Source: Thuidium tamariscinum (lineage: Eukaryota > Streptophyta > Bryopsida > Hypnales > Thuidiaceae). From it: a stretch of DNA of 64,000 nt. Every line of letters starts with the position of its first letter. Position 1 is the first letter of the stretch. Position numbers and translations under genes: made by a program. The stretch is from positions 24,327,386 to 24,391,385 of the forward strand of contig OX344752.2 of the NCBI GenBank assembly GCA_947034885.2, read 5' to 3'. The notes under the pieces were generated by a model that saw only the letters and a list, made by a program, of their open reading frames with translations, made no database searches and was not told the DNA's origin. Positions 1 through 64,000 of this stretch are shown one piece after another.

Positions 1-348
1 ATGAGATCCAAATAATCACCCTACTAGACGACCTGTGGGAGTTCTGGGAGAGCTTCTTGACGAAGCACTTTGAAGGTGACTTGGTTGACTCCTTGGCTTT
101 GGAACCATATAAAGTGAACAAGATGTTCAAAGCAAAGAACATGTCATTGAAGAGGGAGTTCTTCAAGCACTATGGACACTTCACGGACAAGGACTTCGGT
201 GTCAACGTACAATACCTACTCGGTTTGACCCCAGGACGGATATCTAAATATCCAAAGGTCTCCGTCTCGTCGACCAAAGTTCTAGTTTTTGGCAACATGA
301 CCCACAAGGAGTGGGTCGAGCGCAGGAAGCGTAAAAAGGTTGTGCTAC
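1..348 (+). pseudogene. N-terminal part of FCP1-linked gene, cut by the window edge
   Basis: An open frame runs in from the window edge and is broken at 349 by an LTR-like insertion. The visible protein is mixed charged and hydrophobic and ends in a very basic stretch (ERRKRKK). I recognise no domain. It belongs with the segment starting at 4385: the frame resumes in the same phase beyond the insertion and its 5-bp duplication, apart from one TAG codon. Codon-like composition and higher GC than the surroundings support former coding. The start codon is not established, because coding-like sequence continues upstream of the first Met at 57. Function unknown; it is assigned to this locus only by phase and position. 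Confidence 0.55.
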
Positions 349-1902
349 TGTGAGCCCTCGAGATGGCACTCAGGACTCTGGGTCCATTTTTCGCGATTTA
401 ATAGCAAAAATTAGCTAAAATATTCAAGAAAAAGACATAAAAAGAGTGTTGAAGGAGTTTTGGTGTCAGTCTATGCCAAAATGGTGGAAAACCAACTTAG
501 AAGGTGGAAAATTCCTAATCCTAAAAATTTGAATCATTCTAAGTCTCCAAAGCAAGTTTATGTGAAGATTTAGTAATTCCGAGAGAAATAAGGAATAGAG
601 AGTTAGTCAGTCCTAGCAATTGCCTGTGCAAAGTCAACCTTTTAAAGATGCACATGACATACTGACTAAGCTAAAAGAGTCTACTACGAGCGTGGAAGAG
701 TTACCAGGGCTTAAATTCAGTTTTGGAACAAATTGAATTTAAAAGTAAAACCACTACAATGGATTTGGAGAGTTCGAAGTTCACAAGACAAAAGATGGAG
801 GATTGAAGATTGAAGACTACAGAGAGGTGTTCCAAGGGTAGGAGCATGCTAGGAGCGAACAAGAATCAAACAATTGTCCAAGATTCCCGAGCATCGGGAA
901 TTAAATTGTCCAAATTGGGCAAAGTAATTCCAAATTACTAAAATTAGAAAGGTGCAAGGTTGCGTGGGACCAACACCAAGAATCTAGGAGTGCCCTAGAT
1001 GTTACCCAATTTATTTCGGATTTTTCCAAAATTCCACGTTGACTCCATGGGAAGTCAACCGCACATAGAAATGTTTGTAAATTCATGGAAATTACACATG
1101 ATGCAGTAAAATCTCACTAAAAATTAGGATAGGTTTTTGTGTGCTTAATAAGCGCCCGGTCAAGTTTGAAGACATTCCGACATTCCCAACTACCAAAACC
1201 GGCAATTTCATTGGAAGTTACAAGTTGGCGGCGGGTTGACCGGCGTATCAGGAGCGAATGATGTCCGATTGTCGCAAATAAGGAGTCATTCCTTACTCTC
1301 AGGGACATTCCTAACGACCCTGGCCTGACAAATTCATCAAAATGCGCAAATCCTAAAAGTTAAATTTTTGACTTTTAATTGGAGTTACCGTAATTCCAAT
1401 TTGGGCGCGCAAACGGCCTAGGAGTGAGGGGTAAGGGATCCCTTAGGCTAATTGGGGTCTTCTGAAGACAATGGCGCAGACGGTTTTCTGTTTTGAGTTG
1501 TTCCCTAAAAGATAGAGAGGGTCAGCTCTTAGTTTGACTTTTTAATCGTTAATTGCGGTTAATTAGAAGTAATTTTGGAAATATCTCTTGGAAAATCAAA
1601 GATTGGATTTGGTCAAGATCTCTTTCTTGTGTAAAAATCCATCTTTGGGCTAAAGAAAGACAATTTTCCAAATGACTTTTGGTTAATTTGCAAAATATCT
1701 ACGTAAATTAGGGTTAATTCCAAAATATTTTGGGTTAAGATCTTGGATTTGATTTGGCCAAGATTTTTTTTGCCAAATGGGGATGTTTTTAGAAATTTCC
1801 ACCATTAAACAACTAATATTTTGAAATTACATTAGGGTAGTTTAGGGTAGGAAGTAATAAAGTGTTTTCACTGGCAATTACCGATTGGGGCCCGGCCACG
1901 GG

Positions 1903-1910
1903 TATATAAG
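1903..1910 (+). promoter_or_regulatory. TATA box inside LTR-like copy E1
   Basis: TATATAAG lies in a GC-rich setting (GGCCACGGG upstream, GGGCCCCCC downstream), followed by a pyrimidine-rich stretch. The same position in copies E2, E3 and E10 also carries a TATA-like element followed by CT-rich sequence, which fits a U3/R boundary. Confidence 0.5.
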
Positions 1911-2689
1911 GGCCCCCCTCGAGGTTGCCAGTACCCCTTTTCTTTTACATACCGACAGTTTGTTATTCTACTTGTGCTACCGACGTGGTCGGAGCACTGC
2001 TTGGACCAAAATTCTTAGCCAAGTCTTGTTGTGTTTATTGGGACTTTGAAGGCCTAGGGCCCCTTCAAAAGATCCACCTTTCCCCTCTACCATTAGGCCA
2101 ACCTCAACTTCTCTTCTAAGCCTTCTTTTCGGAAACTTGAAGAATTTGGTGCCAAAGTTCGATTTAAACACTGTCATGTGTACCTCCTTTGGTCCCAGAT
2201 TTTAAAGTTCTAAGTTGTGGACATTCTAAAATATTTTCCAGTGGAAGTTCGGTTAAACACTGTCATGTGTACTTCCTTCTGCGCCTAAATACTTGGAATA
2301 CTAAAGTAATTTTGTGACAACCAAAAATAACCCTATGCAACAAACTGCACCTAAGTGCATTTGATCTTAGGGTGTTATTCCTTACCTCTCAGGAAATTGG
2401 ACAACCCACTAAACACATCCTTGACTACAAGTGTACTTGAATAGGAACAATTGAAAAAAACTTAAACCTATAAAACCTACACCCAACCCCATCAAGTGTA
2501 CTCTTTCTAAGTTAAACTTCACAATTGATGGCTTTTGGTTGACAAGGACCCTTGCAAGCCAAACTAGCACTTAGAGTCTTGATTACCACCTCATCAGTTT
2601 AAATGACTCTTTTAGTTTAGTATCCAAAATTTCCTTTAGTTTAGCATCCAAAATTTCCTTTTCTTCAAAATCCCAAAATTCAGTTTAGT

Positions 2690-2905
2690 TAGTGTTCAAA
2701 TTTCAGTCCAGGAAGGCCAGACCAGCGGAGCAGGCCAGACGGGCAGAGCAAGGCAGTAGCAGACTCCCCCCCGAGGGCCACTTAGCAGCCGCCACGTAGG
2801 TGGGTGACGGGGTCCGTCCAATGGGGGAGCGCCATGTAGTCGGGTGAGCGGAGGCCAGAGTCGAGGAGCGGAGGCCAGGCCAGGTCCAGGGACTGGATCA
2901 AGAAA
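2690..2905. repeat. GC-rich imperfect tandem tract in E1
   Basis: A roughly 200-bp GC-rich block in otherwise AT-rich DNA, built of imperfect repeats around GAGGCCAG / GCGGAG. Copies E2, E3 and E10 have a GC-rich repetitive tract at the equivalent position (about 0.65-0.85 kb past the TATA box), but with different unit sequences. Confidence 0.5.
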
Positions 2906-4384
2906 AAAAAAAGATAAACCAAACAACAAGAACAACCACACCATATCCAATACACACACACAACAAAGCAAGTAAGTTCTCCTTACACCAACTTAGGTTG
3001 GAAAAGTGATATTACAAAAATTGAGTTTTAATCGAAAATCAAAAGATGCGGAATTAAAACTCCTCTACCACTTTTGATTTTACATTAAAAATCCAATCTT
3101 TGCAACTTTGACACTCCATCCTAGAAGCTCTATTCACTCAAAACTCCATAGCCAACTTCTTCACTAAACATTGCAAAAAACTAAGTGCAAGGTTGAGAAA
3201 GAAGAAAGGAATTAAGGGGAGAAGGATTACGTGAGAGATAACCATGTGAGGGAATTTAGCATTAAAAAATCATTTCTTGAAAGAATCTCACTATTGAATA
3301 AGGTGCTATATTCTTTGTGTTTGACCTTTGGCAATTAAAAACTCATTGTTTAGGAATCTCACTATTGAATTGGCTTTTATTCTTGGGGTATGTTCTACAT
3401 TCTTTGGTAGTTAGTTATTAATTAGATTCTTAGACGGCTTGGATTTTGTTGGTTTTGTTTTATTAGGCCTAATAAGCCAAAAAAGAAACAAACAAATTGA
3501 CAAACAATTTCTTTATAATTAACGCAAATTCAAAAATTAATTAGATTTGAAAAGATTTGATGATATTTTTTGATTAAAATATTCTAATAAGCCAAAAGGG
3601 AAACAAACAAATTGACAACCAATTTCTTTATGATTAAAATAATTTCAAAAATTAATTGGATTTGAAAAGATTTGAAGGAAAATTCCATCCAAATTAATTT
3701 AATTCAATTGGAATTCGTTGGAATTTTATAATATCAATGGAGAACTAAAATAAAAACAAAAACAACAAATAGTTAACTACTAGATTTCCGTTGATTTCTT
3801 TAAAATAGGACATTAACCAACTAGGTAGACCAATTTAATTGTAGTATTTCCTAATTACCGAGAACCTAGGAATTAAAAGAACTACGCAATTGAATTCACG
3901 CTACATAACCTTTAATTTCTTTTTAATCAGGACAGAATTAATTGACCAACAACGTGAGAATTATTATGGATTAGATGGAGAGCTGGGATGATTTTGATGG
4001 CGAGGTTGTGGGAGAATATTTACACATGATGATGTTTGACGACGGGACTATGGAGATTTACGTAGAGGAGGTAAACCGCTCACATTTGATTTTTATTCTC
4101 ATTGTTTTGCTGTTAAGTTTCTTTTTACCAAATGCTTGGAATTAGATTTAGGCAACATCATTTGATAGAATAGAATAGAGTAAGCTCTCATTTGGTTGAA
4201 TTTTAGAATAGAATAGATAGAATTATAACCACAAAATCAGATTAGAAACACTTAAAAGACGTGACTAAAAGAGTTCATTGCTTGGAAGGCTTTCTTTTAA
4301 TACCCAATTAGAAAGAAAACTCAATTAGACATAGGACCTGTGTAAAAAACTCTTAGCTCGAGGGTGGAGTTAGGAGCACTCACA

Positions 4385-7058
4385 GCTATAGGATCTCATA
4401 GCAATTAACCTAAGCTTAAAGTTCATCACAGCTGATGGTGAGGTTCTGAATGAGACCTGGAAGTCTTGGAAAGCCAGACATCAGTTCACCTCAACTTCAT
4501 GGGACTTCTTGCTAACGCACCTGGGCACTGATTACTTCAAGATGCGATTAAGGAATGACGCATGGTTGAAGCACGCAAAGGACCTAGAGAACCAATTTCC
4601 CGCGATTCTACACATGTTTCAACGTTTCATGAAGCTGAAGTACCAGCTTCCTGATCCATCTGGTGGTGTTCAAATTAGAGGCGTGGACTACTCAAAGATG
4701 GCACTGGTAACGAGCTCAAGTTATCGCTACCACAATCGCCATGTGAACTTCGCATTGGTCGATTTCAGGGTGGCTCCAAGAGAGAAGCCCACAAACACAA
4801 GCAGTGCCATAGGTCGTTTCTTGACCTTTCTGTGGAAGAATCTTTCACCAAAAATGAACAAAGCCAATGTGTGGCTCTTCATTTTGCGGAGATCAAATGA
4901 CATCGAGCCGCGAAGGCCTTTGCGTTGCTTCATATGACAGATTATAAGAGCGTTTTGTCCACGTACCATCCAGCTAGAGCTGAGCTTTTGGACAATGTGA
5001 CCTCTCAAGGGACGGCTCCCAACATGTCCCTCCTCTTCCTATTCAAAAAGAATAACAAGTTTGCAGCGTCCAGTCGAGCGCTCCTAAAGTCAAGTTATTC
5101 GACCATCCCAACAAATGTATATTACTCGGATTGGGGGAAGAATACTGAAACGAAGTGGAGGATTAATCCCAGCGAACTTTGTATGGAGTTTTATTTGGAC
5201 ATCCTTCAAGCTTTTGCGAAGTCAAAGGAGAACGTCCTTGGCATTTACAAAGGGACAAAGTTCATGCTCGTAGCTAAGGTGAGTACCTGACCCTTTCTAG
5301 AAGTTATCCTTGACTCGATGATATCGTCTTTTGTATTCCTCTGAATTATGTAGACATCGGGTGTTGGTAATTGGCTTAGTGAAATCTGGTATCATCAACC
5401 CGATGATACCTGTTGCGGCGGCCACGATATCAAGTTCCTTGATGATGTTCTAATAGAACTGGTTTTTGTATTTTGCAAATGTTTGGGGCCTTCTACTATG
5501 GATTTGTCGACAAGAGTGAGGTGAAGTCCTACAAAGCGATCTCTTCTCTAGCAGAGAAGATGGATAAAAGGGACTTTATGATTGGGAATTCGCCATACTC
5601 CTTGGATTACGTGAAGCCTCAATCACGTGGACCAATTGTAGTACGATCGGACTCGCCACCATCGCCGGCTACTACTTTTGTCTCCCCAGCTTCAGTAGTT
5701 CGACCTTCTTCTCGAGTGAGAGAAAACGTTGGCCCGTACGCAACACCAGATCCAGGTGTCCAGGGAATTGACGAGTATGGAACAAACACATTCGAGATAT
5801 ATCTCTAGGCGTCTGTACCTGCTGCTGGCGACAAGGCTGCACAACCCGTTGTACCTGAACCTAATGAGCTGGAGGTTTTGGAGATTGTGGAACATCAGCC
5901 TTCTCCACGAGCACCGTTGAATTCTGCTTCAACCAAGCATGACGAGTCTGAGGATGACAAGAATATGGAGACAGACTCAGAATTCGAGCGGCAATAGGTG
6001 GAGCGGAGAACGAAACGTCGAGAGGAAGATGACTCCCTGGGCTTCGGAGGCAAGAAGACTCGTTCATGAAGTCGCCTGTGAAGGAAGGGGACAAAGAATC
6101 TGAAGATGAAGATGTGGTCATACAAGAGAGGAGGCTTCCCATCGGTGAGGTGGATAAAGATGGGAAGCCTCTCTTTTATGACTTTGGAGATGAAGATGAC
6201 CCCATGGATCATCCCCACGATTCGGATCACGACAACGACAATCATGATGGTCTTTCGAAGCAGAAAGAATTGAAACCCTTAGTCCTCCTTGACGAGAGAA
6301 CGATCAAAATAAAAAAGGACTACTAGGCAGAGCAGGAGGAGGTGAGAAGAAAGCGGATCGAGAGGACAACGGAGAAGAAAGCGAAGGACAAGTAGTTGGA
6401 GGAAATGAATGCCAAACTCATCGCTGTCATGCAAGAATTTGTTCAATCGAAGGAGAAACTGTCTACTTTGGAGCTCAAGTTGCAGAAGCTCTCGCAACTG
6501 GTAGAGAGTCAGTTGGGTCAAACGGCCATCCAGTTGTAGCTTCCCTGGCCTGCCCCACCTGCCGTCCCAATTCCTCCTCCAGTGCAGCAACTGGTTTCTG
6601 GACTTCCGTATCCTCAACTCGAGGATACTTCCCAAGTCGTTTCCTTAGTCGACACTGAAGTTGTCGAATGCACTCTTGCATCCCAGCTTAGGGTGAGGAT
6701 GGCATCGCCGGAGGTGGCTGCATTTGAGGTGGCCTTACCTCAACCGTAAGGACCTGTTGAAGAACAGGCTTGAGATTATCGTCGACTCGACAATATCGTT
6801 GAAGTCGTGAAGGAGCAGCCCTCGAGTCCAATATCGACGCTTCAACCTGGTACGTTTGAACAAGTGCATGAGCCCATGCAGACCTCCTCTCCGATCGAAG
6901 AGGAGGAGAGATTGGACTACGGGGAGAATGACCCTGATGAAATTGTCCCTGGGGAAGGGGAAGTTCAAGTTGTTACGATGGAGGGTGGAGATCAAGGTCC
7001 TCTCAACCCGGTAGAACCGACGTTGGTACAATCTTTTGGTCCTTACGCCTTTGATTGA
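4385..7058 (+). pseudogene. Central part of FCP1-linked gene, decayed
   Basis: Coding-like DNA continues here from the 5' segment. From about 4401 to 5278 it encodes a globular protein part I do not recognise (Trp/Tyr-rich; for example WKSWKARHQF, YYSDWGKN). A phase change and a TGA lie near 4890-4925. AAG|GTGAGT at 5279 is a strong splice donor. Past the 75-bp intron the protein becomes Pro/Ser-rich, then strongly acidic (SEDDKNMETDSEFE, EDEDVV, DDPMDHPHDSDHDND). A coiled-coil-like Lys/Glu/Leu segment follows at about 6340-6530, then a Pro/Glu-rich stretch to the TGA at 7056. In-frame stops include TAG at 5806, 5995, 6324, 6393 and 6537, TAA at 6747 and TGA at 6771. Frame changes lie near 5440-5472 and 6062. 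The acidic, charged composition resembles nuclear proteins, but no function can be assigned. Confidence 0.6.
5279..5353 (+). other. Probable spliceosomal intron (75 bp)
   Basis: The donor AAG|GTGAGT and acceptor TTATGTAG|ACA bracket 75 bp that would otherwise stop the frame at once (TGA at 5288). Coding-like sequence resumes after the acceptor (SGVGNWLSEIWYHQ). The size is near the lower limit for plant introns. Confidence 0.6.
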
Positions 7059-7145
7059 ATATGAAAACACGAGATAAGGTCTTTGACCCTATAAAGATAG
7101 AAAGTTCTTTAGTGAGTTCTTATTTTGATGTGTCATGTCTGACAG

Positions 7146-7499
7146 GAGGCGTCCAGTACTCCTTGAACGTTTGGTGCTGACGGAGAACCCGTTTGCGGCG
7201 GACCGAACGTAGTATACTATAGAGTAGTCATGGAGTGTACAACTTTGACAGCCTTAAAATTTTGAAAATGTATTTTATACACTGTGTAAATAAATTTTCG
7301 GAATTTACAATCGACATAAGTGTGTATGTGTGTCTAATTGAATTCCCTTTCCGATGTTTTTGGTTCAGCTTGGGGTCAATGTAAGATTGCATCGCTCGTT
7401 ACCCATGAAGCCAATTCCTAAGGGGAAGGCGCAGTCAAGTAGCAAGTTGCAATGCGTCTCTTTGCATTTTGGCTTTGTACCTGTCCTGCAATTATTCAG
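7146..7499 (+). pseudogene. Probable short exons between the acidic part and the FCP1-like domain
   Basis: Two stretches look like exons. The first, 7146-7208, follows a TCTGACAG acceptor and can read RRPVLLERLVLTENPFAADR before a possible GTAGTA donor. The second, 7369-7499, follows TTGGTTCAG and ends at a good donor, TTCAG|GTAACT; it reads without stops and is rich in Lys/Ser/Gln (PMKPIPKGKAQSSSK). Between them the DNA is AT-rich and stop-filled. The gap from 7500 to the FCP1-like frame is short for an intron, so the exact junction is unclear. Confidence 0.4.
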
Positions 7500-7525
7500 G
7501 TAACTCCAATTCTATGTTGTTCTAG

Positions 7526-8375
7526 TTTGATCAGGTAGGATCGAAGGGAGGAAGGGAGGTCATGCGGACGGTTGAACGTCCGATCATGCCTCCGCCAAGG
7601 AGGAAGTGGATGAACATTGTCTTCGACCTCAACGGTGTGTTGTGTCACTCCTCGTCGACGAAATTCGGCAAAGGTTTCACGCACTACAAGGTCAAAGACA
7701 ATGTTCTCAGCCATCAATACCCGACCATCATCGGGTCCAAGGCTGTATTCGCTAGGCAGAACGTCGGTGAATTTCTGAAACAGGTGTCTGAAATCGCGAA
7801 TAAGGTCGTGGTCTGGTCATCAATGTACAAGTATAACGCGGAGGCCATCACGAGACACTTGTTCGGGAGGTGCAGACCCCCCTATAACATCCTAGGACAG
7901 GAAAACTGTACAAAGATAGAGTACAATCCGGGAAAGTTCTTTCACCGTGGTGTGAAAGAATTGTACATGAAAGTGCTCAAATATAGTCTGTTTGACACCT
8001 TTGGAAATGCGGGGGCGTTGTTTTCGATGGATGACACCCTGCTCATTGACGACTCTCTCGAAAAGAGTGTCTGCAATGAGACAGGGAACTCCATCTTCCT
8101 AGAGATCTGGAGCTACGCTCATCAGAGGGATGACGTCCTCATGGGACAGCTACTCCCGTGGCTCTGACGGCTGCATTTGGGGTGCAATCCCTACGGGGGG
8201 GTTGCTGCGATACGTAGACGAGAATAGGATAGGCAATAACCCCCTCTCTCATGACCATTTTCATCTCAAGGAAATCCTTGAGGTCATGAGGGAGTCGGCG
8301 GATTGCATGAATACTCGTTTCAAAGTGCCCATGGCAAGGATCACCATCGAGAAACGCCATCGTTGTAGAAAATAG
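7526..8375 (+). pseudogene. FCP1/NLI-interacting-factor-like HAD phosphatase domain, decayed
   Basis: The clear part (Met at 7562; coding-like sequence continues upstream to about 7536) encodes a HAD-type phosphatase of the FCP1/SCP class, which removes phosphate from phosphoserine, classically on the RNA polymerase II CTD. Motif I is IVFDLNGVLCHSS at residues 19-31: the nucleophile Asp22 is kept, but the second Asp of DxDx(T/V) is Asn24. Motif II, VVVWSS, is at 82-87, and a late acidic motif, LLIDDSLEKS, is at about 160-169. After LLPWL a TGA (8165) interrupts. A G-run at about 8199-8205 then changes phase, and the conserved-looking C-terminal part (LLRYVDENRIGNNPLSHDHFH) continues in another frame to 8375. 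The domain is therefore complete in outline but not translatable as one piece. With the Asn it may have been inactive or altered even when whole. Family assignment is fairly sure; the role is not. Confidence 0.75.
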
Positions 8376-8608
8376 ATTTTTTTGATTGTAGAATTAGGCA
8401 TTGAGGGAGTCCAAGCAAATGGTAACTCATTTTTTTATGTACGTAACATTTTTTTGTAAAATAAATATAATGTTTCTTTTATGGCATTCTACGTTCATCT
8501 TGAAAATCATGTGCTTCATCAATCTTGATGGATAGCAAGTTCTATATGTATCCGTGTACTTATAGCAAGGACCGTCTTTGAATGTGCATCGTTACTGTTT
8601 TATTGCAG

Positions 8609-9499
8609 TTTGGAGCTTTGCGCTTGATTCCAATGCCAACAAGAGAGAAGCTCACGAGGAGCCTCCTCTTGGGATCAGAGATTTTGCCCTCCATCGAATC
8701 TGATTTTGGCGGTGGGAACTGCGAATCGGTTCCAATATCCAAGCCTTACATGTTGAGTTCAGCTGCAAATGCAACATCAACCGCCATTGACTTTTCCAAG
8801 GGGAATATTGAAGATGGTGTTGTCGACAGCCTGCCGAGTCGCACTACGGGCAGGACTCCCATTTGCTCGCCGTCGCCGTTGAAACAGACATCCTCGAGCC
8901 GAGGAAAGTCCTGGTCGCCGACTCCGCAAAGGGATGGAGCGACCAGTCGAAAGCTCGAACTCCCTATCGAAGATGCTTCGGGGCATCCTCGCCTCGAGGA
9001 TAATGTCCCGCCTTTGAATCTGTTGCTTGCTAACCCTACCGTGGCTGTGGATTCCCAACTTGAACCTGTTGCTTTTGGTAACGTCGTTCGCTCATCTTGA
9101 CTTGAGGACAATCCAACTCGTTCCTCCAATTCGATAGGGGGAAGGCGCCTGCCATCCACAGATAGTCTTTTCCGTCAACGATTTTTTAGAAAACATCAAC
9201 GCTCTCTGGACACCATATCTATCAAAACTACTCTTCCACTATCAAACAATACGAAGGGCCCTCTGCCTAAAACGCCCCAAAGGAATTCCAAATGTATTTC
9301 GACTCAGAGCACATAAGCATCGAAACGGAAAAGCACTGACTGTCATAGTCTGAGTGAGAATGGAACTCCATACAATGGAAGTGGGTCACATTATTCTTCT
9401 CGACGCAAAGATATCTTAAGAGGTCTTGCAAAGCTGAAAGTCGAAGAGGCAGGGAAGGCTGTATATGTAATTAAATGCGAAGCTGCTAAAAAAGATTGA
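8609..9499 (+). pseudogene. C-terminal exon of FCP1-linked gene, Ser/Arg-rich, decayed
   Basis: A good acceptor (TTTTATTGCAG at 8608) precedes a frame that runs to TGA at 9497, about 297 codons, with an in-frame TGA at 9098 and TAA at 9314. Both stops are explicable by single C-to-T changes. The product is low-complexity, Ser/Pro/Arg-rich, with several LE(L/D)N-type segments, and ends in a basic helix-like stretch (ILRGLAKLKVEEAGKA). No domain recognised. It lies 234 bp downstream of the FCP1-like part, in the same orientation and with the same style of decay, so it is taken as the tail of the same gene. Confidence 0.5.
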
Positions 9500-10120
9500 A
9501 GCTCTTACTAGTTGTAAGAATGTAAGATGCGTTATTTCTTACTAAAAATAGAATGTTCCATAACCGTAACTTAGATTTACAAGGTCCATGCCTTCCATAT
9601 TGTGTATTCTATAATTAGTATAGAAATGGACATAGAAAAGTAGGTTAAAAAAGATCGAGGCTATCAAGGCTACACATTGAGTACGTAAAACTTTTTGGTC
9701 AAATTTAAGTCAATTGTAGAATTTCACGACTCGTTCTCTTTAGTGGAAATTGTGGTCCTTGGATCCAATTACTTTTTAAGTTTGCAAATGTCCAAAGGCT
9801 ATATACCCAATTGAAAATCCACGTTCTTTATTCTACTTTGTTCTGCTCATCATCCTTATGCATCATCTAAATGACCATCTAAGTTAATACAAAAGCCTCC
9901 ATTGAAATGTATAAGCGAATTCTCAAATCACCATCATTCATTTATTGTTGGATTCAACAACTTTTACTTCAATAATCATTACATAATCATTTTTGCAAGT
10001 CTCAAAATCACCATTTTGTCTCAATTTAACCAATAAGGCCTTAAGTAGCTTTACATAAAACTAGTTCTAATATTTGAACTTCAAATTAAAGTGAGAAGAC
10101 ATGAAGTTCAAAGTAATGAA
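9500..10120. other. AT-rich intergenic DNA
   Basis: I see no gene, repeat boundary or RNA here. Short A/T runs only. Confidence 0.5.
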
Positions 10121-10836
10121 GTGTGATTGCAAGAAACACCTCTACTATATATTGTATTTTCATGATTTTTTTGGAAATAATTTTAAATTTGAATTTTTTT
10201 TTAAATTTGAAAAAATATGATGAATGTTTACACCTTTAAGACAAAGGTACCCAAGGAAGGAATTGCATAGAAAAATTCTCTAAGTAGGTGAAATAGAAAA
10301 GTGCCAAGTCCCAAGAAATGAAGAAAATACACACTTTGATGTTTTAATTAGGAAAAAATAGAAAAATAAAGTAAATTCACAAAATCAAAATTGTCCATTT
10401 GTAACAATTTTGTGAAGATGGTCATTCATCAAAAAAATCTCTAAAATAATACTTTATATATTTCAAAATGCAAGCACAAAGATGCTCACTTTGTAGACTT
10501 CTATACTAGATAAATTAAAAAAAACTCCTTCCGTAGAGAGCTATAAGTCTATTAGAAGACTATTACATCCAAATTTTAGCTCAAAATTCATTTTTTGGGG
10601 TACTAAGTAGTACTAAAAACCTCCAAATTGGCTAGTGTGACATTCAATTGGGGTCTATTTTTGGACAGTAAATTATTTTTGAAAATTATAAAAAAAATTA
10701 GAGTAGATTAATGATAGTCATGACTACCTCTTCTACAAATCTTGAGTCAATTGGAGCAAAAATACAAAAGTAATGGCCAAAAAACAAATCAACATGCAAC
10801 GTGTGAAGCAAAATAGTACAAGTATTTCTTGCAATC
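10121..10836 (+). mobile_element. 0.7-kb terminal-inverted-repeat element, copy M1
   Basis: It begins GTGTGATTGCAAGAAACAC and ends GTACAAGTATTTCTTGCAATC, the inverted ends of a four-copy family (M1-M4). The interior shares phrases with the other copies (AAGACAAAGGTACC, TTCTCTAAGTAGG, GATGGTCATTCA, GGCCAAAAAACAAATCA) and carries no coding. The last four bases expected of the right end are missing, where it abuts the LTR-like copy E4 at 10837, so no target duplication can be read. Confidence 0.6.
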
Positions 10837-10869
10837 TGTAGGCATTTTATTCCCACCTTTGGAATAAAG

Positions 10870-11597
10870 AGTGATTGCACAAAAGACTTGTACTATTTGT
10901 TGCGTTTTGCAATAGTACTCCTGACTTTTTCTGGAGTACTATTAAATTAGAAAAAAAATTTAATTTAAAAAAATGTGACTTATGAATACACCTTTAAGAC
11001 AAAGGTACCTACAAAAGGAATTGTATATGAAAACTTTCTAAGTAGGAAAACTTGAAAAGTGCCAAACCTCAAGAAAATACATACCTTCATGTTTTAATTA
11101 GGTAAAAATAGTAAAAATAAGTATATACAAAAAATAAAAAATTTCAATTTGCAACAACTTTATGGAGATGGTCATTCACCAAAAAAACCACCAAAATAAT
11201 ATTTTATATGTTTCAAAATTCAAGTAGAAGGAAGCTCACTTTGTAGACTTCCACATGACTTAAAATCAATTGTTTTCAAAAATCCTTCTTTAAAGAGCTA
11301 GAAGTCTACTAGAAGACCATTTTATCCAAATTTCATTTTAAAATCATTAAAAAAAAGGTACTCCATAGTACTAAAAACCTCCAAATTGTCATATGTGACA
11401 TTCAATCACTAGTACTATTTTTATATTGAAGTATTTTTGAAAATTATGAAAAAATTATGTAAGGTGTATGATAGTTATGAATACCTTCTCTAAAAATTTT
11501 GAGTCATTTCAAGCAAAAATGCAAAATTTATGGTACGAAAATAGATCAGCATGAGACGTGTGATGGAAAATAGTACAAGTCTTTCATGCAATTGCCC
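10870..11597 (+). mobile_element. 0.7-kb terminal-inverted-repeat element, copy M2
   Basis: 728 bp from AGTGATTGCACAAAAGACTT to CTTTCATGCAATTGCCC, bracketed by TAAAG (10865-10869 and 11598-11602). The split sequence around it is the 3'-terminal region of E4 (compare 18342-18470), which confirms insertion into that element. Interior as in M1, M3 and M4; no coding. Confidence 0.65.
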
Positions 11598-11602
11598 TAA
11601 AG

Positions 11603-13606
11603 TATACACAACTACGTTCTGCTGCTTTTGTTAACAAATCCAAATGGGTGTCTAACCTATGTGTAATCTACTTACACCTTCAAAGCAATGGATCTTGCTA
11701 ATTTTTCTACTCCTAATTGGTTCACTTTGCAATTGCTTATTCAAAATAACTACTTGCTAAGGTTTTGGCTGGTTTTGGCTATAATAGTCCAAACTAAAGT
11801 TTGCTAAAATGGCAATTGATCAAAAAACGAATTGGACTAAGTTGTAAAGGTTATTTTTCCCTACCTAAAATGATAAAGAAATCTAAGTTTGACCTAATTT
11901 CCTAGTGGATAATTACGGATGAAGTTTGATGACAAAACTAACTTCTAGAACTTCATCCGTTGATTGCAAATGTTCTGACTATTGGAATTGGCTGTTTGAT
12001 TATTGGTTATTTTTTATTTTCAAATCTCTATTGGAGTGTGAAGTTAACTTAATTTGGTCAATTCTAGTTGACTTTCATCTAATTGATCACTATTTTTGGC
12101 TAAAACTTCATCCTATTCTAACTCTTTGACGATTTGATCAATTTGGAAGAAAATTTGGGTTTTTTGGATTCCAAAATATTTTGTCCAAGATTGTATTCCT
12201 AACTTAGGTTTTGGTTTTATTTTTACCTAATTGGTGAATGGTTAACCAATTTTTACTATATTGGTGAAACTCCTAAAAGGTAAATTGATTTTTATCTTAG
12301 TCTAATTTTTCCTTTTCAAAAGTAGAAATCTTGAACTTTAATTTTTGGATAAATGTGACTTTTTATGGTAAATTTTGACTGTTAAAATTAGCTAATTATT
12401 TCTACCTCTAAATCATAAATTTCTACTAGTTATATACTTATATGTAATTGTTTTGTAATTGAATTTCAATGACTAATTGCTAATCCTACTTTAAATGGAA
12501 TCATGAAAAAAAAAATGAAAAGGGAAGGAAAATTTCATAAACTAACCTCTATCATGACTACTTTGAGATCTTTGTGTAATCCCAAAAGTTCTCTATGATG
12601 TGCCAACTCAACCTCCATCTCAATAATCTTGTATTTAAGTGTCACGTTTGGTATATTTATAGAACCTCTCAAATGATGTATTCTCCTTTAGTGCTCCATT
12701 CTTTCTTTTATCTTTCTTTTTGGATTTTTCTTTATCTTTTAGACTTTTTCTTTTCTTTTCAATAGGTTTCTAAAATCAAAACTTAAAATATTCTAAAATA
12801 TTCTAATTTCAAAATTAATTGCTAAATGGTTCTTAAAGTTAAATCCCACTACAACTAAGGTTTTCCAATTTTTTCCTGAACTAGAAAACTTCTTAAATTC
12901 TTCCAAAGTCAAACTATTCTTTTCTTTGTTTTTCCCACTTGTCTTCTACCAAATTAAAATGTGGTTATAAAAGTCAACGTGGCTCAAAAGGAGATTCTCC
13001 TTTCTCTCTACTACTTTCTAAACCAAAAATTGTCTCCTTCACTCTTCTAATCTTTGAGTTTAGTGTTTGGGAATTGGTTGTAAGTGAGTGCACCGATTGC
13101 ATATACATAGATGAAATTCTTGGTAGGGCGGAGCAAGGGAGCAAGTTGGAGGTCAGATAAATAAGAGTTGACTTCAATTGGTCCTGATTATCCTTTGGGT
13201 CGACTTGAATTTTGTATGTAATCAATTTCCTTATGTTGTTTGGTTCTAGGATATTAGCCTTTGGTCTGGCTTTCAAATTTGAATTTTAAGAGCCTCAAGC
13301 TCTGGACACTAGACCCTTAGCTTCCTTTTTAACAAATCTAGATGTTTGGAGAAAAACTTGTAACTTGAACTAGTAGTGGAAAACCTTGGTTGTTTTGTCT
13401 CTCTTTTGTAAACTCTCTATGTATTTTGAGAGTTGATTTTTAAAAAAATTAGCACTATGAGTTTTCTCTCCTACTCTACTTTAAGAGCGATATTCAACAT
13501 TTCAAAAAAAATACCAATTTGGGGCCATTAGGCATCCTCTTAATTTTGTTTTTTGTTTTATATGTATGATGTGGGAACTAACCGATCTAGATATCCACTG
13601 CCCTGT
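11603..13606. other. Remains of E4 interior
   Basis: The first 150 bp match the 3' end region of the giant LTR family in reverse (GGGTGTCTAA, CAAAGCAATGGATCTT). Further on there is AT-rich DNA with weak similarity to other copies and no recognisable gene. Around 13.27 kb it is rich in short CT-type phrases. No boundary is resolved. Confidence 0.35.
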
Positions 13607-15016
13607 TGTGAACCCCTGATTTGTTACTAGGGACTCATGGGTTCTTTTTGGATTCCTACATCATTCAAGGCACAAATAACTACAATAGATCCACAAAGGA
13701 GTGTAGAACCAGTATAAACATCCTATATGCCAATACGGTAACTGGTCAATAAAAGGGGTTTGTGATAGTTTGTCTTCGAATTGAGTCTTATTTTGGATAA
13801 ACTAATGATGATTTGAGTGAAATGTGAGGAAATAGGATAATGAGTCCACAAGGGCCAAGTTGGGTTAGAAAGTCCCAACTCCCGAGTAGGGGAATCTAGA
13901 GTGAGATTCCACCTCCCCATACCATCGAAAAAGATATGGGATAAAATACTAACCTTGAATTGAAGGTACCTAGAATTTTCTTATATTTTGAAATATGCAA
14001 TAGGGATGTGAGCTCACATCCATATGGAGGGATCCATAGGAGTTCCCTTTTAAAGTTTGGAAATTTTCCAATATTCATTGATCATTTTCCTAGGTGGTCA
14101 ATCGCAGCAGTATTTGGGTGGAAATTCGTAAGAATATCCCATAGTGCCGTAAAATCCCACTAAAAATTTGGCTAGGCAGTGTCACACCAACGGAGCACTC
14201 CTCCAAGTTTTGATGACATTTCAATAGGCAGAAGACCCCATACCGGCAAATTCCCCCGACAATTGTCGTACTAATGAATGGTATTGGAAGTCGACCGGCA
14301 TATTAGGAGCGTATGACATTGGATCATGACTTAGTTTAGGTCTATTCCTATTCCTTCTCTACCTACTTAAAAGCCTAGTGAAAGAAAGGGGTCCAAAAAA
14401 GTCAAACTCCAAAAGTTGGGATTTTATCCCAACTTAGGCCTTAAGCTACATTAGATTTTCGTTGAGATTTAGAGCATAGTTTAAGGATTAGGGGTTTCAT
14501 CAATATTAATTATGGCCTTCCGGACCCAATGGCGCAATCCGTTTACAATTTGGAGTCAAAATCCAAAAGTTAGAGTTTGGGGACAATTCACATTAGAAGA
14601 AATGGGGTTTAAGGCCTACTAAGGTGAAATTAGGGAATTTGGCCCCCAATGGCCGTGGAGAATGTATGGAGAACGTGTGGAAAACTTCGGGAGCAGATAG
14701 AAGTACATACACCTCCAAAAACAAAAAGGTGCAAGCCCAAGTGCTTGGATGTAAGTAAATTTGAATTTGAAGTAAAAAGTAAGTGGAAACACATGAAAAC
14801 AAGTCTCATGTGAGAACTTGTAGATTTTGGGAAGACAAAAGTAGATTGATTACAAGTTCTTTTAAAGGTTAGGTGAGATTTGAATTCTAAATTCAAATTA
14901 CATAGATCTTAAGTAGATAATTAGATTTGGAGAGAGGTCTCATGTACGGCCCATCTTAATTTTTCAATCTAGTTTTTTTTAGTAGATTAAGAGGGGGGTG
15001 AATGCTACCTTTTAAG

Positions 15017-15024
15017 TATAAAAA
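15017..15024 (+). promoter_or_regulatory. TATA box inside LTR-like copy E2
   Basis: TATAAAAA about 1.4 kb from the 5' end, followed after ~20 bp by CTCCCCTCATTCTCTCTCTTT, as in E3 and E10. Likely the element's own promoter. Confidence 0.5.
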
Positions 15025-15404
15025 AGGCAACCATTCTCCCCTCATTCTCTCTCTTTCTTATACCCCATATTTTAAAGGGAGTACTATTGGGCTTAGGTTA
15101 TGCCAGATTTTTTTTGGCTTCTTATGCCAAAGAAGCCTTTGATAGCTTTTTGGAGGTTTTTACACCCTTGGTACTTTTGTTTTGTACCTTGGGGAGTTGA
15201 GACCCCCCAAACTTATGTGGTACTTGATGCAATTGATATTGAAGAAACTTTATGTACTTGTGAACTATTAAGTGGTGTTGTAAGAGAGAATTGAGAGAAA
15301 TTGAAGGGCTACTAGGGAGGTGATTTATGAGAGTATGCAGTTTTTGTACAATCTCCTTTTCCCTCTCTTCCCTTGTTCACAGAGTTATAAGAGTCTTATA
15401 TGCG

Positions 15405-15490
15405 GCGGCGAAGCTTTGACTTTCCTAGGTCTTTAAGAAATCAAAAGTCTTGGTCAAGTGTCAAAATCACCGTTTTCGTGGCAAAGCTTT
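15405..15490 (+). repeat. Paired GGCRAAGCTTT motifs in E2
   Basis: GGCGGCGAAGCTTTGAC (15405-15420) and GTGGCAAAGCTTTAAAC (15478-15493) are spaced ~73 bp. The same motif recurs in E3 (three times) and E10 (twice) at the same place, just upstream of the GC-rich tract. Role unknown. Confidence 0.45.
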
Positions 15491-15689
15491 AAACCCCCAA
15501 GTCTTAACGGGGTGTCAAAAGCAATTTCCTTTGAGCTAGTCTCAACATATAGTTTCCAACACTTTTGGAAATTAATTCAACTTTAAGTCTTTAACACATT
15601 AGTATTAGTTAGTCCTTTGAAGTGGATGGATACTAGGACAAACATTTAGCTAGCATTGTGTGAATAATTAGGAATTTAGTCCAAACCAT

Positions 15690-15930
15690 AAGCTCCCCAG
15701 TTAGGTTGTGAGCACCCTAGTCTAGGCCGTGAGCACCCCAATCCAAGCCCTGAGTTCCCAACCAGACCAAGAGCCCCCAATCCGCCGGGCTGCCCAGCTG
15801 GTGTCGGGGCTTTCCAATCCAACCGGATATCGGGGCCTCCTACTCGGCCTAGCCAGGTATCGGGGCTTCCCAAATGTCCTAGTCGAGGTCGAAGCTTCTC
15901 TATCAGCTAGCGAGGTTAGGGCTTCCCAAT
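15690..15930. repeat. GC-rich imperfect tandem tract in E2
   Basis: First half: units around GTGAGCACCCYAGTCYAGGC. Second half: units around TATCGGGGCYTCCCAA. It occupies the position at which E1, E3 and E10 have different GC-rich repeats. Confidence 0.5.
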
Positions 15931-16289
15931 TGATTTAGGGGTCCAGAGGTTCAGAGGTTAGTGGGGAATTAGGAACTAAGGCAATCAATTTAGAAGGATA
16001 GTTAGGAATAGCTAGTGGGGAATTAAGAACCAAGACAATCAAATTAGAAGGATAGTTAGGAATAGTGGGGAATTAGGAACCATGTTAATCCAACAAAAAG
16101 GACCTATGGACATGGCGTGGGGCGAAACGGGATTGGAGGGCGCCACCACACACGTATTAAAGGCGGGTTTCCAACCCTAGCTTGTGTTTTTGATTTCAAT
16201 TAATTTTGCAATTAGGGAAGAATTAGGAACAAGGAACTAGCGATCTAATTGCAATTAGAGGCCGTCAATTAGCCAACAAAGATTAGAGT

Positions 16290-16650
16290 AAAGGAACAAA
16301 ATATAGAATAGAGTAGAAGGAATGAACATATATTAAAAGGGACAAAATACGTAAAATATAATGGAAGGACAAAATACATAAAATAGAATAGAAGGATAAA
16401 ATACGTAGAATAGAATAGAGTGATAAAATATGTAGAGTAGAGGGACAAAATATCCCAACGTAGAGTAGAAGGATAAAATATGTATAGTAGAGGGATAAAA
16501 TACATAGAATAGAGAGAGGGATAACATACATAGAGTAGAGGGACAAAATACATAGAATAGAGTAGAGTGGCAAAATACCTATTAGTAGAATAGAAATACA
16601 AAATATGCAAAGATGAAGTAGAGGAACAAACTACGTAGAAAGAGGGAGAC
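16290..16650. repeat. Minisatellite (GAATAGAG/GGACAAAATAC units) in E2
   Basis: About a dozen degenerate units of roughly 28-33 bp around GTAGAGGGACAAAATACRTA. The matching place in E3 (18655-18805) has the related reverse-strand unit CTACTCTACGTATTTGGATT. The tract therefore expanded separately in each copy. Open frames across it are low-complexity artefacts. Confidence 0.6.
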
Positions 16651-16890
16651 GGCATACACACATACCAAGTAGGAAGATAAATTTACAAGCTAGAATAGGA
16701 AAGGCAGTCAATCTAAAAGAAGTAAAAAAAATTAAGACATTAAGTAGCTAAAGGAAGAAGGCTGGAACCAAGCTGAATAACAAATTAAGTAGGTTAGTAA
16801 GAAGATCTATTGCTTGGAAGGTACAATGGATTGACGTTTAGACATCTATAGGACATAGGATTTAGTTAGAGCCCGGTTGTGTTCGCTTAA

Positions 16891-17832
16891 CCCCTAAAGC
16901 CTTGAACAACGTTTTTTGAGATTATAACTTTTTTGGGCAGCTCACTACGGATGGAGATTTTGTTTTTTTTCTTTGAAATTTTGATACAATGTGTGCCCAA
17001 GGAGTAGCTTTAAGGCCCAACAATTTTTATAACTTTTGACTTTACGATCACAAAAGTTATGGCAGAATATGTTGTTTTCTTTACTCGGCGGGTAGCCCGG
17101 GCAGCTGAAAAAACTTCAAAAAAACATTTTCTTAAAAAGTGAAATTTCAAATTGGTTCTTTAGATTTATATAAACATAGGAAGCTTTGAATCAATCCATT
17201 CCAATCAATGAGTCAAAAGTTATGAAGATTTTGAGTTTGGGGTAGTTTGCGGCCAATTACAGAATCTCTACAGTACAAAAAAAGTTTGAAATTCTTCATT
17301 TAATTCAATTTTTTATATTTTTGGAAATAAATAAAAACAGAATGTGTAGATTGTTTATTACAACATTTTAACCATTGGAATTGAAATTTTTCAATTCCAT
17401 AAATAAATGTTCACAATTTAGTATTTTGGCTCATTTTTAACTTCTTTCTACTTATTTATTTTTTTCTATATATTGTACAATTCTAAATGGTTTGAAATTT
17501 ATTGAGAATGTAGCCAACTTGCATTGAAGTTTGAATTCAAAGAGTAACTACCATTTTGAAATTTTTTTTCACACAAATGTGACCTTGTGAAGTGTAGCTG
17601 CCCAAATTTTCGCAGGGACAAAAAAACAATTTTTGTCAATTCAAATGCTTATATCTTGCAATCTACACGGTGGAAATTTTTGAAATTTTTTCCACATATT
17701 TACAAACCACCTTAATACAAGATCCTATGGTTAGATGAGTTAAAAATGTGTTTTAAAAAAAAAATAGCACTTGTATTAGAAATGGCAGTTTTGGAGCATT
17801 TTTAGTGAAAACATAGTCAAAACCTTTAGGGG
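16891..17832. mobile_element. TTAA-flanked non-autonomous DNA element
   Basis: 942 bp with inverted ends CCCCTAAAG...CTTTAGGGG (imperfect similarity extends to ~25 bp), flanked on both sides by TTAA (16887-16890, 17833-17836). Removing it rejoins the E2 3' end region as seen in E3 and E4. No coding was found. TTAA duplication with CCC-type ends is the piggyBac hallmark, but a PIF/Harbinger-type TAA/TTA duplication is an alternative. Confidence 0.6.
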
Positions 17833-18654
17833 TTAATTCCAAGGGTGGGAATTAAGTGCTCACACCTCGTTAGGAATATTTGTGAGAGTAAGGAATGTCT
17901 CTTCATTTGCTCCAATCGGACACTATTAACTCCTAGTATACCAGTCAATCCGCCACCAAATTGTAAATTCTCGTGAAATTTGATGTTGATCTTGGTTCTA
18001 GTAGTTGAGAATGTTGGAATGTCTTCAAACTTGACGAGGCATTTATTTAGCATACAAAAATCTAATCTAATTTTTAATGAAATTTTACTACAACATATGT
18101 AATTTCTAGGAATTTACGAATATGTTTGTCTATAGTTGACTTTCCATGGAGTCAATGTGGAATTTTGAAAAAATTCAAAATAAATTGGATAACATCTAGG
18201 ACACTTGTAGATTCTAAATGTAAGATACACATTCAATTGCACTTGTTTAATTTTAATAATTTGAAATTTCTTTGTCCAATTAAACAAATTTAATTCTTGA
18301 AATCCAAGAATCTTGAACAATTGGTGATTGTTTTTAGCGTCTGTGGGCGCTTTATTCCCACCCTAGGAATCAAGCGATCACAACCAGGCTCTGGTCCTAA
18401 TGATTCTACTACCTATGGGTGTCTAAGCGTCAATCCATTGTGCCTTCCAAGCAATGAATCTTCTTTACTAACCTACCTATCGTAATGTGTATTTTGTTTC
18501 TACTCAAGGCGTGGTTCCCTTCCTGCCCAAGTAATCTTGGTTGCCTTTCTACGTTATGCTTTCCTACTTCTACTTGCGGTATTTCCCTATACTACTTTAT
18601 GCATTATGGGTTTGATTTAATCTAACCTACGTTCTCTATGGGTCTAGTCTACTC

Positions 18655-18805
18655 TTCGTATTTGGATTAGATAATTCTACTCTACATATTTTGGATTGGA
18701 TAATTCTACTCTACGTATTTGGATTGGATAATTCTACTCTACGTATTTGGATTGGATAATTCTACTCTACATATTTGGATTGGATAATTCCACTCTACGT
18801 ATTGC
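18655..18805. repeat. 28-bp minisatellite in E3
   Basis: Five to six near-identical units of GGATAATTCTACTCTACGTA plus TTTGGATT. Much more uniform than the equivalent tract in E2, so recently expanded. Confidence 0.7.
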
Positions 18806-19339
18806 ACTTCCTTTCACTTGTCCCTTTTAACTCGTGATTGTTCCTTTGTTTCATTCCATACTTGCTAATCACGGGTTCCTAATCGTAATTGGTTTGTGGC
18901 CTTCAATTCTAACTGCTTGCTTGATCTAATTAATTGCACCAAAGAGAGGAAAATTTGAGTTAAGGTTTAGAAGCCCACCTCTAGCATGTACGTGGCGGCC
19001 TAATCTAGTTCCGCCGCACCCCACGCCATGTCCACCAGAGCCATCCTTCGGCTTTAATTGGACTCCGGTTCCGCTTCTTTTAATTATCCCCTTTCGGGTG
19101 GTTTTACAAATAGGCTTCTTTCCTAGACTATCTTATACTTCTACTATTTTCTAGACTACTTCCCCAAACTACCCTTTTGGTTGGGTTTTGCTTTCCTAGA
19201 CTATGCTATCTCCTAAATATATTCTCCTTCTAACTATACTATCCCCTAAGTGTTTTCTAACTCCAACTATACTATCTCCTAAGTGTTTTCTAGTTCCAAT
19301 TATACTATCCCCTAAGTGTTTCCTAACTCTAAACTAATT

Positions 19340-19520
19340 TTTAGGAGCCCAATGTCCCCGACCCCGACCCCAAGCCCCTAGATCCTAGTACCCGGCTGGA
19401 CCCGGTTGGTATCCGGCTGGTACCCAATAGGGGAGCCCTGATGGTGCTGCTGCGGCGTCCAACTGGGGGAGCCCGGCTGGGTGTTGGCTGAGCTCTGGTT
19501 GAGGCTGGATGAACTCTGGC
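19340..19520. repeat. GC-rich imperfect tandem tract in E3
   Basis: Units around CCCGGCTGGTACCC / GAGCCCGGCTGGGTG. Same location in the element as the tracts of E1, E2 and E10, with a different unit. Confidence 0.5.
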
Positions 19521-19786
19521 TGAGGCTAGCTGGTTTACTATTTCTACAAACTGGCTTAACAACTAGTCACATTTTTTAATGAACCAACTAATCAAATCCA
19601 AACTAAACTAAATAACCACACAAAGGCTCACCCGAAGAGGTAGTCCAATACATGCTTCCCTTAAGGAAATCACTATTTTATTGTTGAATGCTAAACGTTG
19701 CATGAGTGCCAAACATGTTGGACACTAAACGTTGAGACTAGCTCAAAGGTGGGTGCTTTTGACACCCTACTAAGACTTGAGGAGTT

Positions 19787-19970
19787 CAAAGCTTCGCCGT
19801 GAGGTGAGATTTTTGACACATGGTTAAGACTTTCAAGCTTCTAAAGACATTGGAGGGCCATAGCTTCGTTGTCCCTCATAGGGTTGATTTAATCCCGTAA
19901 ACAAGAGAAGAGGGAGGTGAGGATTGGTACATGACTATTTAAGACTAACAACCAAAGCTCCGCTGTCCCC
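19787..19970 (-). repeat. Three AAGCTTCGCC-type motifs in E3
   Basis: CAAAGCTTCGCCGT (19787), CATAGCTTCGTTGTCC (19859) and CAAAGCTCCGCTGTCC (19953) are spaced 72 and 94 bp. Reverse complements of the motif in E2 and E10. Confidence 0.45.
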
Positions 19971-22250
19971 TATGGGACTAGCTTAATCTTGTGCACAAGA
20001 AAAGAGGGAGAAGAAGGTGGGTACAAATTGCAACATACTTTTAAAGTCACCTCACAAGTCACCCCTCGGTTCCTCACAAGTCTCTCCCACAACAACCTTC
20101 ATTTGTTTCACAACACAAAAGGTGGCCCACCATTAATTAGTATAAGTTCCAACAAACTTGGGGGGGTCTCAAGTCCCTAAGTGTAAACCACAAGTATCAA
20201 GGGTGCAACAACCCCAAAAACTATCGAAGGCTCCTTTGGCATAACAAGCCAAAAGAAATTCGGCATAACCCGGGCCCAATAGTGCTCCTCCCTTAAATGA
20301 ATAGGAGTGAGAGAGAAAGAATGAGAGGAGAATGTCGCCCCTTTTACACTCAAAAGGGAGAAACCCCCCCTTAATCTACTAAAGAAATCTAGATGAGGGA
20401 ATTTAGGAGGTCTGTACATGTTTATTAATCCCAAATCTAACTATCCATTTAAGATTTACGTAATTTGAATTGAGTGATTCAAATCTTACCTAACCTTACA
20501 AGAACTTGCAAATCCACCTAATTTACCTTCCCCAAAATCTACAAGTTCCCACATGGAAGTGGTTCCCATGTGTTCCCACATACTTAATTTGAAATTACTT
20601 AAACCAAGCACTTGGAGCCACCTCCACTAACTTTTTGAGGTGGTACTTGCTTCCACATGTGCACAGAGTTTTCCACGCATTCCCTGCAGGTTCCTCACAG
20701 CCATTGGGGCCCGAACTCTCCAAATTGGCATTGGGAAGCCTTAAACCTTATTTTCTCCTCCATGTGCTGTCCCCAAAAGGCTAACTTTTGGAGTTTAGCT
20801 CCGAATGGCAAACGAATTGCGCCATTGGGTCCAGAAGGCCATAATTAGCCTACTTGAAATTCCTTACCTCTTACACTATGTCCCAAATCTTTAAGAATCT
20901 TAGAGTAAGCTGAGGTCAAAGTTGGGATAAATTCCCAACTTTTGAAATTTGACTTGTTTGGACCCCAAACCTTCACCAAGATCCTAAGTAGATAGAGGGG
21001 GGTAGGAATAGACCCAAAGTAGACCTCAAAACGATGTCGTATGCCCCCGGTACGCCGGTCAACTGCAACTTCCGTCGTTTAAATTGTCAATTGTGGAGGG
21101 ATGTCGCCGATTCGAGGTCTTCCACCTATTGATTTGTCTTGAAACTTAGGAAAGCGCTCTGTTGGTGTGAGACCGCCTCGCCGGATTTTTAGTGGGATTT
21201 TACCGCACTCTGGGATATTCTTTCGAATTTCCTGCCAAAGTCTGCCGCGGTTGACCGTTCGGGAAAATATCCAAACTATCTTGGAAAATTCCCAAACTTT
21301 GGAGGGGACCACCCATGGGATCCTTCCACATGGATGCAAACATGCATCCCCACTGCGTGCTCCTAGAATTAGGAAATCGCTCGGTACTTGCATTTCAAGG
21401 TTAGTATTCCGCCTGTATTCTCTTTGATGCTATGGGAAGTGGAGGATTCCTCCTAGATTTCCCCATGAGGACTTCCTAACCTAGCTAGGGCCTTTTTAGG
21501 TTTTTTACCCTAATCTTGCACATCACTATCAGTTTGACGTCTATTTAGCCAAGACAAGACCCGTTTTAGATGCAAACTATCCTAAACCCCATCTAATGAC
21601 CAAATGGCATATTGGTATGTGTAATGCCATCACCGGTTTAATACTCTTTCGTGGGTTTTACGGGCCTAATTATGCCTTAGATTGTGTAGGAATCTGAAAA
21701 AAAGAACCCGTGAGTCTTCGGTGACAAATCGAGGGCTCACAGCGTCTAGTATGATTCTATTTTAGAAACACCTCTCTATAGGTTCCAATTGTCAATTCCA
21801 CCATCTTTATTGTTCTGGTACTTCAACTCTTAAAGTTACCTGCACAATTTTTTACTTGTAAATTCGATTCTTATTGAAATTGGATTTAAACTCTTGTAGA
21901 CTCTTTAGACCTAAAATATACTCTTCTGGCTTAGCCACTATGTCATATACATCCTTAAAAGATTAATTTTGCACAAACAGACACTAAGATTGACTAACTC
22001 TCATATCCTCACACTTCTTGGAATTGCTAACTATTATCTCAAATTTATTTTTAAGACTTAAAATTGATGGAAATCACTAGATTTAGGAACTTTTCACTTT
22101 ATAAGACATTTCTTCACTATTTTGGTAGAGACTGCTATCAACACTCCAAACACTCTTTATATGTGTTTTTCTTCAATAATTCAACTAAAATTCGTAAAAT
22201 ATTCACAAAAAATAAATCCAGAGTTCTAAGTGCCAACTTGAGGGCTTACA

Positions 22251-22745
22251 ATTATTTGAATTATGAATAACAATGTTTTAGATAGCATATTTCATATAAA
22301 GGAAGCCAAATATTTGTAATTGATATACATTTCTATATGTGGCTTACTTTTTAAAGCATATACCAATGAGAATAAAAATGCAGTGATAATAGAGAATGTT
22401 GCAAGATCTTGCAATAATACAATTCATAAAGAATATTATATTGCATTAGAATTTAAATCATAAACAAAAGTATATTTCAACCAATAGCTTATAGAATTTA
22501 TCCATAGAATCTTCTAAGTATCCTACTATAAATTCTAGCACACAATCTTCACAAAGTATTTTCATCTAATAAATTGAATATTTTAGAAGAAACTTCTATT
22601 TAATCTTCCTAACCTTACAATAAACTTTCAAACTTCAATGAAGATGTATAAACAATTTCTTGAATTTCCCAAAACATAAATTTTCTTATAGAGATATTTT
22701 TCAAAGTCAAATAATTTGGCAAATATAAACACACAACTTTAAATT
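22251..22745. other. AT-rich DNA between E4 and the Ty3/gypsy fossil
   Basis: Nothing recognised; no coding, no clear repeat ends. Confidence 0.4.
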
Positions 22746-24223
22746 CTAAAAAGGTGTAGCATTCTTTAAGTGAAAAAATAAGAATTTCCAATGGAAAACC
22801 ATATTTTTTTCATCCTCATCTACTTCCCAAAATGCCATCTTCATTCTATCTTCAAGCCTCAATGGAAGTTGATGGTATCCTGACCTCAAGTCTAAAGTAC
22901 TAAAGACTTTTGCCTTTCCAACTGCATCAAATAACTCTTCAGGTGCTGGCATAGGATATTGATCTGATTTTGTTCTCTTATTGACATGATGATAATCTCT
23001 ACACATTTGTTTCTCCGTTCAATTTTCAAGAACATCTTTTTTTGCTGGCATCACCGTGGTACATGCATACTCTCCATCCGAAAGTTCCACCAATCTAGCA
23101 TCCAAAAGTTCTTTACACCTCAATTTTACCCCATCTCTTTCTGATAAACTCAGCCTATATAGGCGTCTAAATATAGATGATCATCTTTCAGTTGAATTCT
23201 TACAGACTTGCGTTTATAACCCTCTAAATCAGTGATTTTGAAAGCAAAGCAAGCCTTGTACAAGCGAATGAATGCTTGCTCTTATTATACCTTTACACTA
23301 ATTATGAGTCCCATGCCTATATCCATCTCTCAATTTTTGTCACTATCTTTGGTTGCAAGTTGCCAAAATTTGCATCATTGTCTTTGTTCAAGACAATAGA
23401 TGCATCTTCACCTTCTTTCTTTTCATGTAAATCATTTTCACTTGCAATGTAAGCAACACCATTTGTAAATTGAGGTGATGTGACAATATATGGGTTTTCT
23501 TTAGTGAGAAACACCCTCTCAAACCTCTTTTTGGCATCTTATATGCCCAAATCTTGACAAAGTTGCCAATACATGTTGTCCTTGCGTATCATCTGCTACC
23601 AACCATTCTATAGCATACTTGACTCTTTTTCTTTCAAGTTCTTGTCTCTAAAAATCTTCACTATCGTCTTAAGCCTTAGCATCTTCATCTGTCATCTTTT
23701 CCACCAACGAAGGCACAACATTTTTTGCCCTCTCGTCTGAAGCAACTGCCCTTAGATGACTTTCGAAGCCAAATTGTTGAGCCTTTGTGTTGCCAAACAT
23801 ATTTCAACAAACCAAACCATAGATGTAAAATGCAAAGCTTGACCAAGACAATGACATTGTTGAGACTCTGTCATACCAGGTTCATAGCTTGTGTTTGTTG
23901 GAAAATCCATAGCACGTTTTCATTCTGTAGCACAAAGTTCTTTCAATCTCATAGATATATTGTCAAATACCAAGCCATGTCCTCCATTTTGAAATGCAAA
24001 AGATTAAGGATAGCTCATCAAAATAGGGAAATGCTAATTGAGGCATGCTTACATGGTTGACTATAGCTAATGGCACTTGATCTTCTTGCACCACTACTTG
24101 AGTTGAGCGTCCATCGTCTAAAATATCATCAAAACGTTTGTCTTGCGATCGATGGATGCCATATAATGTTGCCAAAATTCCCGACATATGAGTGAAATTG
24201 GTCCATTTCCATCGTAAAAGCAA
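22746..24223 (-). mobile_element. Ty3/gypsy retrotransposon fossil (pol fragment)
   Basis: On the - strand the part near 22.75-23.15 kb encodes a recognisable Ty3/gypsy reverse transcriptase section, with YPMPAPEELFDA and FSTLDLRSGYHQLPL motifs. Upstream pieces (23.3-24.2 kb) have coding-like composition consistent with an upstream polyprotein part but no firm domain. No LTRs or primer-binding site were found next to it. It is broken, with at least half a dozen breaks and both ends missing, so it is old. The RT motif style is like elements common in bryophytes, lycophytes and ferns (from general knowledge, not a search). Confidence 0.7.
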
Positions 24224-24412
24224 AGAATAAAACTTTCAATTAAATCCTTAAAATAAGAATAAAGCTTGCACCTCATTTAAACTAGAACACTAACAACAAT
24301 GGAAATAGAACAATATATAAACTATGTTCAAAATCATTAAATTCTAAATTAAAACATGAGTTTAAATGCATTCCAATATATATATATATATAAATATAAA
24401 TTTATTTATTTA

Positions 24413-24445
<33 letters not shown>

Positions 24446-24725
24446 TAAATTTTTTTTAATAATGCTTATAATTGAACAACTTGCAAAAGAGAGTCAAGGC
24501 ATAAATTGGGCAAAAGAAGATGCAATGTCTTCTAATCACAACTTGTTGCTTAAAGTGTGCCTTGATTATGTACTTATTAAAATGGCATGAAATAAGTGTG
24601 AATTAAATAAATGCTTGAGAATAAAAAGAGATGAAGGTGTTATCTCATATAATACTATAAATTTTGTTACATTGCAATAAGATTTATGACATGCACACTA
24701 AATTAAACTCATAAAATTGAGTGAC
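24224..24725. other. AT-rich spacer with a microsatellite
   Basis: Apart from the (AT)n/(TTTA)n tract at 24376-24446 nothing is recognised. A 74-codon frame over the microsatellite is low complexity and rejected. Confidence 0.4.
24376..24446. repeat. Compound microsatellite (AT)n-(TTTA)n-(AT)n
   Basis: Directly visible: ~17 bp AT repeat, ~5 TTTA units, ~24 bp AT repeat. Confidence 0.9.
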
Positions 24726-25447
24726 GGGTGATTGCAAGAAACACTTGTCCTATTTGTTGCGTTTGGCTGATTTTTTGGGGAGTACTTTAAAATTACAAAA
24801 TTAATTTTAAGAAAATTTTAAAAATATGAATAGTGTATATACCTCTAAGATGAAGGTTTTCACCAAAGGAGATGGATAGAAAAATTCTCTAAGTAGGAGA
24901 ACTTGAAAAGTGCCAAACCTCCAGAAAATACATACCTTTATGTTTTAATCAGGGAAAAATAGTAAAAATAGATATTTTCAAAAAATAAAAGGTGGCCATT
25001 TGCAAAAACTTTATGGAGATGGTCATTCACAAAAAGAAAAACCAAAATAATATTTTATATGTTTCAAAATACAAGCAGAAGGGAGCTTTTTTTGTAGATC
25101 TCCACACCTCACAAAATTAACTTTTTTTTAAAATCCTTCCCTTAAAAGCTAGAAGTCTATTCGAAGACCACCTCATCCAAATTTCATGTTAAAATCATTA
25201 AAAAAAGGTATAGCTCAGGTATTGAAAACCCCTAAACTGCCAAGTGTGACATTCAATTGGGGGCTATTATTGTATAGTAAACTATTTTGAAAATTATGAA
25301 GAAATTATGGAAGGTTTATGATAGTTATGAATACCTTTCCTACAAATCTTGAGTCAATCGGAGCTAAAACACAAAAGTTATGGCCAAAAAACAAATCAGA
25401 ATGCAACGTGTGATACAAAATAGGACAAGTGTTTCTTGCAATCACCC
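24726..25447 (+). mobile_element. 0.7-kb terminal-inverted-repeat element, copy M3
   Basis: 722 bp, GGGTGATTGCAAGAAACACT...AGTGTTTCTTGCAATCACCC: the best-preserved ends of the family (about 20 bp matching). Flanked by TGAC (24722-24725, 25448-25451). Interior as in M1, M2 and M4, non-coding, with GTACT-rich motifs near the ends. Confidence 0.75.
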
Positions 25448-25451
25448 TGAC

Positions 25452-26492
25452 ATGGATTTAAGTGGATAAACAAAGTGCCCTAGTCCAAAAAGTGGGTACC
25501 AACAATTAAACAAAATTAAGATTTAATGCCAAATAAAAATTGAAAAATATAAATGGAGACTTCAAAATTATTGTTACAAATTCACAATGAAATCAATTTG
25601 TAAATAACTTCAATCAATTGACCACATAGAGAAATCAACAAAAAAAATGAGTCATAAATGGTTTAGTAGGAAATTATACACTCAATAAGTACAAAAATGC
25701 TCCTCTTGTTGAAATTGGGCTTAAATTCTATTACCAAGTTTTCCATCTCTAAGCCTTTGTACACCAATGTTCAATTCTTTGTATGCCAATGCTCAATTGC
25801 CTATCCAAAGCTCTAATTGCTTCCTTGTAATTTTGATGAGCTTCTGCATATATGAACCTCTATTTTAGCTTAACAAAATTGTTTTAAGGTATAACTAGTC
25901 CAATGCATTACAACAAATTGAAGGTTTTTATTATTTCATCAATATTTATAAAGTAATCAAATTTATACTAATAGCAGTCCAATTTATTTTTAAAATGTAA
26001 CGTAAGTTTGATCATTAGTGTAAGTTTGATAAAAAAATATTGAGTTGTGGATACCTCCTCCCTCAAAGTCATAAATATATTAGCAATCTAAGTTTGATTG
26101 GAGATTTTTCTTTGCAACAATTTTATGTAGGAATCATATTCAAACTCAAACTTATACACATTCAAATACGCATTTTGTATTTCTATGAAGATATATGAGT
26201 ACCTTTCTCGTTATCCTCAATACTCTAGTGACAAAATATTACAATAGAAATGTTGAACTTCAAATCTTACTATTAAGGGAGTTTCAAATTCACATATCAA
26301 ACAAGTTTGACGCATGTCTTCTAGGTTTTACTAAAATGCATGAAACTAAACATCAAAACCCAAAAATCAATTGTCACAACTCCAAGTCCTAAATAAACAA
26401 CTCAAACTAGTTAAGTAAAGAAGTGAAGAGGAACATTGAACTAAGTTCAAATAGAAGGTGGTAAGGTCTAAGAACAAAAGAAGGTAGAGGAT
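25452..26492. other. AT-rich DNA, nothing recognised
   Basis: No coding region, RNA gene or element end identified. Confidence 0.4.
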
Positions 26493-28980
26493 AGTGAGTC
26501 TTTAGTTTGTCACTAGGGGTCATTGCAAGAAAGACCTGCTGAAAAGCGTAGCGTTTTGCACAGTACTCACTTTTTTCTTTGGGAGTACTATATAAATAGT
26601 AAATCAGTTTTTTTTTAAAGTGAAAAATATGTTTGATGTATATACCTTTAAGAAGAAGATACCCTACGAAGTAAAAGCATAGAAAAATTCTCTAAGTAGG
26701 AGAACTAGAAAAGTGCTGAATTTCGTGAAAATTGTAACTTTCACTATAGTTTCACATTTTAATTTGTAAAAAATAGGGAAAGTAATTTTTATTAAAACTA
26801 AAAATTGTCCATTTGGGAAGACTTTATGGTAAAGGTATTTCACCAAAATAATGATCCGAAAAATATCTTGATTGTTCAAAAATGTGCACACAAGGGAGGC
26901 CTATTAGCACACATGTAGAGGAAAGAGAATAACGATTTTAAAATTTCCTTCCATGGAAACATGCCTACTTAGTGTAGGAATGGACCCTAGAAATCTCAGC
27001 TCTAAATTATTAATTTAAAGTACTCCCCAGTACTAAAAACCCCTAAACCGCAAAGTGTGACAAATTAGAGAAATTATAATTTAAATATTAAATGATTTTT
27101 AAAAATTTCTGAAAAATAAGGGTTTTGATAATTATTAAGTCAGACATCTTTGATAAAAATTTCAAGTTCAAAGAATTAATGCTTTAAAAGTTATAGCTCA
27201 TGACAACTCTGTCACTCAAAGTGTGACGCCAAATAGTACAAGTCTTTCTTGCATTCACCCCTAGGGATTCACTAGTTTTACTTTATATTTCTACAAAAAT
27301 AAACATGCAAACATATACAAAAATCCCTAAAAAGAGTGTAGAACCAAAATAGGCATGCTACGTGCTAATATAATATTTGGTTAAGAATAGTATTTATATG
27401 GAGTTATAGCCTCAAAACTACTCCTTAATAGGTTAAAAGCTAAGATTTGGAGTGAAAAATAGAAAAATTAGGTAATCAACCCTACATGCTGGTAAATGTG
27501 TCTTATTGGTCCATGAGAGCCCTTGGTCAAGTCTAGACTAGGAATCCACAAAGAAGTTTTAGTTTCATCATAATATCAACGAAATCAAAAATTCCAATTG
27601 TTAAAATGCAAAACTGCCTATGTAAGATGAACCAACAAAGGACATCTAGTCACTCAATCTAGCGGTCTGAGAATAGAAATGTACAAAAATTCAATGGCAA
27701 GATCAATTCCGCAAGATTCCTTTAGTGGAAAAGAATCTTCAAATTATTGGATTCAATCGAAGGAACTAGGATGTTTATCCACCTTTTCAAATGTGTAGGT
27801 TTATGACATGAGCTTACATCTATTTTGAAAAATTCTATAGGTGGAATTTTTGAAATTTTTTGATAGTCAAAAAATGCCTTTTTGGGCGGTTAACTATAAA
27901 TGAAAATTCCTAAAAAATTTTCAAGGTGTGAAAAAATTTCACTAAAAATTAGGATAGATTGTTTTATGTTAATAAAATACTTCTATAGGTTCAAGGACAT
28001 TTGGATAGTTAAAAGGATTTGAATTGGCAAGATTCTTCAACAACTAATGCATTCAAAAGTTGTGGTAGGGTTGACTGGTGTATCAAGAGCATATAGAAAT
28101 GGAATGAGAGTGATGATAGTTTTTTCTTATTTCCTACATCTACATTAGAGCCTAGTGAAGTTATTTTGGGTAAAAGGATTGAATTTCAAAAGTTGAATTT
28201 TTTACTCAAATCGCCTTTAAGCTTACACTAGATTTTGTTGAGAATTTGGACATAGCAAAAAGAGAAGGGGGATTTTTGAAGGCCATAAAACGGCCTTGTG
28301 GACTCAATGGCACAATCCATTTGTAATTTGAAGTCATTCTTTAAAAGTTTAAAAAAATGAACCAACACATGTGGTGGAAAATTGGTTTTGGGGGGCCATG
28401 GTTGGAAAATTGGAGAAAAGGCCTCCAAAATCCGTGAGGAATCCATTGGAAACTAGAGGGTTGGTTTGGGAATGCAAGTACATTACAAAAACTAAGACAA
28501 TGTAAGTTCCAAGTCAAGTAAGTGTAAGGAATTTGAATTTGAATTAGGTGTTAGCCTCTAGATAGGTAGGTGCATGGGAACAAGTGGAGAATTTGTGAAC
28601 ATTGTATATTTTGAAAAGATAAATGTAGGTGGCTAGTTGGAATGTATAAGTGAATTAGGTAGAATTTGAATTTAGCCCCAAACCTATAGATTTGGGGCTG
28701 GAACTTAGATTTAGGTGCGATTTACGTTTAGTTAAGTCCTAATTTTGAATCAAGGTTTTCTAGTTTAAAATGGAGGTGGGGGTGGTGAGTGCCACGTCCA
28801 AGTATAAGGAAGAGATCATTTTTCCTTCAAACTCTCTCTCTCTCTCTTTATCTACATTTTTATTGTGTGGAACCATTGTAGGCGATTCTAATTATATCCT
28901 TGAGTTAGAACTAAAGACATGGGTTCTGATGACAATTTTAAGTAGTAAATTCTAGGGTGATTAAAGTAAGAGCTTTCCAA
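26493..28980 (+). mobile_element. Giant LTR-like copy E6, 5' part
   Basis: The 5' end type (GTGAGTCTTTAGTTTGTCACTA, split here by M4, then GGGATTCACTAGTTTTA) starts at about 26493. The interior matches E2: TTTCACTAAAAATTAGGATAG at ~27.95 kb, GTTGACTGGTGTATCAAGAG at ~28.07 kb, CCTTGTGGACTCAATGGCAC at ~28.29 kb. A TATA-like GTATAAGG and a CT-rich leader lie at about 28.8-28.85 kb. No 3' end was identified, so it is truncated or obscured. Old fossil. Confidence 0.5.
26517..27260 (+). mobile_element. 0.7-kb terminal-inverted-repeat element, copy M4
   Basis: 744 bp from GGGTCATTGCAAGAAAG to CTTTCTTGCATTCACCC, flanked by CTAG (26513-26516, 27261-27264). It splits the conserved 5' end of E6, which acts as an independent proof of its borders. 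Most diverged member of the family. Confidence 0.7.
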
Positions 28981-29559
28981 GTAATGGACACTCAAATGAT
29001 GTAATTTATTTCTACAAAAATTTAAAAGATAACTAAATATTATAAAAGTTAGTGTGATTTATGGATTCTAATCTATATTATTATTTTTAGAAGTTTGGAT
29101 TCTTTTAAATTAAAAAACAAGAAATTATTTTCCTAACAAGGTAAAATATAAAAATTCTAACTTCCTAATGAATAAGTTATTAATAGATGAAGTTTTGGTT
29201 AAAGTTTAGCTAATAAAATTTTCATCCGTAAACTACTTCTAATCTAAATGAGCGTTCTAAATTCCTAATTAATCTAAAAAATCTAAATCCTATCAAGATT
29301 TTAAGATTATTTTATTTGATGTTTTTGGATGAAAATATCAATTTTTCATCCAAATTTCAAATAAAATTCATCCAATTGTAAATGTTTAAGTTTTTTGGTA
29401 GGTTTATAAGACAAAAGCTAATTTTTAGTTTCCTAAGGCTATTTTTTGAATTTTTAAAGTCTAAATCCAATTTCCTAAATTTTATCTTATCAAGCAAATC
29501 TTAAATCCAAATTTCAAAAGCAAAAAGACAAAAATAATTTAATGTACCTTACCCATAAA
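28981..29559. other. AT-rich DNA, probably LTR-derived
   Basis: Phrases such as GATGAAGTTTTGGTTAAAGT and TTCATCC resemble parts of other LTR-like copies (11.9 kb, 39.7 kb), but no ends are visible. Confidence 0.3.
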
Positions 29560-30873
29560 CGAATCAATTGTATCATCCTTGAGAACCCCAAGATAGATAG
29601 TCTCGTAATAAACTACTCCCTCTTCGTTCATTTTGCTAATCCACCACAATTTGAAAATTTTCCTTGCTTTGTCATTGTATTTTTATTCTAATTTTAATTT
29701 TTCTACTAATGGTTATGGGATTTTATTAATTTTGTTTATATTTTGTATAATCCCTAGTTTTATAGGAATTATTTTAATATCTACAAAATCTTTTAAATCC
29801 ATTAAATCAAATCTAATAGATTCTAATTAATTTATGATTTTTCTAATTGTTTAAAAGATACAAGTTGGCTTTTTGTTCTATCTTTCTTGCTTATTAGGCT
29901 TAAAAAAAAACTTCAATACTAATCCAAAGCCCCTAAATTCCCCAAGAATCTAATTAATAATTAACAAATGATTTAGTGAATAGTTAAAGGAATAAAATCA
30001 AGTGATTTGACCCTACCTATGAAAGATATTCTTCCCAACTATTCAACTTTCAACTATCAAGACTTAGTTGTCACTTCAAGGTGAGATGTTGATGTGAGGC
30101 TTGCAAGTTTGAGAGTTTTAGCATAAATTAAGTGAATCTTGATGGCATGTATTTAAGACTTTTTCAATCTGTTCAATCTGTTCAATCATTGCTTTAGCTC
30201 CCTCTTATTGCTTGAATACCCTACTAGGTCTATTTGAACTCCTTAGTACATCTTTGTACACTCCCAATATGCAAGTCAACCTTGCTACAATTTTTGAATG
30301 AGTTAGTTGTTGAAGAATCTTGCCGGTTTGGGTTCTTTTAATTTAACTATTAAAAAGTTTTGAAAGTGGTGAAGATGCTTTATTAATATAAAACAACTTC
30401 TCTTAATTTTTAGTGAAATTTCCTAAAACTTTCTGATCAAGAGAATCTGTGGTTGACTATCTAGAAAGGCATCTCTGACTAACAAATAATTCCAAGACTT
30501 TTGAGGGACCTTCCATGACATCCCTCAAAGTAGGTGTAGGCTTTACATCATTAACCTATAGCTTTAAAAAATAAACATAAATATCCCAGTCCTTTTGATT
30601 AGCGTTGATAATTTTGAGACTCTTCTCCTTTAAAGGAATTTTGGAGAATTGATTCTTTCATTGAGTTGTAATCTTCTGCTCTTAAACTAACGGATCAAGT
30701 GACTGAATGTCCTTTGTTGGCTCGTCTTACGTAAGTAATACCTACATATCAATAATTAAAATTTCATATTTTGTCTATGCTTTGAAGTAAATGAATTATG
30801 TATGCAAATTCATATCTTAGATTTAATCTATATCTCTCACATATCAATTAGCCAAGTTTAGTCGAATATAAGG
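29560..30873 (-). mobile_element. Giant LTR-like copy E8, reversed fragment
   Basis: 29.88-30.0 kb is the reverse of 3.37-3.49 kb in E1 (AAGCCTAATAAGC, AATCTAATTAATAATTAAC). 30.29-30.48 kb is the reverse of ~27.93-28.06 kb in E6. 30.69-30.72 kb reverses ~27.62-27.66 kb. It stops where a new TGTGAGCCCC end starts at 30874. Broken and internally deleted; the left limit is approximate. Confidence 0.4.
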
Positions 30874-31230
30874 TGTGAGCCCCATAGTTGTCACCCAGAC
30901 CTTGAATCTTTTTTTGGGTACTTACTGCTCATTTTTAAGGTTCTTTTGGTTAAAGAAACAATTAAAAAGAGTGTTTGTAGACCTAAAAGTTTTTAGAATA
31001 ATGGTTAAAATTTAAAAAAAAGATCAATTAGGGCCCCTTTAGTGTTAAAAAATAAAAATAAAAGCAATTTTAAGGTCTAAAACTAGTTCGAAGTATAAAT
31101 AGAGCTAGTAGGATGGATGGGTGAAAAATAAAATAAAATAGAGATGAATGGGGTATGAACGAGGTCTCACCCCTTCCCAAAAGGTGTGACACCTCATTTC
31201 TAGTCTATAAATAGATTAAAAAATTAAAAT
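30874..31230 (+). mobile_element. LTR-like 5' end with TATA box, E7
   Basis: It starts TGTGAGCCCCATAGTTGTCACC, similar to the giant-LTR 5' end, then diverges. A strong TATA box (TATAAATAG, about 31097) lies only ~220 bp inside, much closer than in E1-E3, and is followed by GTCTCACCCCTTCCC. It may be a shorter LTR subfamily; no 3' end found. From 30991 on it is also present at the far end of the palindrome. Confidence 0.35.
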
Positions 31231-32345
31231 TTTCTGGCATTGTAAGACCCATTATTTTATATATATATATAATTGTGTTATTGTGAAGATTTCTTTGTAC
31301 TTATATGTATGAGAGATTAATTGAAGGTTCTTGTTGTATTATTGTGTGAATTTCATTCTTGGTCTGTATAATGGGAGAGGAGAAAAATTAGCAAAGTCCG
31401 TAACCAGAACTGGATGGTTGCAAATTCAATTGTAAAATGTGTAAGAGATAGAGTGTCTATTTCTTGACTTGAACCTGCACAAATTTTTTTCCGACATTCG
31501 CGAGTTGGTAGTGAAGCAAAGAGGAAGGAATCAGATTCACGAGAGATTCAATCGAAGCAAATCTGGCCTAGATTCACGGTAGCAATGGAAGAGATCGCTG
31601 ACTTGATAGATTGAATACAAATCAAAGCATTATCCGGAGCATGCCAAGAAATCGCAATTGGGTATGATTGATAGAGTTTGAGACTTTGAGGAGAAGTTGC
31701 TATAGTAATCTCAACCGGTCGAACCAAAATTGAAAAGCTTTCCGAAATTTTTTGTAATCAACCAATTGAGATGTTGGTGTGGATCGCAAGGATCAAGTAA
31801 GAACCAAATTACAACAAATTTCAGAGATTGTAATGAAGAATTCAAGAAACCAGAATTGAGAGTTATAGCAGTCAAAGTGCCTAACTGGCCACAAGCTGTT
31901 CCTACTCAATTTTCGGAAATTGGGCACAATTTGATTGCAGGAGAAGATTGAGAAAATTGTATCAATCTAGCAGGGAAACATCAATAAGAAATTTCAAGAA
32001 ATTCGACAATCCGAAGAAGAAATTGCAAATTTTGGACAAACACGACAGTCACATCACGAATTAGGTTCTACTCCACAATTCTTGAAATTTCTTCAAATTT
32101 CTCGGCGCCAGTGGATTGCGCAATGGTGTCGACTAAGCGAGAGTGATTCCATCCAAAGATTCAAAAATCAGCCGAGAATTGAGCGTTGGAGGAGGAGATC
32201 GGAGGCGCGACAATCGCTGCGAAGCTTCGGCGTGAGTATCTTGCAACGCAATTAGGGATTTGGGTCCCACGGCCATAGGATGCGATACCACGGCCATAGG
32301 ATCAAATCGCACTGTCATAGGACCACAGACCACGAATATAGGTCT
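31231..32345 (+). other. Moderately GC-richer unidentified segment with short tandem repeat
   Basis: Begins with an (AT)n run (31257-31272). It contains only short open frames without recognisable domains (the longest, 31730-31951, 73 codons). At about 32266-32345 four imperfect ~21-bp units of CCACGGCCATAGGATNNNATA occur in tandem. It could be the non-coding leader of an LTR element beginning at 30874. Mirrored at 62646-63760. Confidence 0.35.
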
Positions 32346-33523
32346 TTGGCCATAAATTTACAAATTTCAGTGTTCTTGGGGCTGATTTCATGGCCATATG
32401 GCCTGTTGTATGGTTTTTGATCCATTTGCATGGCTATGGGGACTAAATGTACAAAAATAGGGCTGTTTTTTTATGGTCTTAGGGTTGATTTGTGTGGTCT
32501 TAGGAACTATAGCTCAGTTTTAGGTCCCTTAGTTATTCTTTGTAAAATTTTAGTACTTGGTTATAGGTCCTATAAGTTTGGACCATTTGTAAATTGCTCC
32601 AATGTTATGTTTGCCGTGGTTTTAGGTGTAACTTTTGAGCAAACATAAGAATTGGATCAATGTTTTGTTGCATGTAGGTACTAACTTTGTGGTCATTTGG
32701 ATCATTTAACCTGGAATCATTTGACAAAAGTAAAAGTGGGAGGAAAAGAAAAGAGAAAAATTTGACCCTGGGTAAATTTCTAAACTCAGCATACTTTGCA
32801 TAACTGAGACAAATTTGACGTAGTTTACAGACACGTTAAGCATTTATGCATGAATCGTGTTAGTGATAGATTGACTGAACAAATTTGACCTAAACATAAA
32901 AATGTATAATTAATGAATTATGTGTATTATTTTATAAATATTATTGTGTTATGACTAAATCCTAGAGCATGCATCATATAAGATTCATTTGACCAAACCT
33001 GATTTATTTGACAAAGAATGATTTGACATCCCTTAGAACACTATATAGGACTGGAACTTTATACATACTTTGGTAATGGACTGGCCAACAAATTTTATAC
33101 ATGGGAATAAGAGTGCTATAATATTATCCTAAATTTGTAAACATAGATCTATTTGTAACTGACTTTCAGTCACAAAACGTTAGACTGATTTAACCTTTCC
33201 CTAAAACAAAGAACCCCTACACTATTGTTTCCTAGGTTTTGTGGAATTGCAAAACCCATATTACAGTGTTTGTAGAGTATTTGGAAGAATTTCCTATAAC
33301 CACGGGAAACTGATTACCATGATCTATGAATGCTCTAAGAACTTATTGGAACTGGTTTTTTTAATTCATTTAGCAATTTAAGAATGTAGTATAGTCGTTT
33401 AAAAAAAGTTTGTGGCAAATAGCATTCCAAACACAAGTTAGTGTAAAAGCACTAAGAATTGGCTCTTATCGAAATTTTCATGAATAAGCCTCACAGGGAA
33501 ATCACTTAGAGTAATCTTTAGAC
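32346..33523. other. AT-rich DNA, nothing recognised
   Basis: No coding, RNA or element ends identified; mirrored at 61468-62645. Confidence 0.4.
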
Positions 33524-34041
33524 ACTACGTGTGTTAAGATTTTGGATCCTCTATTTTATGTCCTAAAATTTAAATAAAAAGAGAAAAATAAATGAGAATA
33601 TTGCCTTACTTTGAAAGTTTATAACTTTAATTATTGATATTTTTATGTGTTAATTATAATTAGTTACAAATTTTTGAAGTAAAAAAATACACTACAGAGC
33701 TAAGAATAACTTTCACACTCCTATTTTATATAAGAAAAAATTGTCTAAAAAATGAACAAAAAATTGTTAAAAATATCTCTTCATTGAAAGTTTATTTTTT
33801 CTTGAATATTGATGCCATGGGCATTTAAATGCATTCTCTATAAATATTTGAGTTGAAAAACATACCAATTTAGTTCATTTTTCAACCTACTCTAGAAATC
33901 ATTCCATATGTTATTTGAGTTCAAAATTTTTGGCAATAGAAACCTATAGTCATTATTAAGCACATCTCAAAATTATAGGTTGAAATTATAGTTTATAAAA
34001 AAGTATATTAGGGGTCAAAGAACCACTTTAACACACGTAGT
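33524..34041. mobile_element. Possible small inverted-repeat element
   Basis: 518 bp bounded by a perfect 14-bp inverted repeat, ACTACGTGTGTTAA...TTAACACACGTAGT. No clear target duplication and no coding, so the class is uncertain. Mirrored at 60950-61467. Confidence 0.4.
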
Positions 34042-34381
34042 TTGTTTTTGATACACGAAGTGATCCCCCCGCGACAGGCCTGACATGTTTAGGTTCCGAT
34101 AGCAATAATGGGAGTTTGATAGGTTCCTAGGAGCCTTTGCAAGGAATACCTCTAAACATATTCCGATTACGGAATCTACAAGGAGTGGACAATCACAGAC
34201 ATTTGTAAGAGAAATCTTGGGGACATAGACAAACTATGACTCCGGAGCAACGATAGGCATTTTTAGCATAAAAATACGCTCAAAACGTAATGGTGAAGTC
34301 AATTTGCGGCGATTTCCTAGTATAGAAATTATTCCTCCTACGAAGAATTAATTCCATAGATGTTCAATTTACACTTTATTT

Positions 34382-36271
34382 CACTACTAGAAAATTTGTG
34401 TCCAAATCAACAAAAAAATCACTAAAATAGTGTTGATTTGGTTTAATACTTCTATATTGATTTAGTGTAATTGACTTGACCAATATTTAACAAAAACGTG
34501 TTCATTTTCTTTTTGTTCATTTTGTCATATTGTGAAATAATTTAAATTTTTTTAAAACTAAATAAACCAATTAACATTTGCCACGTTCCACTCTATGTGG
34601 CACCGATATGCCATGTGTCATCTATGCAAGGCCCACCACTTAAGTCAATATCGGCGTGGCAATCCACGTTGACCACCACCTCAATTTTCCAATGGAGTGT
34701 TGGCGTGGAGGTTCGAATTCCCTACCTCTCTGTTGGAAGGGAAGGATTCAAATCACCAAGCCACCTCTAAGTACTTATGAATGTATGCCAAGTTATTTAG
34801 TATATAAATCTTCTCTTTAAAATCACCAATGTTTAAATTTTGTAAATTTAGCTATCTTCAGAGCTCATTTAGGCATAGTAAATCAATTTTTTCTTGAAAC
34901 TTTGAACTAATAAAAGTTGAAGTTAAGTTTCACCTCCAAAAATTCGTTTGTCATTTGGAGCTTTCAAGATAAAGGTATGGCCAAAATTCAAAGACAACGT
35001 TAGAAACTGTCAATTTCTTTTTCGAAACATTGTCTTTGAATTTTGACCATCACTTTCTCTCAAAAGCTCCAAATGACAAACGAATTTTTGAAGGTGAAAC
35101 TTAACTTCAACGTCCAACTTTCATTAGTTCAATGTTTTTAAGAGAAAGTTGATTTACTATGTCTAAATGAGCTTTGAATTCAGTTGAACTTATAGAATCT
35201 GAGTTGTAAATGTTTAATTCAATTAATAAATTCCATTTTATAAAAAAACTCAAACCATATTGATTTAAACATATCTATAATTTTAAAAAAATTCTAATTT
35301 GAAAACTCTTATAACTCAAAACTAACCAAAAAAGGTAATTGTTTTCTTAAATTGGATATTGTTTTTCCAATCAACAAAAACAACCTATTAGGTTATAGAA
35401 AATCAACTATAAAGAAGTCAAAGTGAAGTTTCAAATCAATAAGTTTTGTTGAATGTAAGATTAGAGAAACTTTATTTAATTAAAGACATTTTGACATAAT
35501 AATAATGCAATCTTCCTTAAATATACAAAATATAGTACAATTTTTTAGAAATATTGTACAAACTAGTTTTTTCTTAAACTTAAAGATTTTGGAAATGAGG
35601 TCTCTAAATTTCAGTAGACTTTGGAGGCAATTTCAATAAAGAAAAACATTTTTTTGGAAAAACTTTCAACTGAAATAAGTTGAGAGGTTTAATTTAATTT
35701 AATTTCCTAAAATCTGTTTGTAATTTTGAAATTTCAATAAAAAGTTATGGATAAATTTCAAAGAGTGGTACCAAGGAACAATTTTTTTTAGATTTTCAAA
35801 CACTCTGTGAATTTTGTGCATAACTTTTTATTGAAGATAGGAAATCTTAAAAGAAAATTTAGAGATGAAATTTTGTTTGATTTTACAACTTTTCTTAAAT
35901 GGAAGTTTTTCTAAAAAAGATAGTTTTACCATGCTTAAACTGTCTCTAAAGTTTGTCGAATCAATAAAACACTGAATTGTGAGGGATTAATTTTATAAAA
36001 AAAGTTCATGGTAAAGAGAATTCAAAGTACGGTTATTTAGTTATTGCCTTAAATAAATAAAACTTACTTAAAAAAATTTAAGTTAGAATCAACAAACATT
36101 TGTTAATTTTTTTGTTGATTTGAACATTGTACTATCAAAATCAACAAAATTTTTGTTGATTTTGATAATATAGTGTCCAAATCAACAGGAACTTGTAAAA
36201 ACGGTCAATATAGTACCCAATTCAACAAAAAAAAATTTTGTTGTCGACTTGGACATCATTTTCTAGTATTG
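34382..36271. mobile_element. Non-autonomous CACTA-type DNA transposon
   Basis: 1890 bp. The left end is CACTACTAGAAAAT; the right end reversed is CAATACTAGAAAAT. Similarity continues over ~28 bp (GTCCAAATCAACA / GTCCAAGTCGACAACA). A 3-bp duplication TTT (34379-34381, 36272-36274) is as expected for CACTA. Subterminal copies of GTTGATTTGGACA are frequent (36.08-36.25 kb). There is no transposase coding. One terminal base departs from CACTA. A second copy by palindrome is at 58720-60609. Confidence 0.75.
34861..35173. repeat. Internal foldback in the CACTA element
   Basis: Imperfect ~140-bp inverted arms beginning GAGCTCATTTAGGCATAGTA and ending TACTATGTCTAAATGAGCT, containing CTCCAAATGACAAACGAATT and its reverse. 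A smaller foldback lies near 35.75-35.86 kb (CAATAAAAAGTTATG...CATAACTTTTTATTG). Both would form long hairpins in RNA. Mirrored at 59818-60130. Confidence 0.7.
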
Positions 36272-37449
36272 TTTAGAAAGTGTGGGTTTTTAATAAAACT
36301 TTGTACTTGGCTTTGGGAGACTTCCTAAAAGTTCCCCAAAAAATTTCGTAATTTTCTTGAATTGCAAAAATGACTCTATGGGAGGTCAACCACTTTTACC
36401 GACAATTGGAAAATTATATAAATTTTTTACAATAGTGATAAAATTCCACTAAGAATTAGGATAGTGCGTTTTAGCATAAATAAACACCTCTCTAAATTTC
36501 AAGACATTCTTACATCAACAAGTACCAGAATTGGCAACGAGCCAACGACAAGGATTTTTAACGGTTTTATCAAAATCTTTGCAAGTTGACCGGGGTACAA
36601 GGAGCATACGATGTTCAATTGGAGTCAATTTGGACTCTCTTTTAACATTATTGAACCTCTCCAACAACCCCAACTAGTCAAAACTTTTGAAAAAAATCAT
36701 TCTCAAAAGCTAGATTTTCTACCCTTTTCATTGAATTTTAGAGGTTAGTTTTTGAGCATAATTTAGCCTTGGGAGTAAGGGGTAAGGGTTTTCTTGGTTT
36801 AATTTGGGTCTTCATAAGCCAATGGCATTGTTTGTTTGGAAATCAAAACATTTCTTCAAAAGTTAAAATAGTCACAATATTAATGTAGAATTTTGAATGT
36901 TAATTTTGATTTTTCTTAGGTAGATTAGCAAATAATTTGAAGGGGAGGAGGCTTTAAAAACATGAAAAAGGTCTTCCCCTCCTCTCACTTCATACCCCTT
37001 ATCAAAAAACTTATGCAATTTGTACTCACGCCCAACACATTCAAAACTTTTAAAAACTATTTAGTATTTTCAAACTCCTGTGTTTTTTTCATCATATTAT
37101 TGATTTCAATTGTATTCCAAGCATTTTTCTATGTCTTAAAGCTTATTCAAGGGACATTAGAGGTTTCTTTGAAGCGCTTGATTAGTATTCTAGTATTCTA
37201 AGTACACTAACCATTTGCACGTTGTGGTGTTTTTCCTTCAAGTGTAAAACCAATAATTATTCAATTAATCTTTTTGAGTGAGATTCATAGCCCGAATTGG
37301 CTTACTGAGGATCCCCCTAAGGCTTAACCATTTAATTGTGATTCACAGTCTTGTTCTACAAGAGTTTGGTTAATCTCAAATATTTTTGAGTCTTTGTGTG
37401 GTAGAACTCTTGAAAGATTATTTTAAAATTTGAGAATAAACTCTCTAGT

Positions 37450-37550
37450 ACGGCGAAGCTATTGCCCTGAGACAAACATTTTAAAGATTTTTTTTTCTAA
37501 ATTAAAAAAAGTGGAGGGATAAATTCACCTTAGACGGCAAAGCTTCGCCT
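37450..37550 (+). repeat. Paired GGCRAAGCT motifs in E10
   Basis: ACGGCGAAGCTATTGCCC (~37450) and ACGGCAAAGCTTCGCC (~37534), ~84 bp apart, as in E2 and E3. Confidence 0.4.
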
Positions 37551-37649
37551 GCAAAGTCTAATTTTCAATTTTATTTTGTGTTAAAGGGTCCCCAAAAAAG
37601 ACCACAAAGTTTGGTTTTGAACATTGAATTTTGGCTTCCACGGCCAAGG

Positions 37650-37835
37650 AGGTCTCGAGATCCCTCTAGTAAGAAAATATCAATTCAACAAGGGCCAACA
37701 ATTCACGGCAAAGCCAACAGCCACATTGGAGGAGCCAACAACCATGGTAGAAGGGCTAGCAGCCACAATAAAGGGCCAATAGACACGACAAGGGCTAGTA
37801 GTTCATGGCAAGAGTTAGAGTCGCGGCACCTTGAT
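37650..37835 (+). repeat. Tandem tract (GGGCCAACAxCCACxxx units) in E10
   Basis: About seven imperfect ~24-27 bp units around AAGGGCCAACAGCCACAA. Same position as the GC-rich tracts of E1, E2 and E3. Mirrored at 57156-57341. Confidence 0.55.
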
Positions 37836-40190
37836 CAAACGAATTTGATATATATACATTGATTTAAGAAAAAATAAAACTCGGAGACGATGCCGTAAAG
37901 CCCTTATTTTTATTTCTTAAATTTTTTTATCAATTCAGTAAGGTTGGAAATTTGGACCAGACTAATGAGGGAAAGAAATTTTTTCAGAGTTTAAAATAGA
38001 TTAAGAGAAAGTTAAAAAGTTCAAACCAATCCAAGAGAGGGAAAGAAATTTTCTTAGAGCTTAAAATAGACTAAGATGAAGTTGGAATTTCCAAACCAAA
38101 TTGAAGTGATTCAGACCAAGACTAAATTGAGTTTGCAAAGTCAACAAACTGAACTAAGTTAGAATTCAACAGACTGAAGTGATTTGGCAATTGAAACTAG
38201 ACTAAGTTGAGTGGAATTCAAATAGATTGAAGTAATTTGACATTTAGATAGATTGAAGCTAAGTGGAAAAATTCAACATATCGGTTGTACTGTTTGGAAA
38301 ACAACTCATTCAAATCATACGTTGAACCCCAAAAATCTTCACATGTAGACTCCCATGCTTTACCTTCAATGTTTCAAGCATCAAATCAAGTGTAGAAGAA
38401 ACACAATTGAAGAACCTAAGTGAAAAAATTAGCACTTAGTAGTGAGAGAGAGAAAAAATGTTTTAGTTGTACATGCTTTAATTTTTAAAGAATACATCCC
38501 ATTAGACGAGATTGGAATTTTTATAAAGAATAAATCCCATCAAACAAGGTTGGAATTTTCATTAAAGAATATAGTTCCATCAAACAAAGTTGAAACTTTC
38601 TCATAAGACAAGTAGATACGACAAATTTAGGGAATAGTTGACTTTGGATAGATTTTAGAACTAGTTATTAGTTGGTAAAGGTCAAACAAGCTTTGTCTTA
38701 AGGTTTTGTTTAATTTCAAGACAATTAGCTAAGCATTTAGCATTAGATTTGGTAGGATTTTATTCTTGCAATAAATATTCAAAAATTCAAAAATCAAATG
38801 AAAAAGTAAAACAAAACACCTTTGAAGAAAAATAGTAGCAATATAAAAGAAGAAAAAGGAAAAAGGGAAGAAGTGGCTATTTGACAATTTTTCAACCAAA
38901 AATATGTGAGGAGCACAAAGGTTATGCAACATCACGAGACTAAATTATTGAACCTAGAAGTAGCGATGAACAAGGTTAGTTCTAATTAACTCCATTTCTT
39001 TTATTTATTTCTGCAAAAAATCATTAAATTCAAAGTAGGAAATTAGAAATCCAAGTCAAACCACTAAGGTCATTAGGAATTAGTGAAAAATCTAAAAAAA
39101 TAGTTAGAGAATTAAATTAACTTTTCAAAAATACCTTACAAGTTGAAATCCAACAAAAACACTAAAAATTACAGTCAATTGAAGTAATGGTTCAAAAATC
39201 AAAATTACTTTTGAAGGAATTTGTAATTTAAAAAGAATTAAAAAAAAAAATAGAAGCAAAATTTCAAAAAGACAAAAGTAAGAATCAAAGGTAAAAATCA
39301 AATCATTTTTAAAAATTCAAAAAGGTAAAATAATTTAACAAGTAAATTTTGATGAACCGATTAACGGTCAAAATTTACCAATAAAAATTACAATTGTTAA
39401 GGAGTTTTGAAGCTTATTTTTACTTTTAAAAAGAGGTAAAATTCAACGTTTGAAAGTAAATAAATTTACTTTGAGGAAAAAAGGGTAAAAATTTCCATTA
39501 CCAAAAATCGTAGCTACGAGTAAGAATTTATCAAGTAGCAAAATCATTAAGCAAAAAAGAATTAAAAACCAATATTAGCTATAATAGATATAAACTCTTT
39601 TAAATTATTTTATACATAGAAATCAAAATTATAATGAAGAAATAGCAGTTGAATGAAGTTTAGAACCAAATCAATGGGCATTTGGATGAAAATCAACTAG
39701 AGTTGATTAAAATTCTTCAAAATCAAATCAAGGGTAGAAGATTAAAAACCAAAAATAATATTTCAATCCAATCCAATCCAATTTTGATGGTTTGAACCAT
39801 AGCAATTGACATATGAAGTTTTAATCGGTAGATTGAATATTAAACTTCAACTACCTGTATCTTTTAGGAATCAAGGTCAAAATTAGTATTCTTTATCTTT
39901 TTGGAAAAGACATGAGAATCTCTATAAATTCCAACTTCTAAAATTTTAGGCCGATTCATTTAGATTAAATTTAAGCCGAATGGTCACTGAACTAGCATTT
40001 TTTATTATTCTTTTTTGGTATGCAATTTATAAACGTACGATTAAGATAGACACCTTAATTACAAAAAGATTCATTGCTTCAAAAGTTTAATTGGATAAAC
40101 GCTTAGACACCCATAGGATACAATTCATAATTTATACTTAAAAGAGCCTGATTATATATACTTTGTTCCAAGGGTGGAAAAAAATGCTCA

Positions 40191-40412
40191 CGTGAGGCTA
40201 ATTACCTAATTTCTTTAACATTCATCCTAATTCTTAATTTTTAATCTATTAATCTATTTATTATATATTAAATATTAATTTAGATCATGTACTATACCTA
40301 TTTTGGTTCTACACTCTTTTTAGTGCTTTTTAAGTTTATTTTTCTATTTAGTTTTATAAGAAATCAAAGATAAAACCAGTGACTCTTCGGTGACGAATCA
40401 AGGGCCTACACA
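40191..40412 (-). mobile_element. 5' end of giant LTR-like copy E5
   Basis: In reverse it begins TGTGTAGGCCCTTGATTCGTCACCG, the clean 5' end type, continuing with AGAGTGTAGAACCAAAATAGG as in E6 and E2. It is cut at 40190 by E10, so E10 probably inserted into it. Mirrored at 54579-54800. Confidence 0.6.
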
Positions 40413-41419
40413 CGGCCTCATTAAATCATTTTAAGACTTGAATGAATTTATTATTAAGATTTAAATGACTATAAATAATATTAAAATGTAAACAACTTTT
40501 AAGGTATTTTTAGAAACTACACAATGATATAATTTTAAAGTAATGAAATTTGTTATTTTATTAAAATTATGTTACACAAGTATACAAGTATGAAAGATTC
40601 TAGAATTGACATCATTCACTTACTTAAAAAATCTTCATGATTTGAGTAAAAAAGTATTATTTAAATTCAAAATATATATGAAATGTAGATGAAAGAAAAT
40701 CACTACATTAATTAAAAACTTAAAGTATATGACAAACTTGACTTTTGGTCAAAAAACTCTAAATCAAACTTTCAAATCTAAAAAAATAAATTTTTTATTA
40801 ACATAGCAAATATATCTTGAAGATTTAGGATTTAAAGGTTATTAATATATATGATTTAAATTTAGATTTTGTTGTTATATCAATTCAAATTTTGAATTTG
40901 ATATAATTGGTCAAATGACTAAAAACAACAAAGCAATTTTAATCATTATTTTTTAATTTATTTTTAAAATTTATTCAAGAATATAATAAAAATATGTTAA
41001 TAATTTTTTAATATGAACAAAAAAAACTTGTAATGAAATCAATTATATATATATTTTATTTTCTATTATATTATAATTTTTACATCAAGAGTAACTAAAA
41101 ATTGTTATAATCATCAAAAAATTTCACTAGACAAAAGTTTGTAGGATCACAAGATTTACAATTCCTTACAATTTTAATTATAGGACCAAGATATCAAATG
41201 TCTTAACTTTTTAAGGTGATTTAAAACTAAAACTCACAATTTTACCTTCATTTCAAATATAATTTCTTCTGAAGATCATAATTTCATCATTTTAGTTTAT
41301 AATTAAGCATAGTTTTTTATTTTATTATCATTTAAACTTTAAATACAACCACACTAATTTTCAAAATCCCATCAAATGTATTGCTAATATATAGAACATA
41401 ATGCTAAAAATCCTATATT
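40413..41419. other. AT-rich DNA, nothing recognised
   Basis: Very AT-rich with short AT runs; no genes or element ends seen. Confidence 0.4.
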
Positions 41420-41945
41420 AAAACCTAAATGACATTTAACAAAATGAACTTTATTTAAAAAAAAATTTATATGTTTTATGTAGAAGCAAATATAAATTTG
41501 ATTTAAGTAAGCAATTGCAAATTATGATCAAATGAGATTAATAAGATTACAAGTGAAATAATAAAGAGCATTAAATGTTTGAGGAACATATATAACTTTT
41601 AAAAGATGAATGTAGTTTTTTTAATTATAACACTAGAAGAAAAACACTGAAAACGCTGTTAATTTCAACGCACTACGTTAGGTAGATTGTGTTGAGACTG
41701 CGTTGCTGAAAACGCAGAAAAACACAGAAAACGCGTTTTTTTTGTGTTTTTTTGTGTTTTTTCCTCGTTTTCAGCAACGCGGCCTCAACACAATCTACCT
41801 GACGTGTTGCGTTGAAAATAACAGGGATTTCTTCTAGTGTAAATGTGATTTAGAAAATGTAAGTGTACATATTAAAAAAACAAATGCACGTTTTTAAGAT
41901 CATGAATGATTCATATGTGTTCAAATAGAAATCACAATTATTAAA
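41420..41945 (+). repeat. Dispersed repeat, copy a (contains MITE)
   Basis: Aligns in reverse to 45495-45815 in the same arm (shared AAATTTGATTTAAGTAAGCA, ATGATCAAATGAGATTAATA, GATTCATATGTRTTCAAATA). This copy carries the 209-bp hairpin MITE; the other does not. Mirrored at 53046-53571. Confidence 0.7.
41631..41839. mobile_element. CACTA-type hairpin MITE
   Basis: 209 bp, CACTAGAAGAAA...TTTCTTCTAGTG, palindromic over nearly its whole length (~95-bp arms, for example AGGTAGATTGTGTTGAG and CTCAACACAATCTACCT). 3-bp duplication TAA on both sides (41628-41630, 41840-41842). The related repeat at 45.5-45.8 kb gives an unoccupied counterpart. Second copy 53152-53360. Confidence 0.85.
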
Positions 41946-42134
41946 AAACATCAATAAATAATTAAATGATGGTTCTAAATGTTCAATGAGAAATGTCATA
42001 CTTCAATTAACTAATGCTCATTGTATGTTTTTAATTTAAAACTTTATTAAAATTTGTACATGCATTAGTATTATAATTAACACAAATAATTAAATAAAAA
42101 ATTATAGTTATAAGTTTCTAAACATACTAAATTA

Positions 42135-42790
42135 TTAATAATAGGATTATCAAGATGATCCGAATAGTAAGGTATTATAATAAATTCATACACGTATAAG
42201 TATTGAAAGTTTAAAATTATTTTGGTTATTCAAATCATAAGGTAACATTACAAATTCACACGCGTATTAATGTTAAAATTATGATAGTTATGTAAATAAT
42301 AAGGTACTGTTATAAGTTTATGCAAATATTAGTATTAAAATGATCATAATTATCTTAATAAAAAAGATATCATTATGAATTTATGCATGTTAAAGTAATA
42401 AAATTTTCATAATTATTTAAATAACAAGATATCATCACAAATTTGAACACATATTAATATTAGAATTGCCACGATTATCTAAATAACAAAGTATCATTGC
42501 ATATTCATACACGTAAAAATATTAAAATTCTTACATTATTTGAATAACAAAGTATTATCATAAATTTTTGTACGCATTAATATTAAATTTATTACAGTTA
42601 TTTAAATAACAAAGTATCATTATGAATTTATGCACATATGAGTACTAAAATTCTCACAGTTATCCGAATAATAAGATATTATTACAAATTTATACATGCA
42701 TTAGTATTAAAATGATCACAGTTATCTTGACAATAAAACGTCATTACAAATTTATGTAGATATTATTCTTAAAATTATTAACAATTAATT
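42135..42790. repeat. ~62-bp tandem array
   Basis: About ten degenerate units, period ~62 bp, around AATAACAAAGTATCATTACA plus AATTTATACACGTATTAGTA; successive unit starts near 42170, 42240, 42302, 42363, 42426, 42488, 42550, 42611, 42673, 42736. Mirrored at 52201-52856. Confidence 0.8.
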
Positions 42791-43297
42791 CTCAAACGAC
42801 GAATTAATGCTTAAAGCACCTCTCAATATATTTCAATACATATTGCTTCATCTTTGCTTAAATTTAAACTTCAAATTTTTAAGAATTTGCAATGTTGTGA
42901 TGAATAATTCAAATCTTCTATGAATTGAATTTTAGCGTCATCAACTCTTTAAACTTAAAAATAAATTTTAGTACTTAATTAATTTATTAAATTCAATTTC
43001 AAAATTTTAGTTTTGCATTGATAAAATATTAGGGCTGGTTAACTCTCACATCCTCATTTTTTTTTTGGATTTGTTGACTAATTTTTCAAACTCCCATTTA
43101 AGTTTTAAACTTAAAAAAAACATGATATTTTATACATTCCACAATTTTAAAAGTATTCCTCATTATTTTAGTAAAGACTTCTATCAAAATCCTTCACAAC
43201 TATTTTTTGTATTTTTTAAATATAAAATAAACCTAAAAACTCTTAATACTCTTAAAACTTGCATTTGAAGTTTCAAACGTTATCTTCAGAGCTCACA
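42791..43297 (-). mobile_element. 5' end of giant LTR-like copy E9
   Basis: Aligns with 21.96-22.25 kb of E4 (CTCACATCCTCA, TTTTAGTAAAGACTTCTATC) and ends at the CAGAGCTCACA terminus at 43297 (5' end, - strand). Beyond 42.79 kb the tandem array begins. Mirrored at 51694-52200. Confidence 0.5.
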
Positions 43298-44168
43298 ATA
43301 TTCTTCTTAAAATATTTTATTTTTGTAAGAATGAGAAAGAAATAAAGACATATGAATATATTCGAAAAAATTATCGCAAAGTTTATAGAAAAGTCAGTTC
43401 AATATATTCCTTCTATATATCTCGAAGTTAAAAATTTTATTTGTAAAATTAAAGTTTTGGCAACTTGTATAGATTAATTCAAACTCATAAATTTAAATTT
43501 AGATATAAATAAAACTATGCAATGATGATCATTTTGATTTCTTTGAATTATTTTAATTATACCATTGTATTATTTAAAATATAAGTACATTTTATAATTG
43601 TCAAAAAGAAATTCACTATCTTCACTCATAAAATTATTTTCATTGTTGTTAAAATTTTTATTTTCAAAGCCTTTGTTCATTGTACAATGGATTTTGTCAT
43701 ATTTTTGTAAAAGTAATTTCACGTTCCACAAGGCATTGTGCCCCTTACTCTTCAAGAAACAGAAAAAATCATGTTTCTCTGTTTCATAAAATCACTATGA
43801 AACATGAAGTGCATTCAATAATCTTTGTTTCATATCCAATTGAAATTTCTATATGCACTCCTTTTGATATTTGACGTATTTGTTATTCAAGAATGTGGTG
43901 GTTTTAAACTCATAAAACTTGACAATACATTTTATCACGAAATTCTTACAGTTTTACGAAAGTATATCCTTTGATGACTAAGTGTTTTGTGCCATTTATT
44001 TTTTCTACTCACCTTTCTTCAATTCCGACATCTTAAATAATTTGAAGTATTTAGAAGCACTTCAACTTTTCTATGATAAGGTGTGACACAATTCAATTTC
44101 AAATAGAAGTTTATCAATGCCAAAAAATATTAGCAATAAAGGGACTTCAATAATTTGACTTTTGCTTT
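43298..44168. other. AT-rich DNA, nothing recognised
   Basis: Short open frames at 43570-43789 on both strands overlap each other and have no recognisable domain. Confidence 0.4.
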
Positions 44169-44470
44169 TCAAAGACAAGAGCCAATGAAAGGTAAACCAC
44201 CAAGTTCTCCGCTCCGCTTGCGAAATGCAAGGGAAAGGCAAAAGTGGGAGGCGAACGTCCTAGCATCCGCTCTTATGCTTGGTAGATAGCTTGTACTGTA
44301 TCTGCACAAACGGATGCTTAATAGTGTATTTATCATTGACCGTCCGATTGAGCGAATACGAGATCGTTCAACCAATTTGAATCGTCCAACTAGGTGGACG
44401 CGAGCTTCAGCAGACGCCTTCGTAAGTGGGTGGTGGTGATGGTGGTAGGAAGTAGTTGACCGGTTGTGTT
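44169..44470. other. GC-rich island of unknown nature
   Basis: About 300 bp of near-balanced composition in ~75% AT surroundings, with sharp edges. A 68-codon frame on the - strand (44169-44375) shows no domain. No tRNA or rRNA signature found. It ends in a GTGGTGGTGATGGTGG run. Mirrored at 50521-50822. Confidence 0.35.
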
Positions 44471-45494
44471 AAGAATGCAATAAAATAATCCTCAATCACC
44501 AAAATTGAAGTTCTTTAAATGAGAATAGGAAGTTGTCAATCCTTCTAGAGACAATCCGTCTCTTTTAAAGATTAGAAGGTTTATGGTTCAATCTCTTGTG
44601 GCATGATATAAAATAGTTGTGATAACCAATCTTTTTCACACTTCCACCCTTTAAAGAAAATATCAAATCAACTTTCTTAAGCGTGTACGAAGAAAGCATA
44701 TGATTTCAGGGGATTAAGCCATTTAGGGCAGCCGAGTTTGACTAAATTCAATAAAATAAAATTCTTTTTCTTTTTCTTAACTTTAAGTGAAAAATGACTT
44801 GACGTTTTGATTTTGTCTTTCTTTTAAGAAACTTCAAAAACTGTGATGACATGAATAAAATAATTCTTAGTGTACCTTTCAATGACATCAATAAATCCTC
44901 AACAATTTTTGAACAAATTTAATTCTTATCTAAATCTTTTGTACATACATTTATAAAGTATAGTTGATTATATAATTAATTCATTTGTCTTATGATAAAA
45001 CATTATAAGATGCAAATTAGAATTATTGAATTTAGAAATTATAGTTTTTTTCCTTATCGTATAAAAATATTACTTCTATGAAAAAGATACATGTCATAAA
45101 ACATTTAAACTCCTTCACTATATTGTCATTAGAAAGTTTGAAAGTATTTAAAATTGTCATTTGTAGAATTGTATTTTTTTTAAAATCGCTTGACATTTTT
45201 CAACACTATTCCTTAATCCTACCTATACCTAAATAATAAGATATTTTCAACTATTTCTTTTGTTAAATTTTAACCAATTTATTTTTATTTTAAGCTCTCC
45301 AAATTTTTGTGTTGATAGATAAAAAAGTCTTTATATTGTCAAATATATTATATTGTATTAAGTGTGTAATGTTACAAAAAAATTCATATTTTCATTCCAA
45401 ATGCAAACCACATAATCTATCTTGTTCATTCCATTTCAATATTTGGAATTATTTTCATTATAAAATTTAAATTGTGACAAACAACCAAAGAATA
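44471..45494. other. AT-rich DNA, nothing recognised
   Basis: No gene or clear repeat border; mirrored at 49497-50520. Confidence 0.35.
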
Positions 45495-45815
45495 TACAAA
45501 AACAATTGTGATTTCTATTTGAATACATATGAATCATTAATGATCTTAAAACCATGCATTTGTTTTTTTTAATATATACACTTATATTTAAATTATATTT
45601 ATAATTTAAAAGATTACATTCATTTTTTATAAATTGTATATGCTCCTCAAGCATTTAACGCTCTTTATTATTTCAATTGTAATCTTATTAATCTCATTTG
45701 ATCATAATTTGCAATTGCTTACTTAAATCAAATTTATATTTACTTGTAGATGAAACATAATAAAAAAAACCTTAAAATAAAGTTCATTTTGTTAGTTTGT
45801 CAGTTTAGGGTTTTG
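45495..45815 (-). repeat. Dispersed repeat, copy b (without MITE)
   Basis: Reverse counterpart of 41420-41945, lacking the CACTA-type MITE and one TAA. Mirrored at 49176-49496. Confidence 0.7.
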
Positions 45816-47102
45816 TAATTTTCCTCAACCCAATGCAACGTGATGCCAATAGCTGCACCGCGAGCTCTGTGAATTTCAATTCTGTTGATGACTGCAGCAC
45901 TGCCGCGGCGTTCTCGAAGGACTCCACTATTTACCAATTGCTCTCCCGGCAATCGCAACACTCCGACGGCTACTTGACTATTTCCTCTCCAATGGCAAAA
46001 GGCAAACTCCAAGTTCAGCATGATCAATCCGCATTAGTGACGTTCTACAAAAACTCCAAGTTATTGCAATTTGAAAGCTTCAATTCGTTCATTTTGAATC
46101 ACAATAGTTTAGGGCGTATACCTGAAGGTATTCGAGGGTCCACCGCTCTTTCAATTCTCCTCTACCTCTCTTGATGCTCTTCCATCTCTTGTGATTCTCT
46201 TCCGACCCCCAATCCAAAATGACGCGGCCAACGGCTGTGCTTTGAGCTGACTCCAAGTAAAGCCTCGGACTGCAGCTCCCAGTCAATTATACAATTCAAA
46301 CTCCGCAGTTGTATGAACGACAAAATACTGACTCCGCTCTCTTATACCTGTAGGATTGATTCCAATACATGAATCACTATGGCCCTCACTGTCGCTATAA
46401 AAATGGCGAACTCTCCTCGACGCACTTTCAGAGGTGTAAGACAGCTACATGAATTACTATGCTCATGTGTGCCTTCGCTATCGGACTACTTCTATGCACT
46501 AAGAATCGCTATGGAGAATTGTGTCGTCACGGATTGACCTCGCAGTAGCTCAAACTAATTGGCAATTGAGACTATGAAAGTGGCCTCTGAAAACTCCATG
46601 CACTTGAATCTTGGCGTCCAAGTGGACTGCACCCTACTTCACTGAGTTCAGGGTCAAGAAAACAGAGATTCAGCCCTAGTTAAGTAGCCGCTCTTGCACT
46701 CAAGTGACACGCCGGGCCTGAACTAAACCGTCAAATCAAGCCGTCATTGCCAAACTCAATTACTCCATGCAACTTGTCACATACTGATGATGAAGAAATC
46801 ATTTAAGAGTATACCGTTCAGGGTTTGAGGGCCTATAACCGCGATCTCGAATGTCACCTACTTTGTTCATTTTTATCGCTACAAAAGTAAGATAAACGAA
46901 AATGAAGTGCAACGTAACTTTTCAATATAAAACTAATGCCTGTATTCCACTTCATTTTAATCAATTCAAATTTTAGAATCAATGTTTAGTTGTACTACCT
47001 AATCATGTTAGCTTCATAAAGTACTAAGAATAGGGTTTGAAAATTTAAGAGTTGGTAAAATACCAGAGTTTAGGTTTGTTTTAAAAAATTAACTGACTAT
47101 TT
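45816..47102. other. GC-richer low-copy-looking segment beside the palindrome centre
   Basis: Composition changes abruptly at about 45.82 kb from ~75% AT to nearly balanced, until about 46.86 kb. Overlapping open frames exist on both strands (45833-46174 +, 45800-46027 -, 46089-46286 -) but none has a recognised domain or the length of a gene. It may be a fragment of a host locus carried into the palindrome. Mirrored at 47889-49175. Confidence 0.35.
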
Positions 47103-47888
47103 TATATCAAATCCCTCACCGTTGATATTCATCTCCCAAAATCTGAACCTCTCCAGTTTGCTAGAACAAGGGTTTGTTCCATATCGCCTAACTCCTATTC
47201 ACTCCATCGGTTTAACATTTCTCCAACTTCCAGCTTTCAAAATGCTAGGAGACGCTTTTTCCGACGCTTTCTTTTCACTTCGGTCGTAACTAGTTGCATG
47301 CCAGTGACGATTGTATACTAGTTGCACACCAGTCGTATACTAGTTGTATATTAGTTGCATGCTAGTCACGGTTGTATACTAGTTTGATGCTAGTTGCACG
47401 CTAATTACGGCCCGTCTCTCAGCACTCATTGTCTCTCAGCTAAGTGCCTTGTGTTATTCATTGGTAAATTTCATGAATGCTCTAGAAATTGAACAAGAAA
47501 TTCAAGCTGTTGGTTGTTGTAATAGTCGCAAGCAAGTTCAAGGTTGCTTGTAATTAGGGTTTCGGGTTTTAGAATCTGTCATTGCAATTTTTTCCTATTC
47601 ATTCATGGGTTAAGACCCATTCGAGGTTATGCTTCTTCAAGAGTTACGGTGTGCTTGAAGGCTAGCCATAAAGAGTTGTTTTTTTCTTTTGAAGAGGCCA
47701 TGAACGAAGTTGGTGATTCTGAACACCAAAAAGTATAAGAATTAGGCTCTTCAAAGTTGTTCTTTTTTAGTATTGTAAGTGTTTTGCCTCCATGGACTCA
47801 TTGCATCATTGCCTACATTGCATCATCTTAACAATATGAAAAAAAAACAATATTATTAACTTAAAAATATTTTTTCCGTAAAACCTAC
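47103..47888. other. Unique spacer of the giant palindrome
   Basis: 786 bp present once. The arms stop matching at GACTATTT|T on the left and its counterpart on the right, where the opposite strand reads GACTATTT|G. Contents: an imperfect TAGTTGCATGC tandem (47289-47410), a TTAGGGTTTCGGGTTTT stretch (47555) typical of plant gene leaders, and a 64-codon frame (47544-47738) of unknown nature. Confidence 0.9.
47289..47410. repeat. Imperfect tandem repeat in the spacer
   Basis: About six units of TATACTAGTTGCATGCCAGT / GTATACTAGTTG with variable GTCACGGT inserts. Confidence 0.65.
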
Positions 47889-50800
47889 AAATAGTCAGTT
47901 AATTTTTTAAAACAAACCTAAACTCTGGTATTTTACCAACTCTTAAATTTTCAAACCCTATTCTTAGTACTTTATGAAGCTAACATGATTAGGTAGTACA
48001 ACTAAACATTGATTCTAAAATTTGAATTGATTAAAATGAAGTGGAATACAGGCATTAGTTTTATATTGAAAAGTTACGTTGCACTTCATTTTCGTTTATC
48101 TTACTTTTGTAGCGATAAAAATGAACAAAGTAGGTGACATTCGAGATCGCGGTTATAGGCCCTCAAACCCTGAACGGTATACTCTTAAATGATTTCTTCA
48201 TCATCAGTATGTGACAAGTTGCATGGAGTAATTGAGTTTGGCAATGACGGCTTGATTTGACGGTTTAGTTCAGGCCCGGCGTGTCACTTGAGTGCAAGAG
48301 CGGCTACTTAACTAGGGCTGAATCTCTGTTTTCTTGACCCTGAACTCAGTGAAGTAGGGTGCAGTCCACTTGGACGCCAAGATTCAAGTGCATGGAGTTT
48401 TCAGAGGCCACTTTCATAGTCTCAATTGCCAATTAGTTTGAGCTACTGCGAGGTCAATCCGTGACGACACAATTCTCCATAGCGATTCTTAGTGCATAGA
48501 AGTAGTCCGATAGCGAAGGCACACATGAGCATAGTAATTCATGTAGCTGTCTTACACCTCTGAAAGTGCGTCGAGGAGAGTTCGCCATTTTTATAGCGAC
48601 AGTGAGGGCCATAGTGATTCATGTATTGGAATCAATCCTACAGGTATAAGAGAGCGGAGTCAGTATTTTGTCGTTCATACAACTGCGGAGTTTGAATTGT
48701 ATAATTGACTGGGAGCTGCAGTCCGAGGCTTTACTTGGAGTCAGCTCAAAGCACAGCCGTTGGCCGCGTCATTTTGGATTGGGGGTCGGAAGAGAATCAC
48801 AAGAGATGGAAGAGCATCAAGAGAGGTAGAGGAGAATTGAAAGAGCGGTGGACCCTCGAATACCTTCAGGTATACGCCCTAAACTATTGTGATTCAAAAT
48901 GAACGAATTGAAGCTTTCAAATTGCAATAACTTGGAGTTTTTGTAGAACGTCACTAATGCGGATTGATCATGCTGAACTTGGAGTTTGCCTTTTGCCATT
49001 GGAGAGGAAATAGTCAAGTAGCCGTCGGAGTGTTGCGATTGCCGGGAGAGCAATTGGTAAATAGTGGAGTCCTTCGAGAACGCCGCGGCAGTGCTGCAGT
49101 CATCAACAGAATTGAAATTCACAGAGCTCGCGGTGCAGCTATTGGCATCACGTTGCATTGGGTTGAGGAAAATTACAAAACCCTAAACTGACAAACTAAC
49201 AAAATGAACTTTATTTTAAGGTTTTTTTTATTATGTTTCATCTACAAGTAAATATAAATTTGATTTAAGTAAGCAATTGCAAATTATGATCAAATGAGAT
49301 TAATAAGATTACAATTGAAATAATAAAGAGCGTTAAATGCTTGAGGAGCATATACAATTTATAAAAAATGAATGTAATCTTTTAAATTATAAATATAATT
49401 TAAATATAAGTGTATATATTAAAAAAAACAAATGCATGGTTTTAAGATCATTAATGATTCATATGTATTCAAATAGAAATCACAATTGTTTTTGTATATT
49501 CTTTGGTTGTTTGTCACAATTTAAATTTTATAATGAAAATAATTCCAAATATTGAAATGGAATGAACAAGATAGATTATGTGGTTTGCATTTGGAATGAA
49601 AATATGAATTTTTTTGTAACATTACACACTTAATACAATATAATATATTTGACAATATAAAGACTTTTTTATCTATCAACACAAAAATTTGGAGAGCTTA
49701 AAATAAAAATAAATTGGTTAAAATTTAACAAAAGAAATAGTTGAAAATATCTTATTATTTAGGTATAGGTAGGATTAAGGAATAGTGTTGAAAAATGTCA
49801 AGCGATTTTAAAAAAAATACAATTCTACAAATGACAATTTTAAATACTTTCAAACTTTCTAATGACAATATAGTGAAGGAGTTTAAATGTTTTATGACAT
49901 GTATCTTTTTCATAGAAGTAATATTTTTATACGATAAGGAAAAAAACTATAATTTCTAAATTCAATAATTCTAATTTGCATCTTATAATGTTTTATCATA
50001 AGACAAATGAATTAATTATATAATCAACTATACTTTATAAATGTATGTACAAAAGATTTAGATAAGAATTAAATTTGTTCAAAAATTGTTGAGGATTTAT
50101 TGATGTCATTGAAAGGTACACTAAGAATTATTTTATTCATGTCATCACAGTTTTTGAAGTTTCTTAAAAGAAAGACAAAATCAAAACGTCAAGTCATTTT
50201 TCACTTAAAGTTAAGAAAAAGAAAAAGAATTTTATTTTATTGAATTTAGTCAAACTCGGCTGCCCTAAATGGCTTAATCCCCTGAAATCATATGCTTTCT
50301 TCGTACACGCTTAAGAAAGTTGATTTGATATTTTCTTTAAAGGGTGGAAGTGTGAAAAAGATTGGTTATCACAACTATTTTATATCATGCCACAAGAGAT
50401 TGAACCATAAACCTTCTAATCTTTAAAAGAGACGGATTGTCTCTAGAAGGATTGACAACTTCCTATTCTCATTTAAAGAACTTCAATTTTGGTGATTGAG
50501 GATTATTTTATTGCATTCTTAACACAACCGGTCAACTACTTCCTACCACCATCACCACCACCCACTTACGAAGGCGTCTGCTGAAGCTCGCGTCCACCTA
50601 GTTGGACGATTCAAATTGGTTGAACGATCTCGTATTCGCTCAATCGGACGGTCAATGATAAATACACTATTAAGCATCCGTTTGTGCAGATACAGTACAA
50701 GCTATCTACCAAGCATAAGAGCGGATGCTAGGACGTTCGCCTCCCACTTTTGCCTTTCCCTTGCATTTCGCAAGCGGAGCGGAGAACTTGGTGGTTTACC

Positions 50801-53151
50801 TTTCATTGGCTCTTGTCTTTGAAAAGCAAAAGTCAAATTATTGAAGTCCCTTTATTGCTAATATTTTTTGGCATTGATAAACTTCTATTTGAAATTGAAT
50901 TGTGTCACACCTTATCATAGAAAAGTTGAAGTGCTTCTAAATACTTCAAATTATTTAAGATGTCGGAATTGAAGAAAGGTGAGTAGAAAAAATAAATGGC
51001 ACAAAACACTTAGTCATCAAAGGATATACTTTCGTAAAACTGTAAGAATTTCGTGATAAAATGTATTGTCAAGTTTTATGAGTTTAAAACCACCACATTC
51101 TTGAATAACAAATACGTCAAATATCAAAAGGAGTGCATATAGAAATTTCAATTGGATATGAAACAAAGATTATTGAATGCACTTCATGTTTCATAGTGAT
51201 TTTATGAAACAGAGAAACATGATTTTTTCTGTTTCTTGAAGAGTAAGGGGCACAATGCCTTGTGGAACGTGAAATTACTTTTACAAAAATATGACAAAAT
51301 CCATTGTACAATGAACAAAGGCTTTGAAAATAAAAATTTTAACAACAATGAAAATAATTTTATGAGTGAAGATAGTGAATTTCTTTTTGACAATTATAAA
51401 ATGTACTTATATTTTAAATAATACAATGGTATAATTAAAATAATTCAAAGAAATCAAAATGATCATCATTGCATAGTTTTATTTATATCTAAATTTAAAT
51501 TTATGAGTTTGAATTAATCTATACAAGTTGCCAAAACTTTAATTTTACAAATAAAATTTTTAACTTCGAGATATATAGAAGGAATATATTGAACTGACTT
51601 TTCTATAAACTTTGCGATAATTTTTTCGAATATATTCATATGTCTTTATTTCTTTCTCATTCTTACAAAAATAAAATATTTTAAGAAGAATATTGTGAGC
51701 TCTGAAGATAACGTTTGAAACTTCAAATGCAAGTTTTAAGAGTATTAAGAGTTTTTAGGTTTATTTTATATTTAAAAAATACAAAAAATAGTTGTGAAGG
51801 ATTTTGATAGAAGTCTTTACTAAAATAATGAGGAATACTTTTAAAATTGTGGAATGTATAAAATATCATGTTTTTTTTAAGTTTAAAACTTAAATGGGAG
51901 TTTGAAAAATTAGTCAACAAATCCAAAAAAAAAATGAGGATGTGAGAGTTAACCAGCCCTAATATTTTATCAATGCAAAACTAAAATTTTGAAATTGAAT
52001 TTAATAAATTAATTAAGTACTAAAATTTATTTTTAAGTTTAAAGAGTTGATGACGCTAAAATTCAATTCATAGAAGATTTGAATTATTCATCACAACATT
52101 GCAAATTCTTAAAAATTTGAAGTTTAAATTTAAGCAAAGATGAAGCAATATGTATTGAAATATATTGAGAGGTGCTTTAAGCATTAATTCGTCGTTTGAG
52201 AATTAATTGTTAATAATTTTAAGAATAATATCTACATAAATTTGTAATGACGTTTTATTGTCAAGATAACTGTGATCATTTTAATACTAATGCATGTATA
52301 AATTTGTAATAATATCTTATTATTCGGATAACTGTGAGAATTTTAGTACTCATATGTGCATAAATTCATAATGATACTTTGTTATTTAAATAACTGTAAT
52401 AAATTTAATATTAATGCGTACAAAAATTTATGATAATACTTTGTTATTCAAATAATGTAAGAATTTTAATATTTTTACGTGTATGAATATGCAATGATAC
52501 TTTGTTATTTAGATAATCGTGGCAATTCTAATATTAATATGTGTTCAAATTTGTGATGATATCTTGTTATTTAAATAATTATGAAAATTTTATTACTTTA
52601 ACATGCATAAATTCATAATGATATCTTTTTTATTAAGATAATTATGATCATTTTAATACTAATATTTGCATAAACTTATAACAGTACCTTATTATTTACA
52701 TAACTATCATAATTTTAACATTAATACGCGTGTGAATTTGTAATGTTACCTTATGATTTGAATAACCAAAATAATTTTAAACTTTCAATACTTATACGTG
52801 TATGAATTTATTATAATACCTTACTATTCGGATCATCTTGATAATCCTATTATTAATAATTTAGTATGTTTAGAAACTTATAACTATAATTTTTTATTTA
52901 ATTATTTGTGTTAATTATAATACTAATGCATGTACAAATTTTAATAAAGTTTTAAATTAAAAACATACAATGAGCATTAGTTAATTGAAGTATGACATTT
53001 CTCATTGAACATTTAGAACCATCATTTAATTATTTATTGATGTTTTTTAATAATTGTGATTTCTATTTGAACACATATGAATCATTCATGATCTTAAAAA
53101 CGTGCATTTGTTTTTTTAATATGTACACTTACATTTTCTAAATCACATTTA

Positions 53152-53360
53152 CACTAGAAGAAATCCCTGTTATTTTCAACGCAACACGTCAGGTAGATTG
53201 TGTTGAGGCCGCGTTGCTGAAAACGAGGAAAAAACACAAAAAAACACAAAAAAAACGCGTTTTCTGTGTTTTTCTGCGTTTTCAGCAACGCAGTCTCAAC
53301 ACAATCTACCTAACGTAGTGCGTTGAAATTAACAGCGTTTTCAGTGTTTTTCTTCTAGTG
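53152..53360. mobile_element. CACTA-type hairpin MITE, palindrome copy
   Basis: Exact reverse complement of 41631-41839 as far as compared. Confidence 0.85.
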
Positions 53361-54800
53361 TTATAATTAAAAAAACTACATTCATCTTTTAAAAGTTATA
53401 TATGTTCCTCAAACATTTAATGCTCTTTATTATTTCACTTGTAATCTTATTAATCTCATTTGATCATAATTTGCAATTGCTTACTTAAATCAAATTTATA
53501 TTTGCTTCTACATAAAACATATAAATTTTTTTTTAAATAAAGTTCATTTTGTTAAATGTCATTTAGGTTTTAATATAGGATTTTTAGCATTATGTTCTAT
53601 ATATTAGCAATACATTTGATGGGATTTTGAAAATTAGTGTGGTTGTATTTAAAGTTTAAATGATAATAAAATAAAAAACTATGCTTAATTATAAACTAAA
53701 ATGATGAAATTATGATCTTCAGAAGAAATTATATTTGAAATGAAGGTAAAATTGTGAGTTTTAGTTTTAAATCACCTTAAAAAGTTAAGACATTTGATAT
53801 CTTGGTCCTATAATTAAAATTGTAAGGAATTGTAAATCTTGTGATCCTACAAACTTTTGTCTAGTGAAATTTTTTGATGATTATAACAATTTTTAGTTAC
53901 TCTTGATGTAAAAATTATAATATAATAGAAAATAAAATATATATATAATTGATTTCATTACAAGTTTTTTTTGTTCATATTAAAAAATTATTAACATATT
54001 TTTATTATATTCTTGAATAAATTTTAAAAATAAATTAAAAAATAATGATTAAAATTGCTTTGTTGTTTTTAGTCATTTGACCAATTATATCAAATTCAAA
54101 ATTTGAATTGATATAACAACAAAATCTAAATTTAAATCATATATATTAATAACCTTTAAATCCTAAATCTTCAAGATATATTTGCTATGTTAATAAAAAA
54201 TTTATTTTTTTAGATTTGAAAGTTTGATTTAGAGTTTTTTGACCAAAAGTCAAGTTTGTCATATACTTTAAGTTTTTAATTAATGTAGTGATTTTCTTTC
54301 ATCTACATTTCATATATATTTTGAATTTAAATAATACTTTTTTACTCAAATCATGAAGATTTTTTAAGTAAGTGAATGATGTCAATTCTAGAATCTTTCA
54401 TACTTGTATACTTGTGTAACATAATTTTAATAAAATAACAAATTTCATTACTTTAAAATTATATCATTGTGTAGTTTCTAAAAATACCTTAAAAGTTGTT
54501 TACATTTTAATATTATTTATAGTCATTTAAATCTTAATAATAAATTCATTCAAGTCTTAAAATGATTTAATGAGGCCGTGTGTAGGCCCTTGATTCGTCA
54601 CCGAAGAGTCACTGGTTTTATCTTTGATTTCTTATAAAACTAAATAGAAAAATAAACTTAAAAAGCACTAAAAAGAGTGTAGAACCAAAATAGGTATAGT
54701 ACATGATCTAAATTAATATTTAATATATAATAAATAGATTAATAGATTAAAAATTAAGAATTAGGATGAATGTTAAAGAAATTAGGTAATTAGCCTCACG

Positions 54801-57800
54801 TGAGCATTTTTTTCCACCCTTGGAACAAAGTATATATAATCAGGCTCTTTTAAGTATAAATTATGAATTGTATCCTATGGGTGTCTAAGCGTTTATCCAA
54901 TTAAACTTTTGAAGCAATGAATCTTTTTGTAATTAAGGTGTCTATCTTAATCGTACGTTTATAAATTGCATACCAAAAAAGAATAATAAAAAATGCTAGT
55001 TCAGTGACCATTCGGCTTAAATTTAATCTAAATGAATCGGCCTAAAATTTTAGAAGTTGGAATTTATAGAGATTCTCATGTCTTTTCCAAAAAGATAAAG
55101 AATACTAATTTTGACCTTGATTCCTAAAAGATACAGGTAGTTGAAGTTTAATATTCAATCTACCGATTAAAACTTCATATGTCAATTGCTATGGTTCAAA
55201 CCATCAAAATTGGATTGGATTGGATTGAAATATTATTTTTGGTTTTTAATCTTCTACCCTTGATTTGATTTTGAAGAATTTTAATCAACTCTAGTTGATT
55301 TTCATCCAAATGCCCATTGATTTGGTTCTAAACTTCATTCAACTGCTATTTCTTCATTATAATTTTGATTTCTATGTATAAAATAATTTAAAAGAGTTTA
55401 TATCTATTATAGCTAATATTGGTTTTTAATTCTTTTTTGCTTAATGATTTTGCTACTTGATAAATTCTTACTCGTAGCTACGATTTTTGGTAATGGAAAT
55501 TTTTACCCTTTTTTCCTCAAAGTAAATTTATTTACTTTCAAACGTTGAATTTTACCTCTTTTTAAAAGTAAAAATAAGCTTCAAAACTCCTTAACAATTG
55601 TAATTTTTATTGGTAAATTTTGACCGTTAATCGGTTCATCAAAATTTACTTGTTAAATTATTTTACCTTTTTGAATTTTTAAAAATGATTTGATTTTTAC
55701 CTTTGATTCTTACTTTTGTCTTTTTGAAATTTTGCTTCTATTTTTTTTTTTAATTCTTTTTAAATTACAAATTCCTTCAAAAGTAATTTTGATTTTTGAA
55801 CCATTACTTCAATTGACTGTAATTTTTAGTGTTTTTGTTGGATTTCAACTTGTAAGGTATTTTTGAAAAGTTAATTTAATTCTCTAACTATTTTTTTAGA
55901 TTTTTCACTAATTCCTAATGACCTTAGTGGTTTGACTTGGATTTCTAATTTCCTACTTTGAATTTAATGATTTTTTGCAGAAATAAATAAAAGAAATGGA
56001 GTTAATTAGAACTAACCTTGTTCATCGCTACTTCTAGGTTCAATAATTTAGTCTCGTGATGTTGCATAACCTTTGTGCTCCTCACATATTTTTGGTTGAA
56101 AAATTGTCAAATAGCCACTTCTTCCCTTTTTCCTTTTTCTTCTTTTATATTGCTACTATTTTTCTTCAAAGGTGTTTTGTTTTACTTTTTCATTTGATTT
56201 TTGAATTTTTGAATATTTATTGCAAGAATAAAATCCTACCAAATCTAATGCTAAATGCTTAGCTAATTGTCTTGAAATTAAACAAAACCTTAAGACAAAG
56301 CTTGTTTGACCTTTACCAACTAATAACTAGTTCTAAAATCTATCCAAAGTCAACTATTCCCTAAATTTGTCGTATCTACTTGTCTTATGAGAAAGTTTCA
56401 ACTTTGTTTGATGGAACTATATTCTTTAATGAAAATTCCAACCTTGTTTGATGGGATTTATTCTTTATAAAAATTCCAATCTCGTCTAATGGGATGTATT
56501 CTTTAAAAATTAAAGCATGTACAACTAAAACATTTTTTCTCTCTCTCACTACTAAGTGCTAATTTTTTCACTTAGGTTCTTCAATTGTGTTTCTTCTACA
56601 CTTGATTTGATGCTTGAAACATTGAAGGTAAAGCATGGGAGTCTACATGTGAAGATTTTTGGGGTTCAACGTATGATTTGAATGAGTTGTTTTCCAAACA
56701 GTACAACCGATATGTTGAATTTTTCCACTTAGCTTCAATCTATCTAAATGTCAAATTACTTCAATCTATTTGAATTCCACTCAACTTAGTCTAGTTTCAA
56801 TTGCCAAATCACTTCAGTCTGTTGAATTCTAACTTAGTTCAGTTTGTTGACTTTGCAAACTCAATTTAGTCTTGGTCTGAATCACTTCAATTTGGTTTGG
56901 AAATTCCAACTTCATCTTAGTCTATTTTAAGCTCTAAGAAAATTTCTTTCCCTCTCTTGGATTGGTTTGAACTTTTTAACTTTCTCTTAATCTATTTTAA
57001 ACTCTGAAAAAATTTCTTTCCCTCATTAGTCTGGTCCAAATTTCCAACCTTACTGAATTGATAAAAAAATTTAAGAAATAAAAATAAGGGCTTTACGGCA
57101 TCGTCTCCGAGTTTTATTTTTTCTTAAATCAATGTATATATATCAAATTCGTTTGATCAAGGTGCCGCGACTCTAACTCTTGCCATGAACTACTAGCCCT
57201 TGTCGTGTCTATTGGCCCTTTATTGTGGCTGCTAGCCCTTCTACCATGGTTGTTGGCTCCTCCAATGTGGCTGTTGGCTTTGCCGTGAATTGTTGGCCCT
57301 TGTTGAATTGATATTTTCTTACTAGAGGGATCTCGAGACCTCCTTGGCCGTGGAAGCCAAAATTCAATGTTCAAAACCAAACTTTGTGGTCTTTTTTGGG
57401 GACCCTTTAACACAAAATAAAATTGAAAATTAGACTTTGCAGGCGAAGCTTTGCCGTCTAAGGTGAATTTATCCCTCCACTTTTTTTAATTTAGAAAAAA
57501 AAATCTTTAAAATGTTTGTCTCAGGGCAATAGCTTCGCCGTACTAGAGAGTTTATTCTCAAATTTTAAAATAATCTTTCAAGAGTTCTACCACACAAAGA
57601 CTCAAAAATATTTGAGATTAACCAAACTCTTGTAGAACAAGACTGTGAATCACAATTAAATGGTTAAGCCTTAGGGGGATCCTCAGTAAGCCAATTCGGG
57701 CTATGAATCTCACTCAAAAAGATTAATTGAATAATTATTGGTTTTACACTTGAAGGAAAAACACCACAACGTGCAAATGGTTAGTGTACTTAGAATACTA

Positions 57801-58719
57801 GAATACTAATCAAGCGCTTCAAAGAAACCTCTAATGTCCCTTGAATAAGCTTTAAGACATAGAAAAATGCTTGGAATACAATTGAAATCAATAATATGAT
57901 GAAAAAAACACAGGAGTTTGAAAATACTAAATAGTTTTTAAAAGTTTTGAATGTGTTGGGCGTGAGTACAAATTGCATAAGTTTTTTGATAAGGGGTATG
58001 AAGTGAGAGGAGGGGAAGACCTTTTTCATGTTTTTAAAGCCTCCTCCCCTTCAAATTATTTGCTAATCTACCTAAGAAAAATCAAAATTAACATTCAAAA
58101 TTCTACATTAATATTGTGACTATTTTAACTTTTGAAGAAATGTTTTGATTTCCAAACAAACAATGCCATTGGCTTATGAAGACCCAAATTAAACCAAGAA
58201 AACCCTTACCCCTTACTCCCAAGGCTAAATTATGCTCAAAAACTAACCTCTAAAATTCAATGAAAAGGGTAGAAAATCTAGCTTTTGAGAATGATTTTTT
58301 TCAAAAGTTTTGACTAGTTGGGGTTGTTGGAGAGGTTCAATAATGTTAAAAGAGAGTCCAAATTGACTCCAATTGAACATCGTATGCTCCTTGTACCCCG
58401 GTCAACTTGCAAAGATTTTGATAAAACCGTTAAAAATCCTTGTCGTTGGCTCGTTGCCAATTCTGGTACTTGTTGATGTAAGAATGTCTTGAAATTTAGA
58501 GAGGTGTTTATTTATGCTAAAACGCACTATCCTAATTCTTAGTGGAATTTTATCACTATTGTAAAAAATTTATATAATTTTCCAATTGTCGGTAAAAGTG
58601 GTTGACCTCCCATAGAGTCATTTTTGCAATTCAAGAAAATTACGAAATTTTTTGGGGAACTTTTAGGAAGTCTCCCAAAGCCAAGTACAAAGTTTTATTA
58701 AAAACCCACACTTTCTAAA
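54801..58719 (-). mobile_element. Giant LTR-like copy E10, palindrome copy
   Basis: Reverse complement of 36272-40190, created by the palindrome rather than by a new insertion. Confidence 0.55.
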
Positions 58720-60609
58720 CAATACTAGAAAATGATGTCCAAGTCGACAACAAAATTTTTTTTTGTTGAATTGGGTACTATATTGACCGTTTTTACAAGT
58801 TCCTGTTGATTTGGACACTATATTATCAAAATCAACAAAAATTTTGTTGATTTTGATAGTACAATGTTCAAATCAACAAAAAAATTAACAAATGTTTGTT
58901 GATTCTAACTTAAATTTTTTTAAGTAAGTTTTATTTATTTAAGGCAATAACTAAATAACCGTACTTTGAATTCTCTTTACCATGAACTTTTTTTATAAAA
59001 TTAATCCCTCACAATTCAGTGTTTTATTGATTCGACAAACTTTAGAGACAGTTTAAGCATGGTAAAACTATCTTTTTTAGAAAAACTTCCATTTAAGAAA
59101 AGTTGTAAAATCAAACAAAATTTCATCTCTAAATTTTCTTTTAAGATTTCCTATCTTCAATAAAAAGTTATGCACAAAATTCACAGAGTGTTTGAAAATC
59201 TAAAAAAAATTGTTCCTTGGTACCACTCTTTGAAATTTATCCATAACTTTTTATTGAAATTTCAAAATTACAAACAGATTTTAGGAAATTAAATTAAATT
59301 AAACCTCTCAACTTATTTCAGTTGAAAGTTTTTCCAAAAAAATGTTTTTCTTTATTGAAATTGCCTCCAAAGTCTACTGAAATTTAGAGACCTCATTTCC
59401 AAAATCTTTAAGTTTAAGAAAAAACTAGTTTGTACAATATTTCTAAAAAATTGTACTATATTTTGTATATTTAAGGAAGATTGCATTATTATTATGTCAA
59501 AATGTCTTTAATTAAATAAAGTTTCTCTAATCTTACATTCAACAAAACTTATTGATTTGAAACTTCACTTTGACTTCTTTATAGTTGATTTTCTATAACC
59601 TAATAGGTTGTTTTTGTTGATTGGAAAAACAATATCCAATTTAAGAAAACAATTACCTTTTTTGGTTAGTTTTGAGTTATAAGAGTTTTCAAATTAGAAT
59701 TTTTTTAAAATTATAGATATGTTTAAATCAATATGGTTTGAGTTTTTTTATAAAATGGAATTTATTAATTGAATTAAACATTTACAACTCAGATTCTATA
59801 AGTTCAACTGAATTCAAAGCTCATTTAGACATAGTAAATCAACTTTCTCTTAAAAACATTGAACTAATGAAAGTTGGACGTTGAAGTTAAGTTTCACCTT
59901 CAAAAATTCGTTTGTCATTTGGAGCTTTTGAGAGAAAGTGATGGTCAAAATTCAAAGACAATGTTTCGAAAAAGAAATTGACAGTTTCTAACGTTGTCTT
60001 TGAATTTTGGCCATACCTTTATCTTGAAAGCTCCAAATGACAAACGAATTTTTGGAGGTGAAACTTAACTTCAACTTTTATTAGTTCAAAGTTTCAAGAA
60101 AAAATTGATTTACTATGCCTAAATGAGCTCTGAAGATAGCTAAATTTACAAAATTTAAACATTGGTGATTTTAAAGAGAAGATTTATATACTAAATAACT
60201 TGGCATACATTCATAAGTACTTAGAGGTGGCTTGGTGATTTGAATCCTTCCCTTCCAACAGAGAGGTAGGGAATTCGAACCTCCACGCCAACACTCCATT
60301 GGAAAATTGAGGTGGTGGTCAACGTGGATTGCCACGCCGATATTGACTTAAGTGGTGGGCCTTGCATAGATGACACATGGCATATCGGTGCCACATAGAG
60401 TGGAACGTGGCAAATGTTAATTGGTTTATTTAGTTTTAAAAAAATTTAAATTATTTCACAATATGACAAAATGAACAAAAAGAAAATGAACACGTTTTTG
60501 TTAAATATTGGTCAAGTCAATTACACTAAATCAATATAGAAGTATTAAACCAAATCAACACTATTTTAGTGATTTTTTTGTTGATTTGGACACAAATTTT
60601 CTAGTAGTG
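58720..60609. mobile_element. Non-autonomous CACTA-type transposon, palindrome copy
   Basis: Reverse complement of 34382-36271; ends CAATACTAGAAAAT and ATTTTCTAGTAGTG. Confidence 0.75.
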
Positions 60610-63600
60610 AAATAAAGTGTAAATTGAACATCTATGGAATTAATTCTTCGTAGGAGGAATAATTTCTATACTAGGAAATCGCCGCAAATTGACTTCACCA
60701 TTACGTTTTGAGCGTATTTTTATGCTAAAAATGCCTATCGTTGCTCCGGAGTCATAGTTTGTCTATGTCCCCAAGATTTCTCTTACAAATGTCTGTGATT
60801 GTCCACTCCTTGTAGATTCCGTAATCGGAATATGTTTAGAGGTATTCCTTGCAAAGGCTCCTAGGAACCTATCAAACTCCCATTATTGCTATCGGAACCT
60901 AAACATGTCAGGCCTGTCGCGGGGGGATCACTTCGTGTATCAAAAACAAACTACGTGTGTTAAAGTGGTTCTTTGACCCCTAATATACTTTTTTATAAAC
61001 TATAATTTCAACCTATAATTTTGAGATGTGCTTAATAATGACTATAGGTTTCTATTGCCAAAAATTTTGAACTCAAATAACATATGGAATGATTTCTAGA
61101 GTAGGTTGAAAAATGAACTAAATTGGTATGTTTTTCAACTCAAATATTTATAGAGAATGCATTTAAATGCCCATGGCATCAATATTCAAGAAAAAATAAA
61201 CTTTCAATGAAGAGATATTTTTAACAATTTTTTGTTCATTTTTTAGACAATTTTTTCTTATATAAAATAGGAGTGTGAAAGTTATTCTTAGCTCTGTAGT
61301 GTATTTTTTTACTTCAAAAATTTGTAACTAATTATAATTAACACATAAAAATATCAATAATTAAAGTTATAAACTTTCAAAGTAAGGCAATATTCTCATT
61401 TATTTTTCTCTTTTTATTTAAATTTTAGGACATAAAATAGAGGATCCAAAATCTTAACACACGTAGTGTCTAAAGATTACTCTAAGTGATTTCCCTGTGA
61501 GGCTTATTCATGAAAATTTCGATAAGAGCCAATTCTTAGTGCTTTTACACTAACTTGTGTTTGGAATGCTATTTGCCACAAACTTTTTTTAAACGACTAT
61601 ACTACATTCTTAAATTGCTAAATGAATTAAAAAAACCAGTTCCAATAAGTTCTTAGAGCATTCATAGATCATGGTAATCAGTTTCCCGTGGTTATAGGAA
61701 ATTCTTCCAAATACTCTACAAACACTGTAATATGGGTTTTGCAATTCCACAAAACCTAGGAAACAATAGTGTAGGGGTTCTTTGTTTTAGGGAAAGGTTA
61801 AATCAGTCTAACGTTTTGTGACTGAAAGTCAGTTACAAATAGATCTATGTTTACAAATTTAGGATAATATTATAGCACTCTTATTCCCATGTATAAAATT
61901 TGTTGGCCAGTCCATTACCAAAGTATGTATAAAGTTCCAGTCCTATATAGTGTTCTAAGGGATGTCAAATCATTCTTTGTCAAATAAATCAGGTTTGGTC
62001 AAATGAATCTTATATGATGCATGCTCTAGGATTTAGTCATAACACAATAATATTTATAAAATAATACACATAATTCATTAATTATACATTTTTATGTTTA
62101 GGTCAAATTTGTTCAGTCAATCTATCACTAACACGATTCATGCATAAATGCTTAACGTGTCTGTAAACTACGTCAAATTTGTCTCAGTTATGCAAAGTAT
62201 GCTGAGTTTAGAAATTTACCCAGGGTCAAATTTTTCTCTTTTCTTTTCCTCCCACTTTTACTTTTGTCAAATGATTCCAGGTTAAATGATCCAAATGACC
62301 ACAAAGTTAGTACCTACATGCAACAAAACATTGATCCAATTCTTATGTTTGCTCAAAAGTTACACCTAAAACCACGGCAAACATAACATTGGAGCAATTT
62401 ACAAATGGTCCAAACTTATAGGACCTATAACCAAGTACTAAAATTTTACAAAGAATAACTAAGGGACCTAAAACTGAGCTATAGTTCCTAAGACCACACA
62501 AATCAACCCTAAGACCATAAAAAAACAGCCCTATTTTTGTACATTTAGTCCCCATAGCCATGCAAATGGATCAAAAACCATACAACAGGCCATATGGCCA
62601 TGAAATCAGCCCCAAGAACACTGAAATTTGTAAATTTATGGCCAAAGACCTATATTCGTGGTCTGTGGTCCTATGACAGTGCGATTTGATCCTATGGCCG
62701 TGGTATCGCATCCTATGGCCGTGGGACCCAAATCCCTAATTGCGTTGCAAGATACTCACGCCGAAGCTTCGCAGCGATTGTCGCGCCTCCGATCTCCTCC
62801 TCCAACGCTCAATTCTCGGCTGATTTTTGAATCTTTGGATGGAATCACTCTCGCTTAGTCGACACCATTGCGCAATCCACTGGCGCCGAGAAATTTGAAG
62901 AAATTTCAAGAATTGTGGAGTAGAACCTAATTCGTGATGTGACTGTCGTGTTTGTCCAAAATTTGCAATTTCTTCTTCGGATTGTCGAATTTCTTGAAAT
63001 TTCTTATTGATGTTTCCCTGCTAGATTGATACAATTTTCTCAATCTTCTCCTGCAATCAAATTGTGCCCAATTTCCGAAAATTGAGTAGGAACAGCTTGT
63101 GGCCAGTTAGGCACTTTGACTGCTATAACTCTCAATTCTGGTTTCTTGAATTCTTCATTACAATCTCTGAAATTTGTTGTAATTTGGTTCTTACTTGATC
63201 CTTGCGATCCACACCAACATCTCAATTGGTTGATTACAAAAAATTTCGGAAAGCTTTTCAATTTTGGTTCGACCGGTTGAGATTACTACAGCAACTTCTC
63301 CTCAAAGTCTCAAACTCTATCAATCATACCCAATTGCGATTTCTTGGCATGCTCCGGATAATGCTTTGATTTGTATTCAATCTATCAAGTCAGCGATCTC
63401 TTCCATTGCTACCGTGAATCTAGGCCAGATTTGCTTCGATTGAATCTCTCGTGAATCTGATTCCTTCCTCTTTGCTTCACTACCAACTCGCGAATGTCGG
63501 AAAAAAATTTGTGCAGGTTCAAGTCAAGAAATAGACACTCTATCTCTTACACATTTTACAATTGAATTTGCAACCATCCAGTTCTGGTTACGGACTTTGC

Positions 63601-64000
63601 TAATTTTTCTCCTCTCCCATTATACAGACCAAGAATGAAATTCACACAATAATACAACAAGAACCTTCAATTAATCTCTCATACATATAAGTACAAAGAA
63701 ATCTTCACAATAACACAATTATATATATATATAAAATAATGGGTCTTACAATGCCAGAAAATTTTAATTTTTTAATCTATTTATAGACTAGAAATGAGGT
63801 GTCACACCTTTTGGGAAGGGGTGAGACCTCGTTCATACCCCATTCATCTCTATTTTATTTTATTTTTCACCCATCCATCCTACTAGCTCTATTTATACTT
63901 CGAACTAGTTTTAGACCTTAAAATTGCTTTTATTTTTATTTTTTAACACTAAAGGGGCCCTAATTGATCTTTTTTTTAAATTTTAACCATTATTCTAAAA

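Follow-up and report, generated by a model that had tools for sequence, protein, structure and literature searches.

The 64,000-bp stretch of DNA analysed here (the window) contains a near-perfect palindrome, in which two visible arms of 16,112 bp, identical except for a single base, lie as reverse complements on either side of a unique 786-bp spacer. We hold with moderate confidence that the structure is real and that it represents a very young inverted duplication in plant nuclear DNA, formed through foldback or template switch. A recent duplication is favoured by the combination of one mismatch and no indel in 16,112 bp, the unique spacer, and the sharp boundary between arms and centre.

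Geometry of the palindrome and the single arm difference

The palindrome is composed of the following parts:

30991..47102, + strand: left arm, visible part, 16,112 bp (pairing test, blastn)
47103..47888, no strand: unique central spacer, 786 bp, GC 37.8%, occurring once in the window
47889..64000, − strand: right arm, the left arm's reverse complement, truncated at the end of the window (pairing test, blastn)
31702..31702, + strand: the only arm-arm difference, left-arm allele A, where the minus strand reads TAG instead of CAG (arm alignment)
63289..63289, + strand: counterpart of 31702 in the right arm, allele C within CAG (CHG context), G in arm orientation (arm alignment)

By blastn the arms are 99.994% identical, with one mismatch and no gaps, and neither carries an insertion of its own across the 16.1 kb compared. 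This bears out the sequence-only reading, in which position i was paired with position 94991-i without indel. Under this pairing 281 of 16,505 pairs mismatch, one falling on arm position 31702 and the other 280 within the spacer half 47103-47495, and the lone arm mismatch is bordered by exact runs of 711 bp on its outer and 15,400 bp on its inner side. Reverse-complement-shared 20-mers occupy 32,192 positions of the window, versus 0 in each of three first-order Markov simulations, which excludes a chance origin of the symmetry. The earlier statements that the spacer is unique and that the arms run to the window edge hold as well: 47103-47888 is present once, and the right arm is cut at 64000, so that the full size is larger than seen or undefined. 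Since 30991 merely mirrors the window end, the outer edges of the palindrome are outside the view, and 16,112 bp per arm is a minimum length that describes the visible part.

At the centre, identity drops abruptly to background level; the 400-bp ends of the spacer share a match of 8 bp at best. Due to this abrupt drop, an older inverted repeat with tapering arms was rejected. A late transposon insertion into the centre of a perfect palindrome was also rejected, since the spacer lacks flanking direct repeats of 3-11 bp such as a target-site duplication would leave. The spacer contains a degenerate short tandem repeat around 47291-47410. Inverted matches near the junctions reach up to 7 bp in AT-rich DNA, where the unrearranged parent allele would be needed to read junction microhomology; these matches, those near the right junction included, we judge to be probably due to chance.

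The lone difference between the arms is a transition at a CHG cytosine. CHG sites are a favoured mutation target in plants, and methylated CHG can also produce basecalling errors. Among the 16,112 arm positions, CAG/CTG accounts for 284 (1.8%), CHG for 2.3%, and CG or CHG for 5.2%; the difference sits in the outer 2 kb of the arm, where CHG depletion is mild (observed/expected 0.81). This is compatible with 5-methylcytosine having mutated in one copy where two physically exist, as a post hoc argument from one site.

Base composition and contents of the arms

Once dinucleotide content is taken into account, CAG/CTG stands out as the trinucleotide with by far the strongest depletion, at 0.49 of the first-order Markov expectation in the flank (next 0.85) and 0.55 in arm plus spacer (next 0.83). 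Depletion of CAG/CTG is the expected outcome of CHG methylation, and the DNA therefore looks plant-like. This lends independent support to the description as plant DNA in the sequence-only reading, and the palindrome is probably of plant nuclear origin. The accompanying term microsatellite-bearing applies weakly, to 13 homopolymers of 8-11 bp and three dinucleotide runs of 5-7 units in the arm. Spacer and arm are depleted alike (0.57 and 0.58), and the spacer thus looks genomic rather than like adapter or low-complexity filler, which does not count against an artefact whose loop is itself genomic.

The GC content is 29.3% in the arm, 37.8% in the spacer, 36.3% in 1-30990 and 30.4% in 22001-30990, where the visible flank may itself partly be arm. 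Of 20 arm bins, 2 reach the GC content of the spacer. The inner 2 kb of the arm (45103-47102) has a CHG observed/expected ratio of 0.97 versus 0.63 for the whole arm. The following features were recorded within the arms, none with a strand:

34857..35178, mirror 59813-60134: hairpin-like element, 322 bp, self-complementary at ~81%, MITE-like by shape only (self-comparison)
42163..42776, mirror 52215-52828: diverged 62/123-bp tandem repeat (repeat comparison)
45853..46852: GC-richer island close to the arm's inner end, with four 250-bp bins at 44-47%, without a convincing Pfam match (GC bins)
48139..49138: mirror copy of this island in the right arm (94991-i symmetry)

A Pfam scan of all 102 stop-to-stop ORFs of at least 42 aa in 30900-48000 yielded 12 families at E <=0.1 and nothing convincing, with a best E of 0.0088 (DUF6200); the right arm beyond 48000 is represented by its left-arm mirror, and such a scan would miss short-exon genes and unknown families. 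When all 144 stop-to-stop ORFs of at least 60 aa lying wholly in 1-47890 were searched, NIF, RVT_1 and a weak DUF6200 matched at E <=0.01. The RVT_1 match must lie in the left flank, since the arm scan did not return it at E 0.1; it was not pinpointed among 20 flank ORFs and 10 flank/arm ORFs. For the NIF-like protein of the flank, solved structures gave no match, and in a collection of viral contigs without plant genomes six stretches fitted a pattern, of which 0 were confirmed. Neither 45800-47888 among plasmids nor the spacer among phages found a relative, in collections that hold no plant genomes. The visible arms contain 0 tRNAs and 0 Rfam matches at gathering score, and an organellar (plastid-type) inverted repeat was rejected because they carry no rRNA or tRNA. 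Three patterns of telomere-type repeats were searched and none was found. In their visible part the arms resemble ordinary intergenic DNA in which no gene is recognised, so the palindrome need not have a function of its own.

Possible origins of the symmetry

The sequence-only reading had offered three causes, namely recent duplication, gene conversion and an assembly product, of which the first fits best. We propose that a single DNA strand, broken or stalled, either folded back or changed its template to the opposite strand ~0.8 kb behind its 3' end. Copying of this locus in the reverse direction would have produced a mirror copy of at least 16.1 kb, while the 786-bp loop would have been left behind as the spacer. 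Since then the arms, in their visible part, would have gained one substitution and no indel. The arm divergence of 6.2e-5 (95% interval 1.6e-6 to 3.5e-4) would correspond to an age of ~4,400 generations (95% interval 110-25,000), at a mutation rate of 7e-9 per site and assuming no arm-to-arm conversion. In yeast, loops of up to thousands of nt have been documented for foldback inversions (PMC7467729), and in long single-stranded DNA inverted repeats separated by 30 kb are described as able to fold back (PMC10164571). However, most of the yeast loops in the cited data are far below 786 nt, with a median of 36 nt even in Mre11/Sae2-proficient strains (PMC7467729), and spacers of 6 and 35 bp are given for other yeast cases (PMC10622511).

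A chimeric molecule would give near-perfect symmetry too, and polishing with multi-mapped reads may make arms look more alike than they are. A technical origin, either as a foldback chimera from library preparation or whole-genome amplification or as an assembly path that reversed and ran through one locus two times, in opposite directions, is a substantial possibility, even if not the one we favour. Foldback reads are reported to make up ~0.55-0.6% of ONT genomic reads (PMC12870357), more than 85% of multiple displacement amplification (MDA) chimeras are inverted with an intervening deletion, with 337 of 475 chimeras being inverted and having their segments <10 kb apart (PMC1855051), and palindromes from whole-genome amplification are a known problem in long reads, Arabidopsis samples included (PMC6218980). 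The earlier argument that the spacer speaks against a simple foldback read is weaker than claimed, since MDA inverted chimeras can carry an intervening segment (PMC1855051) and one illustrated ONT foldback read had ~2 kb between its halves (PMC12870357). Breakinator, as described there, counts a read as a foldback if its second half maps to the opposite strand no more than 200 bp from the first (PMC12870357); by our reading of this criterion, the 786-bp segment exceeds the limit if it is contiguous with the arm in the true genome, but not if it is foreign. Against a technical origin, PacBio HiFi is reported to yield virtually no foldbacks, albeit from three PacBio samples only (PMC12870357), and Canu and similar assemblers are stated to handle chimeric reads better than older software (PMC6218980). 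One read accounting for the whole structure would have to be at least 33 kb long, and nevertheless no indel separates the arms, even at the 13 homopolymers. In contrast to foldback artefacts and MDA chimeras, with which the palindrome shares the symmetry and possibly the intervening segment, its arms differ by a CHG transition and not by an indel over 16 kb, and its spacer is complex DNA of genomic appearance. Two diverged haplotypes joined head to head are disfavoured unless heterozygosity is below ~0.03%, as the probability of at most one arm difference would be 0.003 at 0.05% heterozygosity and 2e-6 at 0.1%.

An older palindrome whose arms have been kept the same through arm-to-arm gene conversion, a situation known from mammalian sex chromosomes and the W chromosome of Salix purpurea, is unlikely. 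Sex-chromosome-type palindromes have arms of at least 10 kb, >99% identity and a short spacer, and the values here are 16,112 bp, 99.994% and 786 bp; arm length, spacer size and identity resemble those given for S. purpurea W.P1 (PMC7023750). At ~2.3e-4 per site per generation, conversion would suffice to keep the arms as identical as observed; for the upper limit of divergence 4e-5 is enough, close to the 4.5e-5 given for primate X palindromes (PMC8981503). However, at the equilibrium divergence of primate X palindromes the probability of at most one difference is ~0.004-0.005, and no gene was recognised in the visible arms, although sex-chromosome-type palindromes carry genes there. Long-converting primate palindromes are reported to have a higher GC content in arms than in flanks, the arm-spacer difference being not significant with small spacers left out (PMC8981503), while arm GC is not raised here over spacer or visible flank, a weak point since the flank may itself be arm. 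Recent duplication also requires fewer assumptions. We regard as improbable a natural plant palindrome that extends far beyond 16 kb per arm, perhaps within a non-recombining region that is sex-linked or belongs to a B chromosome, and keeps >99.99% identity via unusually frequent conversion at ~2e-4 per site per generation.

It is very improbable that we see the inner part of a huge foldback-type mobile element with the arms as long inverted termini: long inverted arms around a short centre and the hairpin-like elements inside them would fit, but the scanned arm and spacer ORFs gave no transposase domain, the outer ends and any target-site duplication lie beyond the part in view, and arms >16 kb would far exceed known foldback elements.

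Relation to known palindromes and significance

The young duplication favoured here has its closest mechanistic counterparts in yeast foldback inversions and breakage-fusion-bridge products, which likewise consist of an inverted flanking copy around a loop-derived spacer (PMC7467729); the palindrome is an inverted copy of an adjacent segment around a unique centre. The yeast products differ in often carrying secondary rearrangements (PMC10622511) and in their mostly shorter loops (median 36 nt or less in the cited data, versus a 786-bp spacer). In plants, Salix purpurea W.P1 is similar in its size of tens of kb, its >99% identical arms of ~20 kb and its short unique spacer, for which the source states 2.6 kb in its text but 3,586 bp in a table; its arms hold SMR, RR, R1, R2 and HCT, whereas those described here are without a convincing Pfam domain. 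Evidence for gene conversion is reported for the Salix palindromes (PMC7023750). The Populus Y-linked ARR17 inverted repeats, also from plants, surround unique spacers of ~2-2.7 kb, but the P. trichocarpa arms are given as <=3.8 kb long and 90-95% identical, with response-regulator gene fragments (PMC7465354, PMC9636151), none of which was recognised here. Primate X palindromes likewise have long arms, with a median of 37 kb, that are very similar to each other; the reported median identity is 99.953% with raised arm GC (PMC8981503), compared to 99.994% and low arm GC here. The plant palindromes compared are all from Salicaceae sex regions, and the term is also used for strawberry, waterhemp and plant sex chromosomes generally.

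If the palindrome is an artefact, it is a warning that near-perfect palindromes with a unique spacer can get into assemblies. If its arms are frequently converted, spacer orientation should be polymorphic via arm-to-arm crossovers, and if it is transcribed across the 786-bp spacer, it could be a giant hairpin source of small RNAs. If it is real, it would represent a plant palindrome that has only just arisen, its centre intact and its arms carrying one mutation per 16 kb, in which the formation of inverted duplications, the pace of symmetry loss and arm-to-arm conversion in plants would become directly measurable.

Geometry of the palindrome

The large palindrome is a true feature of the supplied sequence, with outer edges outside the view. 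Its parts are:

30991-47102, forward strand, left arm, visible part, starting at the mirror of the window end
47103-47888, spacer of 786 bp
47889-64000, right arm, reverse complement of the left, cut by the window end

Pairing of position i with 94991-i over 30991-47495 (16,505 pairs) gave one mismatch up to 47102, and the spacer half paired at background level (280 of 393 mismatched). A blastn comparison of the window with itself aligned 30991-47102 to 64000-47889 with 99.994% identity (16,112 bases, one mismatch, no gaps) and found the spacer only once. The pairing without net indel to the window end, claimed by the sequence-only reading, thus holds, and no indel separates the arms across the 16,112 bp aligned. 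Reverse-complement-shared 20-mers occupy 32,192 positions in the window versus none in three simulations of first-order composition. Both junctions are sharp in the window, where neither a target-site duplication nor microhomology is readable at them; only an unrearranged allele would reveal such homology.

Arm and flank sequence

The arms are AT-rich (29.3% GC), carry diverged tandem repeats and hairpin-like elements, and gave no tRNA, no Rfam family and no convincing Pfam domain in their visible part. A GC-richer island (44-47%; 45853-46852) near the inner end of each arm is perhaps an unmethylated gene-like stretch or a recent insertion. The flank, 1-30990, holds elements of its own:

4392-9100, GC-richer block with several ORFs, possibly a transposon with captured genes; the ORF at 7526-8164 matches an NLI-interacting-factor-like phosphatase (PF03031, E 5e-11)
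10115-10836, 10871-11598 and 24722-25448, three direct copies of a ~730-bp element, 74-78% identical, the first two nearly adjacent
13607-15596 and 19682-21741, older inverted repeat of ~2 kb around a centre of ~4 kb, 70.8% identical in its main part

The ~730-bp copies form one MITE-like family; the third has the terminal inverted repeats GGGTGATTGCAAGAAACACTT...AAGTGTTTCTTGCAATCACCC, of which the other two keep diverged forms. The older repeat, without Pfam matches in ten ORFs, probably represents either two insertions of one transposon in opposite orientation or the decayed remains of a palindrome next to the fresh one. A reverse transcriptase match (RVT_1, E 5e-5) falls on one flank ORF and is not found among the arm ORFs.

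A putative methylation footprint and the lone arm difference

Over 1-47888, of which the right arm mirrors the left-arm part, CAG/CTG occurs at about half of the first-order Markov expectation, far under all other trinucleotides. Being the most depleted trinucleotide, it reaches observed/expected ratios of 0.49 in the flank and 0.55 in arm plus spacer, compared to 0.85 and 0.83 for the next-lowest. CpG-containing trinucleotides are about as low when base composition alone is the expectation, and CpG itself is depleted (0.55 flank, 0.68 arm). CHG depletion is uneven along the arm (0.63 overall), being almost nil in the inner 2 kb (0.97) and little in the outer 2 kb (0.81). In plants, CMT3-type CHG methylation followed by deamination leads to an expected loss of CAG/CTG. 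Since the depletion matches this trace, a land-plant nuclear origin of the DNA is likely, and the putative CHG methylation footprint points, independently of homology, to plant DNA. No match to the parts searched came from the collections of plasmids, phages and viruses, none of which includes plant genomes.

The sole difference between the arms, 711 bp inward from the visible outer end, is A at 31702 versus C (plus strand) at 63289. Read on the minus strand, the site is CAG in the right arm and TAG in the left. Provided that the right-arm state came first, the change was a transition of C-to-T type in CHG context. CAG/CTG covers 284 of the 16,112 arm positions (1.8%), all CHG 2.3%, and CG or CHG 5.2%. 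Post hoc and from one site, this hints that a methylcytosine truly mutated in one of two copies physically present; methylated CHG sites can also mislead nanopore basecallers.

Origin of the palindrome

The single difference over 16,112 bp puts divergence at 6.2e-5 per site, with a 95% interval of 1.6e-6 to 3.5e-4. If mutations arise at an Arabidopsis-like 7e-9 per site per generation and conversion is absent, the palindrome would be ~4,400 generations old (110 to 25,000). A large-looped foldback accounts for its anatomy: a resected single strand would self-anneal or switch template ~0.8 kb back, synthesis would then copy the locus outward, and the loop would be turned into the 786-bp spacer. 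Yeast foldback inversions are reported to originate in hairpins, with loops of median 36 nt and up to thousands of nt in Mre11/Sae2-proficient cells (PMC7467729), and 786 nt would therefore fall in the upper tail. On long single-stranded DNA, foldback is described as possible between inverted repeats 30 kb apart (PMC10164571), and inverted duplications as arising when a hairpin-capped end is filled in and replicated (PMC10622511).

A foldback or chimeric artefact, or an assembly reusing one locus, is a substantial minority possibility. Foldback reads are reported to make up 0.55-0.6% of ONT genomic libraries and to be virtually absent from PacBio HiFi, in few samples tested (PMC12870357); over 85% of MDA chimeras are described as inverted with an intervening deletion (PMC1855051), and Arabidopsis samples were among those studied for WGA palindromes (PMC6218980). 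However, an artefact would presuppose either one read spanning 33 kb or more or repeated use of one locus by the assembly, and arms without an indel in 16 kb speak against it. The earlier argument that a unique spacer disfavours a foldback read stands insofar as gaps above 11 bp typically occur in less than half of ONT foldback artefacts, and is weakened by an illustrated artefact with ~2 kb between its halves (PMC12870357) and by the MDA deletions. The CAG/CTG depletion of the spacer (0.57) shows, at the level of composition, genomic DNA rather than filler, but is neutral here because it would equally be seen in an artefact whose loop is genomic.

Arm-to-arm conversion balancing mutation could also keep the arms near-identical; the rate required is 2.3e-4 per site per generation, and taking the upper limit of the divergence lowers it to no less than 4e-5. 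For primate X palindromes 4.5e-5 is reported (PMC8981503); at that equilibrium, at most one difference has a probability of ~0.004-0.005. Long-converting primate palindromes are described with arm GC above flank GC and no significant difference between spacer and arm (PMC8981503). Here arm GC is below that of the spacer, whose level is reached in 2 of 20 spacer-sized arm bins. It is also below that of 1-30990 (36.3%) and similar to the 30.4% of 22001-30990, the part of the left flank nearest the visible arm, a comparison without verdict on conversion since the flank may be partly arm. With no recognised genes in the visible arms and no verdict from GC, the class of converted sex-chromosome palindromes is not supported, and we prefer a recent origin to upkeep by conversion as the simpler reading. 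Two haplotypes joined head to head are unlikely unless heterozygosity is below ~0.03%, as at most one difference has P = 0.046 at 0.03% and 0.003 at 0.05%.

In the literature compared, the nearest natural plant parallel to the palindrome is W.P1 of the Salix purpurea W chromosome, described with arm genes and evidence of conversion (PMC7023750), neither of which the visible arms show; the Populus ARR17 inverted repeats are, as described, smaller and more diverged (PMC7465354, PMC9636151). The feature belongs among the known inverted duplications and palindromes.
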